Shown: positions 1 to 64,000 of the stretch, one piece after another
Layout: each line of letters opens with the position of its first letter
Numbering within the stretch: position 1 is the first letter of the stretch
Origin: Pocillopora verrucosa
Lineage: Eukaryota; Cnidaria; Anthozoa; Scleractinia; Pocilloporidae
Assembly (NCBI RefSeq): GCF_036669915.1
Contig: NC_089320.1
Span: 15,167,590 to 15,231,589, forward strand
Direction: 5' to 3'
Length of the DNA: 64,000 nucleotides
Program-made: the position numbers and the translations under genes
The notes under the pieces: generated by a model
Seen by the model: the letters and a program-made list of their open reading frames with translations, nothing else
What the model was told of the DNA's origin: nothing
The model's database searches: none

Positions 1-576
1 TTGCATGTCGCCATGACTTCCGTTGTTCGTTTGCAACATTTTTAACTTAAGGGAGAAATAAGCAAGAAGATTGAGGTGAAGATTTCAATCCTTTCAGAAC
101 GGTCTCTCACCTAAATCTGTCTTGATATAACTTTGGTCGTCAGGTAAGCGAAGACGAAAAAAAAAACCAAAAAATTCCTTAAAGAGCTATGTGCATGGCA
201 CCCAATTTTTTCATTTTCTCTCGATGATACATCTTATATTTTTTGCTTGCACAACCTGTTCAAAGCTGAGAAAGAGAAATTGTTTGAACCCCAAATTAAT
301 CCCTGATAAATCAAATCACATCCTCGGCACACAAAGGATCTTTATTTCGTTTACTACAGCATTATCACAACTATTAGAACCAAACGAGTCAGTTCAAACG
401 AAAAAGTCCAATAACTAGATCAATCAAGTGAGATCTAAAAAGAGTAACAATTAATCTACCTAAAATTTCATTCTGAACTTTTGAAGGCCTTTCGTTTCCT
501 ACTGGGAATAGAATGTAAATAAGTACCCGTGTCGTTCATTCTTAGCAGAAGTTTCCTCGATCTAGTACTCCTCCTC

Positions 577-601
577 CTACTCTGGTGCCGGCAAACACAA
601 C
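577..601 (-). other. Possible alternative last exon of paralog A
   Basis: About 1.4 kb past the normal last exon, a second copy of the terminal-exon acceptor block occurs (an AATTGCAG acceptor, compared with ATACTTGCAG at exon 4). Spliced in phase 2 it would add a short tail starting RLCLPAPE before a stop. Equivalent sites sit near 14457 and 21238 in the other copies. This may be an unused remnant of an internal duplication of the 3' end. Confidence 0.2.
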
Positions 602-1952
602 CTGCAATTATATTAAGAGCCATTGAAGCAAAAGAGTTGCGAATAGGGTAACTTTAAAATGACCGAACTTCAACGTAAGATCGAAGTATTCACAACAACC
701 AACAGAAAATAGAGAGAACAGCCGATTAGAGCAAAACAAAATGCCACACGGAACCATGGATACGGGCGAACACAAGTGTCCGAGTCGTAATTGTTTTGGG
801 TTTCTATGTGATTGGTTGTGAAGTTGACGCAAGTTTTCGAGACCAAAGCACAAGCCATGTAATCCCCAACAACCTCCCTAACTCACTTGAATATTCATGT
901 TAATGTTACATTTTTTCAGCTATTAATCAATGCGGACAGGAGCCCATCACCCGGAGCCTCCATACACACTCTATCGTTGAGTCAACCTTTGCTCGTACCT
1001 TTTTATTTTTAGAACAGTCAAGTTTCGATTCCGCGCGAAATTGGGCTGTTTTCGCCTGCGTCCCCACTTTAAACAAAAAAATATGGAGGCGAAAGCAAAA
1101 GGAAGCCGATTCCCTTTTCGAGTAAATCCATTTTGCTATATTCTTGGAAGGTTTTGAAGGTCTTGAAGGGTGATGGGCTCCTGATGCGGATAATTTTGCT
1201 GCGAGTCATTAATTGATAAGCTATTTCAACATTCCCATAGAATCCTTTGCGCCCCTTTAGAGGAGACTCCTTGCAGTTTTGTATCAGTACATTAACTACC
1301 AGACAGGATGGCTACATCTTGCTCTCCTTCTTTCGGGAGCCCACGAAGGAAGGAAGCAGGTGAGTGATTTTACGTGTTGGAAAAATAGAGACTGCTCAGT
1401 TGAAACAGGGCGCTCTCCATACCGATTGTCCTGGCAGTATGCAAAATGTTCATTACATATGGACCACTAAAGCACATTTGGGTCCAGCACATGGCCCATT
1501 TTTTCAAAAGCTTTTTCGTTGCCCTTGGTAGAAAACTAAATAAGAATTGCCGGGCTAGAGTACGAATCTAAAAGGGAAGCATGGAGCACTTTTTCTACTT
1601 TTCTACAATAAAGTTAAGGTTACTCAGGCAAACCCCGAAAACCCCAAACTAATTACTGTTGCTCTTAGCGATTTAGTTTTCTAAATAGTACTAGTGTAGG
1701 CTTTCTGCTCTTTTCTTGTAAGCATGCTTGAATGTACAAATTCATTTCCACTTCTCTATGATAAAATTTAATAATCAATCAGGTCAGATCTTAAAAGAGT
1801 TATAGTGAATTTAATGAATACTTAATTCGAAACTTTTTATAGCCTTTCGCTTCCTAGTGAGAAATGTCAAGCGCGATAAAGAGCGTTTCTCTGATTAGCT
1901 GCATTTTCTTTACTTTTCTCCTAACCGCGGAATAATTCCTACTTTAAAGAAC

Positions 1953-4504
1953 TCACTTATGCCCTCCATCAGTCAATGCGTGAGCTATTCCTTGGCCCAA
2001 TGAATACATGGCAGAACCAATCATTCTCTGATTCGGTTCCTGCCTTGAATAGAATCTAAAGCTCATTCCTCTTCCCGATGCTTCAGCTCTGAGAGGTGGT
2101 GGGTACTCTGAGTCATAGCAACTGCAAGTATATTTAGAACCAGTTAAGGAAAAGAGGGGTGAGGGGGGTAACTTTACAATGATCGATCTTCAACTGAGCG
2201 TCCTATAATAAAGATCGAAATGTTTAATAACAGCTCCCATCAAAAACTGATTAGAGCAAAACATGGAGCCATGCGAAATGAACGGGATTGTGAATACCAC
2301 TAAAGCACATGGCCAATTTCTTCAATAACTTTTGCGTAGCCTGGGTGGCAGAAAACTGATTCAGAGCTGCCGGGCTAGGGTACGAATCCGCAAGGAAAGT
2401 TCGGTGCATTTTTTCTCCATTTCGCGACAAAGGTTAAGATCTTGCTATATTTGTTATCAAGTCTCCGTAAATATTCTCATTTGATACCTACTGGATAATC
2501 TCGTACTGACCAGTTGCAATAAAGTTAAGCAAGCAAACCCGGCAAAAATCTCGAACTAATTGTCGTTATCGCGATTTAGTTTTCTCGCGAATGGTCGCCT
2601 TTTTCCTATAATATTCCATAAATAGTTTCGGTGTTCATAGTTTGTTGAGTTTCGGCCACATACCTTTGGCAATAAGAACCTTGGCTGGCTATGTCATTAC
2701 ATTGGCAACACCTCCCGGTTTTGTCGCTGTAGCATCTAAACAATAAATAAATATTGACAATGTGAATTTGTTGTCCAAGGGAAGTTGGAAAAAGTATTCA
2801 CAAGATGGGCCTCGTCTCATGTACAGACCATTTTACCCAACACAATATTAATCTCGTTCCCATGGTCCTGCGAGGGAAGAAGATACATCACAGCGAAAGA
2901 AGATTTACTTACGGGTTTTTGTGACAACCGCCAAACCTTTCCTCGCCATCACGTATTGGCTCCTTGCAGTGTTTACACACCGGAAATTGCCGTTCGTAAC
3001 ACCTGGAATAAAGAATATATACGAAGGTGATTCAAAATTTAATAACCATGAGGAAGAGGTGGTTGTCAACTGAACACGGCATTGGTTGACTGGGTGACGA
3101 AGATACGTATGTCAACGATTTTTCACGTATATTCTCTTGGTATTTTTGTCTCCTTCGCAGCCGTTCCTTGGGATGCCATGCTACGCTCCCCCAAATGAAT
3201 TGGGGTTGGTGTCCGGGTAAGAGATACGTAATAACCCACAGAATTGCTGCAAGGAAGACTCTCAGTCATTTTCATCTGGAAATCTAGAATCGCCTGAGAT
3301 ATTTTCGAACAGGAAAACTGATATTTTGCAGAGATTAACGAAATCCTCTCTCTTTGACTTCCTAAATTAGATGATATGCTACGCTTGCTATGTAAGACTC
3401 GTGTGGAATTTCTGGGAATTGACAACTATTGTTGACGTTAAGTAATTTAACTTTTGTTGGGGTTAAAAAAATTTTAATTTAGATTTCCAAGTATTTGTAA
3501 ACAGTATTTGTAATTAGTAAAAGGATTGCTTAAGGCAGTTCGCATGTCAATTCAAATTCTATTTCCAGCTTATGTCTTCCTGTTTTCAACTATTGAAAGC
3601 CATGTGAGTGTCTCAATACGAATTTTCAAGCCTTTAGTTATTTTGTGGTCTCGATGCTTAAAATCCTCCACTTCGAACACGAAAAAAATTGGCTTACTCG
3701 TAATGCTTCTAGTAAAAGTATTTGTATTTGATTTTAGAAATAGAATCTGTCATTAACTTTGCCTTCCACCACTTCAACGCTTTCGATTAAGGCCTACCAG
3801 CAAGTAACAGCCTCTGTCGTAGTGATCTTTCTAGAAATGGCGGAGACCTATCCATGCGAAACGAACTAACAAAAAACCGAATTTTCTCGGCGCAAACTTA
3901 AAATACAAGAAACATTCTTAGCAGCCTCTTGTGCACAACTTTCGTTGTAAGTTTAGAAAAACCAAAACCAAATTTTGCCTAGCAAAGAAGAAATGAAACG
4001 AACAAACTTGTTTCAACCGCAACTCAAATTGGCCTAGCGGCTCTCAAAACGAAACTAATTTAAAAATGGATTTCCGGGAAAGAAAGGTACGATAATATTG
4101 ATCCACATACAACTGAAATACAAAGTCAAGTCTTTGAAAGTATTCTTGATTCAGTTCTACTGTTTCTGATCATGTAATGGCCCTCATAGAGAAATAATTC
4201 ACAAGAAAATCCACCTCCTGAGAGTTGATTTCGAATCCCATAGTCGTCAGGGGATAAATATTGATCATGAAGCTAAAGAGGAAGAGAAGGTTGTTTAGGT
4301 TTCTTGGATCGTTCGCAAAACAAGATGAATTGCCATTTAAATTCTTCTCTGATAGTGAACGCTATCGATGTAACGAAGTTATTCAATTCTAGTAAATTTT
4401 CCTTGAAATGCCGCTTGAACAAGGATGAAAGCAAGATGCACAAACCTTTCGCAGTAGTTTCCTTCGGTTATCTTGTCTCCACACGTACTACAGTAGTTTC
4501 CCAT
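1953..4504 (-). CDS. Cysteine-unit zinc-knuckle-like protein, paralog A (4 exons)
   Basis: I do not recognise this gene. Hand-assembled exons: 4446-4504, 2913-3002, 2664-2735 and 1953-2121. They join in frame (all introns phase 2) into 129 residues. Visible are three units: C5-x2-C8-x9-C18-x2-C21-Y, C29-x2-C32-x13-C46-x4-C51-Y and C59-x2-C62-x9-C72-x2-C75-Y. A variable basic/Ser-rich tail of about 53 residues follows. Each of the three splice junctions falls inside or at the last cysteine pair of a unit, so splicing completes each putative metal site; this is strong internal support. Splice sites are AG acceptors with GTAAGT, GTATGT and an unusual GTTTGT donor after exon 1. The start is the first ATG after an in-frame TAG; it begins MGNYCS, which fits an N-myristoylation motif. 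Zinc binding is inferred from the paired cysteines. The pattern is shorter than a LIM domain and closer to tandem zinc ribbons. No signal peptide or membrane segment is seen. Paralogs B and C lie at 15.1-17.3 and 21.5-24.5 kb. Confidence 0.62.
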
Positions 4505-4665
4505 GATCTTAAAAGTCCAGTTTAACTAAAGCGCTGTAACTCTCGAATCGTCTCAAATCGAGCTGAAATAAAACTTTCAGACGACGCCAAAACCTCCCAA
4601 CATTAGGAAATGAGTATGAGGCAGGACGGCAGAACGGACCTTCTTGAAGGAATTATGCTTATAGT
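4505..4665 (-). promoter_or_regulatory. Conserved 5' flank of paralog A
   Basis: The 160-195 bp directly upstream of the ATG is similar in all three paralogs (also 17331-17525 and 24463-24655), including stretches around AGACGACGCC and AATTATGCTTA. Similarity ends near here in each copy. I infer that this holds the 5' UTR and proximal promoter. No clear TATA box was identified. Confidence 0.35.
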
Positions 4666-5063
4666 TCATTGGTCAGGATTTGACATTTCGGTAGCACTCG
4701 GGAGGGAATGCAATTTTTCACGTGTTTGAATTGTATTCCACCAATCAAATTCCATTTTGCCAAATTAGACTTTGCTCCATCACGTGTCATTTCCTTGTAA
4801 ACAACCTGCATTTCATCACGTGTTCTAACTGCATTGTCCAACCTACCCACTGAAAAAATTCACATGGAACTAAATGCTACTGATAGTAATTTTGACCTTT
4901 TTACAGTTCCCGGCGCCATATTGGATTAGTAACCGCGCATACACGATAAGGAGGCTGGGGTTGACCCGGCGGTTCTTTCATACAGCTGATCTGCTGACAT
5001 TTCACGATCTAATGCACTTTTCAATGTGATTTCTCCCTTCAAAATAGCTCTTTAACTCAACAA

Positions 5064-5457
5064 TATGAAAATTTCGTCATTAGATGACATCCAGAAACTC
5101 GAAGCAAAAGATCTCAGGGAGATTCTTAAATCTAATTTAAAATCGACGGGCTGAATTAGAGCCGACTTGGTGTTGAAAGTTTATGCTTTGCTGATGCGAG
5201 ACGTCCTTCCATCGAGTAGTGGAGAAAACCGAGAACTTCTTACAGATGTCCAGGACCTAGAACGAAAGCAGAGCGACTTCAGATACGAAGTAACTATGGT
5301 AAGGATTTCAGCCCTTGGATGGGCGAGTAATCTCCGTAATTTACCTAAGATGAATTTCAGTCAGCTTTACGATTACCCCGTTGTTTCACGAGAATATCGC
5401 CACATCGTGTTGAGAGGAACGCATTACAGGAAGTACCACAGAAGCTGTTCAGGATGA
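5064..5457 (+). pseudogene. SAP-domain ORF remnant inside the DNA element
   Basis: From the ATG at 5064 the frame reads MKISSLDDIQKLEAKDLREI and continues as a helix-turn-helix-like SAP motif, then hits TGA at about 5151. The same frame resumes at once (IRADLVLKVYALLMR) and runs to 5457. SAP motifs bind DNA and occur in nuclear and transposon-encoded proteins. The in-frame stop at the second SAP helix suggests a broken gene. Carriage within the TIR element suggests a transposon-borne protein. Confidence 0.4.
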
Positions 5458-5459
5458 CT

Positions 5460-6820
5460 TAGAAAGCGAGGCAACGGCTGCAGCCCTCTAGGTAGAGGAG
5501 ATTTGTTATTGCTGCTATTGTTGATGTGGTACTTGTTGTTGTACCATATTCTTCAGTTAAAGTTGTTCCCATTTCGTTCACCAAGATGTCTTTTAGTTTG
5601 CCATTTGTTCATTTTATCTTATGGGAAACTATACAATAGAGCCTGTAGAACTACTTGATTATAACCCTTGTTTCTATCAACCCATGAGGAAAACTGTAAC
5701 TAACAGATGTCACAATATTTTCATACCCATCTGGCCCAGGACAACCTATGCTCGTGATACATTGAAAACCATTTCAGTTTGCGACTCATGGTAATTTATT
5801 AGGTGGCAAGACGCCATTGAAAGAATCAGACCAAAATATTAGACAATTTAAAAACTCATAGAAGTGACTGATTCACGTAACTTCTCCAAACACTATCCAG
5901 CAAACAGATACTGTTAATACTGAAACTTATCAAGCAGAAGTTATCTTGATCTTACATCAAATTCTCATAACTCATTTACAAGTAAATGTGTTGCAACTAG
6001 AAGGGAGAATTGACAATCAGATCTTGGGTATTTAAGGGTTAAAGGAAGAGAACAGAAATGCTTCCTCTCAGCTACTGATCTCAACAATGCTAGTCCTTTA
6101 CACACATTTAAGTTTCTGTCCGTGATAAACATTCAGTGAATTGATATTCCCATTCTTAGCACTCAGAGGCCTTCTGACACAAAGGTTTGCTATACTAGTT
6201 CTGATTGCATTGTGTTAACCAATGTTATGATATAATTTTGAGATGTAAAGAAGATACTTAAAAGATTGAGAAATATATCCAAATCAAGATATTTATTTTA
6301 TCCTGTTATTGTTACCATAAGATTTGTTTGAAAGAGAATCTTTCAGACCATTGAAATGTATAAGAAAATTATTTTTTGCAATTTTAGTTGGTGAAACTCA
6401 CTTCTTCTTTTTTTCAATTTAAAGCATCAAATTGATTGATACATAAAGCACACAAAATATTTTTTGAGAGTTCCATGTGGCATCCATAGTGGATTACTCT
6501 GCTATCATAAAAATAAAAAATAACAACTAATGAAAACTGCTTTTGTCACAATTGCTACCAAATTTGAGTCAGTTTTCTGGGTCTGCCATAATAAGTGAAA
6601 ACTCTGAAGATACAGTGTCTTGGTTATTTTATTAATAGCAATTACTTTGCAAGAGTTACTCTGCTAAGAGTGTTTTAGGAAAGCCATGTAGTAACAGGTG
6701 AGCAGCACTGAACTTCTTGACTTGCTGCCAGAATAAAAAAAACTCCACTGAACTTAAAACAATTCAGATACCTACTAGAAAATTTGTACTAATTTTGCAA
6801 CAAAAGTTACCCTCATCCAT
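5460..6820. other. Interior of DNA element without recognisable genes
   Basis: AT-rich sequence with only short open frames on both strands. I see no transposase motif here. Confidence 0.4.
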
Positions 6821-6823
6821 AAT

Positions 6824-7057
6824 TCACAAAGAATAAGATAAGTATAGAATGATAAATACTTTGCAAAAATACATGCCTCCGTGCATAAACTTGAAGAAGT
6901 GAAAGCTCGTTGGCAAACCATTGGGGCCATAAAATGTATTTGAACAACCAAAAGTGGCACACTGCTTTCCTTTCTTTTTGGGAGAAAAATTAGCTTTATC
7001 GAGATTTCGGCTAGGACCATCCATTTTCCCTAAAAATCGAACAATTTTACTGACCAC
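6824..7057 (-). pseudogene. THAP-like zinc finger fragment inside the DNA element
   Basis: The minus-strand frame contains KGKQCATFGCSNTFYGPNG, followed by a FHFFKF segment. The C-x4-C-x2-N start followed by a FHxFP-like segment is the first half of a THAP domain. The second half (CxxH and AVPTIF-like end) was not found in this frame; it may lie on another exon or be lost. It sits near the right TIR and is oriented inward. Confidence 0.4.
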
Positions 7058-7402
7058 GTACGAATTTCACCAAAAGCTCTCACAGATTTCACGCGGGTCA
7101 ACCCCAGCCTTGTTCTCACGTGTGCGCGGTTGCATTTCCAATATGGCGCTGGGAACTGTAAAATTCAAGGGTCAAGCAGGACTTTGAAAATTTTTTACTT
7201 TGCTAGTATTATTATTATAATTGTTTTATTATCTTCTCCTTTTTTAAGTTCAAGAAGTAAACCTAAACGAAGCGTGTATCCGTTAGTTTTTCTTAAATTT
7301 TTATTAGACATTTTAATGTATTTTTCGATTTTTTTAAGGATTTTATAATTTTTGTAAATATTTTTAGAGATCATTGTGAATAAAGGATTATCATTTTTAC
7401 TA

Positions 7403-7705
7403 AATACAGGAATGGCTCCGACCTGTGATTGGATGATAAAAATAGTAAAAGTTAATAAGTTATGGCTTGCTTGCTCGTGAGTATTGTTTACCGCGTGTCT
7501 CGAAGCGGAACAATGAACTATCAATGCTAGTGAAAACACCGATGTATCAAACAAGAAATGGTTACTTACGTAGCGAAGGGAAGGCAGCCTTTCTTGTTCA
7601 GCGAGGTCGTTCAGCGATATTCCGGTGATGAAAAAGTTATCTGCTGACTAAAATCATTTAGTCAGTTCAGGCGGACGATCAGAGACTGGAGCCATTCCTG
7701 TATTT
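7403..7705. repeat. Short inverted repeat pair (possible MITE)
   Basis: The arms AAATACAGGAATGGCTCC at 7403-7420 and its reverse complement at 7688-7705 are perfect over 18 bp and enclose about 270 bp without a gene. The sequence around is strongly AT-rich. This may be the core of a small foldback element. Confidence 0.4.
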
Positions 7706-7846
7706 CACCGCTGACAGGAATATCTCCGACTCAAACGTTTATTAATTTTTTTTTCAATAATTTTTATATTATTTTTAAACAATTTTTAAAAAAAATTTAA
7801 AAAATTTAAAACTAAACTAAAGAGCAGCGCTGTGCGAACAGTAGTT

Positions 7847-7911
7847 GTAAAACTTCTTTATTCTCTGACGCGTTTCGTCTAACTGTCGTAAACTTCTTCA
7901 GGGAGTTTTAC
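7847..7911 (-). ncRNA. Hammerhead-ribozyme-like motif (fossil)
   Basis: On the minus strand, in order: GTAAAACT (7911-7904), core CTGAAGA (7901-7895), a stem GTTTA/TAGAC with a 7-nt loop, GAAA (7876-7873), ACGCGTC ending at 7867, and AGTTTTAC (7854-7847), which pairs with the first element. This matches the CUGANGA...GAAA...(stem III)UC layout with a very short stem III, as known for hammerheads of Penelope-like retroelements. There is one extra A after the core and a C-A mismatch next to the cleavage site, so activity is doubtful. Confidence 0.4.
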
Positions 7912-8199
7912 AAGTCAACACCAAACGCTTATATTTATAAGCCATTGTTAGCGGCCATTGCGTGGGCCAATGACCATAAGGGCTTGGCTGGACCTACGAG
8001 CAGGAATAGGCAAAGCTGTGAAAAATTTGAAAATTTTTTCTGAAAATTTTTTAGGCGAGGTGAGAAATATTTTTGGGAGCCACGGTTTTAGCTAAAAATT
8101 TTCAAATTTGAAAAATTGAAGCGGTTTTTTACAGACGATGCCTGGAAAGTAGTTGGCAAATTAAGTTAGGATGGCTCGTGTACTTTACAGAAAATGTGG

Positions 8200-8943
8200 T
8201 GTTAAGGATATCGAACAAAAGAGCAGCCTTTTTTTTTGATTAGATCAATTGTCAATTACTTTAATTTGTGTGCCTAGTTACGATCGTAGTTACAATGTTT
8301 ATCTTTTTCCCTATTGGTTTGTAATCGGATATTTTAGCGTCACCACGCGCATATAAAAGCTAAATTAGCGTCCCTATAAGCCAGAGTTTCGCAAGATTTC
8401 GCCTTGAACAGCAATAACTTCGTCTTTCGTTCCAAACCTTTGGCACAAGCGGGACCGATATGTAAGTGATTTTGTTAGTTTTATTTCAATATGTTTAAGT
8501 TTAGTTTTTCACCTTGGGCGATAGCGCACATATGTACTGTGTTGTACAACAGTACAACAAATTATCTTGAAATCAAAGGAGTATTTTGAAATAACTAGAC
8601 GCTCACAAAGTAACGCCCACATTTTAGTCTTTGGGCTGTTAATCAGCCGCAAATGGTCATTGTGTAGCCGATCTTTGAATCTCGAGTAGTTTTAATTTAG
8701 CCTTTTATGATTTGTTTATGTTAATTCACGTTGATTGTTGTTATTTTAATCGCGTTATCGACATAAGCACGTAAAGCGTTTCTTTCATGCCTTTCGCACC
8801 AATTCAATTAGATTCATGCTTTCGTTATAATATTATTGCAATTTCAGTTTACGATCGTGATCGTGACCGTGATCTAAATAAACACCGTTGATAGTCATCT
8901 TGGTTTTCGTGGTTTCATTACGACCGGTAAAATAGTTCCCACA
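8200..8943 (+). repeat. 5' LTR of BEL/Pao element
   Basis: Starts TGTTAAGG at 8200. The part 8200-8593 is nearly identical to 11956-12348. It contains a TATAAA box at 8352-8357 and a poly(A) signal AATAAA at 8877-8882, as expected for U3-R. The right boundary is inferred from the TG...CA rule (ACA at 8941-8943), because the 3' LTR is truncated and cannot confirm it. Confidence 0.65.
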
Positions 8944-9018
8944 TCAGCGACACTTAGAAAACACGCATAGCGACACCCCTCGAAGTTTCCTCTTTCGTCG
9001 CAAGCGTCACAGTAAAAT

Positions 9019-9220
9019 AAACTTGTGAAGCCGGAAGCCTCCTTTGCTGCACATCTGTTTTACACTTACGATCAGCCAAGCTAGCGCCGCAGATTTCGTT
9101 CGTAAGGACTTCTACGTTGACGACGGTTTGAAGTCCGTTCCCTTGGTAGACGACGCAGTGAAGCTGATCGTAAGTGTAAAACAGATGTGCAGCAAAGGAG
9201 GCTTCCGGCTTCACAAGTTT
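9019..9220. repeat. Perfect 58-bp inverted repeat in pol
   Basis: Positions 9019-9076 are the exact reverse complement of 9163-9220, with an 86-nt spacer. The right arm is natural pol coding sequence just after the YVDD motif. The left arm is an inverted copy lying at the point where the upstream pol is missing. It looks like a fold-back formed when the deletion arose. Confidence 0.9.
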
Positions 9221-10180
9221 GTGTTCAGAGCAAGACAGAGCAGATGGTGTGAAAGAGTTAGACTTAGACCTTGATTCACTTCCCTTAGAGCGCGCAATCG
9301 GCGTCCATTGGTATGTTGAGTCTGACTGCTTCCAGTTCGTTATCGTACTACAAGATAAGCCATGTACTAGACGGGGTATACTCTCCACTGTGAGCTCGAT
9401 TTTCGATCCCCTCGGATTCGTTGCTCCGCTCTTGTTGGATGGAAAGTCAATTCTTCAAGATTTGTGTCGCCATGAAGTAGGCTGGGATGATCCGATACCA
9501 GAAGACATCAAAGTTAAGTGGGAAAAGTGGAGATCAGATTTGTTAGAAGTTCAACGCATTTCAATTCCCAGATATAAGCCCGATGACTTTGGTCGTGTTG
9601 TGAACGCACAACTTCATCACTTCTCGGACGCGAGCGTCAAAGGTTATGGTCAGTGTAGTTACCTGCGCCTTGTAGACGAAAACCAGAGAGTTCATTGCTC
9701 CTTTGTTATGGGAAAGTCCAGAGTGGCACCGTTGAAGCCTGTAACTATACCACGCCTGGAACTTACCGCCGCCGTGTGCTCAGTGAGAATCAGACAGCGG
9801 TTGCGACTTGAGCTAGAGTACACCATTGATAAAGAATACTTCTGGACAGACAGTAGAGTGGTACTTGGATATATAGCCAACGAGAGTAGGCGTTTTCACG
9901 TGTTCGTCGCTAACAGAGTTCAAGAAATTCAAGAAAACACTTCAATTGATCAGTGGAAGTACGTCGAATCAAAACAAAACCCAGCAGATGAAGCGTCTCG
10001 AGGCCTGAAGACACAAGAGCTGTTACATTCCCGCTGGATTACTGGGCCAGCGTTTCTTTGGGAGAACGAAAACAAGTGGCTACCCAAAGAAGACCACAAA
10101 CTCCCAGAAAACGACCCAGAAGTTAAGAAGTCTGTCGCCATGGCAACCACGACAATAGTGCAAGCACATTCAGAAAGTTG
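9077..10180 (+). pseudogene. BEL/Pao pol, RT end and RNase H part (broken)
   Basis: The sense frame opens within reverse transcriptase. The YVDD catalytic motif lies at 9113-9124, in the context RKDFYVDDGLKSV. The frame shifts once near 9220-9240 and then runs to 10180. The second part shows Pao-type features: RRGILSTVSSIFDPLGF, then an RNase H-like section with SDASVKGYG, PRLELTA, FWTDS and NPADEASRG. Missing are gag, the aspartic protease and the RT motifs before YVDD. The perfect inverted repeat at 9019-9220 covers the left break. Confidence 0.75.
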
Positions 10181-11791
10181 AGCCTTGCTGAAAGAATAGA
10201 ATATTTCTCTGACTGGTATCGAGCCAAGCGAGCAGTTGCCCTATGTCAACGCTACGTCAGAGTTCTGAGAGATCGAGCGCTCAAGAAGAAGTGCATCCAT
10301 GAAGAAGTGCAAGTGCTGAACGTCAGTGATTTGAAGAACGCCGAGAGTGCAATTATTTGTGATGCACAGATTAAAGCCTTTAAAGAGGTAATAGAAGTTT
10401 TACAGAAGATGAAGCAGGAAAACACCGACCCTGACAGTAGAGTTTTCGCCCGACAGAGAAAGACCAACATGAAAACAAGCAGCTCACTCTACAAGCTCGA
10501 CCCGTTCTTGGATGGAAACGGAATTTTGCGAGTCGGTGGACGTCTCAGACGTGCAAGCTTGACAGAAGACGTGAAGTTTCCCATCATCCTGCCTCGAAAC
10601 AGCCACGTCACCAAGCTGATTGTCAAGCATTTTCATGAACGTACACAACATCAAGGCAAAGGAATGACCTTAAATGAAGTACGATCAAATGGCTTCTGGG
10701 TGGTCAGCGGTTCATCGGTAGTCGCCAACATGATTTCATCCTGCGTCAAGTGCCAGAAACTGCGCGGAGCAGTGCAAGAACAAAGGATGTCAGATTTACC
10801 CGAAGATCGCGTCGAGTCCACTCCACCCTTCACATACTGCGCTGTTGATTATTTTGGGCCCTTTGTCATCAAAGAGAGAAGGAAGGAACTAAAACGTTAT
10901 GGCGTGCTCTTCACCTGCATGGCTTCAAGAGCAATACGCATCGAGATTGCCAACTCCCTCGAGACTGAGTCATTTATAAATGCCCTGAGAAGATTCGTAA
11001 GTCGTCGAGGACCTATCCGCCAGTTAAGGAGCGATCAGGGGACGAACTTCGTTGGAACTCGCACAGAACTCACCCAAGCATTAGCTGAGATGAACCAAAA
11101 TAAAATCAAGAAAAAGCTGCTCGAAGAACAGTGTGACTGGTTCACCTTCAAAATGAACGTCCCAGCGGCGAGCCACATGGGAGGCGTTTGGGAGCGACAA
11201 ATCAGAACAGTTCGTAACGTCCTCGCATCACTATTACAAGACAATGGACAACAGCTAGACGACGAGTCTCTTAGAACCTTGATGTGCGAAGCAGAAGCTA
11301 TTGTCAACAGCCGCCCCTTGACAGTGACCCAGCTTACTGATCCAGATTCAGCCAGTCCACTCACTCCCAACCACCTCTTGACAATGAAGTCAAAGGTCGT
11401 TCTTGCTCCACCAGGTGCCTTCCAGCCAGCCGACATGTATTGTAGAAAGCGTTGGAGGCGAGTCCAGCATTTGGCGAATGAGTTCTGGACTCGATGGAGA
11501 AAAGAATTCCTCCTCAGTTTACAGCAGCGCCAAAAGTGGTCACGCCCTCGGAGAAACTTGATTGTTGGTGATGTAGTCATAGTGAAAGATGAAAGTCTTC
11601 CTCGGAGTGCCTGGCAGCTAGCAAGAGTATCAGTGGTCTACCCTAGTTCCGATGGCCAAGTACGCAAGGTTCAAGTAGCTCTTGCGGATAGCTGCTTGGA
11701 CAGCAAAGGCAAGAGGATCAGAACTGTGCGGTACCTGGAGAGACCAGTACAGAAGTTGGTATTGCTGTTGCCAGCGTCAAAGAAAGATTGA
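10178..11791 (+). pseudogene. BEL/Pao pol, integrase part
   Basis: Continuation of pol after a single-base frameshift near 10175-10180; the two frames overlap by a few bases. Visible are the integrase zinc site (HFHERTQHQGKGMT with CVKC), the catalytic core with Asp in AVDYFGPF, Asp in RSDQGTNFVG and Glu in GGVWERQIRT, and a basic C-terminal region of the type that follows Pao integrases. The integrase frame is intact for about 530 residues, but it lacks its own start and the element lacks the upstream enzymes. Integrase would insert the cDNA copy into the genome. Confidence 0.8.
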
Positions 11792-11955
11792 GATCCGGGG
11801 TAATTCCCAGCCGAGGAACCTTCTAAGAAATGAACTGATCCATGAAAAAGGAACTTATAGAACAGTAATTGATTAATTAATAGAATGATAAATAGATTAA
11901 CTAAGAAATTGACAGATGTATTGATTAGTGAAATATGAATATTTCAGGGGAGCCA

Positions 11956-12348
11956 TGTTAAGGATATCGAACAAAAGAACAGCCGTTTTTTTTATTAGAT
12001 CAATTGTCAATTACTTTAATTTGTGTGCCTAGTTACGATCGTAGTTACAATGTTTATCTTTTTCCCTATTGGTTTGTAATCGGATATTTTAGCGTCACCA
12101 CGCGCATATAAAAGCTAAATTAGCGTCCCTATAAGCCAGAGTTTCGCAAGATTTCGCCTTGAACAGCAATAACTTCGTCTTTTGTTCCAAACCTTTGGCA
12201 CAAGCGGGACCGATATGTAAGTGATTTTGTTAGTTTTATTTCAATATGTTTAAGTTTAGTTTTTCACCTTGGGCGATAGCGCACATATGTACTGTGTTGT
12301 ACAACAGTACAACTAATTATCTTGAAATCAAAGGAGTATTTTGAAATA
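11956..12348 (+). repeat. 3' LTR of BEL/Pao element, truncated
   Basis: Matches 8200-8593 with only a few differences (in the T-tract near 11990, one C/T and one A/T change). Similarity stops abruptly after TTGAAATA at 12348, before the R/U5 part with the poly(A) signal. The remaining roughly 350 bp of the LTR are missing. Confidence 0.85.
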
Positions 12349-12642
12349 CGACTCTTTGACACGGAAATGCTTTTTCCTCGTGGAGTAGATTATCATTCCG
12401 GCCTGCATTCTTTCCATTCCACACAGCCACAGAAAAAGTCCGCTTTGTGTCTATTGACTGGTTACCTGCTTGTATTGCGGAAAGAAAATCCTACCAGTGA
12501 CACAGTTCGAGGTAAAGTAAAGGAAATTTTTCGGTAATAGTAGATAGTATGGGCGTACTTGGCGAGAGAGGTACGGGCTGAAGGAAGAGAAACCCACCGC
12601 TCCTCACTTCGAAGCATGGAAACTAGTTAGCGGCGCCAATGA

Positions 12643-13047
12643 TATTTTTTATTACCTCAGTGGGGAAAGATCTAAAGAACTTTACAAAACAAACTATCAA
12701 GTTACAAAAAGTAATAAAGTAAAATAACAAACTCGTAGTCAAGACAGACTTGACTTGGCTTTTTCTACCCAGGGTACCAGCAGACGTTTTGGCTCACGTC
12801 TAGAAAAAGAAGTAAGAATGATCATTAGAAATATTTCAAGCTTCTTTGGCACGAACGCCATCATGCTGGTATTCATACAGCATGCAGTTGTACGAGTGGT
12901 GCCACTTACGCAATAATGAATCACGTTTTGCGCCAATTACATTTCCATTGCTGAGATTATAAATGGAGAAAAACATTACCATGGGCCATTACGTAATCAA
13001 TGAAGCGTGAGCCAAAACGTCTTTTACTACTGAGGTAGTAAAAAATA
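12643..13047. repeat. Imperfect foldback element
   Basis: Two nested inverted pairs: 12643-12661 with 13029-13047 (19 bp, one mismatch) and 12783-12798 with 13006-13021 (GACGTTTTGGCTCACG, perfect). The left side has about 114 bp more between its two arms than the right, suggesting an insertion in the left arm of an older palindromic element. Confidence 0.5.
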
Positions 13048-13208
13048 TAATCGGCATGCTCTTGCATTTCATTTCGTGAGATGTTTGACAATACATAGGA
13101 CCAGGGAGAGTAAGATTTCAGGGGGGGTGGAGGTTTCATTCGATTCTCGTATTTCATGTATGTGACGTGTTGTCGTTTCGCCCTATTTAAGACATTTATG
13201 CCTTGTTT

Positions 13209-13308
13209 TAGATGGTTTTAGATAGTTTGCGAGTGGCTGTAGATGTTTTTGAGGTGGTTGTAGATGGTTGTAGGTGGTTGTAGGTGGTTGTAGGTGGTTT
13301 TAGGTCGT
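13209..13308. repeat. GGTGGTTGTA-type minisatellite
   Basis: About ten units of a decamer, most regular as GTAGGTGGTT at 13265-13300 and more divergent before that. Confidence 0.75.
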
Positions 13309-13670
13309 TCCATGTTTTAGCACTTACCCAGGAGAACAACAAATTGGTTGGGTTACTTAAAAGGACTTTTGCAATTTTGGATGCTGTTGGAAAGGCATGC
13401 GACTTGCCAAACTTTCATGCCGAGATTGACAGTGCAAGTGCCAAAAATATGGGAGATAAGTTTACCAAGATAACAATTTTTATAATTTGGGGAGCTTTGT
13501 GAAATAATTAATAAATGTAAATAATCATGTTATTTTTAATTAATTGTGTGGAAAATTTATGGATAGTTTCATGAAAATCGTGTCTCTTTTCTTAAATTGA
13601 AAATTTATGTCACTGTGTATATTTACGATAGGTTTGCTTGATGTTGGGCATATAACCCATGATGTTTTCT

Positions 13671-13846
13671 TGGCTATTTATTTGCTAGCTTTGACTGTTA
13701 ATTTTACAATAATTGTTGTAGTAATTCTGTCTGAACATTTTTAGCTAAATTGGTTTCCTGGCTATTTATTCACTAGCTTTGACTGTATAATTTAACAATA
13801 ACTGTTGTGGTAATTCTGTCTAAGCATTTTTAGATAAATTGATTTG
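13671..13846. repeat. Tandem 88-bp duplication
   Basis: Two adjacent units starting TGGCTATTTATT at 13671 and 13759, similar over their full length with several substitutions. Confidence 0.8.
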
Positions 13847-13997
13847 AAATCTGGATATTTTAGACTATGGTGACTTATGAACATACCAAAGTAACTGAAA
13901 TAACTGTTGTGTTTATTGCAAGGGATTCTATAGACATTTTTAAAGTTTATGGGGAGACTGTTGCTAACTTTGGTTTTATCGCTTCAGTCAAATAAAA

Positions 13998-14047
13998 TTG
14001 CTTTAAGTTGCCTTAAGTTGCTTTAAATTGCCCAAAGTTGCCTAAAT
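13998..14047. repeat. Decamer array TTGCTTTAAG x5
   Basis: Five decamers with small changes. The inverted form CAACTTAAGG follows at about 14055, so the end can fold into a hairpin. Confidence 0.75.
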
Positions 14048-14084
14048 TTACAGCAACTTAAGGTTCCAGAGTTTGCCTTATATT

Positions 14085-17000
14085 TTTTGTTTGCACGACC
14101 CATTCAAAGTTGTGAAAGAGAAACTGTTTGAACTCTAAATTAATCCCTGATAAATCGGTAACTTATCAAATGAAGTCCTCAGCACACAAATGATCTTTAT
14201 TTCTTTCACTATCGCATTATTACAACTATTAGAACCAAACGAGTCAGTTCAAACAAAAAAGCCCAATAACTAAATCAATCAAGTCAGATATAACAAGAGT
14301 TACAGAGAATCTATCGTAAATTTTATTTTGAACTTTTGAAGGCCTTTTTTTCCTACTGAGAATAGAATGCAAATAAGTACCAGTGTCATGCATTTTTTAG
14401 CAGAAGTTTCCTGGATCTAGTCCTCCTCTGATGATGATGACCGCAAAACCAACCTGCAATTATATTAAGAGCCATTGAAGCAAAAGAGGTGCAAATAGGA
14501 TAACTTTAAAATGACTGAACTTTAACTTAAGTTTGAAATATTCACAACAGCCAACAGAAAACAATAGAACTTTATTTTTTTTCTTGTATCAGCTGATTAG
14601 AGCAAAACAAAATTCCACATGAAACCATGGAAAATGGGGGACTGTGAACACAAGTGTCCGAGTTGCAATTGTTTTGGATTTCTATGTGATTGGTTGTGAG
14701 GTTGGCACAAGTTTTCGTTTTCAAACTAATTACCGTTACTCTCGGCAATTTAGTTTCTAAATAGTTCTAGAGTAGGTTTTTTGCTCTTTTCTTGTTAGCA
14801 TGCTTTAATGTAAAAATTTTCACAAATGATTTCCATTTCCCAATGATAAAATATTCTAGATCAAAATTGTTAGAGAACCAAACAAGTCAGTTCAAACGAA
14901 AAAGTCCATTAACTTGGTCAATCAAGTCAAATCTTAAAAGAGTTATTGCATTCAATGAATATTTTATTGGAAACTTTTTTGTGGCCTTTTAGCTTTCTAG
15001 TGAGAAAATGTCAAGCTAGATAAAGAGTGTTTCTCTGATTAGCTGCAAGTTCCTTACTTTTCTGCCTAGCCATTAGAATAATTCCTACTTTAAAGAACTC
15101 ACATATGCTCATGAGGTTCGTTGAATTGCAGCCTTCCATTAGTCAATCCTAACATTTTCTCATTTGGTTCCTTATTTGAATAAACTTTAATGCTCGTATC
15201 TCCCCTCTTCACCTTGAGTCTCAGAGGTGGTGGGTACTTTGAGTCATAGCAGCTGCAAGTGTATTCAGAACCATTAAAGAAAAAGAGGGTGAGTAGGGTA
15301 ACTTTACAATGATCGATCTTCAACTGAGCGTCATAAAAGATCGAAATTACGCTATAGTAGTCGAGCATTAATATTTAACGATACTGAGTTATGGTGTCAG
15401 TCATTAATTGATGGGCTATTTTAAAAATTTCACAAGAAGCATTTGTACCCCTTAGAGGAAACTCCTTGCAGTTTTGTATCAGTACAGTAATTACCCAAAA
15501 GGATGATTGATATTTGCTTTTCGTCTTTCGGGATCCCACGTATAGGAAGGAAAAGGTGAACATTTTTAAGATTTGGAGAAATAGAGACTGCTCAGAGTCA
15601 GAATGAAAACATTTGAAACAGTGTCTCTCCATATCGCTTATCCTGGCAGTATGCAAGACGTTCGTTACATGTGGACCACTAAAGCACTCAACAAGTTTTG
15701 CGTAGCCTGGGTGGTAGAAAACTGAATCAGAACTGCCGGGCTAGGGTACGAATCCGAGAGGAAAGTTCGGTGCATTTTTTCCATTTCGCGACAAAGGTTA
15801 AGATCTTGCCATATTTGTTATCAAGTCTCCGTAAACGTTCTCATGTGATATTGACTGGATAATCTTGTACTGACTTATGGCAATAAAATTATGCAAGCAA
15901 ACCCAGCAAAAATCTCGAACTAATTACCGATACCCTTCGCGATTTAATTTTCTCGCGAATGGTCGCCTTTTTCCTATAACATTCCACAAATAGTTTCGGT
16001 GTTCATGGTTTGATGAGTTTCGGCTACATACCTTTGGCAATATGAACCATTTTTAGCTACGCCATTACACTCGCAACACCTCCTGGTCCTGTTGTTGTAG
16101 CATCTAAACATTAAATAAATATCCAAAAATTGACTTTGTTGCCCAAGAGAAATTGGGTAAAGTATTCACAAGGTGGGCCTCTTATCTCATGTACAGACTA
16201 TTTTACCCAACGAAATATCAATCTCGTTCCCACGGTCCTGCAAGGGAAGAGGATACACACCACGGCGAAGGAAGATTTACTTACGGATTCTTGTGACAAT
16301 CGCCGAACATTTCCTCGCCAGGAGATATTGGCTTCTTGCAGTGTTCACACACCGGAAACTGCCGTTCGTAACACCTGAAGTAAAGAATTTGTACGAAGGT
16401 GATTTTAAACCTAATAACCATTGGAAAGAGGTGATTTTCAACTGAACTTGGCATTGGTTGACTGAGTGACGAAGATCTGCATGTCGACAATGTTTAGGAC
16501 TAGAATCTGTTATTGACGTTGCCTTCCACCACTTCAACGCTTTCGATCAATGCTTGTATACAAATAACAGCTTCTATTGTAGTGATCTTCCTAGAAACGG
16601 AGACCGTCAATACGAATTTTCAAGCCTTTACTTATTTTGTGGTCTAGTAATGCTTCTAGCGAAAGTGTTTTCGGTTTTGGAGCAAGAATCTGTCATTAAC
16701 GTTGCCTTCCACCACTTCAACGCTTTCGATTAATGCTTACATACAAATAACAGCTTTTATCGTTGTGATCTTCCTAGAAATGGAGACCTATCCTTACATA
16801 ACGTACTAACAAAACACCGAATTTTCTCGGCGCAAACTTAAAATACTGGAAACAGCTTTAGCTGCCTTTTGTGCGCAAAATTTCGATGTAAGTTAAGAAA
16901 AACCAAAACCAAATTATTCCCGGCAGAGAAGTAATGAAACAAAACAAACGTGTTCCAACCGCACCTCAAATTGGCCTAGCGGCTTTCAAAACGAAACTGA

Positions 17001-17525
17001 TTTAAAAATAGCTTTCCGGGAAAGAAAGGTACGAAAACATCAATATTGATCCACATACAACTGAAATACAAAGCCAAGTCTTTGAAAGTATACTTAATAG
17101 AAAAGGTAGAAAAGGTTGCTTAGGTTTCTTAGGTCGTTCGCAAAGCAAGACTAATTGCCGTTTAAGTACCTCGCTGATAGTGAGTGAACACTACCGATGT
17201 AACAAAGTTATTATCTTATAAATTTCCCTTAAAATACCGCTTGAACGAGGATAAAAGCAAAATGCACAAACCCTTTGCAGTAGTTTCCTTCGGTTGCCGT
17301 TTTTCCACACTTACAATAGTAGTTTCCCATGATCTTAAAAGTCCAGTTTAACCAAAGCAGTGGAACTCGCAAATCGTCCCAGTTCGAGTTGAAATAAAAC
17401 TTTAAGACGACGCCGCCTGCCAATATTAGGAAATGACTACGAGGCAGATTCGTTCCCAGTCCTACGATTGAAAGGACGAAGAACGGAACTTCTTGAGTTA
17501 AGAAATTATGCTTATAGTTCCTTGG
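14085..17525. repeat. Large duplicated segment, copy B
   Basis: Copy B of the segment. It begins near the TTTGCACGACC block matching position 244 and runs to the transposon at 17526. Its upstream continuation resumes after the transposon at 19033 and fades near 19730, where it matches copy A positions 4665-4890. Confidence 0.7.
15099..17330 (-). CDS. Cysteine-unit zinc-knuckle-like protein, paralog B (4 exons)
   Basis: Second member of the unrecognised family. Exons 17272-17330, 16285-16374, 16032-16103 and 15099-15252 join in phase 2 to 124 residues. Exon lengths of the first three exons (59, 90 and 72 nt) equal those of paralog A, and exon 4 differs (154 against 169 nt). Units 2 and 3 keep all paired cysteines. 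In unit 1 the first cysteine is replaced by Tyr and a new Cys appears one position later, giving C-x-C instead of C-x2-C. The tail starts SCYDSKYPPPLR and then diverges, ending in HEHM. The start MGNYYC is homologous to A, but here the frame stays open upstream because the TAG seen in A is TGG, so a longer N-terminus cannot be excluded. A 1.5 kb TIR transposon sits about 195 bp upstream of the ATG. Function is unknown; metal binding is inferred. Confidence 0.6.
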
Positions 17526-19023
17526 CAGGCGGTGTGCGCACTCTGATTGCGTTGCATCATGGTCGTAAAATGAAACGCGAGTCATTGGCATCCTGTAGCG
17601 GTCGAGTGAACATCTCTGGCAGCAAGATAGCGTGAATAAACGTGGAATGTAATGGGGATTCACTGTCTGTTGCCGTTCCTTTCGAAAGTGTTTGCGGTCC
17701 CACGAGACTCCTGTTATTCGTCCGTGACAAATTTATTGTTAGGAGGCAACTGAAGAGATTCAGAAAGAATCGAAACTGCAGCCTTACCCAGGAATCTATT
17801 CATTTAGCAGCAGTTACACTTACAGCCGATGGCCGTGTGGATAATATCAAATTCGCGAGTTATTTAACGGGGAATCGACCCTTGACATGCAAACGCATTA
17901 CAATGACAGCGACCCTCTAATACACGAACTATTTTTCATGTTATACACTTAAAGGCGTAAATACGGGATTCGCGAAAGAAGAAGCCCTACGCCTCCCAAG
18001 ACCAATTCGTCACGTTCAACGTTTGATGAAAACGTACAGAGTTTCAAATATGCTGAGAGAATAGAGAATACCTAGAATGAAGCTTTGAGAAACGTATTTC
18101 TGGAGTTATTTTCTGCGGGAGAGACAGTGTACTTGAAAATAATGAAAACAGCGCGTGCACATGAAAATATTACTCTTTGCAACACAATCTCACCCGGCTT
18201 TGCCAAACCTCAAGAATATACAGATGGGGAAATGACATCTTAAAACTAACCCTTTATTATGACATCGTAAACGAAAGTCATTAAAAGATATCCTACTAAC
18301 AGCTGAGTTTTCAAGTCAAGCGAATGGCAGGAGTCGCACAAGCCCATCAACACCTTTTAACGATCGACTGCCTTTTGCTTTCCAGCTTACCAAGTGTCTG
18401 CATTGTAGAGTTATTCGTTGGTCAAGTGATTCCTTTCATTGCCATAATTCAATTGCCCTTCATTAATTGATCAAGATAGTAGATTTACCATAAAACACTC
18501 TGATCAGTTAATTTGCCTTTACTTAAAAAAGTAGATTTACAGCGCAATCGAGTATAGAATAGTTACATTGTGTAACGCAACAATAGACCTTTTCTCACCC
18601 TTAATCGGTCTCAAACACCAGCACTTAAAATGCGAGAAACACATGTATCGTTGGAGAGCGTTTGAGAGCGTTTGGTCAGAGCTGTTGAAGAAGGATCAAA
18701 GCGGCTATCCAAATCTTTGAAAGGCTCCAAACTAAGACGTACATCAAATTTGACCTTCTCGAAAACCGGTCTCAAATTAGATACTAAAAAACAGTGCTTG
18801 CGTTTGTCATTGTGAAACATAGAATACGCGACAAATACGTACAAAAAAATACTTTTACACATTCACAATAAATCGAAGTAAATTTACCTATGGTGAAAGG
18901 AAAAAGGAACGGCCTAGCTTTTACGGAATGTTCAGTCAAAGTTTGCCGATTTCTGTTGTTTTCACCGCCGTATTGAAATGAAGCTACCACAATGCAATGC
19001 AATCGGAGTGCGCACACCGCCTG
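17526..19023. mobile_element. TIR DNA transposon with 9-bp target duplication
   Basis: The ends are CAGGCGGTGTGCGCACTC at 17526 and its reverse complement ending at 19023. With mismatches the TIRs extend to about 40 bp (GATTGC, TTGCAT, TGGT). Flanks are GTTCCTTGG (17517-17525) and GTTCATTGG (19024-19032), and the empty site GTTCATTGG exists in copy A near 4656. A 9-bp duplication is typical of Mutator-like elements; an 8-bp reading would suit hAT. The interior has no recognised transposase; the only long frame is 17642-17920 (92 codons), which I cannot assign. Probably non-autonomous. Confidence 0.75.
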
Positions 19024-20127
19024 GTTCATTGGCTAGGACCCCAAAAATGACCTTTCGGTACCACTCCGGGGGAGTAATGCTACCATGCATTTTTAAAAAC
19101 TGCAATTCCACTAGTTTAATAAATCCCAATGCCCCAATCAAATTGCCGCATTAAGGTATATACCTTGCACCAATCATATCACAGCATTTGGATATCGTGC
19201 ACCAATCACGGCGTTTAGGGTAAGTATCTCGCACCAATCATGTCACAGCTTTCTTGCAAATGTTGTCATGGTATCAGGGGGCCCTGCACAAAGAATGACA
19301 TAAACCATAGACTTTGGGCTAATTTTGACGAGTGTAATGGTTTGTGGCCATCGTGAGAGCCTCGTCGATTAAGGTCGAGATTTATCGGGATATCAAAGGT
19401 TCTCATTCCACCTTTTTGCATCATTTTTAAGTTAGAACGTGTTTTTTCCGCTCTTCTACTCACAACTCACCCGCCAAACAACTTACATTCCATCACGTAC
19501 CATGAAAACAGCGTCCAAAGTCCAATCAAAACATGCCCAATCATTGCTCTTCATGAACATTAGTCAATTTTTTCACCTGCTTGAATTGTATTTCAACAAT
19601 CAAATTCCATTTTTCCAAATTAGACTTCGCTCCATCACATGTCATTTCTTTGTAAACAACCTGCATTTAATCACGTATTCTAACCGCATTTTCCAACCCA
19701 CTGAAAAAAAATTCACATGCTGCAGATAGTAATTTTTCCACGCAATTCTCCCCAGTTTTGACTTTTTCTGCGAATAAAATTGGCTTTTAGCTTCCTTGAA
19801 CTAAATCCAGTTGCGTGTTAATTCCTTGTAAACAACCTACATTTTATCGCGTATTTGACGCACAGAGGGCAGAGTCCAGATAAGCAACAACTAATCAAGG
19901 AGCCCTCTTCGAAATATTATCCTTCTCTATTGTTCAATGCATCTTCATTTAATTGAGATCGCAATATATCTTTGGTTAGGGTTTTTTGGAGATATAACAG
20001 AGTTTCAGCTTGCTTTTCGCGGTGAAATTACGAGGAATTATATTTTTGAGGAAACTAACTGTAGACGAATAATTTTGATTCCTCTTTGTTAGAGGAACGG
20101 CAGTAAGCGTAGTCTCTTTCGGAACCG

Positions 20128-20201
20128 TTATTTGGTCTCATCAATCAACGCGCTCTCTCTCCAACGGGGAATATATGGCATTGCGTGACGAGACCAAATA
20201 A
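20128..20201. repeat. Small palindromic element
   Basis: Perfect 12-bp arms TTATTTGGTCTC (20128-20139) and GAGACCAAATAA (20190-20201) with a 50-nt loop. It may be a short foldback MITE. Nothing else was recognised in the unique stretch 19740-20820. Confidence 0.5.
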
Positions 20202-20823
20202 AGGCTGTAAGGGGGGAAACGATGCATTTTATTTTTTCTTAGAAGTATTTAGACAATGGACTACAAAATATCTGCGTGAGTTCAGATAAATCAGTTTTTT
20301 TTCTTTCTCTTAAGGTGAAGTAATGCGATATTTTCGTCCGTTCGAAAGTTATGCTCTTTTTCCGTTACAAAAACATTTGGTAAACGAAGTGTCCCGTCTC
20401 AACCCGCCCAGCCGAAAAAATAACTCTTGCATGCTACGCATGCCTATGTTTTCCCTTTGTTGTGTATTGTCTGATCTCGCAAAGATTTCACCACATGGAA
20501 ATAGAAAATAATGACAGATTCACAGCCAATAGTTAGGTTAGATGCCATCGCTACATAGACAATATATCTTCATTAATATCCGTACGCCATCTTGAATCCG
20601 CCATGTACTGTTGCATCCGCCATCTTGGATATTAAGAAACGATTATTCTAAGACATGATGAAGCGAAATTTTTTTAAAATGTAAAGCATTGTACGTTTTA
20701 ATTAAAATAATTATTATTCAATCTTCACACACCCCTCAAGTTTAAGGAGACTGGGACTGGCATGGCGGCTGAGTGAACGCTTAAAGTCGAGCTTCTTCTC
20801 TTTGGTCGCTTTTAAACCCCTAA

Positions 20824-21170
20824 TTGAAGAATTTTCATGCCTCTAAAGCGAGGGATAGACCATCATTTTCATCGTCATCATCCACAGAGAGAAAAGATTC
20901 TCCGGACGAAAAAATGATCGAGAGCCGAATGTTACGAAGTATTCGAAGCTCTCAACATGGCGGAAAACTAAGAGAGCTTAATATTATCGAGTCTCAACTC
21001 AATGAGATGCATACAAAAATAGCTAACATTGAAAAGACAGTAAGTAGATAGGACAGAGAGGTCAAAAGCTTAGAGAACAGGACGAAGAAACCGGAAAAGA
21101 ACGTTTAGCAAGTAGAGGAAGCCATACAATACAAAGGAGATGACAACAGTGAAATAGAATGCCAGTGAGC
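20824..21170 (+). pseudogene. Coiled-coil ORF1-like remnant
   Basis: The frame 20824-21051 has a Ser-rich start and a C-terminal heptad-like stretch (RELNIIESQLNEMHTKIANI), then TAG. The same frame continues with more charged coiled-coil sequence after the stop and again after a second stop until it meets repeat copy C at about 21170. This resembles the coiled coil of a LINE ORF1-type protein, but no RNA-binding domain or reverse transcriptase follows, so the assignment is uncertain. Confidence 0.35.
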
Positions 21171-21543
21171 ACCCGCGTCGTTTATTCCTAGTAGAAGTTT
21201 CCTGGATCTTGCCCTTTTCCGAGGGCAAAATCAACCTGCAATTATATTAAGAGCCATTGAAGCAAAAGAGGTGCAAATAGGATAACTTTATAATGACCGA
21301 ACTTCAACTTAAGATCGAAATATTTTCACAACAGCCGAGAGAAAATAATAGTACATTGTTTTCTCTTGCAACAGCTAAATTAGAGGAAAACAAAATTTCA
21401 CACGGAACCATGGAAAACGGGGGACTGTGAACACAAGTGTTCGAGTCGCAATTGTTTTGGGTTTCCATGTGATTGGTTGTGAGGTTGGTGCAAGTTTTCG
21501 TGACCAAAGCACAAGCCATGTAATCCCCAATAACCTCCCTGAC

Positions 21544-24462
21544 TCACTTGACTGATTCAATCATTTTCTGATTCACTTCCGTCCTTGAACGAAGTTTCAA
21601 GTTCACTCCTCCCACCAATACTTCAGCTCTGAGAGCTGGTGGGTACTTTAGGTCATAGCAACTGCAAGTATATTTAGAACCAGGTAAGAAAAAGGGGGGT
21701 GAGTGGGGTAACTTTATAATGATCGATCTTTAACCAAGCGTCGTAAAATAAAGATAAAAATGTTCAATAGCAGCTCCAATCAACAACTGATTACAGCAAA
21801 GTATGGAGCCACGGAAAATGGGCGGGGTTGTGAATACAAGTGTCCAAGTCGCAATTGTGTTAGGTTTCCATGCGATTGGTTGAGGAGGAGGCGAAAGTTT
21901 TAAGTGACCAAGGTATAAGCCATGTAATCCACAATAACCTCTGTAACTCACCTGGACATTTATAGAACGCACTAGTGGTCAAGTATTAATTGTCGACGAT
22001 ACTGAATTATGATGTCAGTCAATAATTGATGAGCTATTCCAACATTCCACCAGAAGCATTTGTACCCCTTAGAGGAGACTCCTTTCAGTTTTGTATCAGT
22101 ACAGTAAGTACCCAATAGGATGGCTCATGTTTGCTTTTCGTCTTTCGGGATCTCACGTGTAGGAAGGAAGTGGCGGAGCATTTTTGAGATTTGGAGAAAT
22201 AGAGACTGCTCACAGTCTAAAAGAAGACAATTGAAAAAGTGTGCCGGCATGGCTCTTCATATCGCCTATTCTGGCAGTATGCAAGACGATCGTTACATAT
22301 GGACCACTAAAGCACATGGCTAATTTCTTCAACAAGTTTTGCGTAGCCTGGGTGGTAGAAAACTAAACCAGAACTGCCGGGCTAGGGTACGAATCCACAA
22401 GGAAAGTTTGGTGCATTTTTTTCCATTTCGCGACAAAGGTTAAGATCTCGATGTATTTGTCATTAAGTCTCCGTAAACACTCTAATTTGTTACTAACTGG
22501 ATAATCTTGTACTGACTTATTGCAATAAAGTTATGGAAGAAAACCTGGCAAAAAAAATCGAACAAATAACGATACCCTTCGCGATTTACTTTTCTCGCAA
22601 ATGGTCGCCTTTTTCCTATAACATTCCACAAATAGTTTCGGTGTTCATAGTTTGTTTCGGCTACATACCTTTTGCAATAAGAACCTCGGTTAGTTATGGC
22701 ACCACATTCGCAACACCTCCCGGTCTTGTTGCTGTAGCATCTAAACATGAAACGAATATTAAAAAAGTGACTTTGTTGCTCAAGGGAATTCGGGAAAAGT
22801 ACAAAAGTATCCACAAGATGGGCCTCTTGTCTCTCGAACAGACTATTTCACCTAACACAATATCAATCTCGTTCCCATGGTCCTGCGAGGGAAGAAGATA
22901 CATCATAGCGAAGGAGGATTTACTTACGGCTTCTTGTGACAGTTGTCGACCTCTTCCTCGCCATCACGTATTGGTTTCTTGCAGTATTCACACACCGGAA
23001 ATTGCCGCCCGTAACACCTTGAATAGAGAATTTTTATTCAAAATATCATCGATATGATATGCTACGCTCGCTATGTAAGACTCAACTAGAATTTCTGATA
23101 ATTGACAACTTTTGTTGATGTTAAGAAATTTTAGCTTGGTGTTTCCAAGAGTAATCAACTTTTGTTGAGGTTGAAAAATTTTAGCGTGGATTTCCAAGAA
23201 TTATCAATTTGTAATGGAGTTAACAAATTTTAGTTTGGATTTCCAAGAGTTATCAATTTTTGTTGACGTTGAGAAATTTTGGTTCAGCATTTCCAAGAAT
23301 TGTCAACTTTTGTTTGCTTTGAGAATTTTCGGTCTGGCAATACTTACAATACATTCAGTTCTCAAAATAAGTTACATCTACAAAGCAAATGCAAGGATTT
23401 TTGAAATAAAACTGATCACCACATTGCAGAATTATCCAGCTACACGCGGACATACGCTCATTCGTGTCATATTTGTATTGCGCAAGATTTCCAAGAATCA
23501 CACAATAATTTCCGTATTTGTAAACAATAAAAGGATTGCCTAAGCCTTTTATCTTTCTGATCTGAACTACTTGGAGAGTCAATACGAATTTTCAAGCCTT
23601 TACTTATTTTGTGGTCTCGTAATTCTTCTAGTGAAAGTGTTTTCGGTTTTGGAACAAGAATCTGTCATTAACATTGCCTTCCACCACTTCAACACTTTCG
23701 ATTAATGCTTGCATACAAATAACAACTTCTATCGTCGCAGTGATCTTCCTAGAAATGGAGATCTATCCATGCATAACGTACTAACAAAACACCGAATTTT
23801 CTCGGCGCAAACTTAAAATACAGGAAACAGAGTTTTAGCCGCTGTTTGTACACAAAATTTCGTTGTAAGTTTAGAAAAACCAAAACCAATTTATTCTTGG
23901 CAAAGAAGAACCGAACGAACAAACTTGTTCCAACCGCACCTCAAATTGGCCTAGTGGCTTTCAAAACGAAACTGATTTAAAAATAGATTTCTGGGAAAGA
24001 AAAGTACGAAAACATCAGCAATATTGATCCACATACAACTGAAATACAAAATAAAGTCTTTGAAAGTATTCTTGATTCAGTTTTATTGTTTCTAATCATG
24101 AAATGGTTCTAATAGAGTAATAATTCACAAGAAAATCCACCTCCTGAGAGCTGATTTCGAATCCCATAGTCGCCAGCGGATAAATATTGATCATGAAGCT
24201 AATAAGGTAGAAGAAAAGGTAAGGTAGTAGAAAAGGTTGCTTAGGTTTCTTGGATCGTTCGCAAAACAAGATGAATTGCGGTTTAAATACCTCGCTGATA
24301 GTGAACGTTATGAATATAACGAAGTTATTCAATTCTAGTAAATATCTTTTAAAATACCGCTCGAAGAAGGATAAAAGCAAAATGCACAAACCGTTCGCAG
24401 TAGTCTCCTTCGTTTGCCGTGTTTCCACACACCTTACAGGATTTTCCCCAAATTAAGGTCAT
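21544..24462 (-). CDS. Cysteine-unit zinc-knuckle-like protein, paralog C (4 exons)
   Basis: Third member. Exons 24392-24462, 22928-23017, 22669-22740 and 21544-21661 join in phase 2 to 116 residues. Exons 2 and 3 have the same lengths (90 and 72 nt) as in A and B. All paired cysteines are present, with unit 1 as C-x2-C-x9-C-x2-C. The N-terminus differs: about 18 extra bases interrupt the ancestral MGN start, and a new ATG in frame gives MTLIWGKSCKVCG, so the myristoylation motif of A and B is lost. The tail is shortest (38 residues after exon junction 3) and begins CYDLKYPPALR. Intron 1 carries an expanded minisatellite of about 58-bp units. Conserved splice phases, open frame and retained cysteines argue for a functional gene rather than a decayed copy, but expression was not checked. 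Confidence 0.6.
23085..23336. repeat. 58-bp minisatellite in intron 1 of paralog C
   Basis: About five units of the form GAATTGTCAACTTTTGTTGA, then a GAGAAATTTTGG-like part and ATTTCCAA. Copy A has a shorter, partly decayed version at about 3410-3500. It expanded only in copy C. Confidence 0.75.
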
Positions 24463-24659
24463 ACCGGATGATCTTAGAAGCCTAGGTTAACCAAAGCGCT
24501 TTAACTCTCGTATCAAACCAGTTCGAGCCGAAGTAAAACTTTCAGACGACGCCAACACCAGCCAACATTAGAAAATGAGTATGAGGTAGATTCGTACCCA
24601 GTCCTACGATTGAAAGGACGGACCTTCTTGAATTAAGGAATTATGCTTAAAGCCTTCGT

Positions 24660-26450
24660 AACCCCTGGGAAGATATGCAGGATACAAGTCTTTGAACGTC
24701 TAGAAGTATTCAAAATAAATGCTTTGACTTCTTTCTCCCTTTGACTGTTTGTTTTACCAACAGAGCTCCTTCAATAGTATGGGAGAAAGAGGACATTTCT
24801 TTTTTGCTCTCGCTTGGCCCACTTATCCTCTTATCGTTCACACACAAAGTTGTCTCCAATTAACCAGAACAACAATTTTTCCCTCACTATGACAATGTTG
24901 CCTTCACTAATAGCAGATTGAGGGGTCAAGTCTCTGCTGACGAAAATTGGAGCGACATTAACCTATGCTTTAGTTGTCACGTGATATTTGACCGTTAGTA
25001 ATGCTGATTATTGATATATAGGCACTTTTAATGGAAGTTGCAGTAGGGGTTAGAGACTTTTGCATTTGTTTAAACTGGAAAGTTACTGCTACGCCCTGGC
25101 TGTGGAATGAACAACAAATACAGAGTACACGTAAAGTGTGGCCAGGCGAAGTATGAAGAATTCCGAATACCTATAATACCCAACAAGCTCATGTATTTGC
25201 TGGTTGATCATCAACCAGAAGTATCTAATTGGCTATTGACTTTAATTTCCAGATTTTCGTTCAATGCACTTTATTTGAATATTTGAATGAACACTGATCG
25301 TCTAATTAGTTCTTTCCGTAACTGTTCGCAATTTTGCACTTATCTGGTTGTTCCTTTGAATTATCATCCGCCGCATGTCTGAGGAAAACTTTCAATTTGT
25401 ATAGATAATCACATGATTTCGAGTGCAATTGGGATAAATCAGCAATCAGCGCGAGTAAAAACCGGACCGGACAATTTGTAGTATTTGAAAGATTTACGAA
25501 AAGAATTATGTGATTATTTGTTAATAATAAACAAGGAAAAATCGGGCTCTTTTTCCTCTTCGGTTGTTTTTTTTTCGTCTCATGGCTCACTGGTTAGGCG
25601 GCTTGCCTTTGCCTTGTTGCTTGAGTAATCGGGCTTTTCCCTTTAGAACTTGCTTCAAGCTTTTAAACTCTCGCTCACGAGCGACCGAGCTTTGGTACTC
25701 TTTCTCTAATAGGTATCAGTCGACAGCAGTAACCATTACACGCAATTGCCAAGCTCGTAATCTTTCCCGTCTTTCTTACGAACTCTCGCCTAAAATCCCT
25801 CGAGAATTTGTTCAGGGCCTCCGTTTATACTTTTATAGTCGATTTTGAGAGCCTCAGACTTCCAGAGTCTTAGCTAGCTGTTTTTGCCGTGTTGGGCGTT
25901 TTTGTTCTTTTCATTCTCCCTAAAACTCTTAATTAAAACGTTGTTACTTTCTTCGAACCTATCTGCCATTTAATTTTGTTGTACTTTCGCCACTTACCTG
26001 TCAATCAATTTCATTTCAACTTTCTGCACCGTTAGGGAACAATTGGCTTGTTCTCGGTCAATAAGCATGCTGAAATTTTTGCATGTATATCATTAGAACG
26101 AAAACAAAGCAATTTAAACTTCGCCGTGGCAGCTTACCCTTTTCATGAATTTTATCATGTTACCCTGTTGTATGGACTGGGCTGTATGGCATTTTTTTTT
26201 CATGCATGCATTGCTAAGAAACTCTGGAAGCCATGAGGTCTCGCCTACCAATCCAACGCATTATCAACCTTACACCTCCCTAAAGCGTGGGAGATCCTCT
26301 AAGCCATGGGAGATCTTCCAAGCTGGGTTGTCGTCACCTTTGGTTTAATTTTATAATTTTTTAATTAAATTTGAAACTTTGAATCGACAAAATCCATCTG
26401 CACTGGACCGATCACAGGTTTTGTAAAAATTTTCTTTCATTTTAATTTTT
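24660..26450. other. No gene recognised
   Basis: Unique AT-rich sequence. Short frames exist on both strands, but none shows a domain, good splice context or similarity to other parts of the window. Confidence 0.4.
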
Positions 26451-26459
26451 TGCAAGCAG

Positions 26460-26626
26460 TAATGTGGGGGATTCTTACTGGTGGTCGAGCATACCAAGAA
26501 ATATTGGGCTTGCTTCAGATTTGATTCGTGTAAAACATGATGTCAAACTGCTGCCCAGATTTGACTTATCTTTGATGCGCACTGATCAAAATGATACCAA
26601 ACTTGTGAAACTTGTTCTGACTAAAG
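26460..26626 (+). CDS. Possible isolated coding exon
   Basis: The stretch lies between an acceptor (TTTTTTGCAAGCAG) and a donor (AAAG then GTAATG), with length 167 nt and one open frame starting NVGDSYWWSSIPRNIGLASD. Its mixed composition with Trp, Pro and charged residues looks more protein-like than its surroundings. No family is recognised, and I could not join it in phase to a neighbouring exon; the next candidate at 27070 needs a different phase. Treat as tentative. Confidence 0.25.
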
Positions 26627-27069
26627 GTAATGTCATATATGCCCATATTTTTCACACTCCATATGATACGGATTAGCATTTCATTCCAGTTGTCTAAGTA
26701 GATTCGTCGCCTGATAAAGTTTGATTTCTGAAATAACGAAAGTAATAGTAAAAAAACGGAATTTAGTTACACAAAAGGTAAATATGTTTTCATAATTGTT
26801 TGAGTTAAATTAAAAACTAAAGATTGAAATCGGAATCGTTCAAAATGACCTGGGACGAATATTCCTTATACGGAATCAAGCTCCTAAAAGAGCGGGAAAA
26901 TTTTGCCGCGAGGTTCCATCTCGAGGTGCTATGAGCGACTCGACATCCAAGGATTTTGCCATATAAGAAGGCAATAAATGTAGTTTACAAATTTAAATAG
27001 TTGAGAAACATTCGAACTTAGTCTAGTTCATCTGCAAAACAAGAAGCTAGGTCAATGTGTAATATACAG

Positions 27070-27215
27070 TCTGAACACAAGACGAACCCGCGAACAGGCC
27101 CTAGAAGGCGCAACACAACTGTGCGGAAGTTTTCGAAAACTTGTCGCCAAAGCAAGACATGACAAGATAAACAAGGCTATAAACCAAAAGAAAAAGAAAA
27201 AGAGAGGGTTCCGAG
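27070..27215 (+). CDS. Possible isolated basic exon
   Basis: Bounded by an AATATACAG acceptor and a GAG/GTAAGTAAA donor; 146 nt with one open frame. The product would be very basic, ending in a Lys-rich run (INQKKKKKRGFRG). No family is recognised. A weak candidate that may only be chance splice signals. Confidence 0.2.
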
Positions 27216-27219
27216 GTAA

Positions 27220-28120
27220 GTAAATGTCCTAAAACTATATTCATTCTTTGGCAAATACTTATTTTTCTCAGGAAAAGATCAAAATAATTCAATGTGAAAC
27301 ACATATACTTACTTGGCAATTAGAATGAAGGCTTTCTAGCGTTTGAAATAATAGCCTGTCTTCAATGAGAAATAATTCTGCTTAATTATTGTATTCAGTC
27401 CTTATGATGCCTTTTTAATTGCCTAAATGTCAGAAAATACGCAGGCAAGTCAGAGAAAACAATGTTTCTGACGTTATTCGCAGTCTTATACCTGGTAAAT
27501 TATTTGTTTCTCAACTGGAGAGCCCGCGGTTATACTTTACATTAGAATCTAAGCTAAAGCAGTTTGAAATATCTACCTCTATGTTCTACTTTTGACTCCC
27601 AACTTTCTTCCTCATGACAAACTAGATAAATGTAACACTGTTGATATCCTAAATCCTAATAATGTCCATAAACGCTATTTGTGGAGAGCTTTCAATATAT
27701 AGGAAAGAAGTGACATCATAATCAGCTTTCAGCTTTGCCTTTCATGTTTCGAAACACAAAACGTACAAACCGATAATTTATGCTTCTTTTGCTTCGCAGC
27801 TTTAGCATTTACAAACTATGCTATTTTCATAAACTTATCTAAAGGGAAAAGCACTTTCATCGCAGCACTGTGATGAATAATGTATACTCTTGTCGCTAGT
27901 TAGGTTTGAAATAAAATTTTGTCAGTGACGCAAAAGGAAATACAACAGAAATTCATATTTTCAGGTAAACTTCCTTTTTTTCCAGGGCAGAGTGTTTTTT
28001 TTCTGTTAAATCGAGCTAAACGTTCTTTTCCTTTCAAGAAGGAAACCTCTCGAGTTTTTGTGATTCATTCATTTCCTATTTTCTCAGCCCAGGTTTTTTC
28101 TTCTGTCTGATTGGTTTTAA
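27220..28120. other. No gene recognised
   Basis: AT-rich, with short frames only. Confidence 0.4.
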
Positions 28121-28129
28121 TTTTTCAGT

Positions 28130-29660
28130 TTGCTCTGCTTCATTTCTTATTTTTCCACGTGTCAATTAAGTTTTCTCTATCAAGGTAATTTACTTCCCTG
28201 TTTTTGCTTTTATAATCCATTAATCGTGTGTTATCACTGTAGTCCGCCCTACTTTTTCCTGGACACTGCCCTTCCCCTTTTTTTTTGTGCAGGTTCTCTT
28301 AAAACTTTTGATTGTTTTCCACCCCATGTAGTTTTTTAGATTAATTTCCCCATATTTTTTGTTATTGCTCTTATGAAACAACAGCAATTTTAAGTTTGAT
28401 CTGCGCACTTTTCTTTTCAACTTTTACAAGTTTCCTCCGCCAATGTTTTACAGTTTTTTTTCCATTTCCTCGTTTTTGTTTTTGGTTTGATTCACCTTCA
28501 CTATTTCCTACCCACTGATCTTTCCTTTATGTTTTCGCTTTTTTGTCTAATTCTGCTGGTTCACTTTTCTTTGCCAAGATTTTTTTTTCCTTTCATGTCA
28601 TTATTTCCTGTTATTTGTTTTATTAGTCCGCCCACAGTTTTATTTGAAAAATAGTCTGCTTACAGTTTCATTTGTTTCCTCAAAAAATCAACAGAAGCGG
28701 AAATTTTCAAGCAAACTATCTCAAAAAAAAAAATCAAGCAAAACCTAACATTACTACATTTCTTATAAAGTATATGGAAATTTACACATATTTTCCAACG
28801 TTTCTGTTACCGTAAAATGAAATCAGTGAGAATACACAGATATCCCTATGTTATTTTACTGCTTTGTCGTTTTCCTTTGTCATTTAGGAAAGGTATTAGT
28901 TGAAAATTTCGATAAAAAGCCTACATGAAGATTGCAACCAAGCTGCCGTTACTGGGTCTAAAATCTTCCTTATAGATATCCAACAAAAGTCCGTTCTCTA
29001 GGCAAGAGTTGGAATCAGTTTTGTTAGGTCCGTGAAGATATTTGTCTGTGCCATTTCAAAATCACTTACATCCATCGAAATTAAATAATGTTTAGAGAAA
29101 CATGTAACTCATGTATTTTCCACAGAAATTTTCCTTCGGCGACGATTTCTTGGCTGGAATCCGAGACTCTGCTGTAATGGTTGCTCGAAACCGCATGTGT
29201 ATCTGCTCAAGTTTGCAAACTAGAAAATTATTTTTGCTTGAAATTTTTTTGTGCTGCTCTTAGGTTACCATTTAGAAAATACTGCTCTCTATCTTTTGTG
29301 AACCGCTGCCATTATTACAAAGGTGGAAGGTGATCGTTGACGACCTTGTCGGCCGAGTACTGCATGTATCGACAAATGGAGCCGAACTGGATCATAAGTG
29401 CATTGATCCCTTGAACGATCAAAGAGCGTACTTCAACACCACAGCCATATTTGAGAAGGATATTGTTCTTCTCAAAGATATCTCCCATTTTAAGTTGTAC
29501 TCCGTTTCAATTGCGAGCGATTTGGCAGCAGTTAGACAATTCCATTGACACATGCAGATCTTCAGACGTTGACCTTAAAATTTGTTTGAGCGAATCTTCT
29601 TTCAATTGTTATTTAGAATCCGAGTGCTTTTCATCATTGGACCTTCTCCAACCTTGTTCC
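28130..29660. repeat. Receptor-flank duplication, copy 1
   Basis: Similar along its length to 31750-33200 in the same orientation. The shared parts include a T-rich block, the ATATCCAACAAAAGTCC block, and a decayed receptor tail at the right end. The two copies bracket the intact receptor at 29700-31169. Confidence 0.75.
29335..29660 (-). pseudogene. Decayed GPCR C-terminal tail
   Basis: On the minus strand this matches the tail-coding part of the intact receptor (about 29910-30140), for example the ATCC(C/A)(T/C)(T/A)(G/A)AACGA and CACAGC(C/T)A segments. Stops and indels break the frame. It starts 40 bp beyond the stop codon of the intact gene, so it is a remnant of a neighbouring duplicate. 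Confidence 0.6.
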
Positions 29661-29699
29661 GCGGGACGACCTGAGAGTGGATTCAAAATCCATAGCCGT

Positions 29700-31169
29700 T
29701 TAAGGAAAGGATGCTCTTCTTCCCAGAGGGGTAAATTTTTCTATTATTCTGTAATCCGTTTTAGGAGTAGAAAAGTCTTGTGTGTCTCGGCGGCCGCTGG
29801 CTAATTCAGATGATACACTAATATTTCGCTGAGACTTTGATCTTGGAATTTTTCTCCACCAGAAATCGTTTAGCGTTGATTTAGGATCACTGTGCTTTGC
29901 ATTTCCAGGTTGATCGTTGACTGTTATTGTTGTTGTCACGGGGGCTGGGCAAGGTAGTTTTTCACTTTGTGGATCACTTTCCCAACGCCGTGCACCTCTT
30001 ACATCAAGGGATGGAGCTGACATATGTCTTGACAATCTCGATCCACTAAACGAAACGAGATCGAAATCGACTAAAACCACAGCTACATCAGGAAAGGATG
30101 CCGTTTTTCTTAAAGGATTAGGATCTTTTTCTTTCATTTTGTACTTAAATTCATATTCTTGCGAACGAAACCGTTTCTTTCGTCTAACAAATCTCAAGAC
30201 ACCAGTGGCTTGATTGGCTTCTGGTTTCTCAAATCGTAGCAGCTCTAGAATGGTTTTTCGAAAGCTGCGGTCCCTGTAGCAGTATATTAATGGATTTGCT
30301 AGAGAGTTTAATTGCATGACTGTCTCAATCAGTCGAAAGACCGAGCCTTTCCGAATGGCCTCGAAATAGGGTCCCAAAATCATACCCGCTACTGGTAGCA
30401 GAAACGTAAAAATTATTGTCCCAGTTATAATACCAGTTGTCTTGGCAACTTTTGAGTTCAGCTTCGCTCTAACAAGAATGCTCACTTGACAATTTTGGCT
30501 CATTTCTACTTTTCGTTTTCGTAATATTAAGTAAGCCCTAGTGTAAAAACACACGATAAGAATTACGGCAGCTCCCCAGAAAATACCTGGAATTATAGCT
30601 AATTTTTCAAATCCCTCGACATCCACACCAGCAGCTGTTACGATGCAGCGTGTGGCTACGATTACAGCAGGCAGCCAAGCGAGTATCGTAAGTTTCTTCA
30701 CGCGTTGTCGCGTCACCATTACTTTGTATTCCCTCCATTTTACGATTGCCACGTACCTTTCCCAAGCGATGACTGTCAGGTGAGACAAAGTGGTCCAAGA
30801 TGCACAATACATCACCGTTAGACCCACGAAGTCTAATACGCAGACATTGTCAAGGAAGGTCTGATGAGCAATTAACAAATCAACAGCCGCAGCAAGTGGC
30901 ATGGCTACAGCACCGACTAGTACGTCTACAACAGCCATACTGCACAGCAGAAGGGTCGACGCTCTTTGTAATTGTTTCCTCGTTAATACGGCTGCAATCT
31001 CTAGCACGTTCAGAAGGACGATAACGGGAGAGAAAAAAACTGTGATACCAAACACTACCCAAGGAAATGTGGTTTCGCCGAATTCCCAGGAAAAGCTTGG
31101 ATAGTACCAACAAGAAAACACCGAGCTCTTGCTGGCGTTGTTGACAATTTCTGAATCATTTAGATTCAT
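29700..31169 (-). CDS. Class A (rhodopsin-like) G-protein-coupled receptor, intronless
   Basis: Single-exon receptor of 489 residues, expected at the plasma membrane. Seven hydrophobic segments are visible: TM1 about 36-62 (N54), TM2 71-99 (D82), TM3 110-141 (C110, then ERY 137-139 instead of DRY), TM4 160-180 (W165), TM5 190-215, TM6 243-267 (FTFLLP, without the usual CWxP), TM7 281-298 with N292-P-L-I-Y296. N-glycosylation motifs occur at residues 4 and 11. The C-terminal tail is long (about 185 residues), rich in Ser, Arg and Lys, and ends in RRASFP. The second extracellular loop has no cysteine to pair with C110. Intronless orphan class A receptors are common in anthozoans; the ligand is unknown. 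Duplicated, decayed tails lie on both sides. Confidence 0.88.
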   Translation of the reverse strand: MNLNDSEIVNNASKSSVFSCWYYPSFSWEFGETTFPWVVFGITVFFSPVIVLLNVLEIAAVLTRKQLQRASTLLLCSMAVVDVLVGAVAMPLAAAVDLLIAHQTFLDNVCVLDFVGLTVMYCASWTTLSHLTVIAWERYVAIVKWREYKVMVTRQRVKKLTILAWLPAVIVATRCIVTAAGVDVEGFEKLAIIPGIFWGAAVILIVCFYTRAYLILRKRKVEMSQNCQVSILVRAKLNSKVAKTTGIITGTIIFTFLLPVAGMILGPYFEAIRKGSVFRLIETVMQLNSLANPLIYCYRDRSFRKTILELLRFEKPEANQATGVLRFVRRKKRFRSQEYEFKYKMKEKDPNPLRKTASFPDVAVVLVDFDLVSFSGSRLSRHMSAPSLDVRGARRWESDPQSEKLPCPAPVTTTITVNDQPGNAKHSDPKSTLNDFWWRKIPRSKSQRNISVSSELASGRRDTQDFSTPKTDYRIIEKFTPLGRRASFP

Positions 31170-31749
31170 GATGCAAGAAAGAACGTTTTGCAGATCTCTT
31201 TTGTGAGTTTCGAGCGAAGAAATTGAGAACGAGGCCTTTCCGATCGTTTCTTTACCGTTAGTTAAGGCAGTTCTAAAGAAATTGCGCTATTCGGCTACCT
31301 CGCGGTTTGACTGTGTAGCAAGTTTCTTCCCCTACTTAGATGTCAGGTAGAAGAAACAAAAGAGCTCGATGCCATCAAGAATGTTTTCCGAACGAGTGTG
31401 AAAAGAAGAATAATCTAGCAAAGGAAGTACATTTTTATTCCTCTTAATGATTTCAAGGGTTTTCAAATAGATGTAAATGATTGGCTGATATGGAAATGTG
31501 TTTTCCTCAACCATTCACTCAAGTCCTGATCTAATTCAAATCCTCCTCGACCAAACAAGAAACTGACCCAATCATTTTAAAAGTGTTACTCTTTATTTTC
31601 TTTTATAACGACATACAGAGGCTCTTCATTCGGCAATGAAAATCTGTTTTTTCAAAAGCACCAGTGGGTTTAAAGGGAACACGTCTAAGTACTCCAAAAT
31701 TACATACGAAAAGAATTACTCGTGTCAGGCAGCCGATTTGCAGATTTTG

Positions 31750-33200
31750 AAGACCACCTGCCAGCCTGCTCTTCCCTGTTGTTGTTTTTCTTTTGTTTTT
31801 CTTTTTTGTGCAGCTTCTCCTGCCAACTTTTGATTGTTTCCACTCCATGTTGTTTTTTTTTTCATTCATCTTATTTTTCCAAATGTTTTTAGGATTACTT
31901 TCCCAAAACTTTATATTTTTGCTCTTATAAAACAAAAAAAAGTTAAATTTTGATCTGCGCACTTTTTTCAATTTCGATCCAATCGTCTGTTAAGTTTCCT
32001 TCGCCAATGTTTTACAGCTTTTTCCCGCTTCTCCGTTTTTGTTTTGATCCACCCTCACTACATCCTGCTCACGGATATTTCCTTTTTATGTCTTTGTTTT
32101 TGTTAATTGTCTCTAATTCTGCTGCTTCACTTTTCTTCGTCAAGTTTTTTTTTCTTCCATATCATTATCTCATATTATTTATTTGATTAGTCCGCCCACA
32201 GTTTTATTTGTCCCCTCAGAAAAGAAAAGCACTAATTTTAAAGCAAACCATCTCGAGGGAAATCAGGTAAAACTTGAACATAACTGCATTTTATGTATAT
32301 GGAAAGTGACAGATTTTTCGACGTTTTCGTTGACGTAAGAAGAGAACAGTAAGAGCACACAAATATTCCCCTGTTGTCTTATTACTGTGCCGTTTTCCTT
32401 TATTCCTTAAGTTATGTAAAACTTTCGATAAAACGTGACTCTAAATGAAGATTACCGCTAAACTGTCACTAATATAAACTGGGTCTAAAATCGTTTTTGG
32501 ATAGATATCCAACAAAAGTCCATTCTCTAAGTAAACGACTTGGAATCAGTATCGTTAAGTCCATGAAGAAAATTAATCTGTACTATTTCAAAGGCAGCTT
32601 GTATCAATAGAAATTAAGCAATGTCCAGAGGAACATGTACCTCATGTCTTCCCACGCAGAAATTTTTCTTAATGTCCCTTCGGCGACGATTTATTGACTG
32701 GAACCCGCGACTCTGCTGTATTAGTTACTCGAAACCACGTATCACGATCTGCAGAAGTTGGTAAATTAGTAAAATTTTTGAGACTTTGGGTTTGAAATAT
32801 TTTGGAGCTAAAATTTTTTTTTGGTCTTTATCTTTCGTTAACCGCAGCCATAATTACAGAAGTCGGTGGTTATCGTTGTCGACCTTGTCGGCCAAGTATT
32901 GCTAGTATCGACCAATGGAGCCAAATGTGCCTTGCTCCCTTTAACTATTAAAGAGCGTACTTCAACACCGCAGCCATATCGGGAAAGGATGTTGTTCTTC
33001 TCAGATAAATATCTCCATCTTTTATTTTGTACTTTGTTTTGAGTATTGAAAGGCCAGGTGTGTCTTAGCAGCAGTCGGTCAATCGCATTAACCTATACAG
33101 GTTAAACTTGAAATTTGCTTGAGCGGGCTATCTTTACTCTTTAATTTAGATGATCGTTGCCTTTCAGTCATCTTTGGGACTTGGCTAAAGAAGTCGTCAC
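31750..33200. repeat. Receptor-flank duplication, copy 2
   Basis: Partner of 28130-29660, in the same orientation and with the same order of blocks. Confidence 0.75.
32870..33200 (-). pseudogene. Second decayed GPCR C-terminal tail
   Basis: Matches 29335-29660 and, more weakly, the intact tail-coding region. The shared CACCGCAGCCATAT and GGAAAGGATGTTGTTCTTCT segments are clear. The frame is broken. The membrane-spanning part of this copy is missing. Confidence 0.55.
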
Positions 33201-33509
33201 GCGCAAGAGTCTGCTTTAGAGTGTTGAAAGAGTAGAGTCATTCCTTCTTTAAAACGTTCTTACATATTTAAACTTAATGAGCGTAGGATTTCTGAGATAT
33301 GATGTGAGCAACATGCCGTTCAATTAAGCAGTTTTTTTCATGCGTCGGCGTGCGTGTCAATTAAACACTCTCAAATTAACCACTGCTACTTGAGTCCAAC
33401 CCAGAAAACCAAATTGTGTCTGTTCACTTTTTTTTTGCATTTTGCTCTTATTATCTAAAGGTGTCTGTCATGTTGCTCTCCAAATGCTGTGTGATTATTG
33501 GATGAGGCT

Positions 33510-33612
33510 GATCATGATACCATGAATTATCAAACTGAGGTCTAAGGTATCTGTAGAACCCGAAGGTGAGGCAAATGACACAGATACAAGGTTAGATAAT
33601 TCGTGATATCAT
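33510..33612. repeat. Short foldback element
   Basis: The left arm TGATACCATGAATTATC and right arm GATAATTCGTGATATCA are inverted with two mismatches, and an inner pair TATCTGT/ACAGATA is nested. Total is about 100 bp, resembling a small MITE. Confidence 0.5.
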
Positions 33613-33779
33613 ACGAAAACCGAACTCAATAATTGTTCCATTACATTTTAAAACAATCTGCAAAAAAAGACACTTCTCTCTGGTCTTTTAAAAGTTTGAG
33701 AACACCATACGGACAAGGGGCTTGGAAACTAGGCAGACTTTGAACTCGACGTGATAAATGCAATATCTGCTGGAGATGT

Positions 33780-33965
33780 TGCACCCTTAACCTAAAGAAA
33801 TCTTCCATGGAGCAACTAAGACCATAACATTTCCTAAAGCGGCTGTAAAGGCTATTAGAATGTTTATAGATTTCAACAAAAACAAGAATTGATTTCCCAG
33901 TGAGGAAGCAACACAAGTCACGGATTGCACTCTCTTACAGGTCTCTTACCCAGTAATGGTTAAAT
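33780..33965 (-). pseudogene. GPCR N-terminal fragment
   Basis: Matches the first 100 codons of the receptor at 37775-38737: shared blocks include AAAGCGGCTGTAA, TAGAATGTTTATAG and CACAAGTCACGGA. Indels shift the frame within TM1-TM2, and TM3 onward is absent. It is a remnant of a duplicate of that receptor type. Confidence 0.65.
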
Positions 33966-34857
33966 TCCTTGTCTCACTTCAGCTAGTGTTTCAACAAACG
34001 TAGCAACGGCAACCTCACTCGTGACTCAATACAATAATCGTTAACTATCGTTCTGAGGGATGTCTGTGGCATACCACGGTAAAAATCCGGCCGGGTTTCT
34101 TTTTCATTGCGTGAGCAATAACTTGCAAAGCTAGCCAATAGGAATACGTACAATCTTAATCGATTTTTACCTAAGGTAAACAATGGCGGCTGGATCGATA
34201 TGAAGCGGACGAAAATAATCCTGTGCTTTTCTATCAAAAGAAAACCCGTAGAATTAATTTCTGCATGTCTTTAATTTCTCTCAGTCGCAAAAACTAGCCG
34301 TCACATGAAGTGTATTCTGGGGTATTTTCGTTCCGAGGCAGAAAACTTATCAGATAAAAGCTGGAGAAAACCGTGTAAATAAGGATCATTGCGTTATAAT
34401 GCAAATATATATTGAGCTACTGCGAGGCGAAACGTGACATGCATACATAGAATTGGGAAAGAGTGGAATTTGGCTTGTGCAGGCTTAGAAAGATTTGGAT
34501 TTCAACGGCTAAATTTGAAGAATTTTGCAAACGGAAATTCGATAAACGCAGAACACTATTTTTTTGCTGTTTTCACAGGTTATATATACGTTAATTATTC
34601 TGCGGAGTTGGATGTTTACCATAATTGTAGATCTCTCCTTTTTTTTTCGGAAATCTATGCCTCTGAAATAAGAGCAACCTTGTATTGCTGCAAGACCAAT
34701 AATGACAAGTTGCCAACCATGTTTAATCTCTAGATCAAGTACTTTATGCACAAGTTGGCCATAGGTATTCTTTGATTAGGTAGAGGATATAGTTGAACTT
34801 ATATGACATGTTGGGGTGTTTTAATTGATTTCTTTTTTCTTCTTTTATCGGAACTAG

Positions 34858-36530
34858 GCTAATGACTCTAGGGTCTTTGAATTTCTTTCACTACCTGTCC
34901 AACTCGTTGTATTTTTCAGCGATAAAGGATGAGTTGCAAACCAAAAAAAAAACATCTTCTTATAGCACCCATTTACACAGCTGTCGCAACGAATAAAATA
35001 TTATTTAACTGAAAAGATGGGCTGTCTCTTTAACTCATAGTTGCAAACTGATTAAATTTCCGCTATACCACCAAGTTTTTCTCCAAATTTCTTACAGAGT
35101 ATAGCTAAGACTGATTATAGACTGATAACTAGAATTGACATTCTTTTTCGAGCTAGATTATACAGCTTTTTGTCAGAAAAAAAAGCAAATATGATATTCG
35201 TAAATTTTTTCCTTATTGGGTGACTATCGATGTTAACAACTCAGTGGATTTGCATAGCTAGAAGAAAGACAAGAGACGAGAGAACAAATAACTCCCATCA
35301 TCGATGAATGCCAAAATTTTCCTGGTTTGAAAACATAATATCTTCATCGCGCGCATTACTATTTTCCGTCTCTGACATGTGAAGCCGGATAACAGTGTCG
35401 TCAGGGTGACTGGATTTATTAACGAGGCAGTTTTTCTTTTCAAGAGTGTTTTTCATTAATGAACATTATTTTGGTTAGGCTCCACTATTCATGCTATTTT
35501 TTGATAGGGAAACATTTTCCGAGATGAGAACTTCTTTCACTCTCATTTAGGAGTTGAGATAGATGGATCTGAACTTATGAATCTATCCCGAGACAGAAAA
35601 TTAAACGTACGTTTTCTTTATGTTAGTTTATTTTACCTTTAATTTACATCATAAGTAGTGGCTTTTGTATCCGGAACTCGAGGCAAGTTATTCTGTAAAC
35701 GATGTCATAAGTCGATTTTCACAAAGTGCGCAAGTAATCGAAACTGAAAGAATTCAAACTAGTCAAGTTTGAAAATTTCTTTCACTGCCTTTCCAACTCT
35801 TCATATTTTCTAGCAATAAAGGATGGGTTTAAAAAAAAAGTCTTCTTTCAACTCAGATTTACCCAGCTGTCGCAATGAATAACACATTGTACAAATCAGA
35901 AGCTGAGCTGTCACTTGAACTCATGGTTGCAAATTGAATAAATTTTCCGCTAAACAGCGAAATTTTGATCCAACTGATTACAGACATTTTTTAACTGATA
36001 TTGAAACTTTTCTGCGAAATAGATTACTCGGCGTTGTCAGGAAAAAATGCAACTTTTAGGAATCAAGTTTTCTTTTATGTAAATATGTAATATTGAAGGG
36101 GTGAAAAATATAACATGAACTCATTATGGATTTTCCATTTCCTTTATTTATGTCTGTTTACCTCTTCCTTACGTTGATCAACTTAAACTTCCTTTTTTTT
36201 GGATGATTAAAGTTTTTAAAAAATCGACGGGTTTGCCTGATGTGAAGAAAGACATGAGATGAGTGAACTGATAACAATTCCACCTAATTGTTGAGGAAAT
36301 ATCAGAATTTTCCCGTTTCGAAAACATGGCATCCTCACCACGCGAATTTCTAATTTCACACGTGAGGCCGGATTACAGTGTCATCAGGGTGACCGGTTTA
36401 TGAACAGTGCGCTTTTACTTTTCAAGAGGATTTTTCATTTTCGAGCATTACTGAGGTTGAGCTCAACTACTTTTTGACAGGAAATATTTTCCGTAATAAG
36501 AACTTGTTTCATTTTCATATATTTAGGAGA
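34858..36530. repeat. Tandem duplication, unit about 905 bp
   Basis: Unit 1 at about 34858-35560 and unit 2 at about 35760-36530 align along their length with many substitutions and small indels (shared: ATTTCTTTCACT, CAGCTGTCGCAA, GAAGCCGGAT versus GAGGCCGGAT, ACAGTGTC). No gene is seen in either unit. Confidence 0.75.
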
Positions 36531-37187
36531 TAAAGAAGCTTTTTATGTGAACAAGTGGTCTCCGCATTTAGTTCTTAAATTGTCTTCGATTTAAATAGGT
36601 GACGAATATGTGTATAGGTATTGTATGTGTGCTCGTGGATACGAGTTTGTTTCTTTCATCAACATTCGAGATAAAATCCCTGGGTGTTAGAGAGGGCTTT
36701 TGGCTTGGAATCTGGAAGATGCAGAATTGAAGTTTTCTACACGAATTCGGAAACTATATTATCCACAAAAAGGTGTAAATGTCCTCTTGTCATTTAAAGG
36801 TTGTCCTCAAGACGTACGTATACGCACACGCGACATTGCTGATGATGGCCGACGGCATTTTCCTTGCGTTTTAGGCACGCAGGTGCTTTAATGGAATATT
36901 TGTTTTAGAGAAAATTTCCATCGGCAGAATTATGATAACAACTTTCCAGGAGAAAACTTGCATCTGACATAGAAGTGCCAAAACTAGGAAGTGAATACTG
37001 GACTTCAAGAGGCTCAAACGATAAAAGGAAACTTATATTTCTCAAAGCACCAATCTAAACATATGATTACAAGTGTAGCTTTATACAGCGCTAAACTCGT
37101 TAGGTGTCATAATGATTAACGCAGTGCTTAAATTAAGAGACTAGTAGTTAGTTTATGTCAGGTTTTACACCACTGCAAAGAAACCAA

Positions 37188-37426
37188 GGGCCGGTTATTT
37201 AAACATACTCTAACCGCTATTAACAAAACCGCTTCCTAAACAATCGTCGATTTAGCTGAATCTTTAATCTAAACTTTTATATTAGTGAACAGTGTCAAAA
37301 AGGCCAAAAGCTGACAATGGTAAGACATTTATTTTTATTAGATCAACCCTCTTTTAATGAAAGCCTGAGGCCCACTGATTGCGTAAAACCGTGGTTTGGG
37401 TAAAATTTCGTGTAAATAACCGGCCC
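37188..37426. mobile_element. MITE with GGGCCGGTTATTTA ends
   Basis: The inverted ends GGGCCGGTTATTTA at 37188 and TAAATAACCGGCCC ending at 37426 enclose 239 bp without a gene. A truncated relative of the right part lies at about 44775-44937. No clear target duplication was read. Confidence 0.65.
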
Positions 37427-37774
37427 AAAATATTGATTGTATTGTGATTTATTTTTGCCCAGTCAGTTTTATGTTACAAGCGTGATGTATATCCACCATA
37501 GAATACAGCGAACTCCTTTTCCAACTTTCCCTTTAAATGCGGGAGTTTTTTAATGGAGGACGCATCGCTCAAATTAAGTTGAAAAGGTGTAGTCAAAAGA
37601 CTTTTGTCATAATCTCATGTTTCTCTCTGGAGAATGCAGTTCGAAGGTGAAAGTTTGTGGAAATCGACTAATGCAAAACATATTTCACACTTTCACCTAC
37701 TGCAGCTGGAAGCAAGGTTTTGAAAGGATAAGATACTCATACATCATAACGATTGCAAAAGCCCAGTGCGCGTT

Positions 37775-38737
37775 CTAGTTGAATAAAAGTCCTAGGCTTC
37801 TAATCATGGCTTTCACTACTTGTTTTACTCCATGTATTCTCCAGCAATACAGAATGGGATTCAATGATGAATTAAGCAACACAAGAGAAATTGTTAGACG
37901 AACAGTAAAATTATACGATGAGTTGTAACCTCGCGTGTGTGCCAAAGCGACAACTATTCCATAAGGAAAGTAACACACCACTAGGGCAAGTTGTACGCAC
38001 AGCGCTGTGTATACAGTTTTTCTGTATTTGGAAATGTTGAAAGCTCTTCCTTGTTCGTTCGGTTGGCGTTGATGCACACTCCGTTGCACCTGCTCACGAT
38101 GTTTGCGTAGTTTTAAGTAAATGGTTAAGTAAGTTAAAGCAGAGATGAATAAGGTGCAGTATATTAAAGAAGACATCACATTGGAAATTAAAACGTACCT
38201 CCAAAACCGTCTCAGATTGGAGAACAAAATGTTGAAAAACCAAAGGATTATGATCATTCTGCGTGTTCGCCTCAATGTTATGACATGCTTGTAACTTAAT
38301 CCCATACAAAGAGCAAGAAGCCTGTCCAAACTTATAGCAGTTAAAGTACACAACGACACTCCGCTAAGAGTTGTCCCAACGATTTCATTAATACTTACAA
38401 GTGCGTAGCAAAGTTGCAATCGTTGCTGTGCCATCGACAACAACTGAATGGCGTACAAAGGTTGAACACAAACACCAACACAAAAATCACTAATAATCAG
38501 ACTTCGTAACAGGATTCTGGATGCGGGCTGAAGAGATGAAATTCTCCTCAGAGCAAAAAAGACCAAAATATTACCCAAAGCGGCTGTAATGGCGAGTAGA
38601 ATGTTTATAGCTGTCAGTACAAACAAGTATTGGTTTCCTTGTGTGGGGGCAGCACAAGTCACGGACTGCACTATCTCGTACATTCCACTGTCCTTGGTTA
38701 CATTTTCCATGGTAAAGGGCGCTGTCGTTAGCCTCAC
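37775..38737 (-). CDS. Class A (rhodopsin-like) G-protein-coupled receptor, intronless
   Basis: Single-exon receptor of 320 residues. Seven segments: TM1 about 37-62 (GN at 55-56), TM2 72-98 (D84), TM3 110-143 (C110, DRL 138-140), TM4 161-178 (W166), TM5 180-208, TM6 241-266 (C255-Y-F-P258), TM7 283-299 with N293-P-I-L-Y297. The tail is short, as in small amine, adenosine or melanocortin-like receptors, and the very short second extracellular loop without cysteine recalls the melanocortin/adenosine branch; the ligand is unknown. A second Met at residue 10 (MENVT) could be the real start. A decayed fragment of a sister gene lies at 33780-33965. Confidence 0.88.
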   Translation of the reverse strand: MRLTTAPFTMENVTKDSGMYEIVQSVTCAAPTQGNQYLFVLTAINILLAITAALGNILVFFALRRISSLQPASRILLRSLIISDFCVGVCVQPLYAIQLLSMAQQRLQLCYALVSINEIVGTTLSGVSLCTLTAISLDRLLALCMGLSYKHVITLRRTRRMIIILWFFNILFSNLRRFWRYVLISNVMSSLIYCTLFISALTYLTIYLKLRKHREQVQRSVHQRQPNEQGRAFNISKYRKTVYTALCVQLALVVCYFPYGIVVALAHTRGYNSSYNFTVRLTISLVLLNSSLNPILYCWRIHGVKQVVKAMIRSLGLLFN

Positions 38738-38739
38738 TA

Positions 38740-39840
38740 CTTCGTGAAAATGATGAAAAGTTTTACTGGTTGTTGCGATGACCTCTTCCGATAAGACTTA
38801 AAAAGAAATGAAAAAAAAATTTCAGATATGTCTTTTTACATCATCTATTTATTCAGAGATGACAATGAACGACACGGTCAACAGTTTAACTGAAAGATAA
38901 GAGTTCACTCTAAATGAATTGCATATTTAATGAAATTTTCAATAGATTGTAAAGTTTTGCTGCAAAAAGATTTTAATCGAACATATTGGAACGATAATAC
39001 AATTTAGAGGAAGGCAGTTTTATTTTGTAAGTACATATGTGTTAATTGAATAATTGAAAAAATAACCAAAACAAAATGAATTTTCATTCGATATTCAAAT
39101 TTTTATCTTTCCTCTATGTGTCTTTATTTGTCTTTTTCAGAAAAACGTTAGTTTCTGCATGGTTTGTTCTATTTCCATCACTAAATGATACAAATTATGA
39201 AACAAAAGTCATGACGAGTTTGCTTAAAAAATCAAATACCATTTGACAAAAAGAATAATTCGGAGTTCGAGAAAATCAGATGTTGTCCATTATTCCTTTA
39301 TGAATGTTATTAAATTTCCTTAAATCTTCCCGCCGCGTTGACGTTCACAGAAGATTATTAACATAATTGCATCTTACATATAGTAAAGGATAAACAGTGA
39401 ATTTCACATAATAAAATTCTGGTATTTAAGAAATAGATCACTGACCACTGAATTAAGATTTTCATTAACTAGCTGTGGTAAACAGAATATGACTTACAAG
39501 GATATTAAGATAATGTTATCAAAAATTTTCGTTTCTTTCGTTTTTTGCTTTTTTTTTTTTTATCATTAGACTACTTTAAGAACGCAACACGGACTTATGA
39601 AGAGAAATTTGCCGAGGAACATTACTCGATTTTCAGTTCCTCGTAATCAGATTGCCAATAGAAGATGATTATGTCAGATTTTGACCATTTAAAAGTTGGC
39701 TCAAATAAGGTTTACGAAGTCCCCCCGTTCACGCAAATGTAGAAGCCTTTTGCATATATATTTATTAATCAAATTTAGGACAGTGGTAACGGTGGTCATG
39801 ATTCTGAGAAAAAGCGTCGGTTTCCTACGATAAACAATCA
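38740..39840. other. No gene recognised
   Basis: AT-rich sequence upstream of the receptor. It may hold its promoter, but no clear core element was identified. Confidence 0.35.
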
Positions 39841-39867
39841 GAAAACTCTCTTTGTGAGAGTGAATGT

Positions 39868-39905
39868 GACGCTCTGCCGAAGGGCTAACGGTCGAAATGT
39901 CAGCT
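39868..39905 (+). ncRNA. Second hammerhead-like motif (fossil)
   Basis: In order: GCT, CTGCCGA (39874-39880), a stem AGGGC/GGTC around TAAC, GAAA (39894-39897), TGTC ending at 39901, then AGC. GCT and AGC pair as stem I next to the cleavage position. The core differs from CUGANGA by one base, so it is probably inactive. The following AATTTACATTATCAAC block up to about 39965 looks like the end of a repeat element of the Penelope type. Confidence 0.4.
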
Positions 39906-40089
39906 TTAGAAATTCTTTATGGCGGCCAATTTACATTATCAACTCAGTTGATAAAACCAAATTTCCCTGAAGGCGGTTTTACTTTTTTTGTGTCAATGTG
40001 TTTTTGGTCAAGTCAGGGTATCTATCTGATTACTACTTCATGTAACAAAGTGATGTTTGCATTAAATGATTCAAACACAAAGGAAATGT

Positions 40090-40405
40090 AAGAAAAGGTG
40101 GTTCACTTGTAACCGAACTGTACCCCTGATGGAAATTTACAGGTTCAAGCCCTGGTCGGCTCATTGTGCAGTGTTCTTTGGCAAGACACTGTACTCACAG
40201 TGCCTCGCTCCATCCAGGAGTGTAAATGGCCTGGGTACGGAGCGAATTGTCTGGGAAGCGTGACGAAATCTTGGGGTGTTACACTGCGACGCAATGGCAT
40301 CCCGTGTAAGGGGTAATACAGCTACTTCGAGTCGCTTCATGTTGAGACCGGGTTAAGCTCCAGCAAAATAAGTCATCTGGCTGATGAATATGGACCTAAC
40401 TTTTC
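40090..40405 (+). mobile_element. tRNA-derived SINE
   Basis: A B box GGTTCAAGCC at 40142-40151 is followed by a conserved SINE body: CTTTGGCAAGACACTGTACT, CAGTGCCTCGCTCCATCCAG, GGCATCCCGT, AGTCGCTTCATG and GGTTAAGCTCC. It ends in a short T-rich tail. I recognise the body as a type common in cnidarian genomes. It is non-coding. Confidence 0.7.
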
Positions 40406-40419
40406 TTTTTAAAAGAAAG

Positions 40420-41020
40420 CTTTTTTAATTCTCCTCAGTAATTAAAAGTGTCATGTATTCTATGGTTATGCCTTATTGTCACATTTTAAGATTCTATCGT
40501 CGAAAACCTTTTCCATCTGTTAAATAATGCACAGTAAAAACCGAAGACTGTGAAACGAGACGAAAATATTTAAACTGAGAAATAAAAGGAAACATATTTT
40601 AGAAAATTGACACAATTTCGGAATTTTCGAGTGACATTTGAGGATGAAAATAACCTCCTTCCCCCCAAAGCTGTTTAGGCAAAGGGGTTTCTCATGAAAA
40701 TTTTAGCTTAATCGTTGGCGAATCAAAAGCTGTGACGAAGATCATGATAATTACATTCAAGACAGAAAACAACCGCGATCGAAGCATAACACTTCTGGCT
40801 GTTTGTCGTGTCATTCAGCCGAGAGTTTATTGGGCGACTATTGCGTTTCACCATTGATTGAAAAGGAAGGTTATAGAGCTTGCTGTGACAATTTGTCGAC
40901 TCTATAGACGACCTTAAACAGAAATAGTTGTCGCGAAAGTTTGTTTCGGTTCGATTGAGGGATAAATTTACAATTTAAATCTCCGGCAACGGTGAGTCTA
41001 TTTTTTTTGCTGTGAACTGC
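40420..41020. other. No gene recognised; possible promoter at right end
   Basis: No repeats or frames of note. The right end leads into the candidate first exon at 41025. Confidence 0.3.
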
Positions 41021-41024
41021 CAGG

Positions 41025-41116
41025 ATGGGTCAGACGGAAAGTCGTCGGTGCAGAATTTGTGCTACAAAGTTGAATCCGAAGAAGAAACAGGACATGGAAC
41101 AATCACTGTGTTCAAA
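41025..41116 (+). CDS. Possible first coding exon with MGQTES start
   Basis: The ATG at 41025 opens a frame of 30 codons (MGQTESRRCRICATKLNPKK and onward, with a further Cys) ending at a strong donor AA/GTAAGTAG. The start fits an N-myristoylation motif, and C-x2-C followed by a third Cys suggests a small metal site. No matching second exon was found; the frame at 41807-42097 could not be joined with confidence. It is unrelated to the 1-25 kb family beyond the general style. Confidence 0.3.
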
Positions 41117-41119
41117 GTA

Positions 41120-42388
41120 AGTAGCTATTGTGACATGAATAAATCACTGTGAACGTGGAGAAATTTGTGATGTTTTGATTACCGTATATCTAAGCTTTGA
41201 CACATGGATATTTTAAACCAAGATTGTCGTAAAAGCTTTTCTTTGCCCAATGTACTATGTAAATAAATATATTTTCCAACACTAGGCAAAAATATCTAGT
41301 TTCTAATGGCTATCAAGGAAGCACCTTTACTGCAAATTCGAACTTTACAAAATTTGTCTTTGATTCTGCTTGAGTTACCATTCATGCTAAAATTGATATG
41401 TCCAACAGAGAAAAAGCAAACAATGTAATCTTCGCAGCAAAGGCAGTCATTTTTACCTGAATGCATGACCAAATGGTCAAAAAACAGACGAGAAAGTTCA
41501 GATCTTTGCCAGTTGCCGTTCTTTTAACTGTAGTTCTAAATATCATGTATTTGTTGGGGAAGCATTGCAAGGAAAACGCGAACAGCCAAGTTGTCTCGTT
41601 TGTCGGTTTGCAATCGGCGAGAACATGTCGATAAAAAAAATTCATCAATTATCTTACAATATTGAAATATTTCGCCCTGGTTAGTTTTTAGCAAAACAAC
41701 GAACCTGCTAATTTTGGAATGAAAATATTATGTGATAAGTTTTACGTCAGTATCTGAAACGAAGATTTTCGTTTTTTCTTCTGTGAATATTTGATAGTTT
41801 TACGTCATGCAGAACGAAACCATTGTTATAAACTGTGGTTGCGTTAAAAAGAAATACGTACTCTGTATTCAACCAAGACGAGATGATTTTTCGGTAGAAT
41901 TTTTTAGAAAATTACAGATTTTTGGTGGGTTTGAGAGTTTGTTAACAAAAAAAATGCTTAAAATGCTTGGACCAAAATTTAACCATCAGAAGTCAATTCT
42001 TAAAACATTTAAAAGAGAAATACACAATCCGCAGGTGAAAAAGATCTTCGAGGCATTTTTCGAAGGTCGTGTTTCAAAATTCTGGCGGATTTCATGATTA
42101 TGATTTCATTGAAAATTTGACAGAATTATGTCCCTTTTTGATTTTGATTTGCTTTGATATTTGCTCAATAATTAGAACACTAAATCTAATTTTTTTTTTG
42201 ATTTGTTCTATTATAAGATAATAATTTTAGGTCAAAACCCATGACTGATTAATTTTTTATTTGAATAATTGTCGATAGCCATAGAATCGTCCTCAAGCGC
42301 CGTGTTTGAAGTGTTCCTATAACGTGGTCAACTTTGCGTGAGAAACATTCGTGATTCAAAACCGAAAAGGAAAACCAACCAGCCACTA
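41120..42388. other. No gene assigned
   Basis: Contains a plus-strand frame of 96 codons at 41807-42097 of unknown nature, with no domain recognised. Otherwise AT-rich. Confidence 0.3.
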
Positions 42389-42389
42389 T

Positions 42390-42595
42390 TTAACCCTTTA
42401 GCTCCCAAGATCTCATTGGTAGTTCTCCTTACTGTCTGCCATATAGTTCTTGTGATGTTAGTTTGGAGAATTTGGTATTGGATCAACTAATAATCTCCTA
42501 ATTAGTATCTATCTTTATTCTCATCATTTGTCTGCTTGATATTGTATTGTAAAGAGAAATTCTGTCTTGGTCACTCATGGGAGTTAAAGGATGAA
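42390..42595. mobile_element. MITE with TTAACCCTTTAGCTCCCA ends
   Basis: The left end TTAACCCTTTAGCTCCCA and right end TGGGAGTTAAAGGATGAA are inverted, with a few mismatches at the outer edge. The 206-bp interior (CTGTCTGCCATATAGTTCTT and onward) is a type I associate with abundant cnidarian MITEs. Non-coding. Confidence 0.65.
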
Positions 42596-42599
42596 CAGA

Positions 42600-44260
42600 T
42601 AAGACAGACCGAGAAACTGTCACCTGTTACCCCAAAAAATGACTTGTAGCTGTTTTGCCTTATAGTTATCGCGAGCGGGGGTTGCACTTCGTTTGCCTGT
42701 GTCTAGGTTTTCAGGAAACCATTTGGTGCCTTACTCATTTTTATGAAGTTAAAAAGAAATGCAACACTGAAAGGGTTGCTGCAACTACATAAGAAAGGGA
42801 AAAGAAACCTTTTTCGACGATTATTGCTCCAATTTTTTTTTAATAAAACAGACGCTTTCTCAGTGTCTGGACACCTTTGCCCAACCATCGTAGACTGAAA
42901 TGCGTCCATTCAATAGATCATGTTGTAACAACTTAAAGTGAGAATATTATTTCTCTAATCAAGCTTATTCTTGTCAAGTATGAAACGGTGTTAAATTCAA
43001 AACTAGGCAAGCACGTACGAAAAACAGATGATGGCGCGTTTTGGACGCAATCCCTTCTGTAGTTCTGTTTTATGAGCATTATTTTGACTTAGCCACATTA
43101 ACAAGAGCAAACTGTGGTTGGCAAATGTTAAGCAGTAATGAAAGGGTTAAATCCTTAGCGGTGTTCTAGGAGCGAATTCTTCGTAGGTTATCAACATCGG
43201 CAAATTTTGTCGCAGAGAGATCTCCTTTTTTTAGAAGTGGTTTATTATTTTTTTTGGTAGGGGAATTCTTGTCCCATCTTTTCAACCACTCTATCGGATA
43301 AATTGGTGAAGGATAAAGACATGGGGTTGTAAGTGCGATTTTTAAATCAAATTAAAATAAGACTTCGTTTACTGGTAGACTGCATGGTAAATTTAAAATG
43401 ATTTACTTTGGTGTTTCAAAGGTGCAGGAAAAAGGGATCAAAGGCACTGTGGGAGAACAGGTCAACTCTAAAGTCAATTGTCTTTGGAAAAGGAAAAAAA
43501 GAAAAAAAGAAGAAAAAGAAAGGGAAAAAACAGAAGAAGAAGAACAAGAACAAGGGAGAATAAGAACGAGCGGCATTCTTGAACGAGTAGTAAACTACGG
43601 AAATGTTAGTCTTTCCTTGTTGATAACAGTTCATCATTAAGGTGACCTCATTGTAAATAGAATTCCCTCACAGTATTGTAACTGCGGTAAATCAGGGAAA
43701 CTTCGTTATTTGCAATTTATGGATTTCAGATACCTTGTCGTGGCTTTTCACGGGAAAGTTTGCTTGTATTGGAAAGGCGTGGTTTCTTTTAAGTAATAGT
43801 CTCGATGACGTTTTCATTGCAAGATTTAATTGTGACGAATTAGCCAGAAAAAAGTCTGGTTGATTTTTTGTGGTTAAAGAAACAAATCAGATTTCCTGTA
43901 CAGTAATCAACGGAATTTCCAATTAGAATTCTATGGATCTGTGCTTACATCTACTTGCAAAGTTACAATCCTCGTCACAATTGTTTAAACATTTCCTCCT
44001 TTTTCGTTTGTCATTGTTGGTAACAGAAGATTGGACCTCCTGAAAAAAATTAATCTTTTGGAGGAACTGGCGTGTTTCAATCAAACTTGACGAGGGTTGT
44101 ATTTTTTATTGTAATTATAGTGTATTGTAATGTTGTGACGGATTCAAATGGCTCAGGGTCCCAATAATGTTAAATACTTTGCAACTGAAAATGAAAAACT
44201 AGACAAGAATTGGGATTAATTCTTGAATCAAGGCACTATCGGCATGGATCGCAAACTACC
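42600..44260. other. No gene recognised; polypurine tract inside
   Basis: At 43484-43560 the plus strand is almost all A and G for about 75 nt; the open frames there on both strands reflect this low complexity. Nothing else is supported. Confidence 0.45.
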
Positions 44261-44269
44261 TCCCACTTC

Positions 44270-44605
44270 TTCGCGTCCCACGCTCGTGACAAGACAAAAA
44301 ACATCTTTCTTTATTTCTTTACCGAGCTCAAAACTTACCATCTCTCTTATTCTATTTACAAACATGACGCTATCTACATTGCTGATCCTAACAGTATTCG
44401 TCATAAACTTCGCTCACTGCGGAGTCTCTGTGGCTCAGTGGTAGAGGATTGGAGCGCGAAATCTTAAGATCTGATATTCGATTCCACATGGGGACTCAGA
44501 ATTTGTTATTTGTCCCACGTTCGTGACAAGACGAAAAACATCTTTCTCCTTTTCTTTACCAAGCTCAAAACTTACCATCTCTCTTATGCTGTTTACCTAC
44601 CTCCA
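44270..44605 (+). mobile_element. tRNA-headed SINE with duplicated tail
   Basis: A tRNA-like head at 44422-44497 has an A box TGGCTCAGTGGTAGAG, a B box-like ATTCGATTCC and a 7-bp acceptor stem GAGTCTC/GGGACTC. The tail TCGTGACAAGAC...AAAACTTACCATCTCTCTTA occurs twice, before (about 44276-44360) and after (about 44515-44595) the head, so a headless copy precedes a full one. The inner arms are degraded, so it is not a working tRNA gene. Confidence 0.65.
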
Positions 44606-44774
44606 ACTTGTTTCTCCATTCCGGCGTCACCAACTTGATGGCATGATGTACCCTATTGAGAGATACTGTGCGTCTATAGTTTTATTACTCACTGGACCCG
44701 TTATTTTAACAAAGTTTAGCCGTTTTTCAACAAACCACGTTCTAAACTTTCTTGAAATTGGGATTAATTCTTAA

Positions 44775-44937
44775 ATCAAAACATTTATTTTTGAGAACAG
44801 CGCCAAGAGGGCCGAACGCTAGCAGTGGAAGAGTATTTATTTGATGACAGCAACCCTCTTGTAGAGAATACGTAAAACCCACTGTTTGCCTAAAACCTCA
44901 GTTTGGGTTAGACCCTGTGTAAATAACCGGCCCATTG
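44775..44937. mobile_element. Truncated copy of the GGGCCGG MITE
   Basis: Matches the right two thirds of 37188-37426 (ATTTATTT, CAACCCTCTT, GTAAATAACCGGCCC). The left end is missing. Confidence 0.55.
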
Positions 44938-45064
44938 TTTTCTTCAACGACGCCCTGCAATAGGTTCGTTGAGGAACGGTTGAAGAACATACCACTTTCG
45001 TGTAAAACCGTGTAAACAAATACTTGACAAATAACTGCAGCGTTCTACACGTACCCCTCTGTAA

Positions 45065-45330
45065 AATGGGAGGGTAAGTAATGGGGCCAAGTGGCTTACC
45101 TGGCTGGAGCCTATCCCACTTTCCGTAGCATGAAGCGGCCGTGGGTATTGTTACTCCCCCTGGATGAGATGATGGTCTATAGCATTTTACCTCCCAGCAT
45201 TTCGTCAGGTTTTTCTTCCAGTTGGATGCCAGTCATTCTTACATCAGGGTGGATAGGGAAAGGCACTCTGAGAGTAAATTGAACACAACACGATGGCCCT
45301 GCCCAATCTCGAGCGCGGACCTCTCTAACT
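45065..45330 (-). mobile_element. SINE, minus orientation
   Basis: Reverse-oriented relative of the SINE at 40090: GGCCAAGTGGCTTACC, GAGCCTATCCCAC, GTAGCATGAAGCGGC and ACTCCCCCTGGATG are the complement of the SINE body end. The head near 45310 is degraded. Confidence 0.6.
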
Positions 45331-45502
45331 AGCTTCCAACCAATTTCTTCAGTTGAGAATTATCCTGGTTAAGTCTCTCAACGGGAACAAATCTCGTTCC
45401 ACAAATCTCGTCTTCTCGACACTGTCGTGTCATATTTTAAACAGACGGAGACTTTTCGTATATTTTCCATCTCCAACGTCTAAGAAACCTTTTAAGGAAA
45501 AC

Positions 45503-46640
45503 GTGTGGGTTGTGAAATAATTCAAAACGGAGAAGAAAAATTTCAAGTTTTCCTCAGCTTGGGGAAACGATTGTTTCACAGCTATGGGCAAGTAGGTGTC
45601 TTGTGCGTCTTTAGTGCCTCGCCCTATGGTTGATCAATAGACTGATCAAACCAAGGAGAACTCAAAATTAGGAAAAATAAGTTTGTAATCATTTGTGGGA
45701 GTTTAAGGATTTAAGTTTGGTTTACAAGTATGTTGCTACGAGGAGCAAAAGCTTGCGTTTTACAAGTATAGAAATAAGTTCCTAGGCTTATGCGTGCGCT
45801 TTAACATGTGGGCAGACTGGCAGAGCCAACATTTGCGTTTCAGTTGGTGGTTATTATCACAGAAATGAGCACTGGACTCTAAAATGATGCTAACCCCGAT
45901 TCCTGTGCGTAAGCCACACCCATTTGCACATAGGTTTCTTGTTCTTATGCATGCTGACGTGAAACGCACCCCGGAATCAGAAGAAGCAATAAGAGGTCAC
46001 ACTGTTGGACGCACGAAGATCTTTTGCAGAAGCTCACTTTTGAGATATTTGAACGTAAAATTTGAAAACCATGACTGAGAGATATGACGCAGATTCTTAT
46101 CAATAGTCAGGAAAAATATTACGACGCTACCAATCACTTGCATAGGAATATTGATTTCAAAGAGTGTTTTTGGGTTATTGTGCAACTTAAAACCCTATCT
46201 TGTAGGAACTTAAACAAAGCGCAGAAAACCCAAACGATATTGTTTTGTGCGTCTCAAAACGGAGAAGAAAAATTTCAAGTTTTCCTCAGCTTGCGATCAG
46301 GCATGTCAAGGTTGGGCTTGTGCATAATCTGGATTTTTGTGGGTGTGCTCGCCTTAGCAGTAACAATCAGCAGTGAAGGACCTTTGCTGATGCTTGCACT
46401 TATGCGTACCTATCATCAGATCCGTTTTTGCGGGGATTTCACGTGCTGATGCCAGCATTGATAGATGGATGAAGAGATAAATTTCTTTGATTTTGTGGAG
46501 CAACTATCATAGAATCACCGACTAGAATTAATGCCCACGATTGTTTCACAGCTACGGGAAAGTAGGTGTCTTGCGTGTCTTTAGTGCCTCGCCCTATGGT
46601 TGATCCATAGACTGATCAAACCAAGGAGAACTCAAAATTA
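45503..46640. repeat. Split direct repeat
   Basis: The block 45511-45675 (CAAAACGGAGAAGAAAAATT, then GATTGTTTCACAGCTA and GATCAAACCAAGGAGAACTC) occurs again split in two at about 46254-46292 and 46536-46640. The second copy has about 240 bp inserted, or the first has lost it. The sequence between carries no recognised gene. Confidence 0.7.
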
Positions 46641-49600
46641 CTCCAAGTAAACTGCTTCGATCTCAAAGAAAATTAAACCAAATAAGAACTGTTCAGAATA
46701 ACTTAAGCCTTCCAATTGAAAATTAATTTACAAATAAATTTTGCACAGTTGAGGTCCTAGCATGGCATTCGAGACCGATCATTCTATAGGAAGTTGTTTT
46801 GCGAACGGTTACGTTTCTGCTTCTCTTGTTTACGACTCTGATAAAGAAAACATCTTAAAATTCTGTATCTGAATGATAAATGCTGATTTTTTTTATTTTT
46901 TAGAATCAGGAGCACTGTAAATTAGAGAGCGGAGGACAAAACCTTTTTAGTGTTGATGTTGTCAGGATTTTTTCTTCTTGCTGTCGTTCAGATGAAGAGC
47001 TTAACCAGAATGGAATAAGCAGTAGAACCTTAATAACCCATAAATAATGACATTTCTGGAGCACATGATAAGGAGCAGAGACTGACACCACACCCTCCTT
47101 GAGAACTGTTCATTGAAAGTGTAAGTCACTACGCCCCGTACTTGACAATCTTTCGTTTTACCCTCTATCCTGAACACATGGACTAAAATAAGGAGAAAAA
47201 AAATACAACCTCTTTTCTACCTTCACATGGTTGCCTGAAAAGTTTAATTTGTTTACAATGCAGTGTCTGAAGGAATTTTTAGCAAATCATGTGTTTGAAG
47301 GCGAAATAAAAAATTCTAGTGGAAGAAGGAAAATCCTTTTTTTTTTTTTTTACCAATTCTATGTGTTACTCTGCGATATTTACAAAACTCACTTTTTCAT
47401 AAAAAAAGTTTTTCCTTAGTCTGTCCTTTATAAAAGAGGCCACGAGGCTGAATGTTGGAATTCTCTAGGTAAATGCAATTGTTACGTTCAATAAAAGCAG
47501 CATTAACAACGATAATATAAATAGAATAAAAACTGGCTCCCAGCCCATGCAAATCTTCAACCCTTATGTACGCCATGTGTGTACAAACAAACCACATGTT
47601 ATGAAATAAGTACGAAACAGACCGAGATTTTGGTATGAGGTTATTGTGGTATACCACAAAGAAGGGTGTTGTGAGAGCCATGCTCTTGACCCCGCCCGAC
47701 ACGATCTCTTTGTTACCAGGCTGCGAGAGATTAAGCGCTTCCCCCTCCATTCATCTCCTAAAACTTGCAAAGCAAACATGTGTGTAAACGTGCCATTTCC
47801 GACCAAAAAACCGCTACTAATCTGCGTTGATTCAATTACTTGCAGAATGAAGTTAACTAAGCCACTGTAGTCACGTAAACTCCCGTTGTGTCGGAATCCT
47901 TTTCTACTGAGCGTACATACAGCGGAGCTGTTAACAAGTATTTTAAGTTGCGGTACATTCCGAGCCTGCATGGGGTGTCACAAAGCGCGAAGACTGACTG
48001 AGCTGCAAGAGTTTAGACCAAAATTACTTCCTTAGCTCATTTGTGATTTTAATTAAAAGGAGATGTTTCCTGTAAGCTCGGCTTGAGTTTGATCAAAGTG
48101 AAAAATCGTTTGTTAAAGTGCGGGCTGTTATCGTGTGATCTAGTTTAAACATGAAAAATTAATATTGATCAATCTTAAGGAAATGAGCAGACCTTTGTCT
48201 GAGTCCATAATTAGGTTTTCTTAAGCTTTATTTTCTTTAAAACTAACAAAGGGAGTTGTTTATCTCGCTGAAGTTCGTGAAAGAATTACATATTTTTTTC
48301 GGTTTCACTTTATGATGTATTTGTTACACGTTTCGTTAGATTTTTCCGAATCAAATAATACTGTTTATTAGCCGAACCGATAAAAGCTTCTTATGATCTA
48401 AAAGAAGATATTGGGTTTTCAGTTGGCGCCTCAGGAATGTCTTCAACGGCCTTTTTTTACGATTTAAAAGCTTGCGCCTTTCTTGTGTCGGAAGCGCCAC
48501 TTTTATACAAATGTGATATTTGTTCCGGAAAAGCAGATAGAGTGAAAGATAAAACTAACAAATCCGGTATAATATAATATAACCCGGCAGGTAACATGCT
48601 TTCAAATGGGTTCGTTTCCAAGTATTTGAGGAGTGTCGTTGAAATCGAATATACCATAGATTGCTTTGTATTGCATTAATCAGCGACATTCAAAACTAAT
48701 TTATCTTTGAGAGACATGTGTTTAGACAATGATTAGTGTTCGCCAGCTATCAGCAAATGTTATTCTTTAGCATCGTTTCCTGGGAGTTAAAAATGAAAGA
48801 GAAGCTTCCGTTTTGGCGAGATCGCGTGTTTCTAAAAAAGCACGTCCGGCTTCACCGACTGTCGAGATGAAATTTGCTAATTTTTCGAAAAATAAATCCT
48901 TTGTTTTCTGAAGAAACCGGAAGGAAAACATCCTGTTAATTGCTAAGAAATAGTTTTCTTTTTTTTCTTTAGTAATGCGAATTGTTCTCTGGAATTTTTC
49001 GTCTCAGCTTCATCACGCGAGCGAAAAAGAAAAGACAAGTTTACTTCTTACATTATCTGGGACAATCTAAAGAAAAAAATATGCATTTTTTTAAAATATA
49101 AGTTTGTTTCATTTCTTGAGCTATCTTCAACATCAGTTAATCTTCTTGATTGCATTTCCCACATTTTTCAATTTGTGAAATGGTGCTTATGTCCAAATGA
49201 ATTTCTTCAGCCGTGCTTCCTTTTCCTAGTTACAGAGAATTTCAGGTATTTTTCAATCTACATTTTCAAAAATTCGTACGTGCCGCAGTTCCTTTGATTC
49301 TACAGCTAACGATCAATTCAATCAATTTTTTTTAACGTAACTCGGCAATTATTATAAGGTGACTTTCGAACACTTGGTCCTTAAAACTTACCGCGCGTTT
49401 TACATGATCCCATATCAAACCTCAAATGCGTCATTAAGTTAATTTATGACCCATGATAACAATAAATGTATCATCATTTTCACGGTTAGTATAGTATGAT
49501 ATTGCTGAGTTCGACCGCAGGACATATTTGATGTATATATTCAATTATCAGTGATTGAAGACCACGAGGTCGGAGCGAATTCAATATGTGTAATAAAATT

Positions 49601-51990
49601 TAGCAAATACAAAATTCAAGTGTTTGAATTCGGGAAGAGAGTGGAATGAAGACTTTCCTCTGAAGCACGACAGAGATGTATTCATATAATAAAATTGTAA
49701 AACGGCATTTTAGTACTATGCTTGTTTCCCACTAAGTTTAGAAGCTTTGGAAGCGGTTTGCTCGTGTCAATAAGTCTCGGAAACCTAGTGGTAATGAATG
49801 TTTTCTTTTTTAAGTCAGCCTTTTCCCTTGTGGCTGGCGTTTGTTACTAGTTCATTCGTGTCCATGATCGTAGCGACACGGCGCCCACATTCGTACTTGT
49901 TTCTCTTAGGACGTTAAGTAGAAATGGAACTGTAGAAGCACAAAGGTTTTTCCAGTGAATTGTTCCAAATGCACCAAATTATAAATGAAAGGCATAGTCA
50001 CACTGTAGGAGCTGAAACTGGTTAAACCAACTGAAAGCTGTGGAAACGGAAGTATATCCATTAATGAATCGAACCCTGAGACTAAGCAATTCAAGAGACG
50101 AGCCATACCATGTGAATGTAAAACATTTGAGTACAGAAATAAAACAACATTATTATATACCACTGATCTTGTTTTGATAAGCAGTGCTGCAATAAGGGCG
50201 TTGCTGAAAAAAGTGTTATCTTGCAGAATATTCTAGCAAGCTATCAGTAATAGGGGATTAAACTGCGCTTTAATTCGGTAAACAGGCTTCTTTGGCCTCA
50301 ACCACTGAAGACTGAACAAAACGAACCAAATTTCGTGAACTTGGTCTCAACATCCGCACAGGTCTTTTCGGCAATGGGTTTTTTTAAATGTGGTAGATCA
50401 CAACTTACTTAAATTGCTAAATAAGGGAAACGATGTGCAATTTGACTGTTTGGAGGTTCATATAAGTTAGCTTACGTAGACGGACTCAAAAATTAGGTTT
50501 GGATGAAAAGACTTTAAGTTCGAGTCAGCGTGAAGTCGAATTAACCGAGTTCAATTCGAAATAGAGAGTTCAGCTTGTGTCGTTAATGAAACACGAGGTG
50601 GTAGTACCAACAAATTTGTTAAATGTTATGTGCAGCTTTTTTCTTTGAAAGAGCCATTTTTAAATAACTAAGGGGACCAGATTTCTTGTTCCTTCAGCGT
50701 TAGGTCATAGATTAAGTTTCTCTTTAGAGACACGTTTTGGTAGCTGTATAGTAAGTGAATCCTAACTGATGATGTATTGGTCCCCGTGAAAGTTTATTGG
50801 ATTTTTCTAATACTCCCGTCATTGACAAATACTCACGTTTCTTCCAGCCCATTAAAGACTCATTTGCTACTTTACGATTATTGACTTTACAATGCACCAA
50901 GTCAGTCAACGTACTTCAAAAGAGTTTCTTTTCCAAGCTACGTAGTCTCACTTTCAAAAAAATGTTTTTACGCATTTCAAAATGGTCATTAATGCGAAAT
51001 CAAACGGTAAACATGTTTGTATGAATAGAAAATTCTTGCCTTTTCCGGCGTCCCTACGTCGTGCATTCAAGAGTTTAACGTACGCATGGAAACCTCTTAA
51101 CTACTTCCTATGTCAAGATACATTCCTAATGCCTTAACATTCTCAACGCGTTTTACTACCTTCGTTACCGTTAATTCAGTCCTCTTGAAGGAGGAAAAAT
51201 TGAGCCTTATTCAAATGCAAGGTATTATGCCTAAGGCTTATACTCCCTTTCGAACGAGAACGATCAGAATGTTCCAATTTTTTTGTTTTCTGAAAGCATC
51301 ATCTAAAGGAAAACGTGAGTCTTTAACGGTTGCGTAGGCGTTCTCCGTCAGTAGCCTTGAAGTTCAAGGCCAATAGATTAGAATTACTATGGAAGGATCT
51401 GCCAAGTTACTCGTTATACTAGTTTGGTCGGCCAGTAAACGCGCTAGGTTTGAAAAGCTCTTTCAGTTCTGATGAGCCAAAAAAGGATTTTACACTCAAG
51501 CAAGGAAATTCGTAGAATGCTTTAGAATGCAGCTAAAGAAGAAAACGTTTGAGTTTGAAACGTGCCATGAAGTGGGTGTACAGCTCTGATAACTGAACGA
51601 ACTTGTTGATTCCGTTATCACCGGAATATATGGGTCGTAAAAACTTCTGTCTTATATCAAATGTTTCACAGCGTAAATTGCAGTTTTTTAAAACATGACA
51701 GCGCAACTTTCCGGCGCCTCCATAACTGTATTGGCATACGAATTGCTTCCTAACTGAGTTCACGGTATGTGAGATGTAAACTTGTTCAGTGAAAGTATTT
51801 TGTATTAGCTTGAAGAGGATATTACTGATGTAATTTAGAAGCATCGCAGCCAAACTAAATGGTCAAGTCCAACCTAACGAAAATTTTCGAGACTACTTGG
51901 CGTGTTTTGCGTCCTTGTTTGGCGCCATGTAAAGTTTCGCAATCTTGAGAAGAACAAGGTTGTACTTTTGTGTTGATATAACTGTCACAT
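46640..51990. other. Long stretch without recognised genes
   Basis: Only short frames. The longest, on the minus strand at 47397-47971, shows no domain or convincing splice structure. No large repeats were noticed. Confidence 0.4.
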
Positions 51991-51996
51991 AAAAAC

Positions 51997-52250
51997 TATA
52001 GAACATAAAACGTTTTTGGGCCGTAAACTTCTTTTGTTGTCTTAAGATGAAGTAGCGCAAGTTTTTTCTCCGAGAAGAAAGAACATGGAACGTTTTTGAC
52101 CGTCAACTTTGATTCAGTTGTCGTTTTGAGATGAATTAAGAGGTATAAGATTTTCTCACAAATTAAGTCATAGAACGTTTTTTGGTTGTATACTTTTATT
52201 GTCGTTTTAAAATGAAGTAGCGTAAGCTTTTCTCCGAATTTAAAGAATCA
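51997..52250. repeat. Minisatellite, three units of about 85 bp
   Basis: Units share ATAGAACATAAAACGTTTTT-like starts, a (T/G)TTGTCNTTTTAAGATGAAG part and a CTTTTCTCCGA-like end. The middle unit is the most divergent. Confidence 0.65.
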
Positions 52251-52259
52251 GGCCTTGCG

Positions 52260-55200
52260 AACTTACGTTTGAACACGTCAGTTCGTTTTCCAGAATCGAA
52301 TGAGACGTGACTGGCTCCATCCTCCTTCGGCAACTTAAAGCGCAATATAGTAAGACCTAAGTATTTCTAATTATTTAAGCCTTTATATGAATCTTTGAGT
52401 TGATAGATACGGTGCGACACTTTTGACATAATCAAATACTGACATAAAATGCGCTTAATGATTTTATGTGCAAACAATTTTTCATTGAAGAGGCGTTTGA
52501 CACGTTCACGTCGAAACCGCACCTAACAAACATGGCGGAACACGTATTGTGTTTGCTTTGTGTCGCACGGGGGATAATGCGTTTTGTTTAGGTTTGTGGA
52601 GGTGTTTTATTTATATAAACCACACACAGGCAGTTTAGGAATATTTTAATTTGAACGTTACCCGTCATTAGCACCAATTTGCTCTTTATTTTCTCTTTAG
52701 ACGCTATCCTGGAAGGAAGGAATTCATTTTTACAGTGATCGTTGAAAGGTTTAGTTGACCATGAGGTGCACAACTGTGAGAAATTGCTAAAAATACCATT
52801 GTGTTTTGTTAGTCTATAAACTTGGAATGCCTACACTTGTTTTTTTTTCTTAAAGTATTGTTGTTTATGTGTCGTGAGACAAGAAAAATCAACTTAGTAA
52901 CATATTTTCTTGATCGTCTGCGACTTTTTCTCTCTCGGCCAGATTCGAACTTTTGCACAGCGAAAGAAGGAAAGGAGAACAACATAACAAAGTTCAATTA
53001 AAACTCGACAAGTTGCAATTTTTTTGTCTACGATTATCAAATGAATAGCCTACAGTACAACGCCACATGGTTCAATGAAAAGGCTAAACTGATAATTGAC
53101 GCGCAATGGTGGGTGCTACAGAGTAAACATTTTCCGCTTGTTTAATTGGCATCCTTCTGGCAAGTTCTCCAGCAAAAATAACATTTCATCAAAGTACGAA
53201 ATCCTGTGTTTACTAATTTAGTTAATATGATTTTTCCGTTAAGAAAACAACTGTTGGTGCCGGGATCTGAGAGGTTCGATCTTAAATATGAATTGTGACT
53301 CGAGGACCATCATCAGCTCATTGAGTATTTCGCATATTTTCTTATCCATTACAGTTGTTGAGCTTCGTTCACTGATGACTGCTACTTAAAGAACTCTAAC
53401 AAATCCTCCATTTTCGTAATTGCATGCTGTTAAAGATCTGTTTCATTCACTGATTTCGTGTGACATTTGTTGACCTTTTAAATACAGTTCGTGCCTGTAT
53501 GCTCACGTGAATTAAAAAAAAAACTGTTAGAGCGTTGTTTTTGAAACATGCTAATTGTATATCTGTAGGCCAAATTCACGACAGTATTTCAAAGTAAGAT
53601 CAACATACTAAATTGGGAATGAAGTTGTTATCACTGAGAAACTCAAAACTCAGACAGACTGCAAGTATGCCCAAACTTTGAGCGTCATTTAAGATTCCTG
53701 CCGAAAAGATCTCTGATTTCACAACTTACAGCACACGTTTTGATGTTTTATTGCCAACGACAGATGGAAATTGTAACTTAGTCTCAGTGTTATCAGTGAA
53801 AGAGTCATCTTGTTTGGACCCCATAACCATCCTGGCGGGAGACTCCTTTCAACGTCAACGCACCTATTTTTTTTCCCTCTTGTCAATGTTTAAACTTCTG
53901 TCTAAAAATACTGACCACGTCAGCTAAAATTATCTCAGTCTGCTCGCTGCGAAACAGAACAGTAATGCTGCTATTTAAACGTTTAGTCTACTGAATGGAA
54001 GATTAAAACCTTTGACAAATCAAAAGAGTTAAGTAAATCGATGACAATGTGTATAAATGCTTGATTTTATTGGAAAGGAAATCACTAGAACTCAAGAGCA
54101 AATTTAATTGTTCCATAGGTCTCTTGGCACTTTCGTCTGTCGTCAGAGCTGAAACGGAAAAAAGAAAACTTGACGAAACGTCCGCTTAGCAAAATGGTGA
54201 TCAATATTAATCGTAGGACGAACTCGGAGAATCAGTCCTGAAACCCCCTCCCAACGATCGGCTTATGGGCTTAATGAGGTCCTCTTTCTACTTAAAAACA
54301 AAAGAGTATATAATTTACAACAAAGTATTGACCACATTTGGCCCCTATTTTTGTAACCAGATACAAATAACGAGAATGTTTTTGTGTCTAAAATAACAAC
54401 TCTTGATAAGTCGTCCAAGCACACCGACCCCCTTTTAGCAAAGAATGTGCGTTATTCGGTCGAGATGCGCCAGGAATCCTTCGTAGAGATATAAACATTT
54501 TAATTCGACGCCTTTCATTCTTAAAGATAGCGTAGGCGCTTAAAGATAATTGACATTTCTCAATGGGGTGAGGCGATTTTTTGTCAAGGCGGTCAGCGAC
54601 ACTTTGTCTATCGTGTCAATAGCGGGTTGTTTACGGACTTCATGGGCACGTACGCTGTTTCAACGCAAACACGATTCTGCTACTACAGATTGTCGTGGTG
54701 GGTGGAGAGGGTATCTTTAGTCAGAGTCGGCAAAAGCGAGCATAATGACTCCGGTTCCCTGTTATTGTCCTTTGTTTTCCTTTAAGTATTATTTTTGTAC
54801 CCGTCAGGACTTCCCGTGCACTTTTCTAGCGATATCGTTGTTATTTTTATTAAAGTGTGCATCTTTCTTTTTACGACAAAGACACCACTACCCCCTCCTC
54901 GCTATCCATAGGATTTAGTTGCCTATATCTTTTAATTGGCGGTTAGTTTTGTACTTAAAATCTCCCGCAAAAGCATAAGCTGCTTTGTATCCCTCTTTCA
55001 ATCACTCGGTAATGCAATTTAGAAGCTTTGTAGTGAATTCAATCAGACACAGCGAAGTTCATCGATCGTTTTTAGAACATTTTGGTCTCGTGCTCAAAAG
55101 TTGCACGCGAAAGGACACGTAGCAGTCAAAGGGTCAGCAATGTTTTCATATCATGAACATCAACATTGAATAATCACAAAATTTGCCCGTGACTTGCCAA

Positions 55201-57600
55201 CATTCAAGTCATTCCTTCCCGGAAAAAGTTTCTGTGGAGACAAAACAATTGTTAAAGGAAAAACCTAGAGGGATCCATTGAAGCGAGTGCGTCAAATAAC
55301 AGCTATTACATAAGCACGTTAATTTAGATGCACAATCCTATTAATTCCTTGTTGAACACTTCCAAACATACCACACACTCTTGAAGGTTCATGAACTTAT
55401 AAAACCCAAGTCACGTTTTCCTATCGCGATGAAAATCTGTTGTTATCATTACTCGTCAGGAATGAGAACTATGACAACTTCAAGACGATTGCATGTTAGT
55501 ATTTAATAGCGCGATTTAATGCTACCAAAAGAAGGTCATGGCAATTGTGAATTTCACTTTTAATCTTCGTCGCAATTTTGCTACAGCAGTGGTGTTTGAT
55601 GTTTCATAGCTCGCTTTCGGAGATTGTAGAAAACAATACTTCCGTGCTCCCGTAACGAACAATTTAGCATGGCCTGACGCCCAACTGAGAGACAATAATA
55701 ATAGCCTTCTTTGTTAGTTTGGTGTTGCTGCAAGGACAGATTATAGATTTAACACCCTAGATCACGCACGGCTTAAACAAGCTCAAATCAGCTTATACAA
55801 CGAAGAAAGTCATAGAATTCTCATAGAATTAAAAGTAAACACTAAGTTATATAACTTTCCTTGTGTTGTGAAAGCGACATGGGCAACATTTAATGCCTCG
55901 ATCACGAGGGACGATATTTCAGAAACGATGGGAAAGATAGAACCTTTAACCTGTTATCAAGTGGTGGTTTTGGTTTTTTAAATAATTGGGAATGTTTTGT
56001 TGGTTTTCTCAATCATTTAAGTCGATCATCAAATGTTCGTGACTTACAAGTTCCACGTGAATGATTTTATCGCGTGATCAGTAATTTCGAACGAAAACAA
56101 CTTCCGTTTAAAGTTGAAATCAACAATATCACCGCGCTTTTACTTACTTAACCACTAAGGGTGTTTTTATTCAAGATTCTGTTTCTTTAAATGGTCTCGA
56201 ACAGTTTTATTTAGTTCACTAAGATTATAGATAAGTGCTTATGCATGACTTTTACAACAACGATCACCGCTAATGTTATGGTTGTCATTCTTTAATCGCA
56301 AACTTAATGATGCGAAGTTATTGCGGTGTCTGCGGCCGCCTCGATTAATTGTTGTCACTATTATCAACACTACAATAAGAATCCTGCATCTTAACTGCAA
56401 TTAATCTTTCTTTCACAAGAACAATAATTAATAAATACCACTAGCAATCGAACATACTTTTTAAAAAATTATTAGATACTACAGTTTGTTTTTATATTTC
56501 AGTACACGATGAAAAATTGGCGTCACCTCGCCTAATTTAATAATTTATTCGCGGTTTAAATACGAAATATAGGGACTTAAGTTATCAGTAGGTCTTTATT
56601 TTTTAAATTTTTACTGTTTGTTTCATTATTGAGTTCGTTAACGGCCTAAATTTCAACGCAAATATGTAAACAGTAATATTGGGTGCGTTGCTTTGTCCGT
56701 TAATTGAAGTTGAATTTATGTAGTTTTCACGATTCTAGAACAAACGGCCAAGAAGCTGTCCAGTGGTACGAACAACAAACAGATCAATTTTGCCAAAAAA
56801 AATAAACGTTTAAGGACAAAAATAACACCAATTTACGGTCAAATGGAAATTGGTTGTACAGTTATACGAAATTCACATATAATAGATGTCATAATAATGT
56901 TAATAATGATGATGATAAAACAATAATACTACTAATAACAATGAGGTACAGCATCAGTAGCTTCTAACAATTTAATCATCAATTCACGCGCAGCATGTGA
57001 ATAATTCTTGAAATCTTATTTCATTTCAAACATATTATTTCCGAAGGGTTTCAAATAATACTTGTGTATAAATATCAATACTATATTCTTTAGCTCTCTT
57101 TCCATATTATGGTACTCTTCCTCGCTTAGTTAATTATATTTTAATTTCATTATGGATTATGCCTCAAATGTTTTCACATATATTCACCGGAGGCAAGTGA
57201 GAAATAAATAAATCGGAAGAAAACGAAACAAATTTGCGAATATTAAAATCCGCACCCTAATTTTTAAGGACAAGAGTGCGTTGTCAATTTTGTCACGGAT
57301 GCTTTCTACGATCTGAATTTGTGGGCCTATCAAACTCCGTGTTATATTTTCATTAAACTTTTACGAGCGATTGGAGTCTAAATGCAATGACTTGCAAGTT
57401 AAAAAAAAAACATGGCTAATTCGGTCCAAAATGAGTCAAGTTCAACGGCTTATGATATCGAAATCTATGTTTTAAAACAAAGGGGTTCTCGACCTAAAAA
57501 TCTGCCTTAAAATTTGTAGATTTCCGCACATCTTGGCGTATGTTAAGTTAAATTTAAATACCAGTGGATGGTTTCCATTGTCTAGAATTTTCCTACAAAC
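52260..57600. other. Gene-poor region downstream of Runx
   Basis: AT-rich. No coding exon, repeat array or RNA gene is supported. The left edge of the Runx 3' UTR must lie in its right part; an ATTAAA on the minus strand near 57140 is one possible poly(A) signal. Confidence 0.4.
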
Positions 57601-57609
57601 TCCTATTCG

Positions 57610-60291
57610 CTAATAAGGTCTCCACACTCCCTTTGGCGTTGTGGTACCGTTCCGTTCGTGAAGGACCGTGTCCGCGTGTGAAACCTCGAGTCCTGTGTGG
57701 TGATTTACAACGTGATTTGACATATTATCAATAGGCTCCTGCTTCAACGAGATCATTCCGTGCCCGTCGCTTCTGGGCAGACCGTTAAAGCTACCCACGC
57801 TGTTCAAATCCACGTTTCCAAGAGGTAGCGGTATCCTCTGTGTAACAGCGGGGCTTCCTACCCCCATGCTTTGTCCCACAAGGGGCATCACACCAGGTCT
57901 CGACATGGGGAATGTCACCCCCGCAGTGGTGTTCGCCTGCGTGATAGCTCCCACTGATGTAGTTTGAGTTATTGGCATGTTTACCTTAGTCATTGCTGTT
58001 TGTTGCATGAATGGTTGTGGACGAAAGGTGTATCCATTGTTCACCATGCCATTAGGCAAACTATTGTTGTTCAACATAGAGTTGTTAACAACGGAATTCG
58101 TTCCGGGAGACGTGTTCAGCTGCTGGCATTGTGAAGAGAACATGCTGTGAGCAGGATCCATGGGCGGTGCCGGGCACACTTGATTCATGCCTCCGCCGAT
58201 ACCGTCTGATACTGTTGTCAGAGTCGTGTTCGTTGTAGCTTGCGGCGATGAACGAAATGGAAACTGCGCTATGCCCTGAAATCTTGGTTCGGAGTAATGA
58301 GGAAGCATGGGTACATTACCACTCGAATTCTGCAAGTTCACTTGAGGTCTAGGCGCTGAGAGTGGGTTTAGTGCCGTTAAGTTTACTTGAGCATCTGGTG
58401 GAGCGTGAGGCGGCAAATTCGGGCCTAAAAATCCCGGAAAGCCAGCGTGGAAACCCCACGTGGACGGTGAACGGATTTGATTGCTATCTGTAAATAAAAG
58501 AAACAAAACATATTGCACTTGTTTTGAATAGCACAGCGAACTCCCCACAGGTTTATAATGATACTAAAGAGTGCCTCCAGAGGTTATTTTGATAACGAAA
58601 TATGGGAGTAAAGCTTAGGAATTAGCAAAGAGCTGAATTCCTTCTTTGTTCACTACATCGAACAATGCTATCCGCGCGCACTCGAATAAAACATCGATAC
58701 GTAGAGCTTTTTCCGGTTTTAAAAGAGATAAATTCTTTTGTTATGGCATCTTTAGATAAAGAATACTCCAAGATCATCGATATCGAGCTTTCCCATAATC
58801 ATTGAATCTAGTAGATACAAACCACATAATAAGAGGTAACCAAAAACAATTAGTTTGCTAAGTCAACTCCAATTAAATGTAACAAAATTGGTTTACCGCA
58901 CGTTATCGAGGGCACGTAGATCTCTCCTAAGTTTTGAAACAACATTTTCAAGGTAAAAAGAAACTACGACAGAAAAAAAAAGTAAAAAGCTTTCCTCGGC
59001 AGCTCAAGATACCCATTAAAGATCGTCGGCTGGCGCCATTTCCTATTTCCGATTCATTGTGGCACTGTTTCAATTCCAGAACATTTGAATTACAAAAAGC
59101 CACATTTGGTTTTGATTGAAATCTTTGATTTAGTCTCCTTGGATATTTTTAGGACACCATCGAAACCTCATTGTTTAAAATGAAGACTTGTATGCAGCCG
59201 AATCTCACGACTGAAAAGGGGAACATTCTTAATCCTGATTTAAGATCACTTAGATGGAAATGTCTTGCGAACGAAATGAGGAGTCCATCGCGACACTTAT
59301 GAACGCAAACTAAGTCCGTCAAGTAAATATTGACCGAATACCCGATTTTGCACATTGTTCACTTGATGACACTATCTTTACAAAGGGTCTAAGATTCAAC
59401 CATGCAACAGCCTTAAAGATTCCGTTTTTACGAATGATTATTGAGACGTTGGTATTAATGCTTTCGTTCTCCTCAACAGTTGTATCACTAGTCTATAGGA
59501 AAAGACCAGTAGAGAGTGTTAGTTTAATTATCGGTTTCCTAAAAGGAAATTAGGAAAAAAATTTAACACTGTGGAAAGGTGTGATCTTGAGGAGAGTTTT
59601 TCGTTGTCTAGACGGGAAAAAAGGGCGTTAATGTTTCCGTTTTGTACGAGTTGCATTAGGCAAGTCAGCCGACGTCAAATAAGAGTTTCAACTATTTCTT
59701 TAAAAGAACTATCGTAAAAAAAAACCTAGATGGCTGGGTGACCAGTATTAGAAAAATTGCTAAGTAAAGATGGCCTAGGATTTTAAACAAAAGTAAACAA
59801 TATCAGCTTATTAACCGTGCCTGTACGAAAAAGAGTTGGGAAAAAACGAAAAATTGCAGTCTTGTCTCTCGCGATTTCAACTAAACAAAAACAGTGCTGT
59901 GCTTATGACGAAGCGGTTCCGGAAACCAGATTTTAAATGTTCCTTGTCTAACCATTTCCTCCACCCTTTCGCAACATTCCTCTTAAGCTGATAGCAGACG
60001 GAGAAACCAGAAAACTCCAAAAATGGCCTTTTTTCAAAGCTTCTTACAAAGTAAATGAAGGTTTTAACACATAGCTCTACTTACCGGGAGCGAGCGCGCT
60101 GAAGGCTGATGTACCGTCCGGGGGTAATTTGACGGGTTGCAAAGGACCTGGGTGAAGCTCTGTAAACGGGCCGAAGCTGTTGTCTCTAATAGAGCGACGG
60201 AGGCCTTCAAATCCCAACTCTGAGAGACGATCTGAAAAATGAAATTGGTCGTAGCCTGCTTGGTCTCTCTCGTCTGAACGGGTTCTGTGTC
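57610..60291 (-). CDS. Runx: Runx transcription factor, last two exons (partial)
   Basis: Two exons on the minus strand: 60085-60291 (207 nt) and 57610-58487 (878 nt, with TAG stop). Acceptors are TTGATAG and TTTACAG; the donor after the first is GTAAGTAG; both introns are phase 1 and the frame joins exactly. The first exon carries HFSDRLSEL, matching the conserved SERLSEL region that follows the Runt domain. The second starts SNQIRSPSTWGFH, like the QIQPSPPWSY start of the vertebrate last exon, is rich in Asn, Gln, Pro and Thr, has an LKQEP motif and ends in VWRPY, the Groucho/TLE recruitment motif. Runx proteins bind TGYGGT DNA with CBF-beta in the nucleus. The Runt domain is not in the window and must lie beyond 64000 on the upstream side. 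Confidence 0.9.
58488..60084 (-). other. Runx last intron
   Basis: 1597 bp between the two exons with GT-AG ends. No repeats or other genes were recognised. Confidence 0.8.
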
Positions 60292-63200
60292 CTATCAAGG
60301 AAAAATGAATTTCCTGTCATAAGAGCAACTTGACGCCAGCCCAAGTTGTTGTAACTTTGGATGCGTGTAAAAAGCTCCCATTTGGGAAATATGCCAAGAG
60401 GCATCTTTCTATTCACAGAAGTCGAAATAAATCGTATCAAGGATTCCCACGTGTTATTATTCCTTAATCATGACTCGGTACTGAATTGGGACTAGGGTGA
60501 GATTTGTTATTAAATTCACGTCGAGTGCCATCTTGTATTTGCAACCGTTAGCAAGTAAATTGAGGGAAATTTAAACTGGAAAGAACGAACTGTATTTAGA
60601 ATATTCGGACAATTTCACCCTTAACACAAGAACAAGCGCTCGTTTAATAAACACTGGCCGCGATTTCTCCCCTTCACGAAGGAAGCAATGAATAAAAAAA
60701 GACTATTAGGTTGCCTTCATTCGCTCAATAACTATCCTTGCGACAGAATTTGAATATGACCGCGATCCTAAATCCCTAACATTGCTTCATTTGGCTGAGA
60801 GGATATAAACGTCATGAGAAGATTAAAAAAGCTAAGTTTTCGAAGTACGGTTATTTATAGCTTTTGGAAAAGAAAGGGGTTATCGGAAGAACTTATACGG
60901 AAATTTACCATTTATAAAATGCTGCAGGCAAATGCGTCGTGTACAAAAAACGCTGAAGAGCTGAAAACTTTGTCGACAATCTACGTATAAAATCAAGGAA
61001 TGTTTGCAAAGCGCTGGATATTGCTCGCTTAATTGAGAATTTGAATCAGTCACGATCGGTAGTTCCTTTTTGCTATGAAATTCTGGGTTAAAAAATCAGT
61101 GAAAAATTGGAAATGTAGCAGGGAAAGGCACGATGTTCAACCACAGGTTTGAACAGCTCTTTTTTTTCATCAATTTCGACAAAATGAAGCCTAAGTAGCA
61201 GCGTGGTTCTCTCTTGGAAAAATCCACAAGTTCGTTTCTCTCCTAGTGTGAACAGTTGGACGCTAAAAGAATTATCAACAGGCCAAGTTCGGGGACTCTT
61301 TGTACGACTATTAATTACATTAAAACTGCGGTATCGGAGAACCCAGTTCAGCTGAGAATCCACTAGCTTCGAATTATAACATTGCATGAGGTACACAGCA
61401 GAAGATCTGTAATCGTCTTTGCAAAAAATTCAAGCTCGATCTTGATAATTTACGTCACCATGAAGCAGAAGCGAGAAGATTTCTATACATCAGTTTACAT
61501 TTTGAAATATCAAAATTAAATGCTCAGATCTTCTATCAGCTATATCATTATTATTGCTTTTAAATCAATGTTTGAATTTTCCTGCTTTAAAGGTCTGACA
61601 AGCTGCTCTTTGAATCTTGTTATTTTAATTTTTTTCTAACTATTTCCTTTGGAATTTAGAGTAAATGATGGATACTTCTTACATCAGAGACCTTAAATCA
61701 TATGATTTTATGCTATTCACCGAGTTTTGCTGAGACTGAAAAGGTTTCTCGACAATTTGTGGATTTTCCGGTTTAAGAAAATTACATAATATCACTCAAA
61801 ACTTATGGCCAATTATTCTATTGCAAGCCATTTAACAAGTAGGCCAAATGATTTTATGCCAAAGACGGTGGATTTAATAGGAAAGATAAGAGAAAGAGAA
61901 AATTTGGTTTTAGAAAGGTCGTGCTTTGAAGTGAGTCCTTTATCGCTGACTACCCACGCTTACATCAGATGCTAATGAGAAATAAAAAAATGATGTGGAT
62001 GCAAATGAAGAAGAGTCGCATGTTCATCATTTGGAAAAAATTTTCAAGTCTTTGTAAAGACGGAGAAATCTTGCGATAAGAGTTGCTTGATGTTGGTTTC
62101 TTCGCGAAATTTAATGGTTTTAAAATTTTAGTGAATTCAATATAAAATTTGAGGTTACTTTTGGTAAAAAATGTATTGCTTGGTGAAGTAGGTTTATTGC
62201 TTGGGAGACAAAGTTCATGATTTTTTTTTAAATAGAGAGTTATAAGAGAATTCTCCAAGCTTGATCTCTCTGACAGAATAATTGCTATTTTGTGGTTTGA
62301 GGGTGAACTTCTATGATGGTGAGGCAAAATTGGGACTCCAAAAGATTCAATACAATGACTATATATGTGGTTATTACCAAACAAACTTCTTATATTTCAC
62401 TTAAACCTTACCAAAAGAAACCACATTGAGGCCAGTTTTGGCAAGCAACTTCAATATGTTTGGAAAAAATTGATCTAATAAGATTTGCCCAAAAAAATTA
62501 TTTAATGACTTGATTGATTTTAGAAAGGATTTATCCTTCTTTGAGCTTCACAAACTCCCTTCTTTATGGATGTAAATAATATTTTTTTTTTGTCAAAAGA
62601 CATATTGAATTCCCTGAACATCTGGCTTTTAATTGAAATATTTTTGTCCAAAGGGGCTTCTGTGTTTGTCATAAAATATTAAAATGACACAATACCCAAC
62701 AGTGACAAAAATCTTCATAATCAATAATGAATCTGTCATTTTCTAGTAGGCTTATATGCATAGCTATGGTCTAGTTTCAAATTACTTCTTTTGTTTATCT
62801 CGAACCAAAACCATGAATTTTGATTTTTGGACATCTATATGATTTTGGTGGTTTCAAGTTAAAAGTTTCATTTTGACCTTGCCACCATAAAATATAGATT
62901 TTGTTGACGCTGGTAGGGTTTTGGTTTATTTCCACAAAAATCTGGACAAGTTTTGGAAGAAAAAATTTTAATTGACTCATGAAGAGCTGAAAGTCACACT
63001 AAGGGATTTTGGTTTTGGATGAAATTATGTTCTATTTTTTTCTTAACTATCAATAATGACAATTAAAAGCAGATCAGCTAAAAATCCCATTTTGAGGCCT
63101 AGCCAAGAAATGTAGTATTATTGCCTTTCACCCAGTAAAAAAATCAGAAATAAATACACAGAAGAAGTAAATCAATTACTGTCCTAATTCAATTAAAAAG

Positions 63201-64000
63201 GAAAACCAAAAGTAAAATTGAACTTTCTTCATAGGGCAGGATCAGATAAAACTCAAAACTAAAAACTAATTAGTCAATTTTTACTTCAACATATGTTTCT
63301 CTCCAGAAATTAAAAATAAACTCTATTTATTTGACTACATAATTCTGTTTGCTGAAACCCTTAGCTGAACTGCACCAAAAGTACACTTGATTGTTTGCTT
63401 TCAATTTCTAGTCTTGCCTTGCTCTTTGTCTCTAAGACATCCAATTTCGGAGTATGTTTTATCTGATTTATTAGCCTGATTAAGACGAAAGAGAAATGCT
63501 ATTAAATTAACAAATGCATTTCTAAAAGCCTCGCGAAGACAGGTGAAATGGCATTACAACCTATTTGCCACCTGCCCTGCCACCTGCATCTGTATTGTAT
63601 GGATTCTTCAAAACATACGATAATAAATTCAATTAACGCAGCAACCAATGGGTTTCGCCCGTTTTATGAATCATTAATTGCAAATTAAACATTAATCATG
63701 TTCCCGCGTATCGCTTGAATCACTTGTCCCCGCTACGCGTGGCTTCGGCATAGAATGAGACAACGGGATGGCTGTATTTATCTAAACACAGCGTATGTTT
63801 ATTTGCGGTAAGGCGGCCAGCATTCATGAATCTAAACAACATAGCAGCACCCGTTTCAAAATGAACCCGCAAATTTTTTATCTGTTTTAGGTTTCAACAG
63901 TATCGACAAAGTCAGGCCACTGCGGCAAAAACACTACAGACTTGTATGTTTCGGAATGGTCTTGTTGTGGCCGCGAATACCTCGAGATATTAAAAGCTAC
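60292..64000 (-). other. Runx upstream intron sequence, no exon recognised
   Basis: I searched the minus strand for Runt-domain coding segments and saw none. The sequence is AT-rich. A TGCGGT motif (Runx consensus) occurs at about 63803; a single hexamer is weak evidence. Confidence 0.45.

Follow-up and report, generated by a model that had tools for sequence, protein, structure and literature searches.

The window, which is the whole 64,000-nucleotide stretch of DNA analysed here, contains three open frames on the minus strand. Each is assembled from four exons, and they encode proteins of 129, 124 and 116 amino acids (genes A, B and C, respectively; Table 1), as originally predicted: the exon coordinates and the GT-AG junctions bear out. 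Exon 2 (90 nt) and exon 3 (72 nt) have indeed the same length in all three genes, the nine introns 1–3 are all GT-AG and all in phase 2, and the splice sites match across the three copies. The ATG of genes A and B has an A at −3 and a G at +4, and the start of gene C a G at −3 and an A at +4. Donor 1 is weak: with the matrix used, which is approximate and not coral-specific, 6–12% of all GT sites on the minus strand of the window score equally. As read from the sequence, the gene models hold up and look real, and the genes are presumably transcribed.

Table 1. Positions of the repeat units, exons and candidate exons in the window
Feature	Positions	Strand	Description	Basis
Repeat unit A, whole	233..4677	-	blocks matching B and/or C	
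Gene A exon 1	4446..4504	-	59 nt; unit 1; encodes MGNYCSTCGDKITEGNYCE(R)	exon assembly
Gene A exon 2	2913..3002	-	90 nt; closes unit 1, holds most of unit 2	exon assembly
Gene A exon 3	2664..2735	-	72 nt; closes unit 2, holds most of unit 3	exon assembly
Gene A exon 4	1953..2121	-	read to TGA; coding 2121-1957 if GTGAGT at 1956 is a donor	
Gene A candidate exon 5	577..601	-	acceptor ataattgcag; frame LCLPAPE, then stop	inferred
Repeat unit B, whole	14077..17529	-		
Gene B exon 1	17272..17330	-	59 nt; unit 1 opens with C-x1-C	exon assembly
Gene B exon 2	16285..16374	-	90 nt	exon assembly
Gene B exon 3	16032..16103	-	72 nt	exon assembly
Gene B exon 4	15099..15252	-	read to TGA; coding 15252-15103, donor-like GTGAGT at 15102	
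Gene B candidate exon 5	14417..14453	-	frame LVLRSSSSEED, then stop	inferred
Repeat unit C, whole	21153..24652	-		
Gene C exon 1	24392..24462	-	71 nt; start 12 nt longer, in frame, MTLIWGKSCKVC	exon assembly
Gene C exon 2	22928..23017	-	90 nt	exon assembly
Gene C exon 3	22669..22740	-	72 nt	exon assembly
Gene C exon 4	21544..21661	-	read to TGA; coding 21661-21548, donor-like GTGAGT at 21547	
Gene C candidate exon 5	21070..21235	-		inferred

The locus had been described as 22.5 kb of direct repeats. The three units are direct repeats, but each spans only ~3.5–4.4 kb and the DNA between them is mostly unrelated and includes a BEL/Pao retroelement. Protein and DNA searches of the whole assembly, whose sensitivity is limited, identified no further copies elsewhere in the genome: the protein of gene C gave nine matches from 11 scored candidates and that of gene A ten from ten, all in units A–C, and the three matches from three candidates of the DNA search are the units themselves. 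The match between units extends ~120–190 nt above the ATG and ends there. An in-frame stop is found close upstream of the ATG in genes A and C; the frame of gene B stays open as far as 17732. The upstream stops in A and C, together with the end of the match between units, leave no leader exon evident.

The prediction of four exons per gene needs correcting at its end point. Exons 1–4 were found, but the end point of the models is probably incomplete because the TGA stop codon of exon 4 sits within a GTGAGT sequence in genes A, B and C. The overlap of this donor-like site with the stop makes a fifth exon plausible; the 3′ end of the four-exon models is doubtful and a fifth exon likely in all three genes. 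AATAAA is found downstream of the candidate exon 5 of gene A (at 346) and of gene B (at 14201), where the context resembles that of gene A. The homology of C to A and B stops near 21153, within its candidate exon 5.

Each protein has 13 cysteines, 12 of which form three four-cysteine units while one lies outside (RCCxC before unit 3). The predicted order of cysteines is found in A and C, which keep the C-x2-C pairs, but not in B, where the first pair of unit 1 is C-x1-C. The resemblance of units 1 and 3 goes beyond their cysteines: the score of their comparison was reached by none of 2000 shuffles with fixed cysteines in A and C and by 0.4% of them in B. By this likeness the two units are internal duplicates. 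The same comparison detected no relation of unit 2 to units 1 or 3 beyond the cysteines. An odd number of cysteines (13), mostly in CxxC pairs, is more in keeping with zinc than with a disulfide knot. Metal binding would be the most natural reading of the paired CxxC motifs, and the trio probably encodes a metal-binding protein.

The original prediction held that frames, splice sites and nearly all cysteines are kept while introns diverge, a pattern attributed to selection on protein. Its first half exceeds chance, with caveats. There is no in-frame stop in copies A, B or C, and no frameshift was seen in the coding part versus 4.1–5.3 expected from the intron indels (P 0.017–0.005). When neutral evolution of an 85-codon core was simulated from the majority sequence (20,000 runs), 3.6% of the runs were free of stops, 0.11% kept at least 12 of the 13 cysteine columns, and a single one (0.005%) did both. 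Cysteine columns are over-represented among the invariant columns (hypergeometric P 0.003, or 0.011 when every cysteine-bearing column is counted).

The second half is not upheld. Among the flanks compared (120 nt on each side of four exons in three pairs), 18 of 24 are less diverged than their own exon. Six flanks depart from this: those upstream of exon 2 in all three pairs (two of them unalignable), the one upstream of exon 3 in A-C, and those downstream of exon 4 in the two comparisons with C (neither alignable). The exons are thus not more conserved than the introns, and in most cases evolve at least as fast as their flanks. Amino-acid conservation overall does not exceed the neutral level (47 invariant columns versus a neutral mean of 44, P 0.20). 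dN is close to intron divergence in the pairs A-B and A-C. It is higher in B-C, the only pair in which whole-frame dN exceeds intron divergence (P 1.6e-4, without correction for the three pairs, against 0.38 in A-B and 0.93 in A-C); core P values are 0.37, 0.46 and 0.13 for the three pairs. The intron divergence used here is a low estimate because it was counted only where an alignment stretch had few gaps and at least 55% identity (1365–1636 nt per pair). A dN/dS near 1 had been set beforehand as the outcome speaking against selection. The core values are 0.65, 0.98 and 1.05, the last two in the pairs involving C, and the bootstrap ranges include 1 in all three pairs, while the constraint on cysteines and frame remains. 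Beyond the cysteines, the uninterrupted frame and the absence of frameshifts, no constraint is visible. The observation as a whole is partly confirmed and its interpretation partly supported.

The absence of a named family was also predicted, and profile searches agree: no model of Pfam, NCBIfam (best E 0.38) or PHROGs (best E 0.41) reached its cut-off or significance for any of the three proteins. The sole sub-threshold Pfam lead common to all of them is DZR_2 (PF18912; cut-off 27 bits), with E 0.022 (15 bits) for C, E 3 (8.2 bits) for A and E 0.72 (10.2 bits) for B. The majority sequence of units 1–2 matches it at E 0.0038 (17.5 bits) and DZR (PF12773) at E 0.095. None of ten shuffles of C with fixed cysteines matched DZR_2, but the lead is not significant by itself because a shuffled control matched UPF0547, a different family, at E 0.0036. 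The double zinc ribbon DZR_2 may be taken as the best lead on the family, below cut-off. DZR_2 and DZR comprise two zinc ribbons with CxxC pairs. The proteins described here likewise have CxxC pairs at zinc-ribbon spacing followed by a second pair, as found in A and C and, apart from the altered unit 1, in B, and are predicted to bind zinc; they differ by their third unit, by C-x13-C-x4-C in unit 2 and by the exon-by-unit structure. PDB searches yielded nothing significant with single sequences (LIM1 of CRP2, E 5.7; a fucose-binding lectin, E 6.8), with the profile (CRP1, E 5) or with the majority sequence (Fn14, E 0.5). Pattern searches gave 40 matches in viral contigs and 37 in prokaryote genomes, none of which was confirmed as a relative. 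Among the matches listed in a literature search nothing joined double zinc ribbons with cnidaria and no title named such a family, which may still be published.

With confidence a little better than even, we favour a lineage-restricted, twice tandem-duplicated gene for a leaderless zinc-module adaptor. A single gene of a coral-like anthozoan, probably restricted to its lineage, would have been duplicated twice in tandem. Its product would be a small protein with no recognisable leader, assembled from exon modules in the form of short units that resemble zinc ribbons or knuckles (C-x2-C ... C-x2/4-C-Y). Most likely, the four cysteine thiolates of each unit would hold one Zn2+, for about three zinc ions per protein and a rigid three-knuckle body followed by a fast-evolving C-terminal tail. 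The protein would probably act as an intracellular, presumably cytosolic, adaptor binding proteins or nucleic acids, with partner contacts located in the variable loops and the tail. Against this stand the dN/dS ranges spanning 1, the neutral level of overall conservation and the lack of any match reaching a curated cut-off. The missing C-x2-C spacing in unit 1 of B and the unrelatedness of unit 2 beyond its cysteines also fit it poorly.

It is possible, if rather unlikely, that the ancestral gene was functional and that its copies now evolve almost neutrally, some of them, most likely C, becoming pseudogenes. This would account for the core dN/dS of the pairs with C, for a dN at or above intron divergence and an overall conservation within neutral expectation, for the changed start region of C and its loss of homology inside the candidate last exon, and for the altered first cysteine pair of B; however, no copy carries a stop or frameshift, and the cysteines are kept above neutral expectation. 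A bolder version of the zinc-module reading is improbable. It proposes an anthozoan-restricted new fold family, an exon-duplicated triple zinc-knuckle with fixed cysteines, whose loops and tail change at least as fast as introns under diversifying selection for intracellular recognition, e.g., of symbionts or microbes. That the frames arose by chance within repeated non-coding DNA is very unlikely: short exons and a weak donor 1 would favour it, but only one of the neutral runs was comparable, frameshifts are absent and splice sites match in three copies.

Some secreted coral and anemone families are reportedly cysteine-rich, tandem and fast-evolving. The trio shares these features with secreted coral families (PMC2652719), and its exon 4 is more diverged than those of its flanks that can be aligned (4/6), so a secreted disulfide-rich peptide, toxin-like or similar to the small cysteine-rich proteins of corals (SCRiPs), whose leader would lie on an upstream exon that escaped detection, was weighed and found very improbable. 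No hydrophobic leader is seen, stops lie near upstream in A and C, though not in B, the match between units ends shortly above the ATG, and the cysteine count and pairing fit zinc. SCRiPs are likewise small, cysteine-rich and present in several copies per species. They are described as taxonomically restricted, with a signal peptide and the pattern Cx6-7Cx4-6CPx3-6Cx4-6Cx5-6CCC (PMC2652719). In contrast, the models of A, B and C have no signal peptide (N-termini MGNYCSTC, MGNYYCKC and MTLIWGKSCKVC, by inspection of the listed exons) and lack that cysteine pattern, with CCC in none of the proteins.

LIM domains have a two-residue linker between their fingers and an HxxC motif. There is a very slight chance that the proteins are diverged LIM proteins, units 2 and 3 being the two halves: they share CxxC pairs and a LIM-like end (CY-x4-5-Y/F-P, resembling C-Y-x4-Y-x-P), and there are weak PDB matches to CRP2 and CRP1. 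Those matches are not significant, though, no Pfam LIM match was listed at E up to 10 (HMMER filters discard most matches above ~0.1), and by inspection the linker between the putative fingers has seven residues and C-H-x3-C replaces HxxC.

The trio represents a modest, fast-changing family and not a novel type of biology. It provides a compact case in which a modular exon origin, tandem duplication, and fixed cysteines versus free-running loops are found together at one locus. It also illustrates how an argument from exon-versus-intron conservation can break down on measurement, and how what looks like a stop may be a splice donor. Should zinc binding and expression be demonstrated, the trio would be a small new family of zinc modules; otherwise it would be an ordinary orphan family. 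In stony corals, gene families of unknown function born from lineage-specific duplication are reported to be widespread (PMC13044578); the word zinc is absent from the main text of that source.

The C-terminal tail was considered separately. The tail of B matches SH3_2 (E 0.0082, 16.2 bits versus a cut-off of 21.8); the match covers a partial domain, is absent from A and C and is treated as chance. In the A-B pair, exon 4 shows roughly twice the divergence of its flanks. This might point to positive selection on the tail, but synonymous change there is raised too (dS 1.06), so a tail that is older or has recombined would explain the difference equally well.

The original prediction of three genes of four exons on the minus strand (A, B and C, names also used for the repeat units holding them) is borne out by models with in-frame joins and GT-AG introns, all of phase 2, in each copy. 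Exons 1 to 3 measure 59, 90 and 72 nt in A and B and 71, 90 and 72 nt in C, confirming the predicted equal lengths of exons 2 and 3, and are followed by an exon 4 of variable length. The proteins have 129 (A), 124 (B) and 116 (C) amino acids to the first stop. The units match one another block-wise over about 3.5-4.4 kb each. The order of intron blocks differs among the genes; for example, positions 1204-1618 of A, downstream of exon 4, match 15399-15802 of B, which lie upstream.

Features of the A/B/C locus and its surroundings
Feature	Position	Strand	Remark
Repeat unit A	233-4677	minus	blocks matching other units
Repeat unit B	14077-17529	minus	blocks matching other units
Repeat unit C	about 21153-24652	minus	blocks matching other units
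Blocks with duplicated exon-4 acceptor region	233-2297, 14077-15802, 21153-22421	minus	A, B, C
Repeat of ~150 nt	4714-4866, 19569-19719		88% identical; one copy upstream of gene A, the other between B and C; both outside shared gene units
BEL/Pao-type retroelement	8200-12348		between A and B
Direct repeats flanking retroelement	8200-8593, 11956-12348		
Inverted repeat	9014-9225		63-nt arms, 97% complementary, 86 nt apart; at start of long retroelement open frame
Open frame, 75 aa	20824-21051	plus	coiled-coil-like by eye
Long open frame, 7tm_1 rhodopsin-family 7TM domain	29700-31286	minus	Pfam E 6.9e-21
Long open frame, 7tm_1 rhodopsin-family 7TM domain	37775-38797	minus	Pfam E 3e-27
Open frame, 317 aa	57610-58563	minus	Asn/Pro/Met-rich by eye

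Each protein carries three four-cysteine units. Units 1 and 3 read C-x2-C-x9-C-x2-C-Y and unit 2 C-x2-C-x13-C-x4-C-Y, while cysteine number 13 stands at the start of unit 3, in RCCxC. This order, proposed beforehand for all three genes, holds in A and C; unit 1 of B departs from it with C-x1-C. The introns each interrupt the codon that directly precedes a unit's last cysteine, which makes exons 2 and 3 symmetric modules of type 2-2. Similarity scores between units 1 and 3 are 61 (A), 55 (B) and 58 (C), against means of 24-27 for shuffles with cysteines fixed; such shuffles reached the score in none of 2000 cases for A and for C and in 0.4% for B. Unit 2 resembles neither of the others by the same kind of control (P 0.11-0.87). 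Given the likeness of units 1 and 3 beyond their cysteines, duplication of one or more exon modules within the gene probably preceded the gene duplications.

Constraint on A, B and C shows in the cysteines, the open frame and the absence of frameshifts, but not in exon versus intron divergence. The earlier argument that exons were kept while introns diverged fails, as 18 of the 24 flanks (120 nt) differ less than the adjoining exon. Intron divergence K (well-aligned stretches only) is 0.195 for A-B, 0.230 for A-C and 0.169 for B-C; whole-frame dN is 0.222, 0.233 and 0.302, respectively. The dN/dS comparison, put forward as a check on selection, lends it no support: for the core (85 codons) it returned 0.65 (A-B; bootstrap 0.29-1.67), 0.98 (A-C; 0.49-2.36) and 1.05 (B-C; 0.45-2.56), ranges that span 1 in all pairs, and for the whole frame (110 codons) 0.59, 1.10 and 1.09. 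In 20,000 selection-free simulations that started from the majority sequence of the core and introduced as many changes as observed, 3.6% of runs were stop-free, 0.11% kept at least 12 of the 13 cysteine columns, and a single run did both. Invariant residues overall did not exceed the neutral expectation of this simulation (47 vs a mean of 44, P 0.20). The invariant columns include more cysteine columns than expected (P 0.003; 0.011 if all cysteine-bearing columns are counted). No frameshifting indel was seen in the coding part, against 4.1-5.3 predicted from introns (P 0.017-0.005); since the frames were chosen for being open, this P value and those of the simulation and the cysteines are somewhat generous. 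The third base of kept cysteine codons differs in no pair of genes.

The earlier remark that no named family is known with this cysteine order agrees with the profile search, in which no Pfam family passed its cut-off. The best lead is DZR_2 (cut-off 27 bits), listed below it for all three proteins (E 0.022 for C, 3 for A, 0.72 for B) and for the majority-sequence core (E 0.04) and units 1-2 (E 0.0038; DZR E 0.095); majority-sequence units 2-3 matched nothing in Pfam. Of ten cysteine-fixed shuffles of C none matched DZR_2 and one matched UPF0547 at E 0.0036; as a shuffled control reaches this value, kinship with DZR_2 is a lead and no more. Searches of the PDB (LIM fragments E 5.7 and 5, lectin 6.8, Fn14 0.5), NCBIfam, PHROGs, viral contigs and prokaryote genomes gave no significant match. 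Coral SCRiPs, by contrast, carry a signal peptide and have their cysteines in a different order (PMC2652719). The A/B/C genes form an orphan family that has no name and is of a well-known type, with small proteins, paired cysteines and tandem duplication in a coral-like genome. Coral gene families of no known function, born by lineage-specific duplication, are reported in PMC13044578.

One locus was found for the family in the whole assembly (353 Mb, 52 contigs), at limited search sensitivity. The assembly also contains 74 matched pieces of the GFP family, every one on a single contig, which points to a stony coral or another closely related anthozoan. Six-frame protein searches gave nine matches from 11 scored candidates with C (E up to 0.001) and ten from ten with A (E up to 10), all within the A/B/C units; their coordinates cover 9 (query C) and 10 (query A) of the 12 known exons, exon 1 of B being missed by both searches, hence the limited sensitivity. 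A 651-bp DNA query from C (exons 2 and 3, intron 2, parts of introns 1 and 3) found three places, the A, B and C units. With the repeat units, blastn found no match in the 20 kb left of the window or in its remainder, and tblastn only weak pieces in both (best on the left E 0.064, 27% identity, stop included).

A methionine immediately precedes unit 1; its context shows A at -3 with G at +4 in genes A and B, and G at -3 in gene C. Together with the paired CxxC motifs and the absence of an apparent leader, this favours a cytosolic or nuclear protein. We lean slightly towards the whole reading, in which such a protein would bind one zinc per unit and make contacts through its variable loops and tail. 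The MGNYCS start of A, not kept in B and C, would also be compatible with N-myristoylation.

The TGA at which each of the three frames first stops sits inside GTGAGT (preceded by AA in A and C and by AT in B). By an approximate donor matrix, this site scores above donors 1 and 2 and below donor 3 of its own gene. An acceptor (aatataattgcag followed by G) lies about 0.3-1.4 kb downstream of exon 4 in each gene, within a block that arose by tandem duplication of the exon-4 acceptor region, and splicing to this acceptor would preserve phase 2. The candidate fifth exon would add LCLPAPE in A, LVLRSSSSEED in B and, in C, a tail that is longer and in part hydrophobic; AATAAA follows it in matching context in A (346) and B (14201). 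Because AATAAA/ATTAAA words also occur closer to exon 4 (e.g. 1815 and 1007 in A, 14968 in B), a transcript end in exon 4 keeps some probability, the fifth exon being the likelier of the two. Homology of C to A and B stops near 21153, inside its candidate exon 5. The 75-aa frame adjoining this point may stem from a mobile element that inserted into the end of gene C.

In the retroelement, Pao peptidase A17 (E 2.7e-50), DUF5641 and integrase zinc-binding domains exceed their cut-offs and the integrase core stays below its own. Its flanking repeats are 98.7% identical, so it probably inserted after the A-B-C duplications. The 317-aa frame matched nothing in Pfam at E up to 0.001 and may represent one exon of a larger protein. 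The two 7tm_1 frames look like single-exon receptors.
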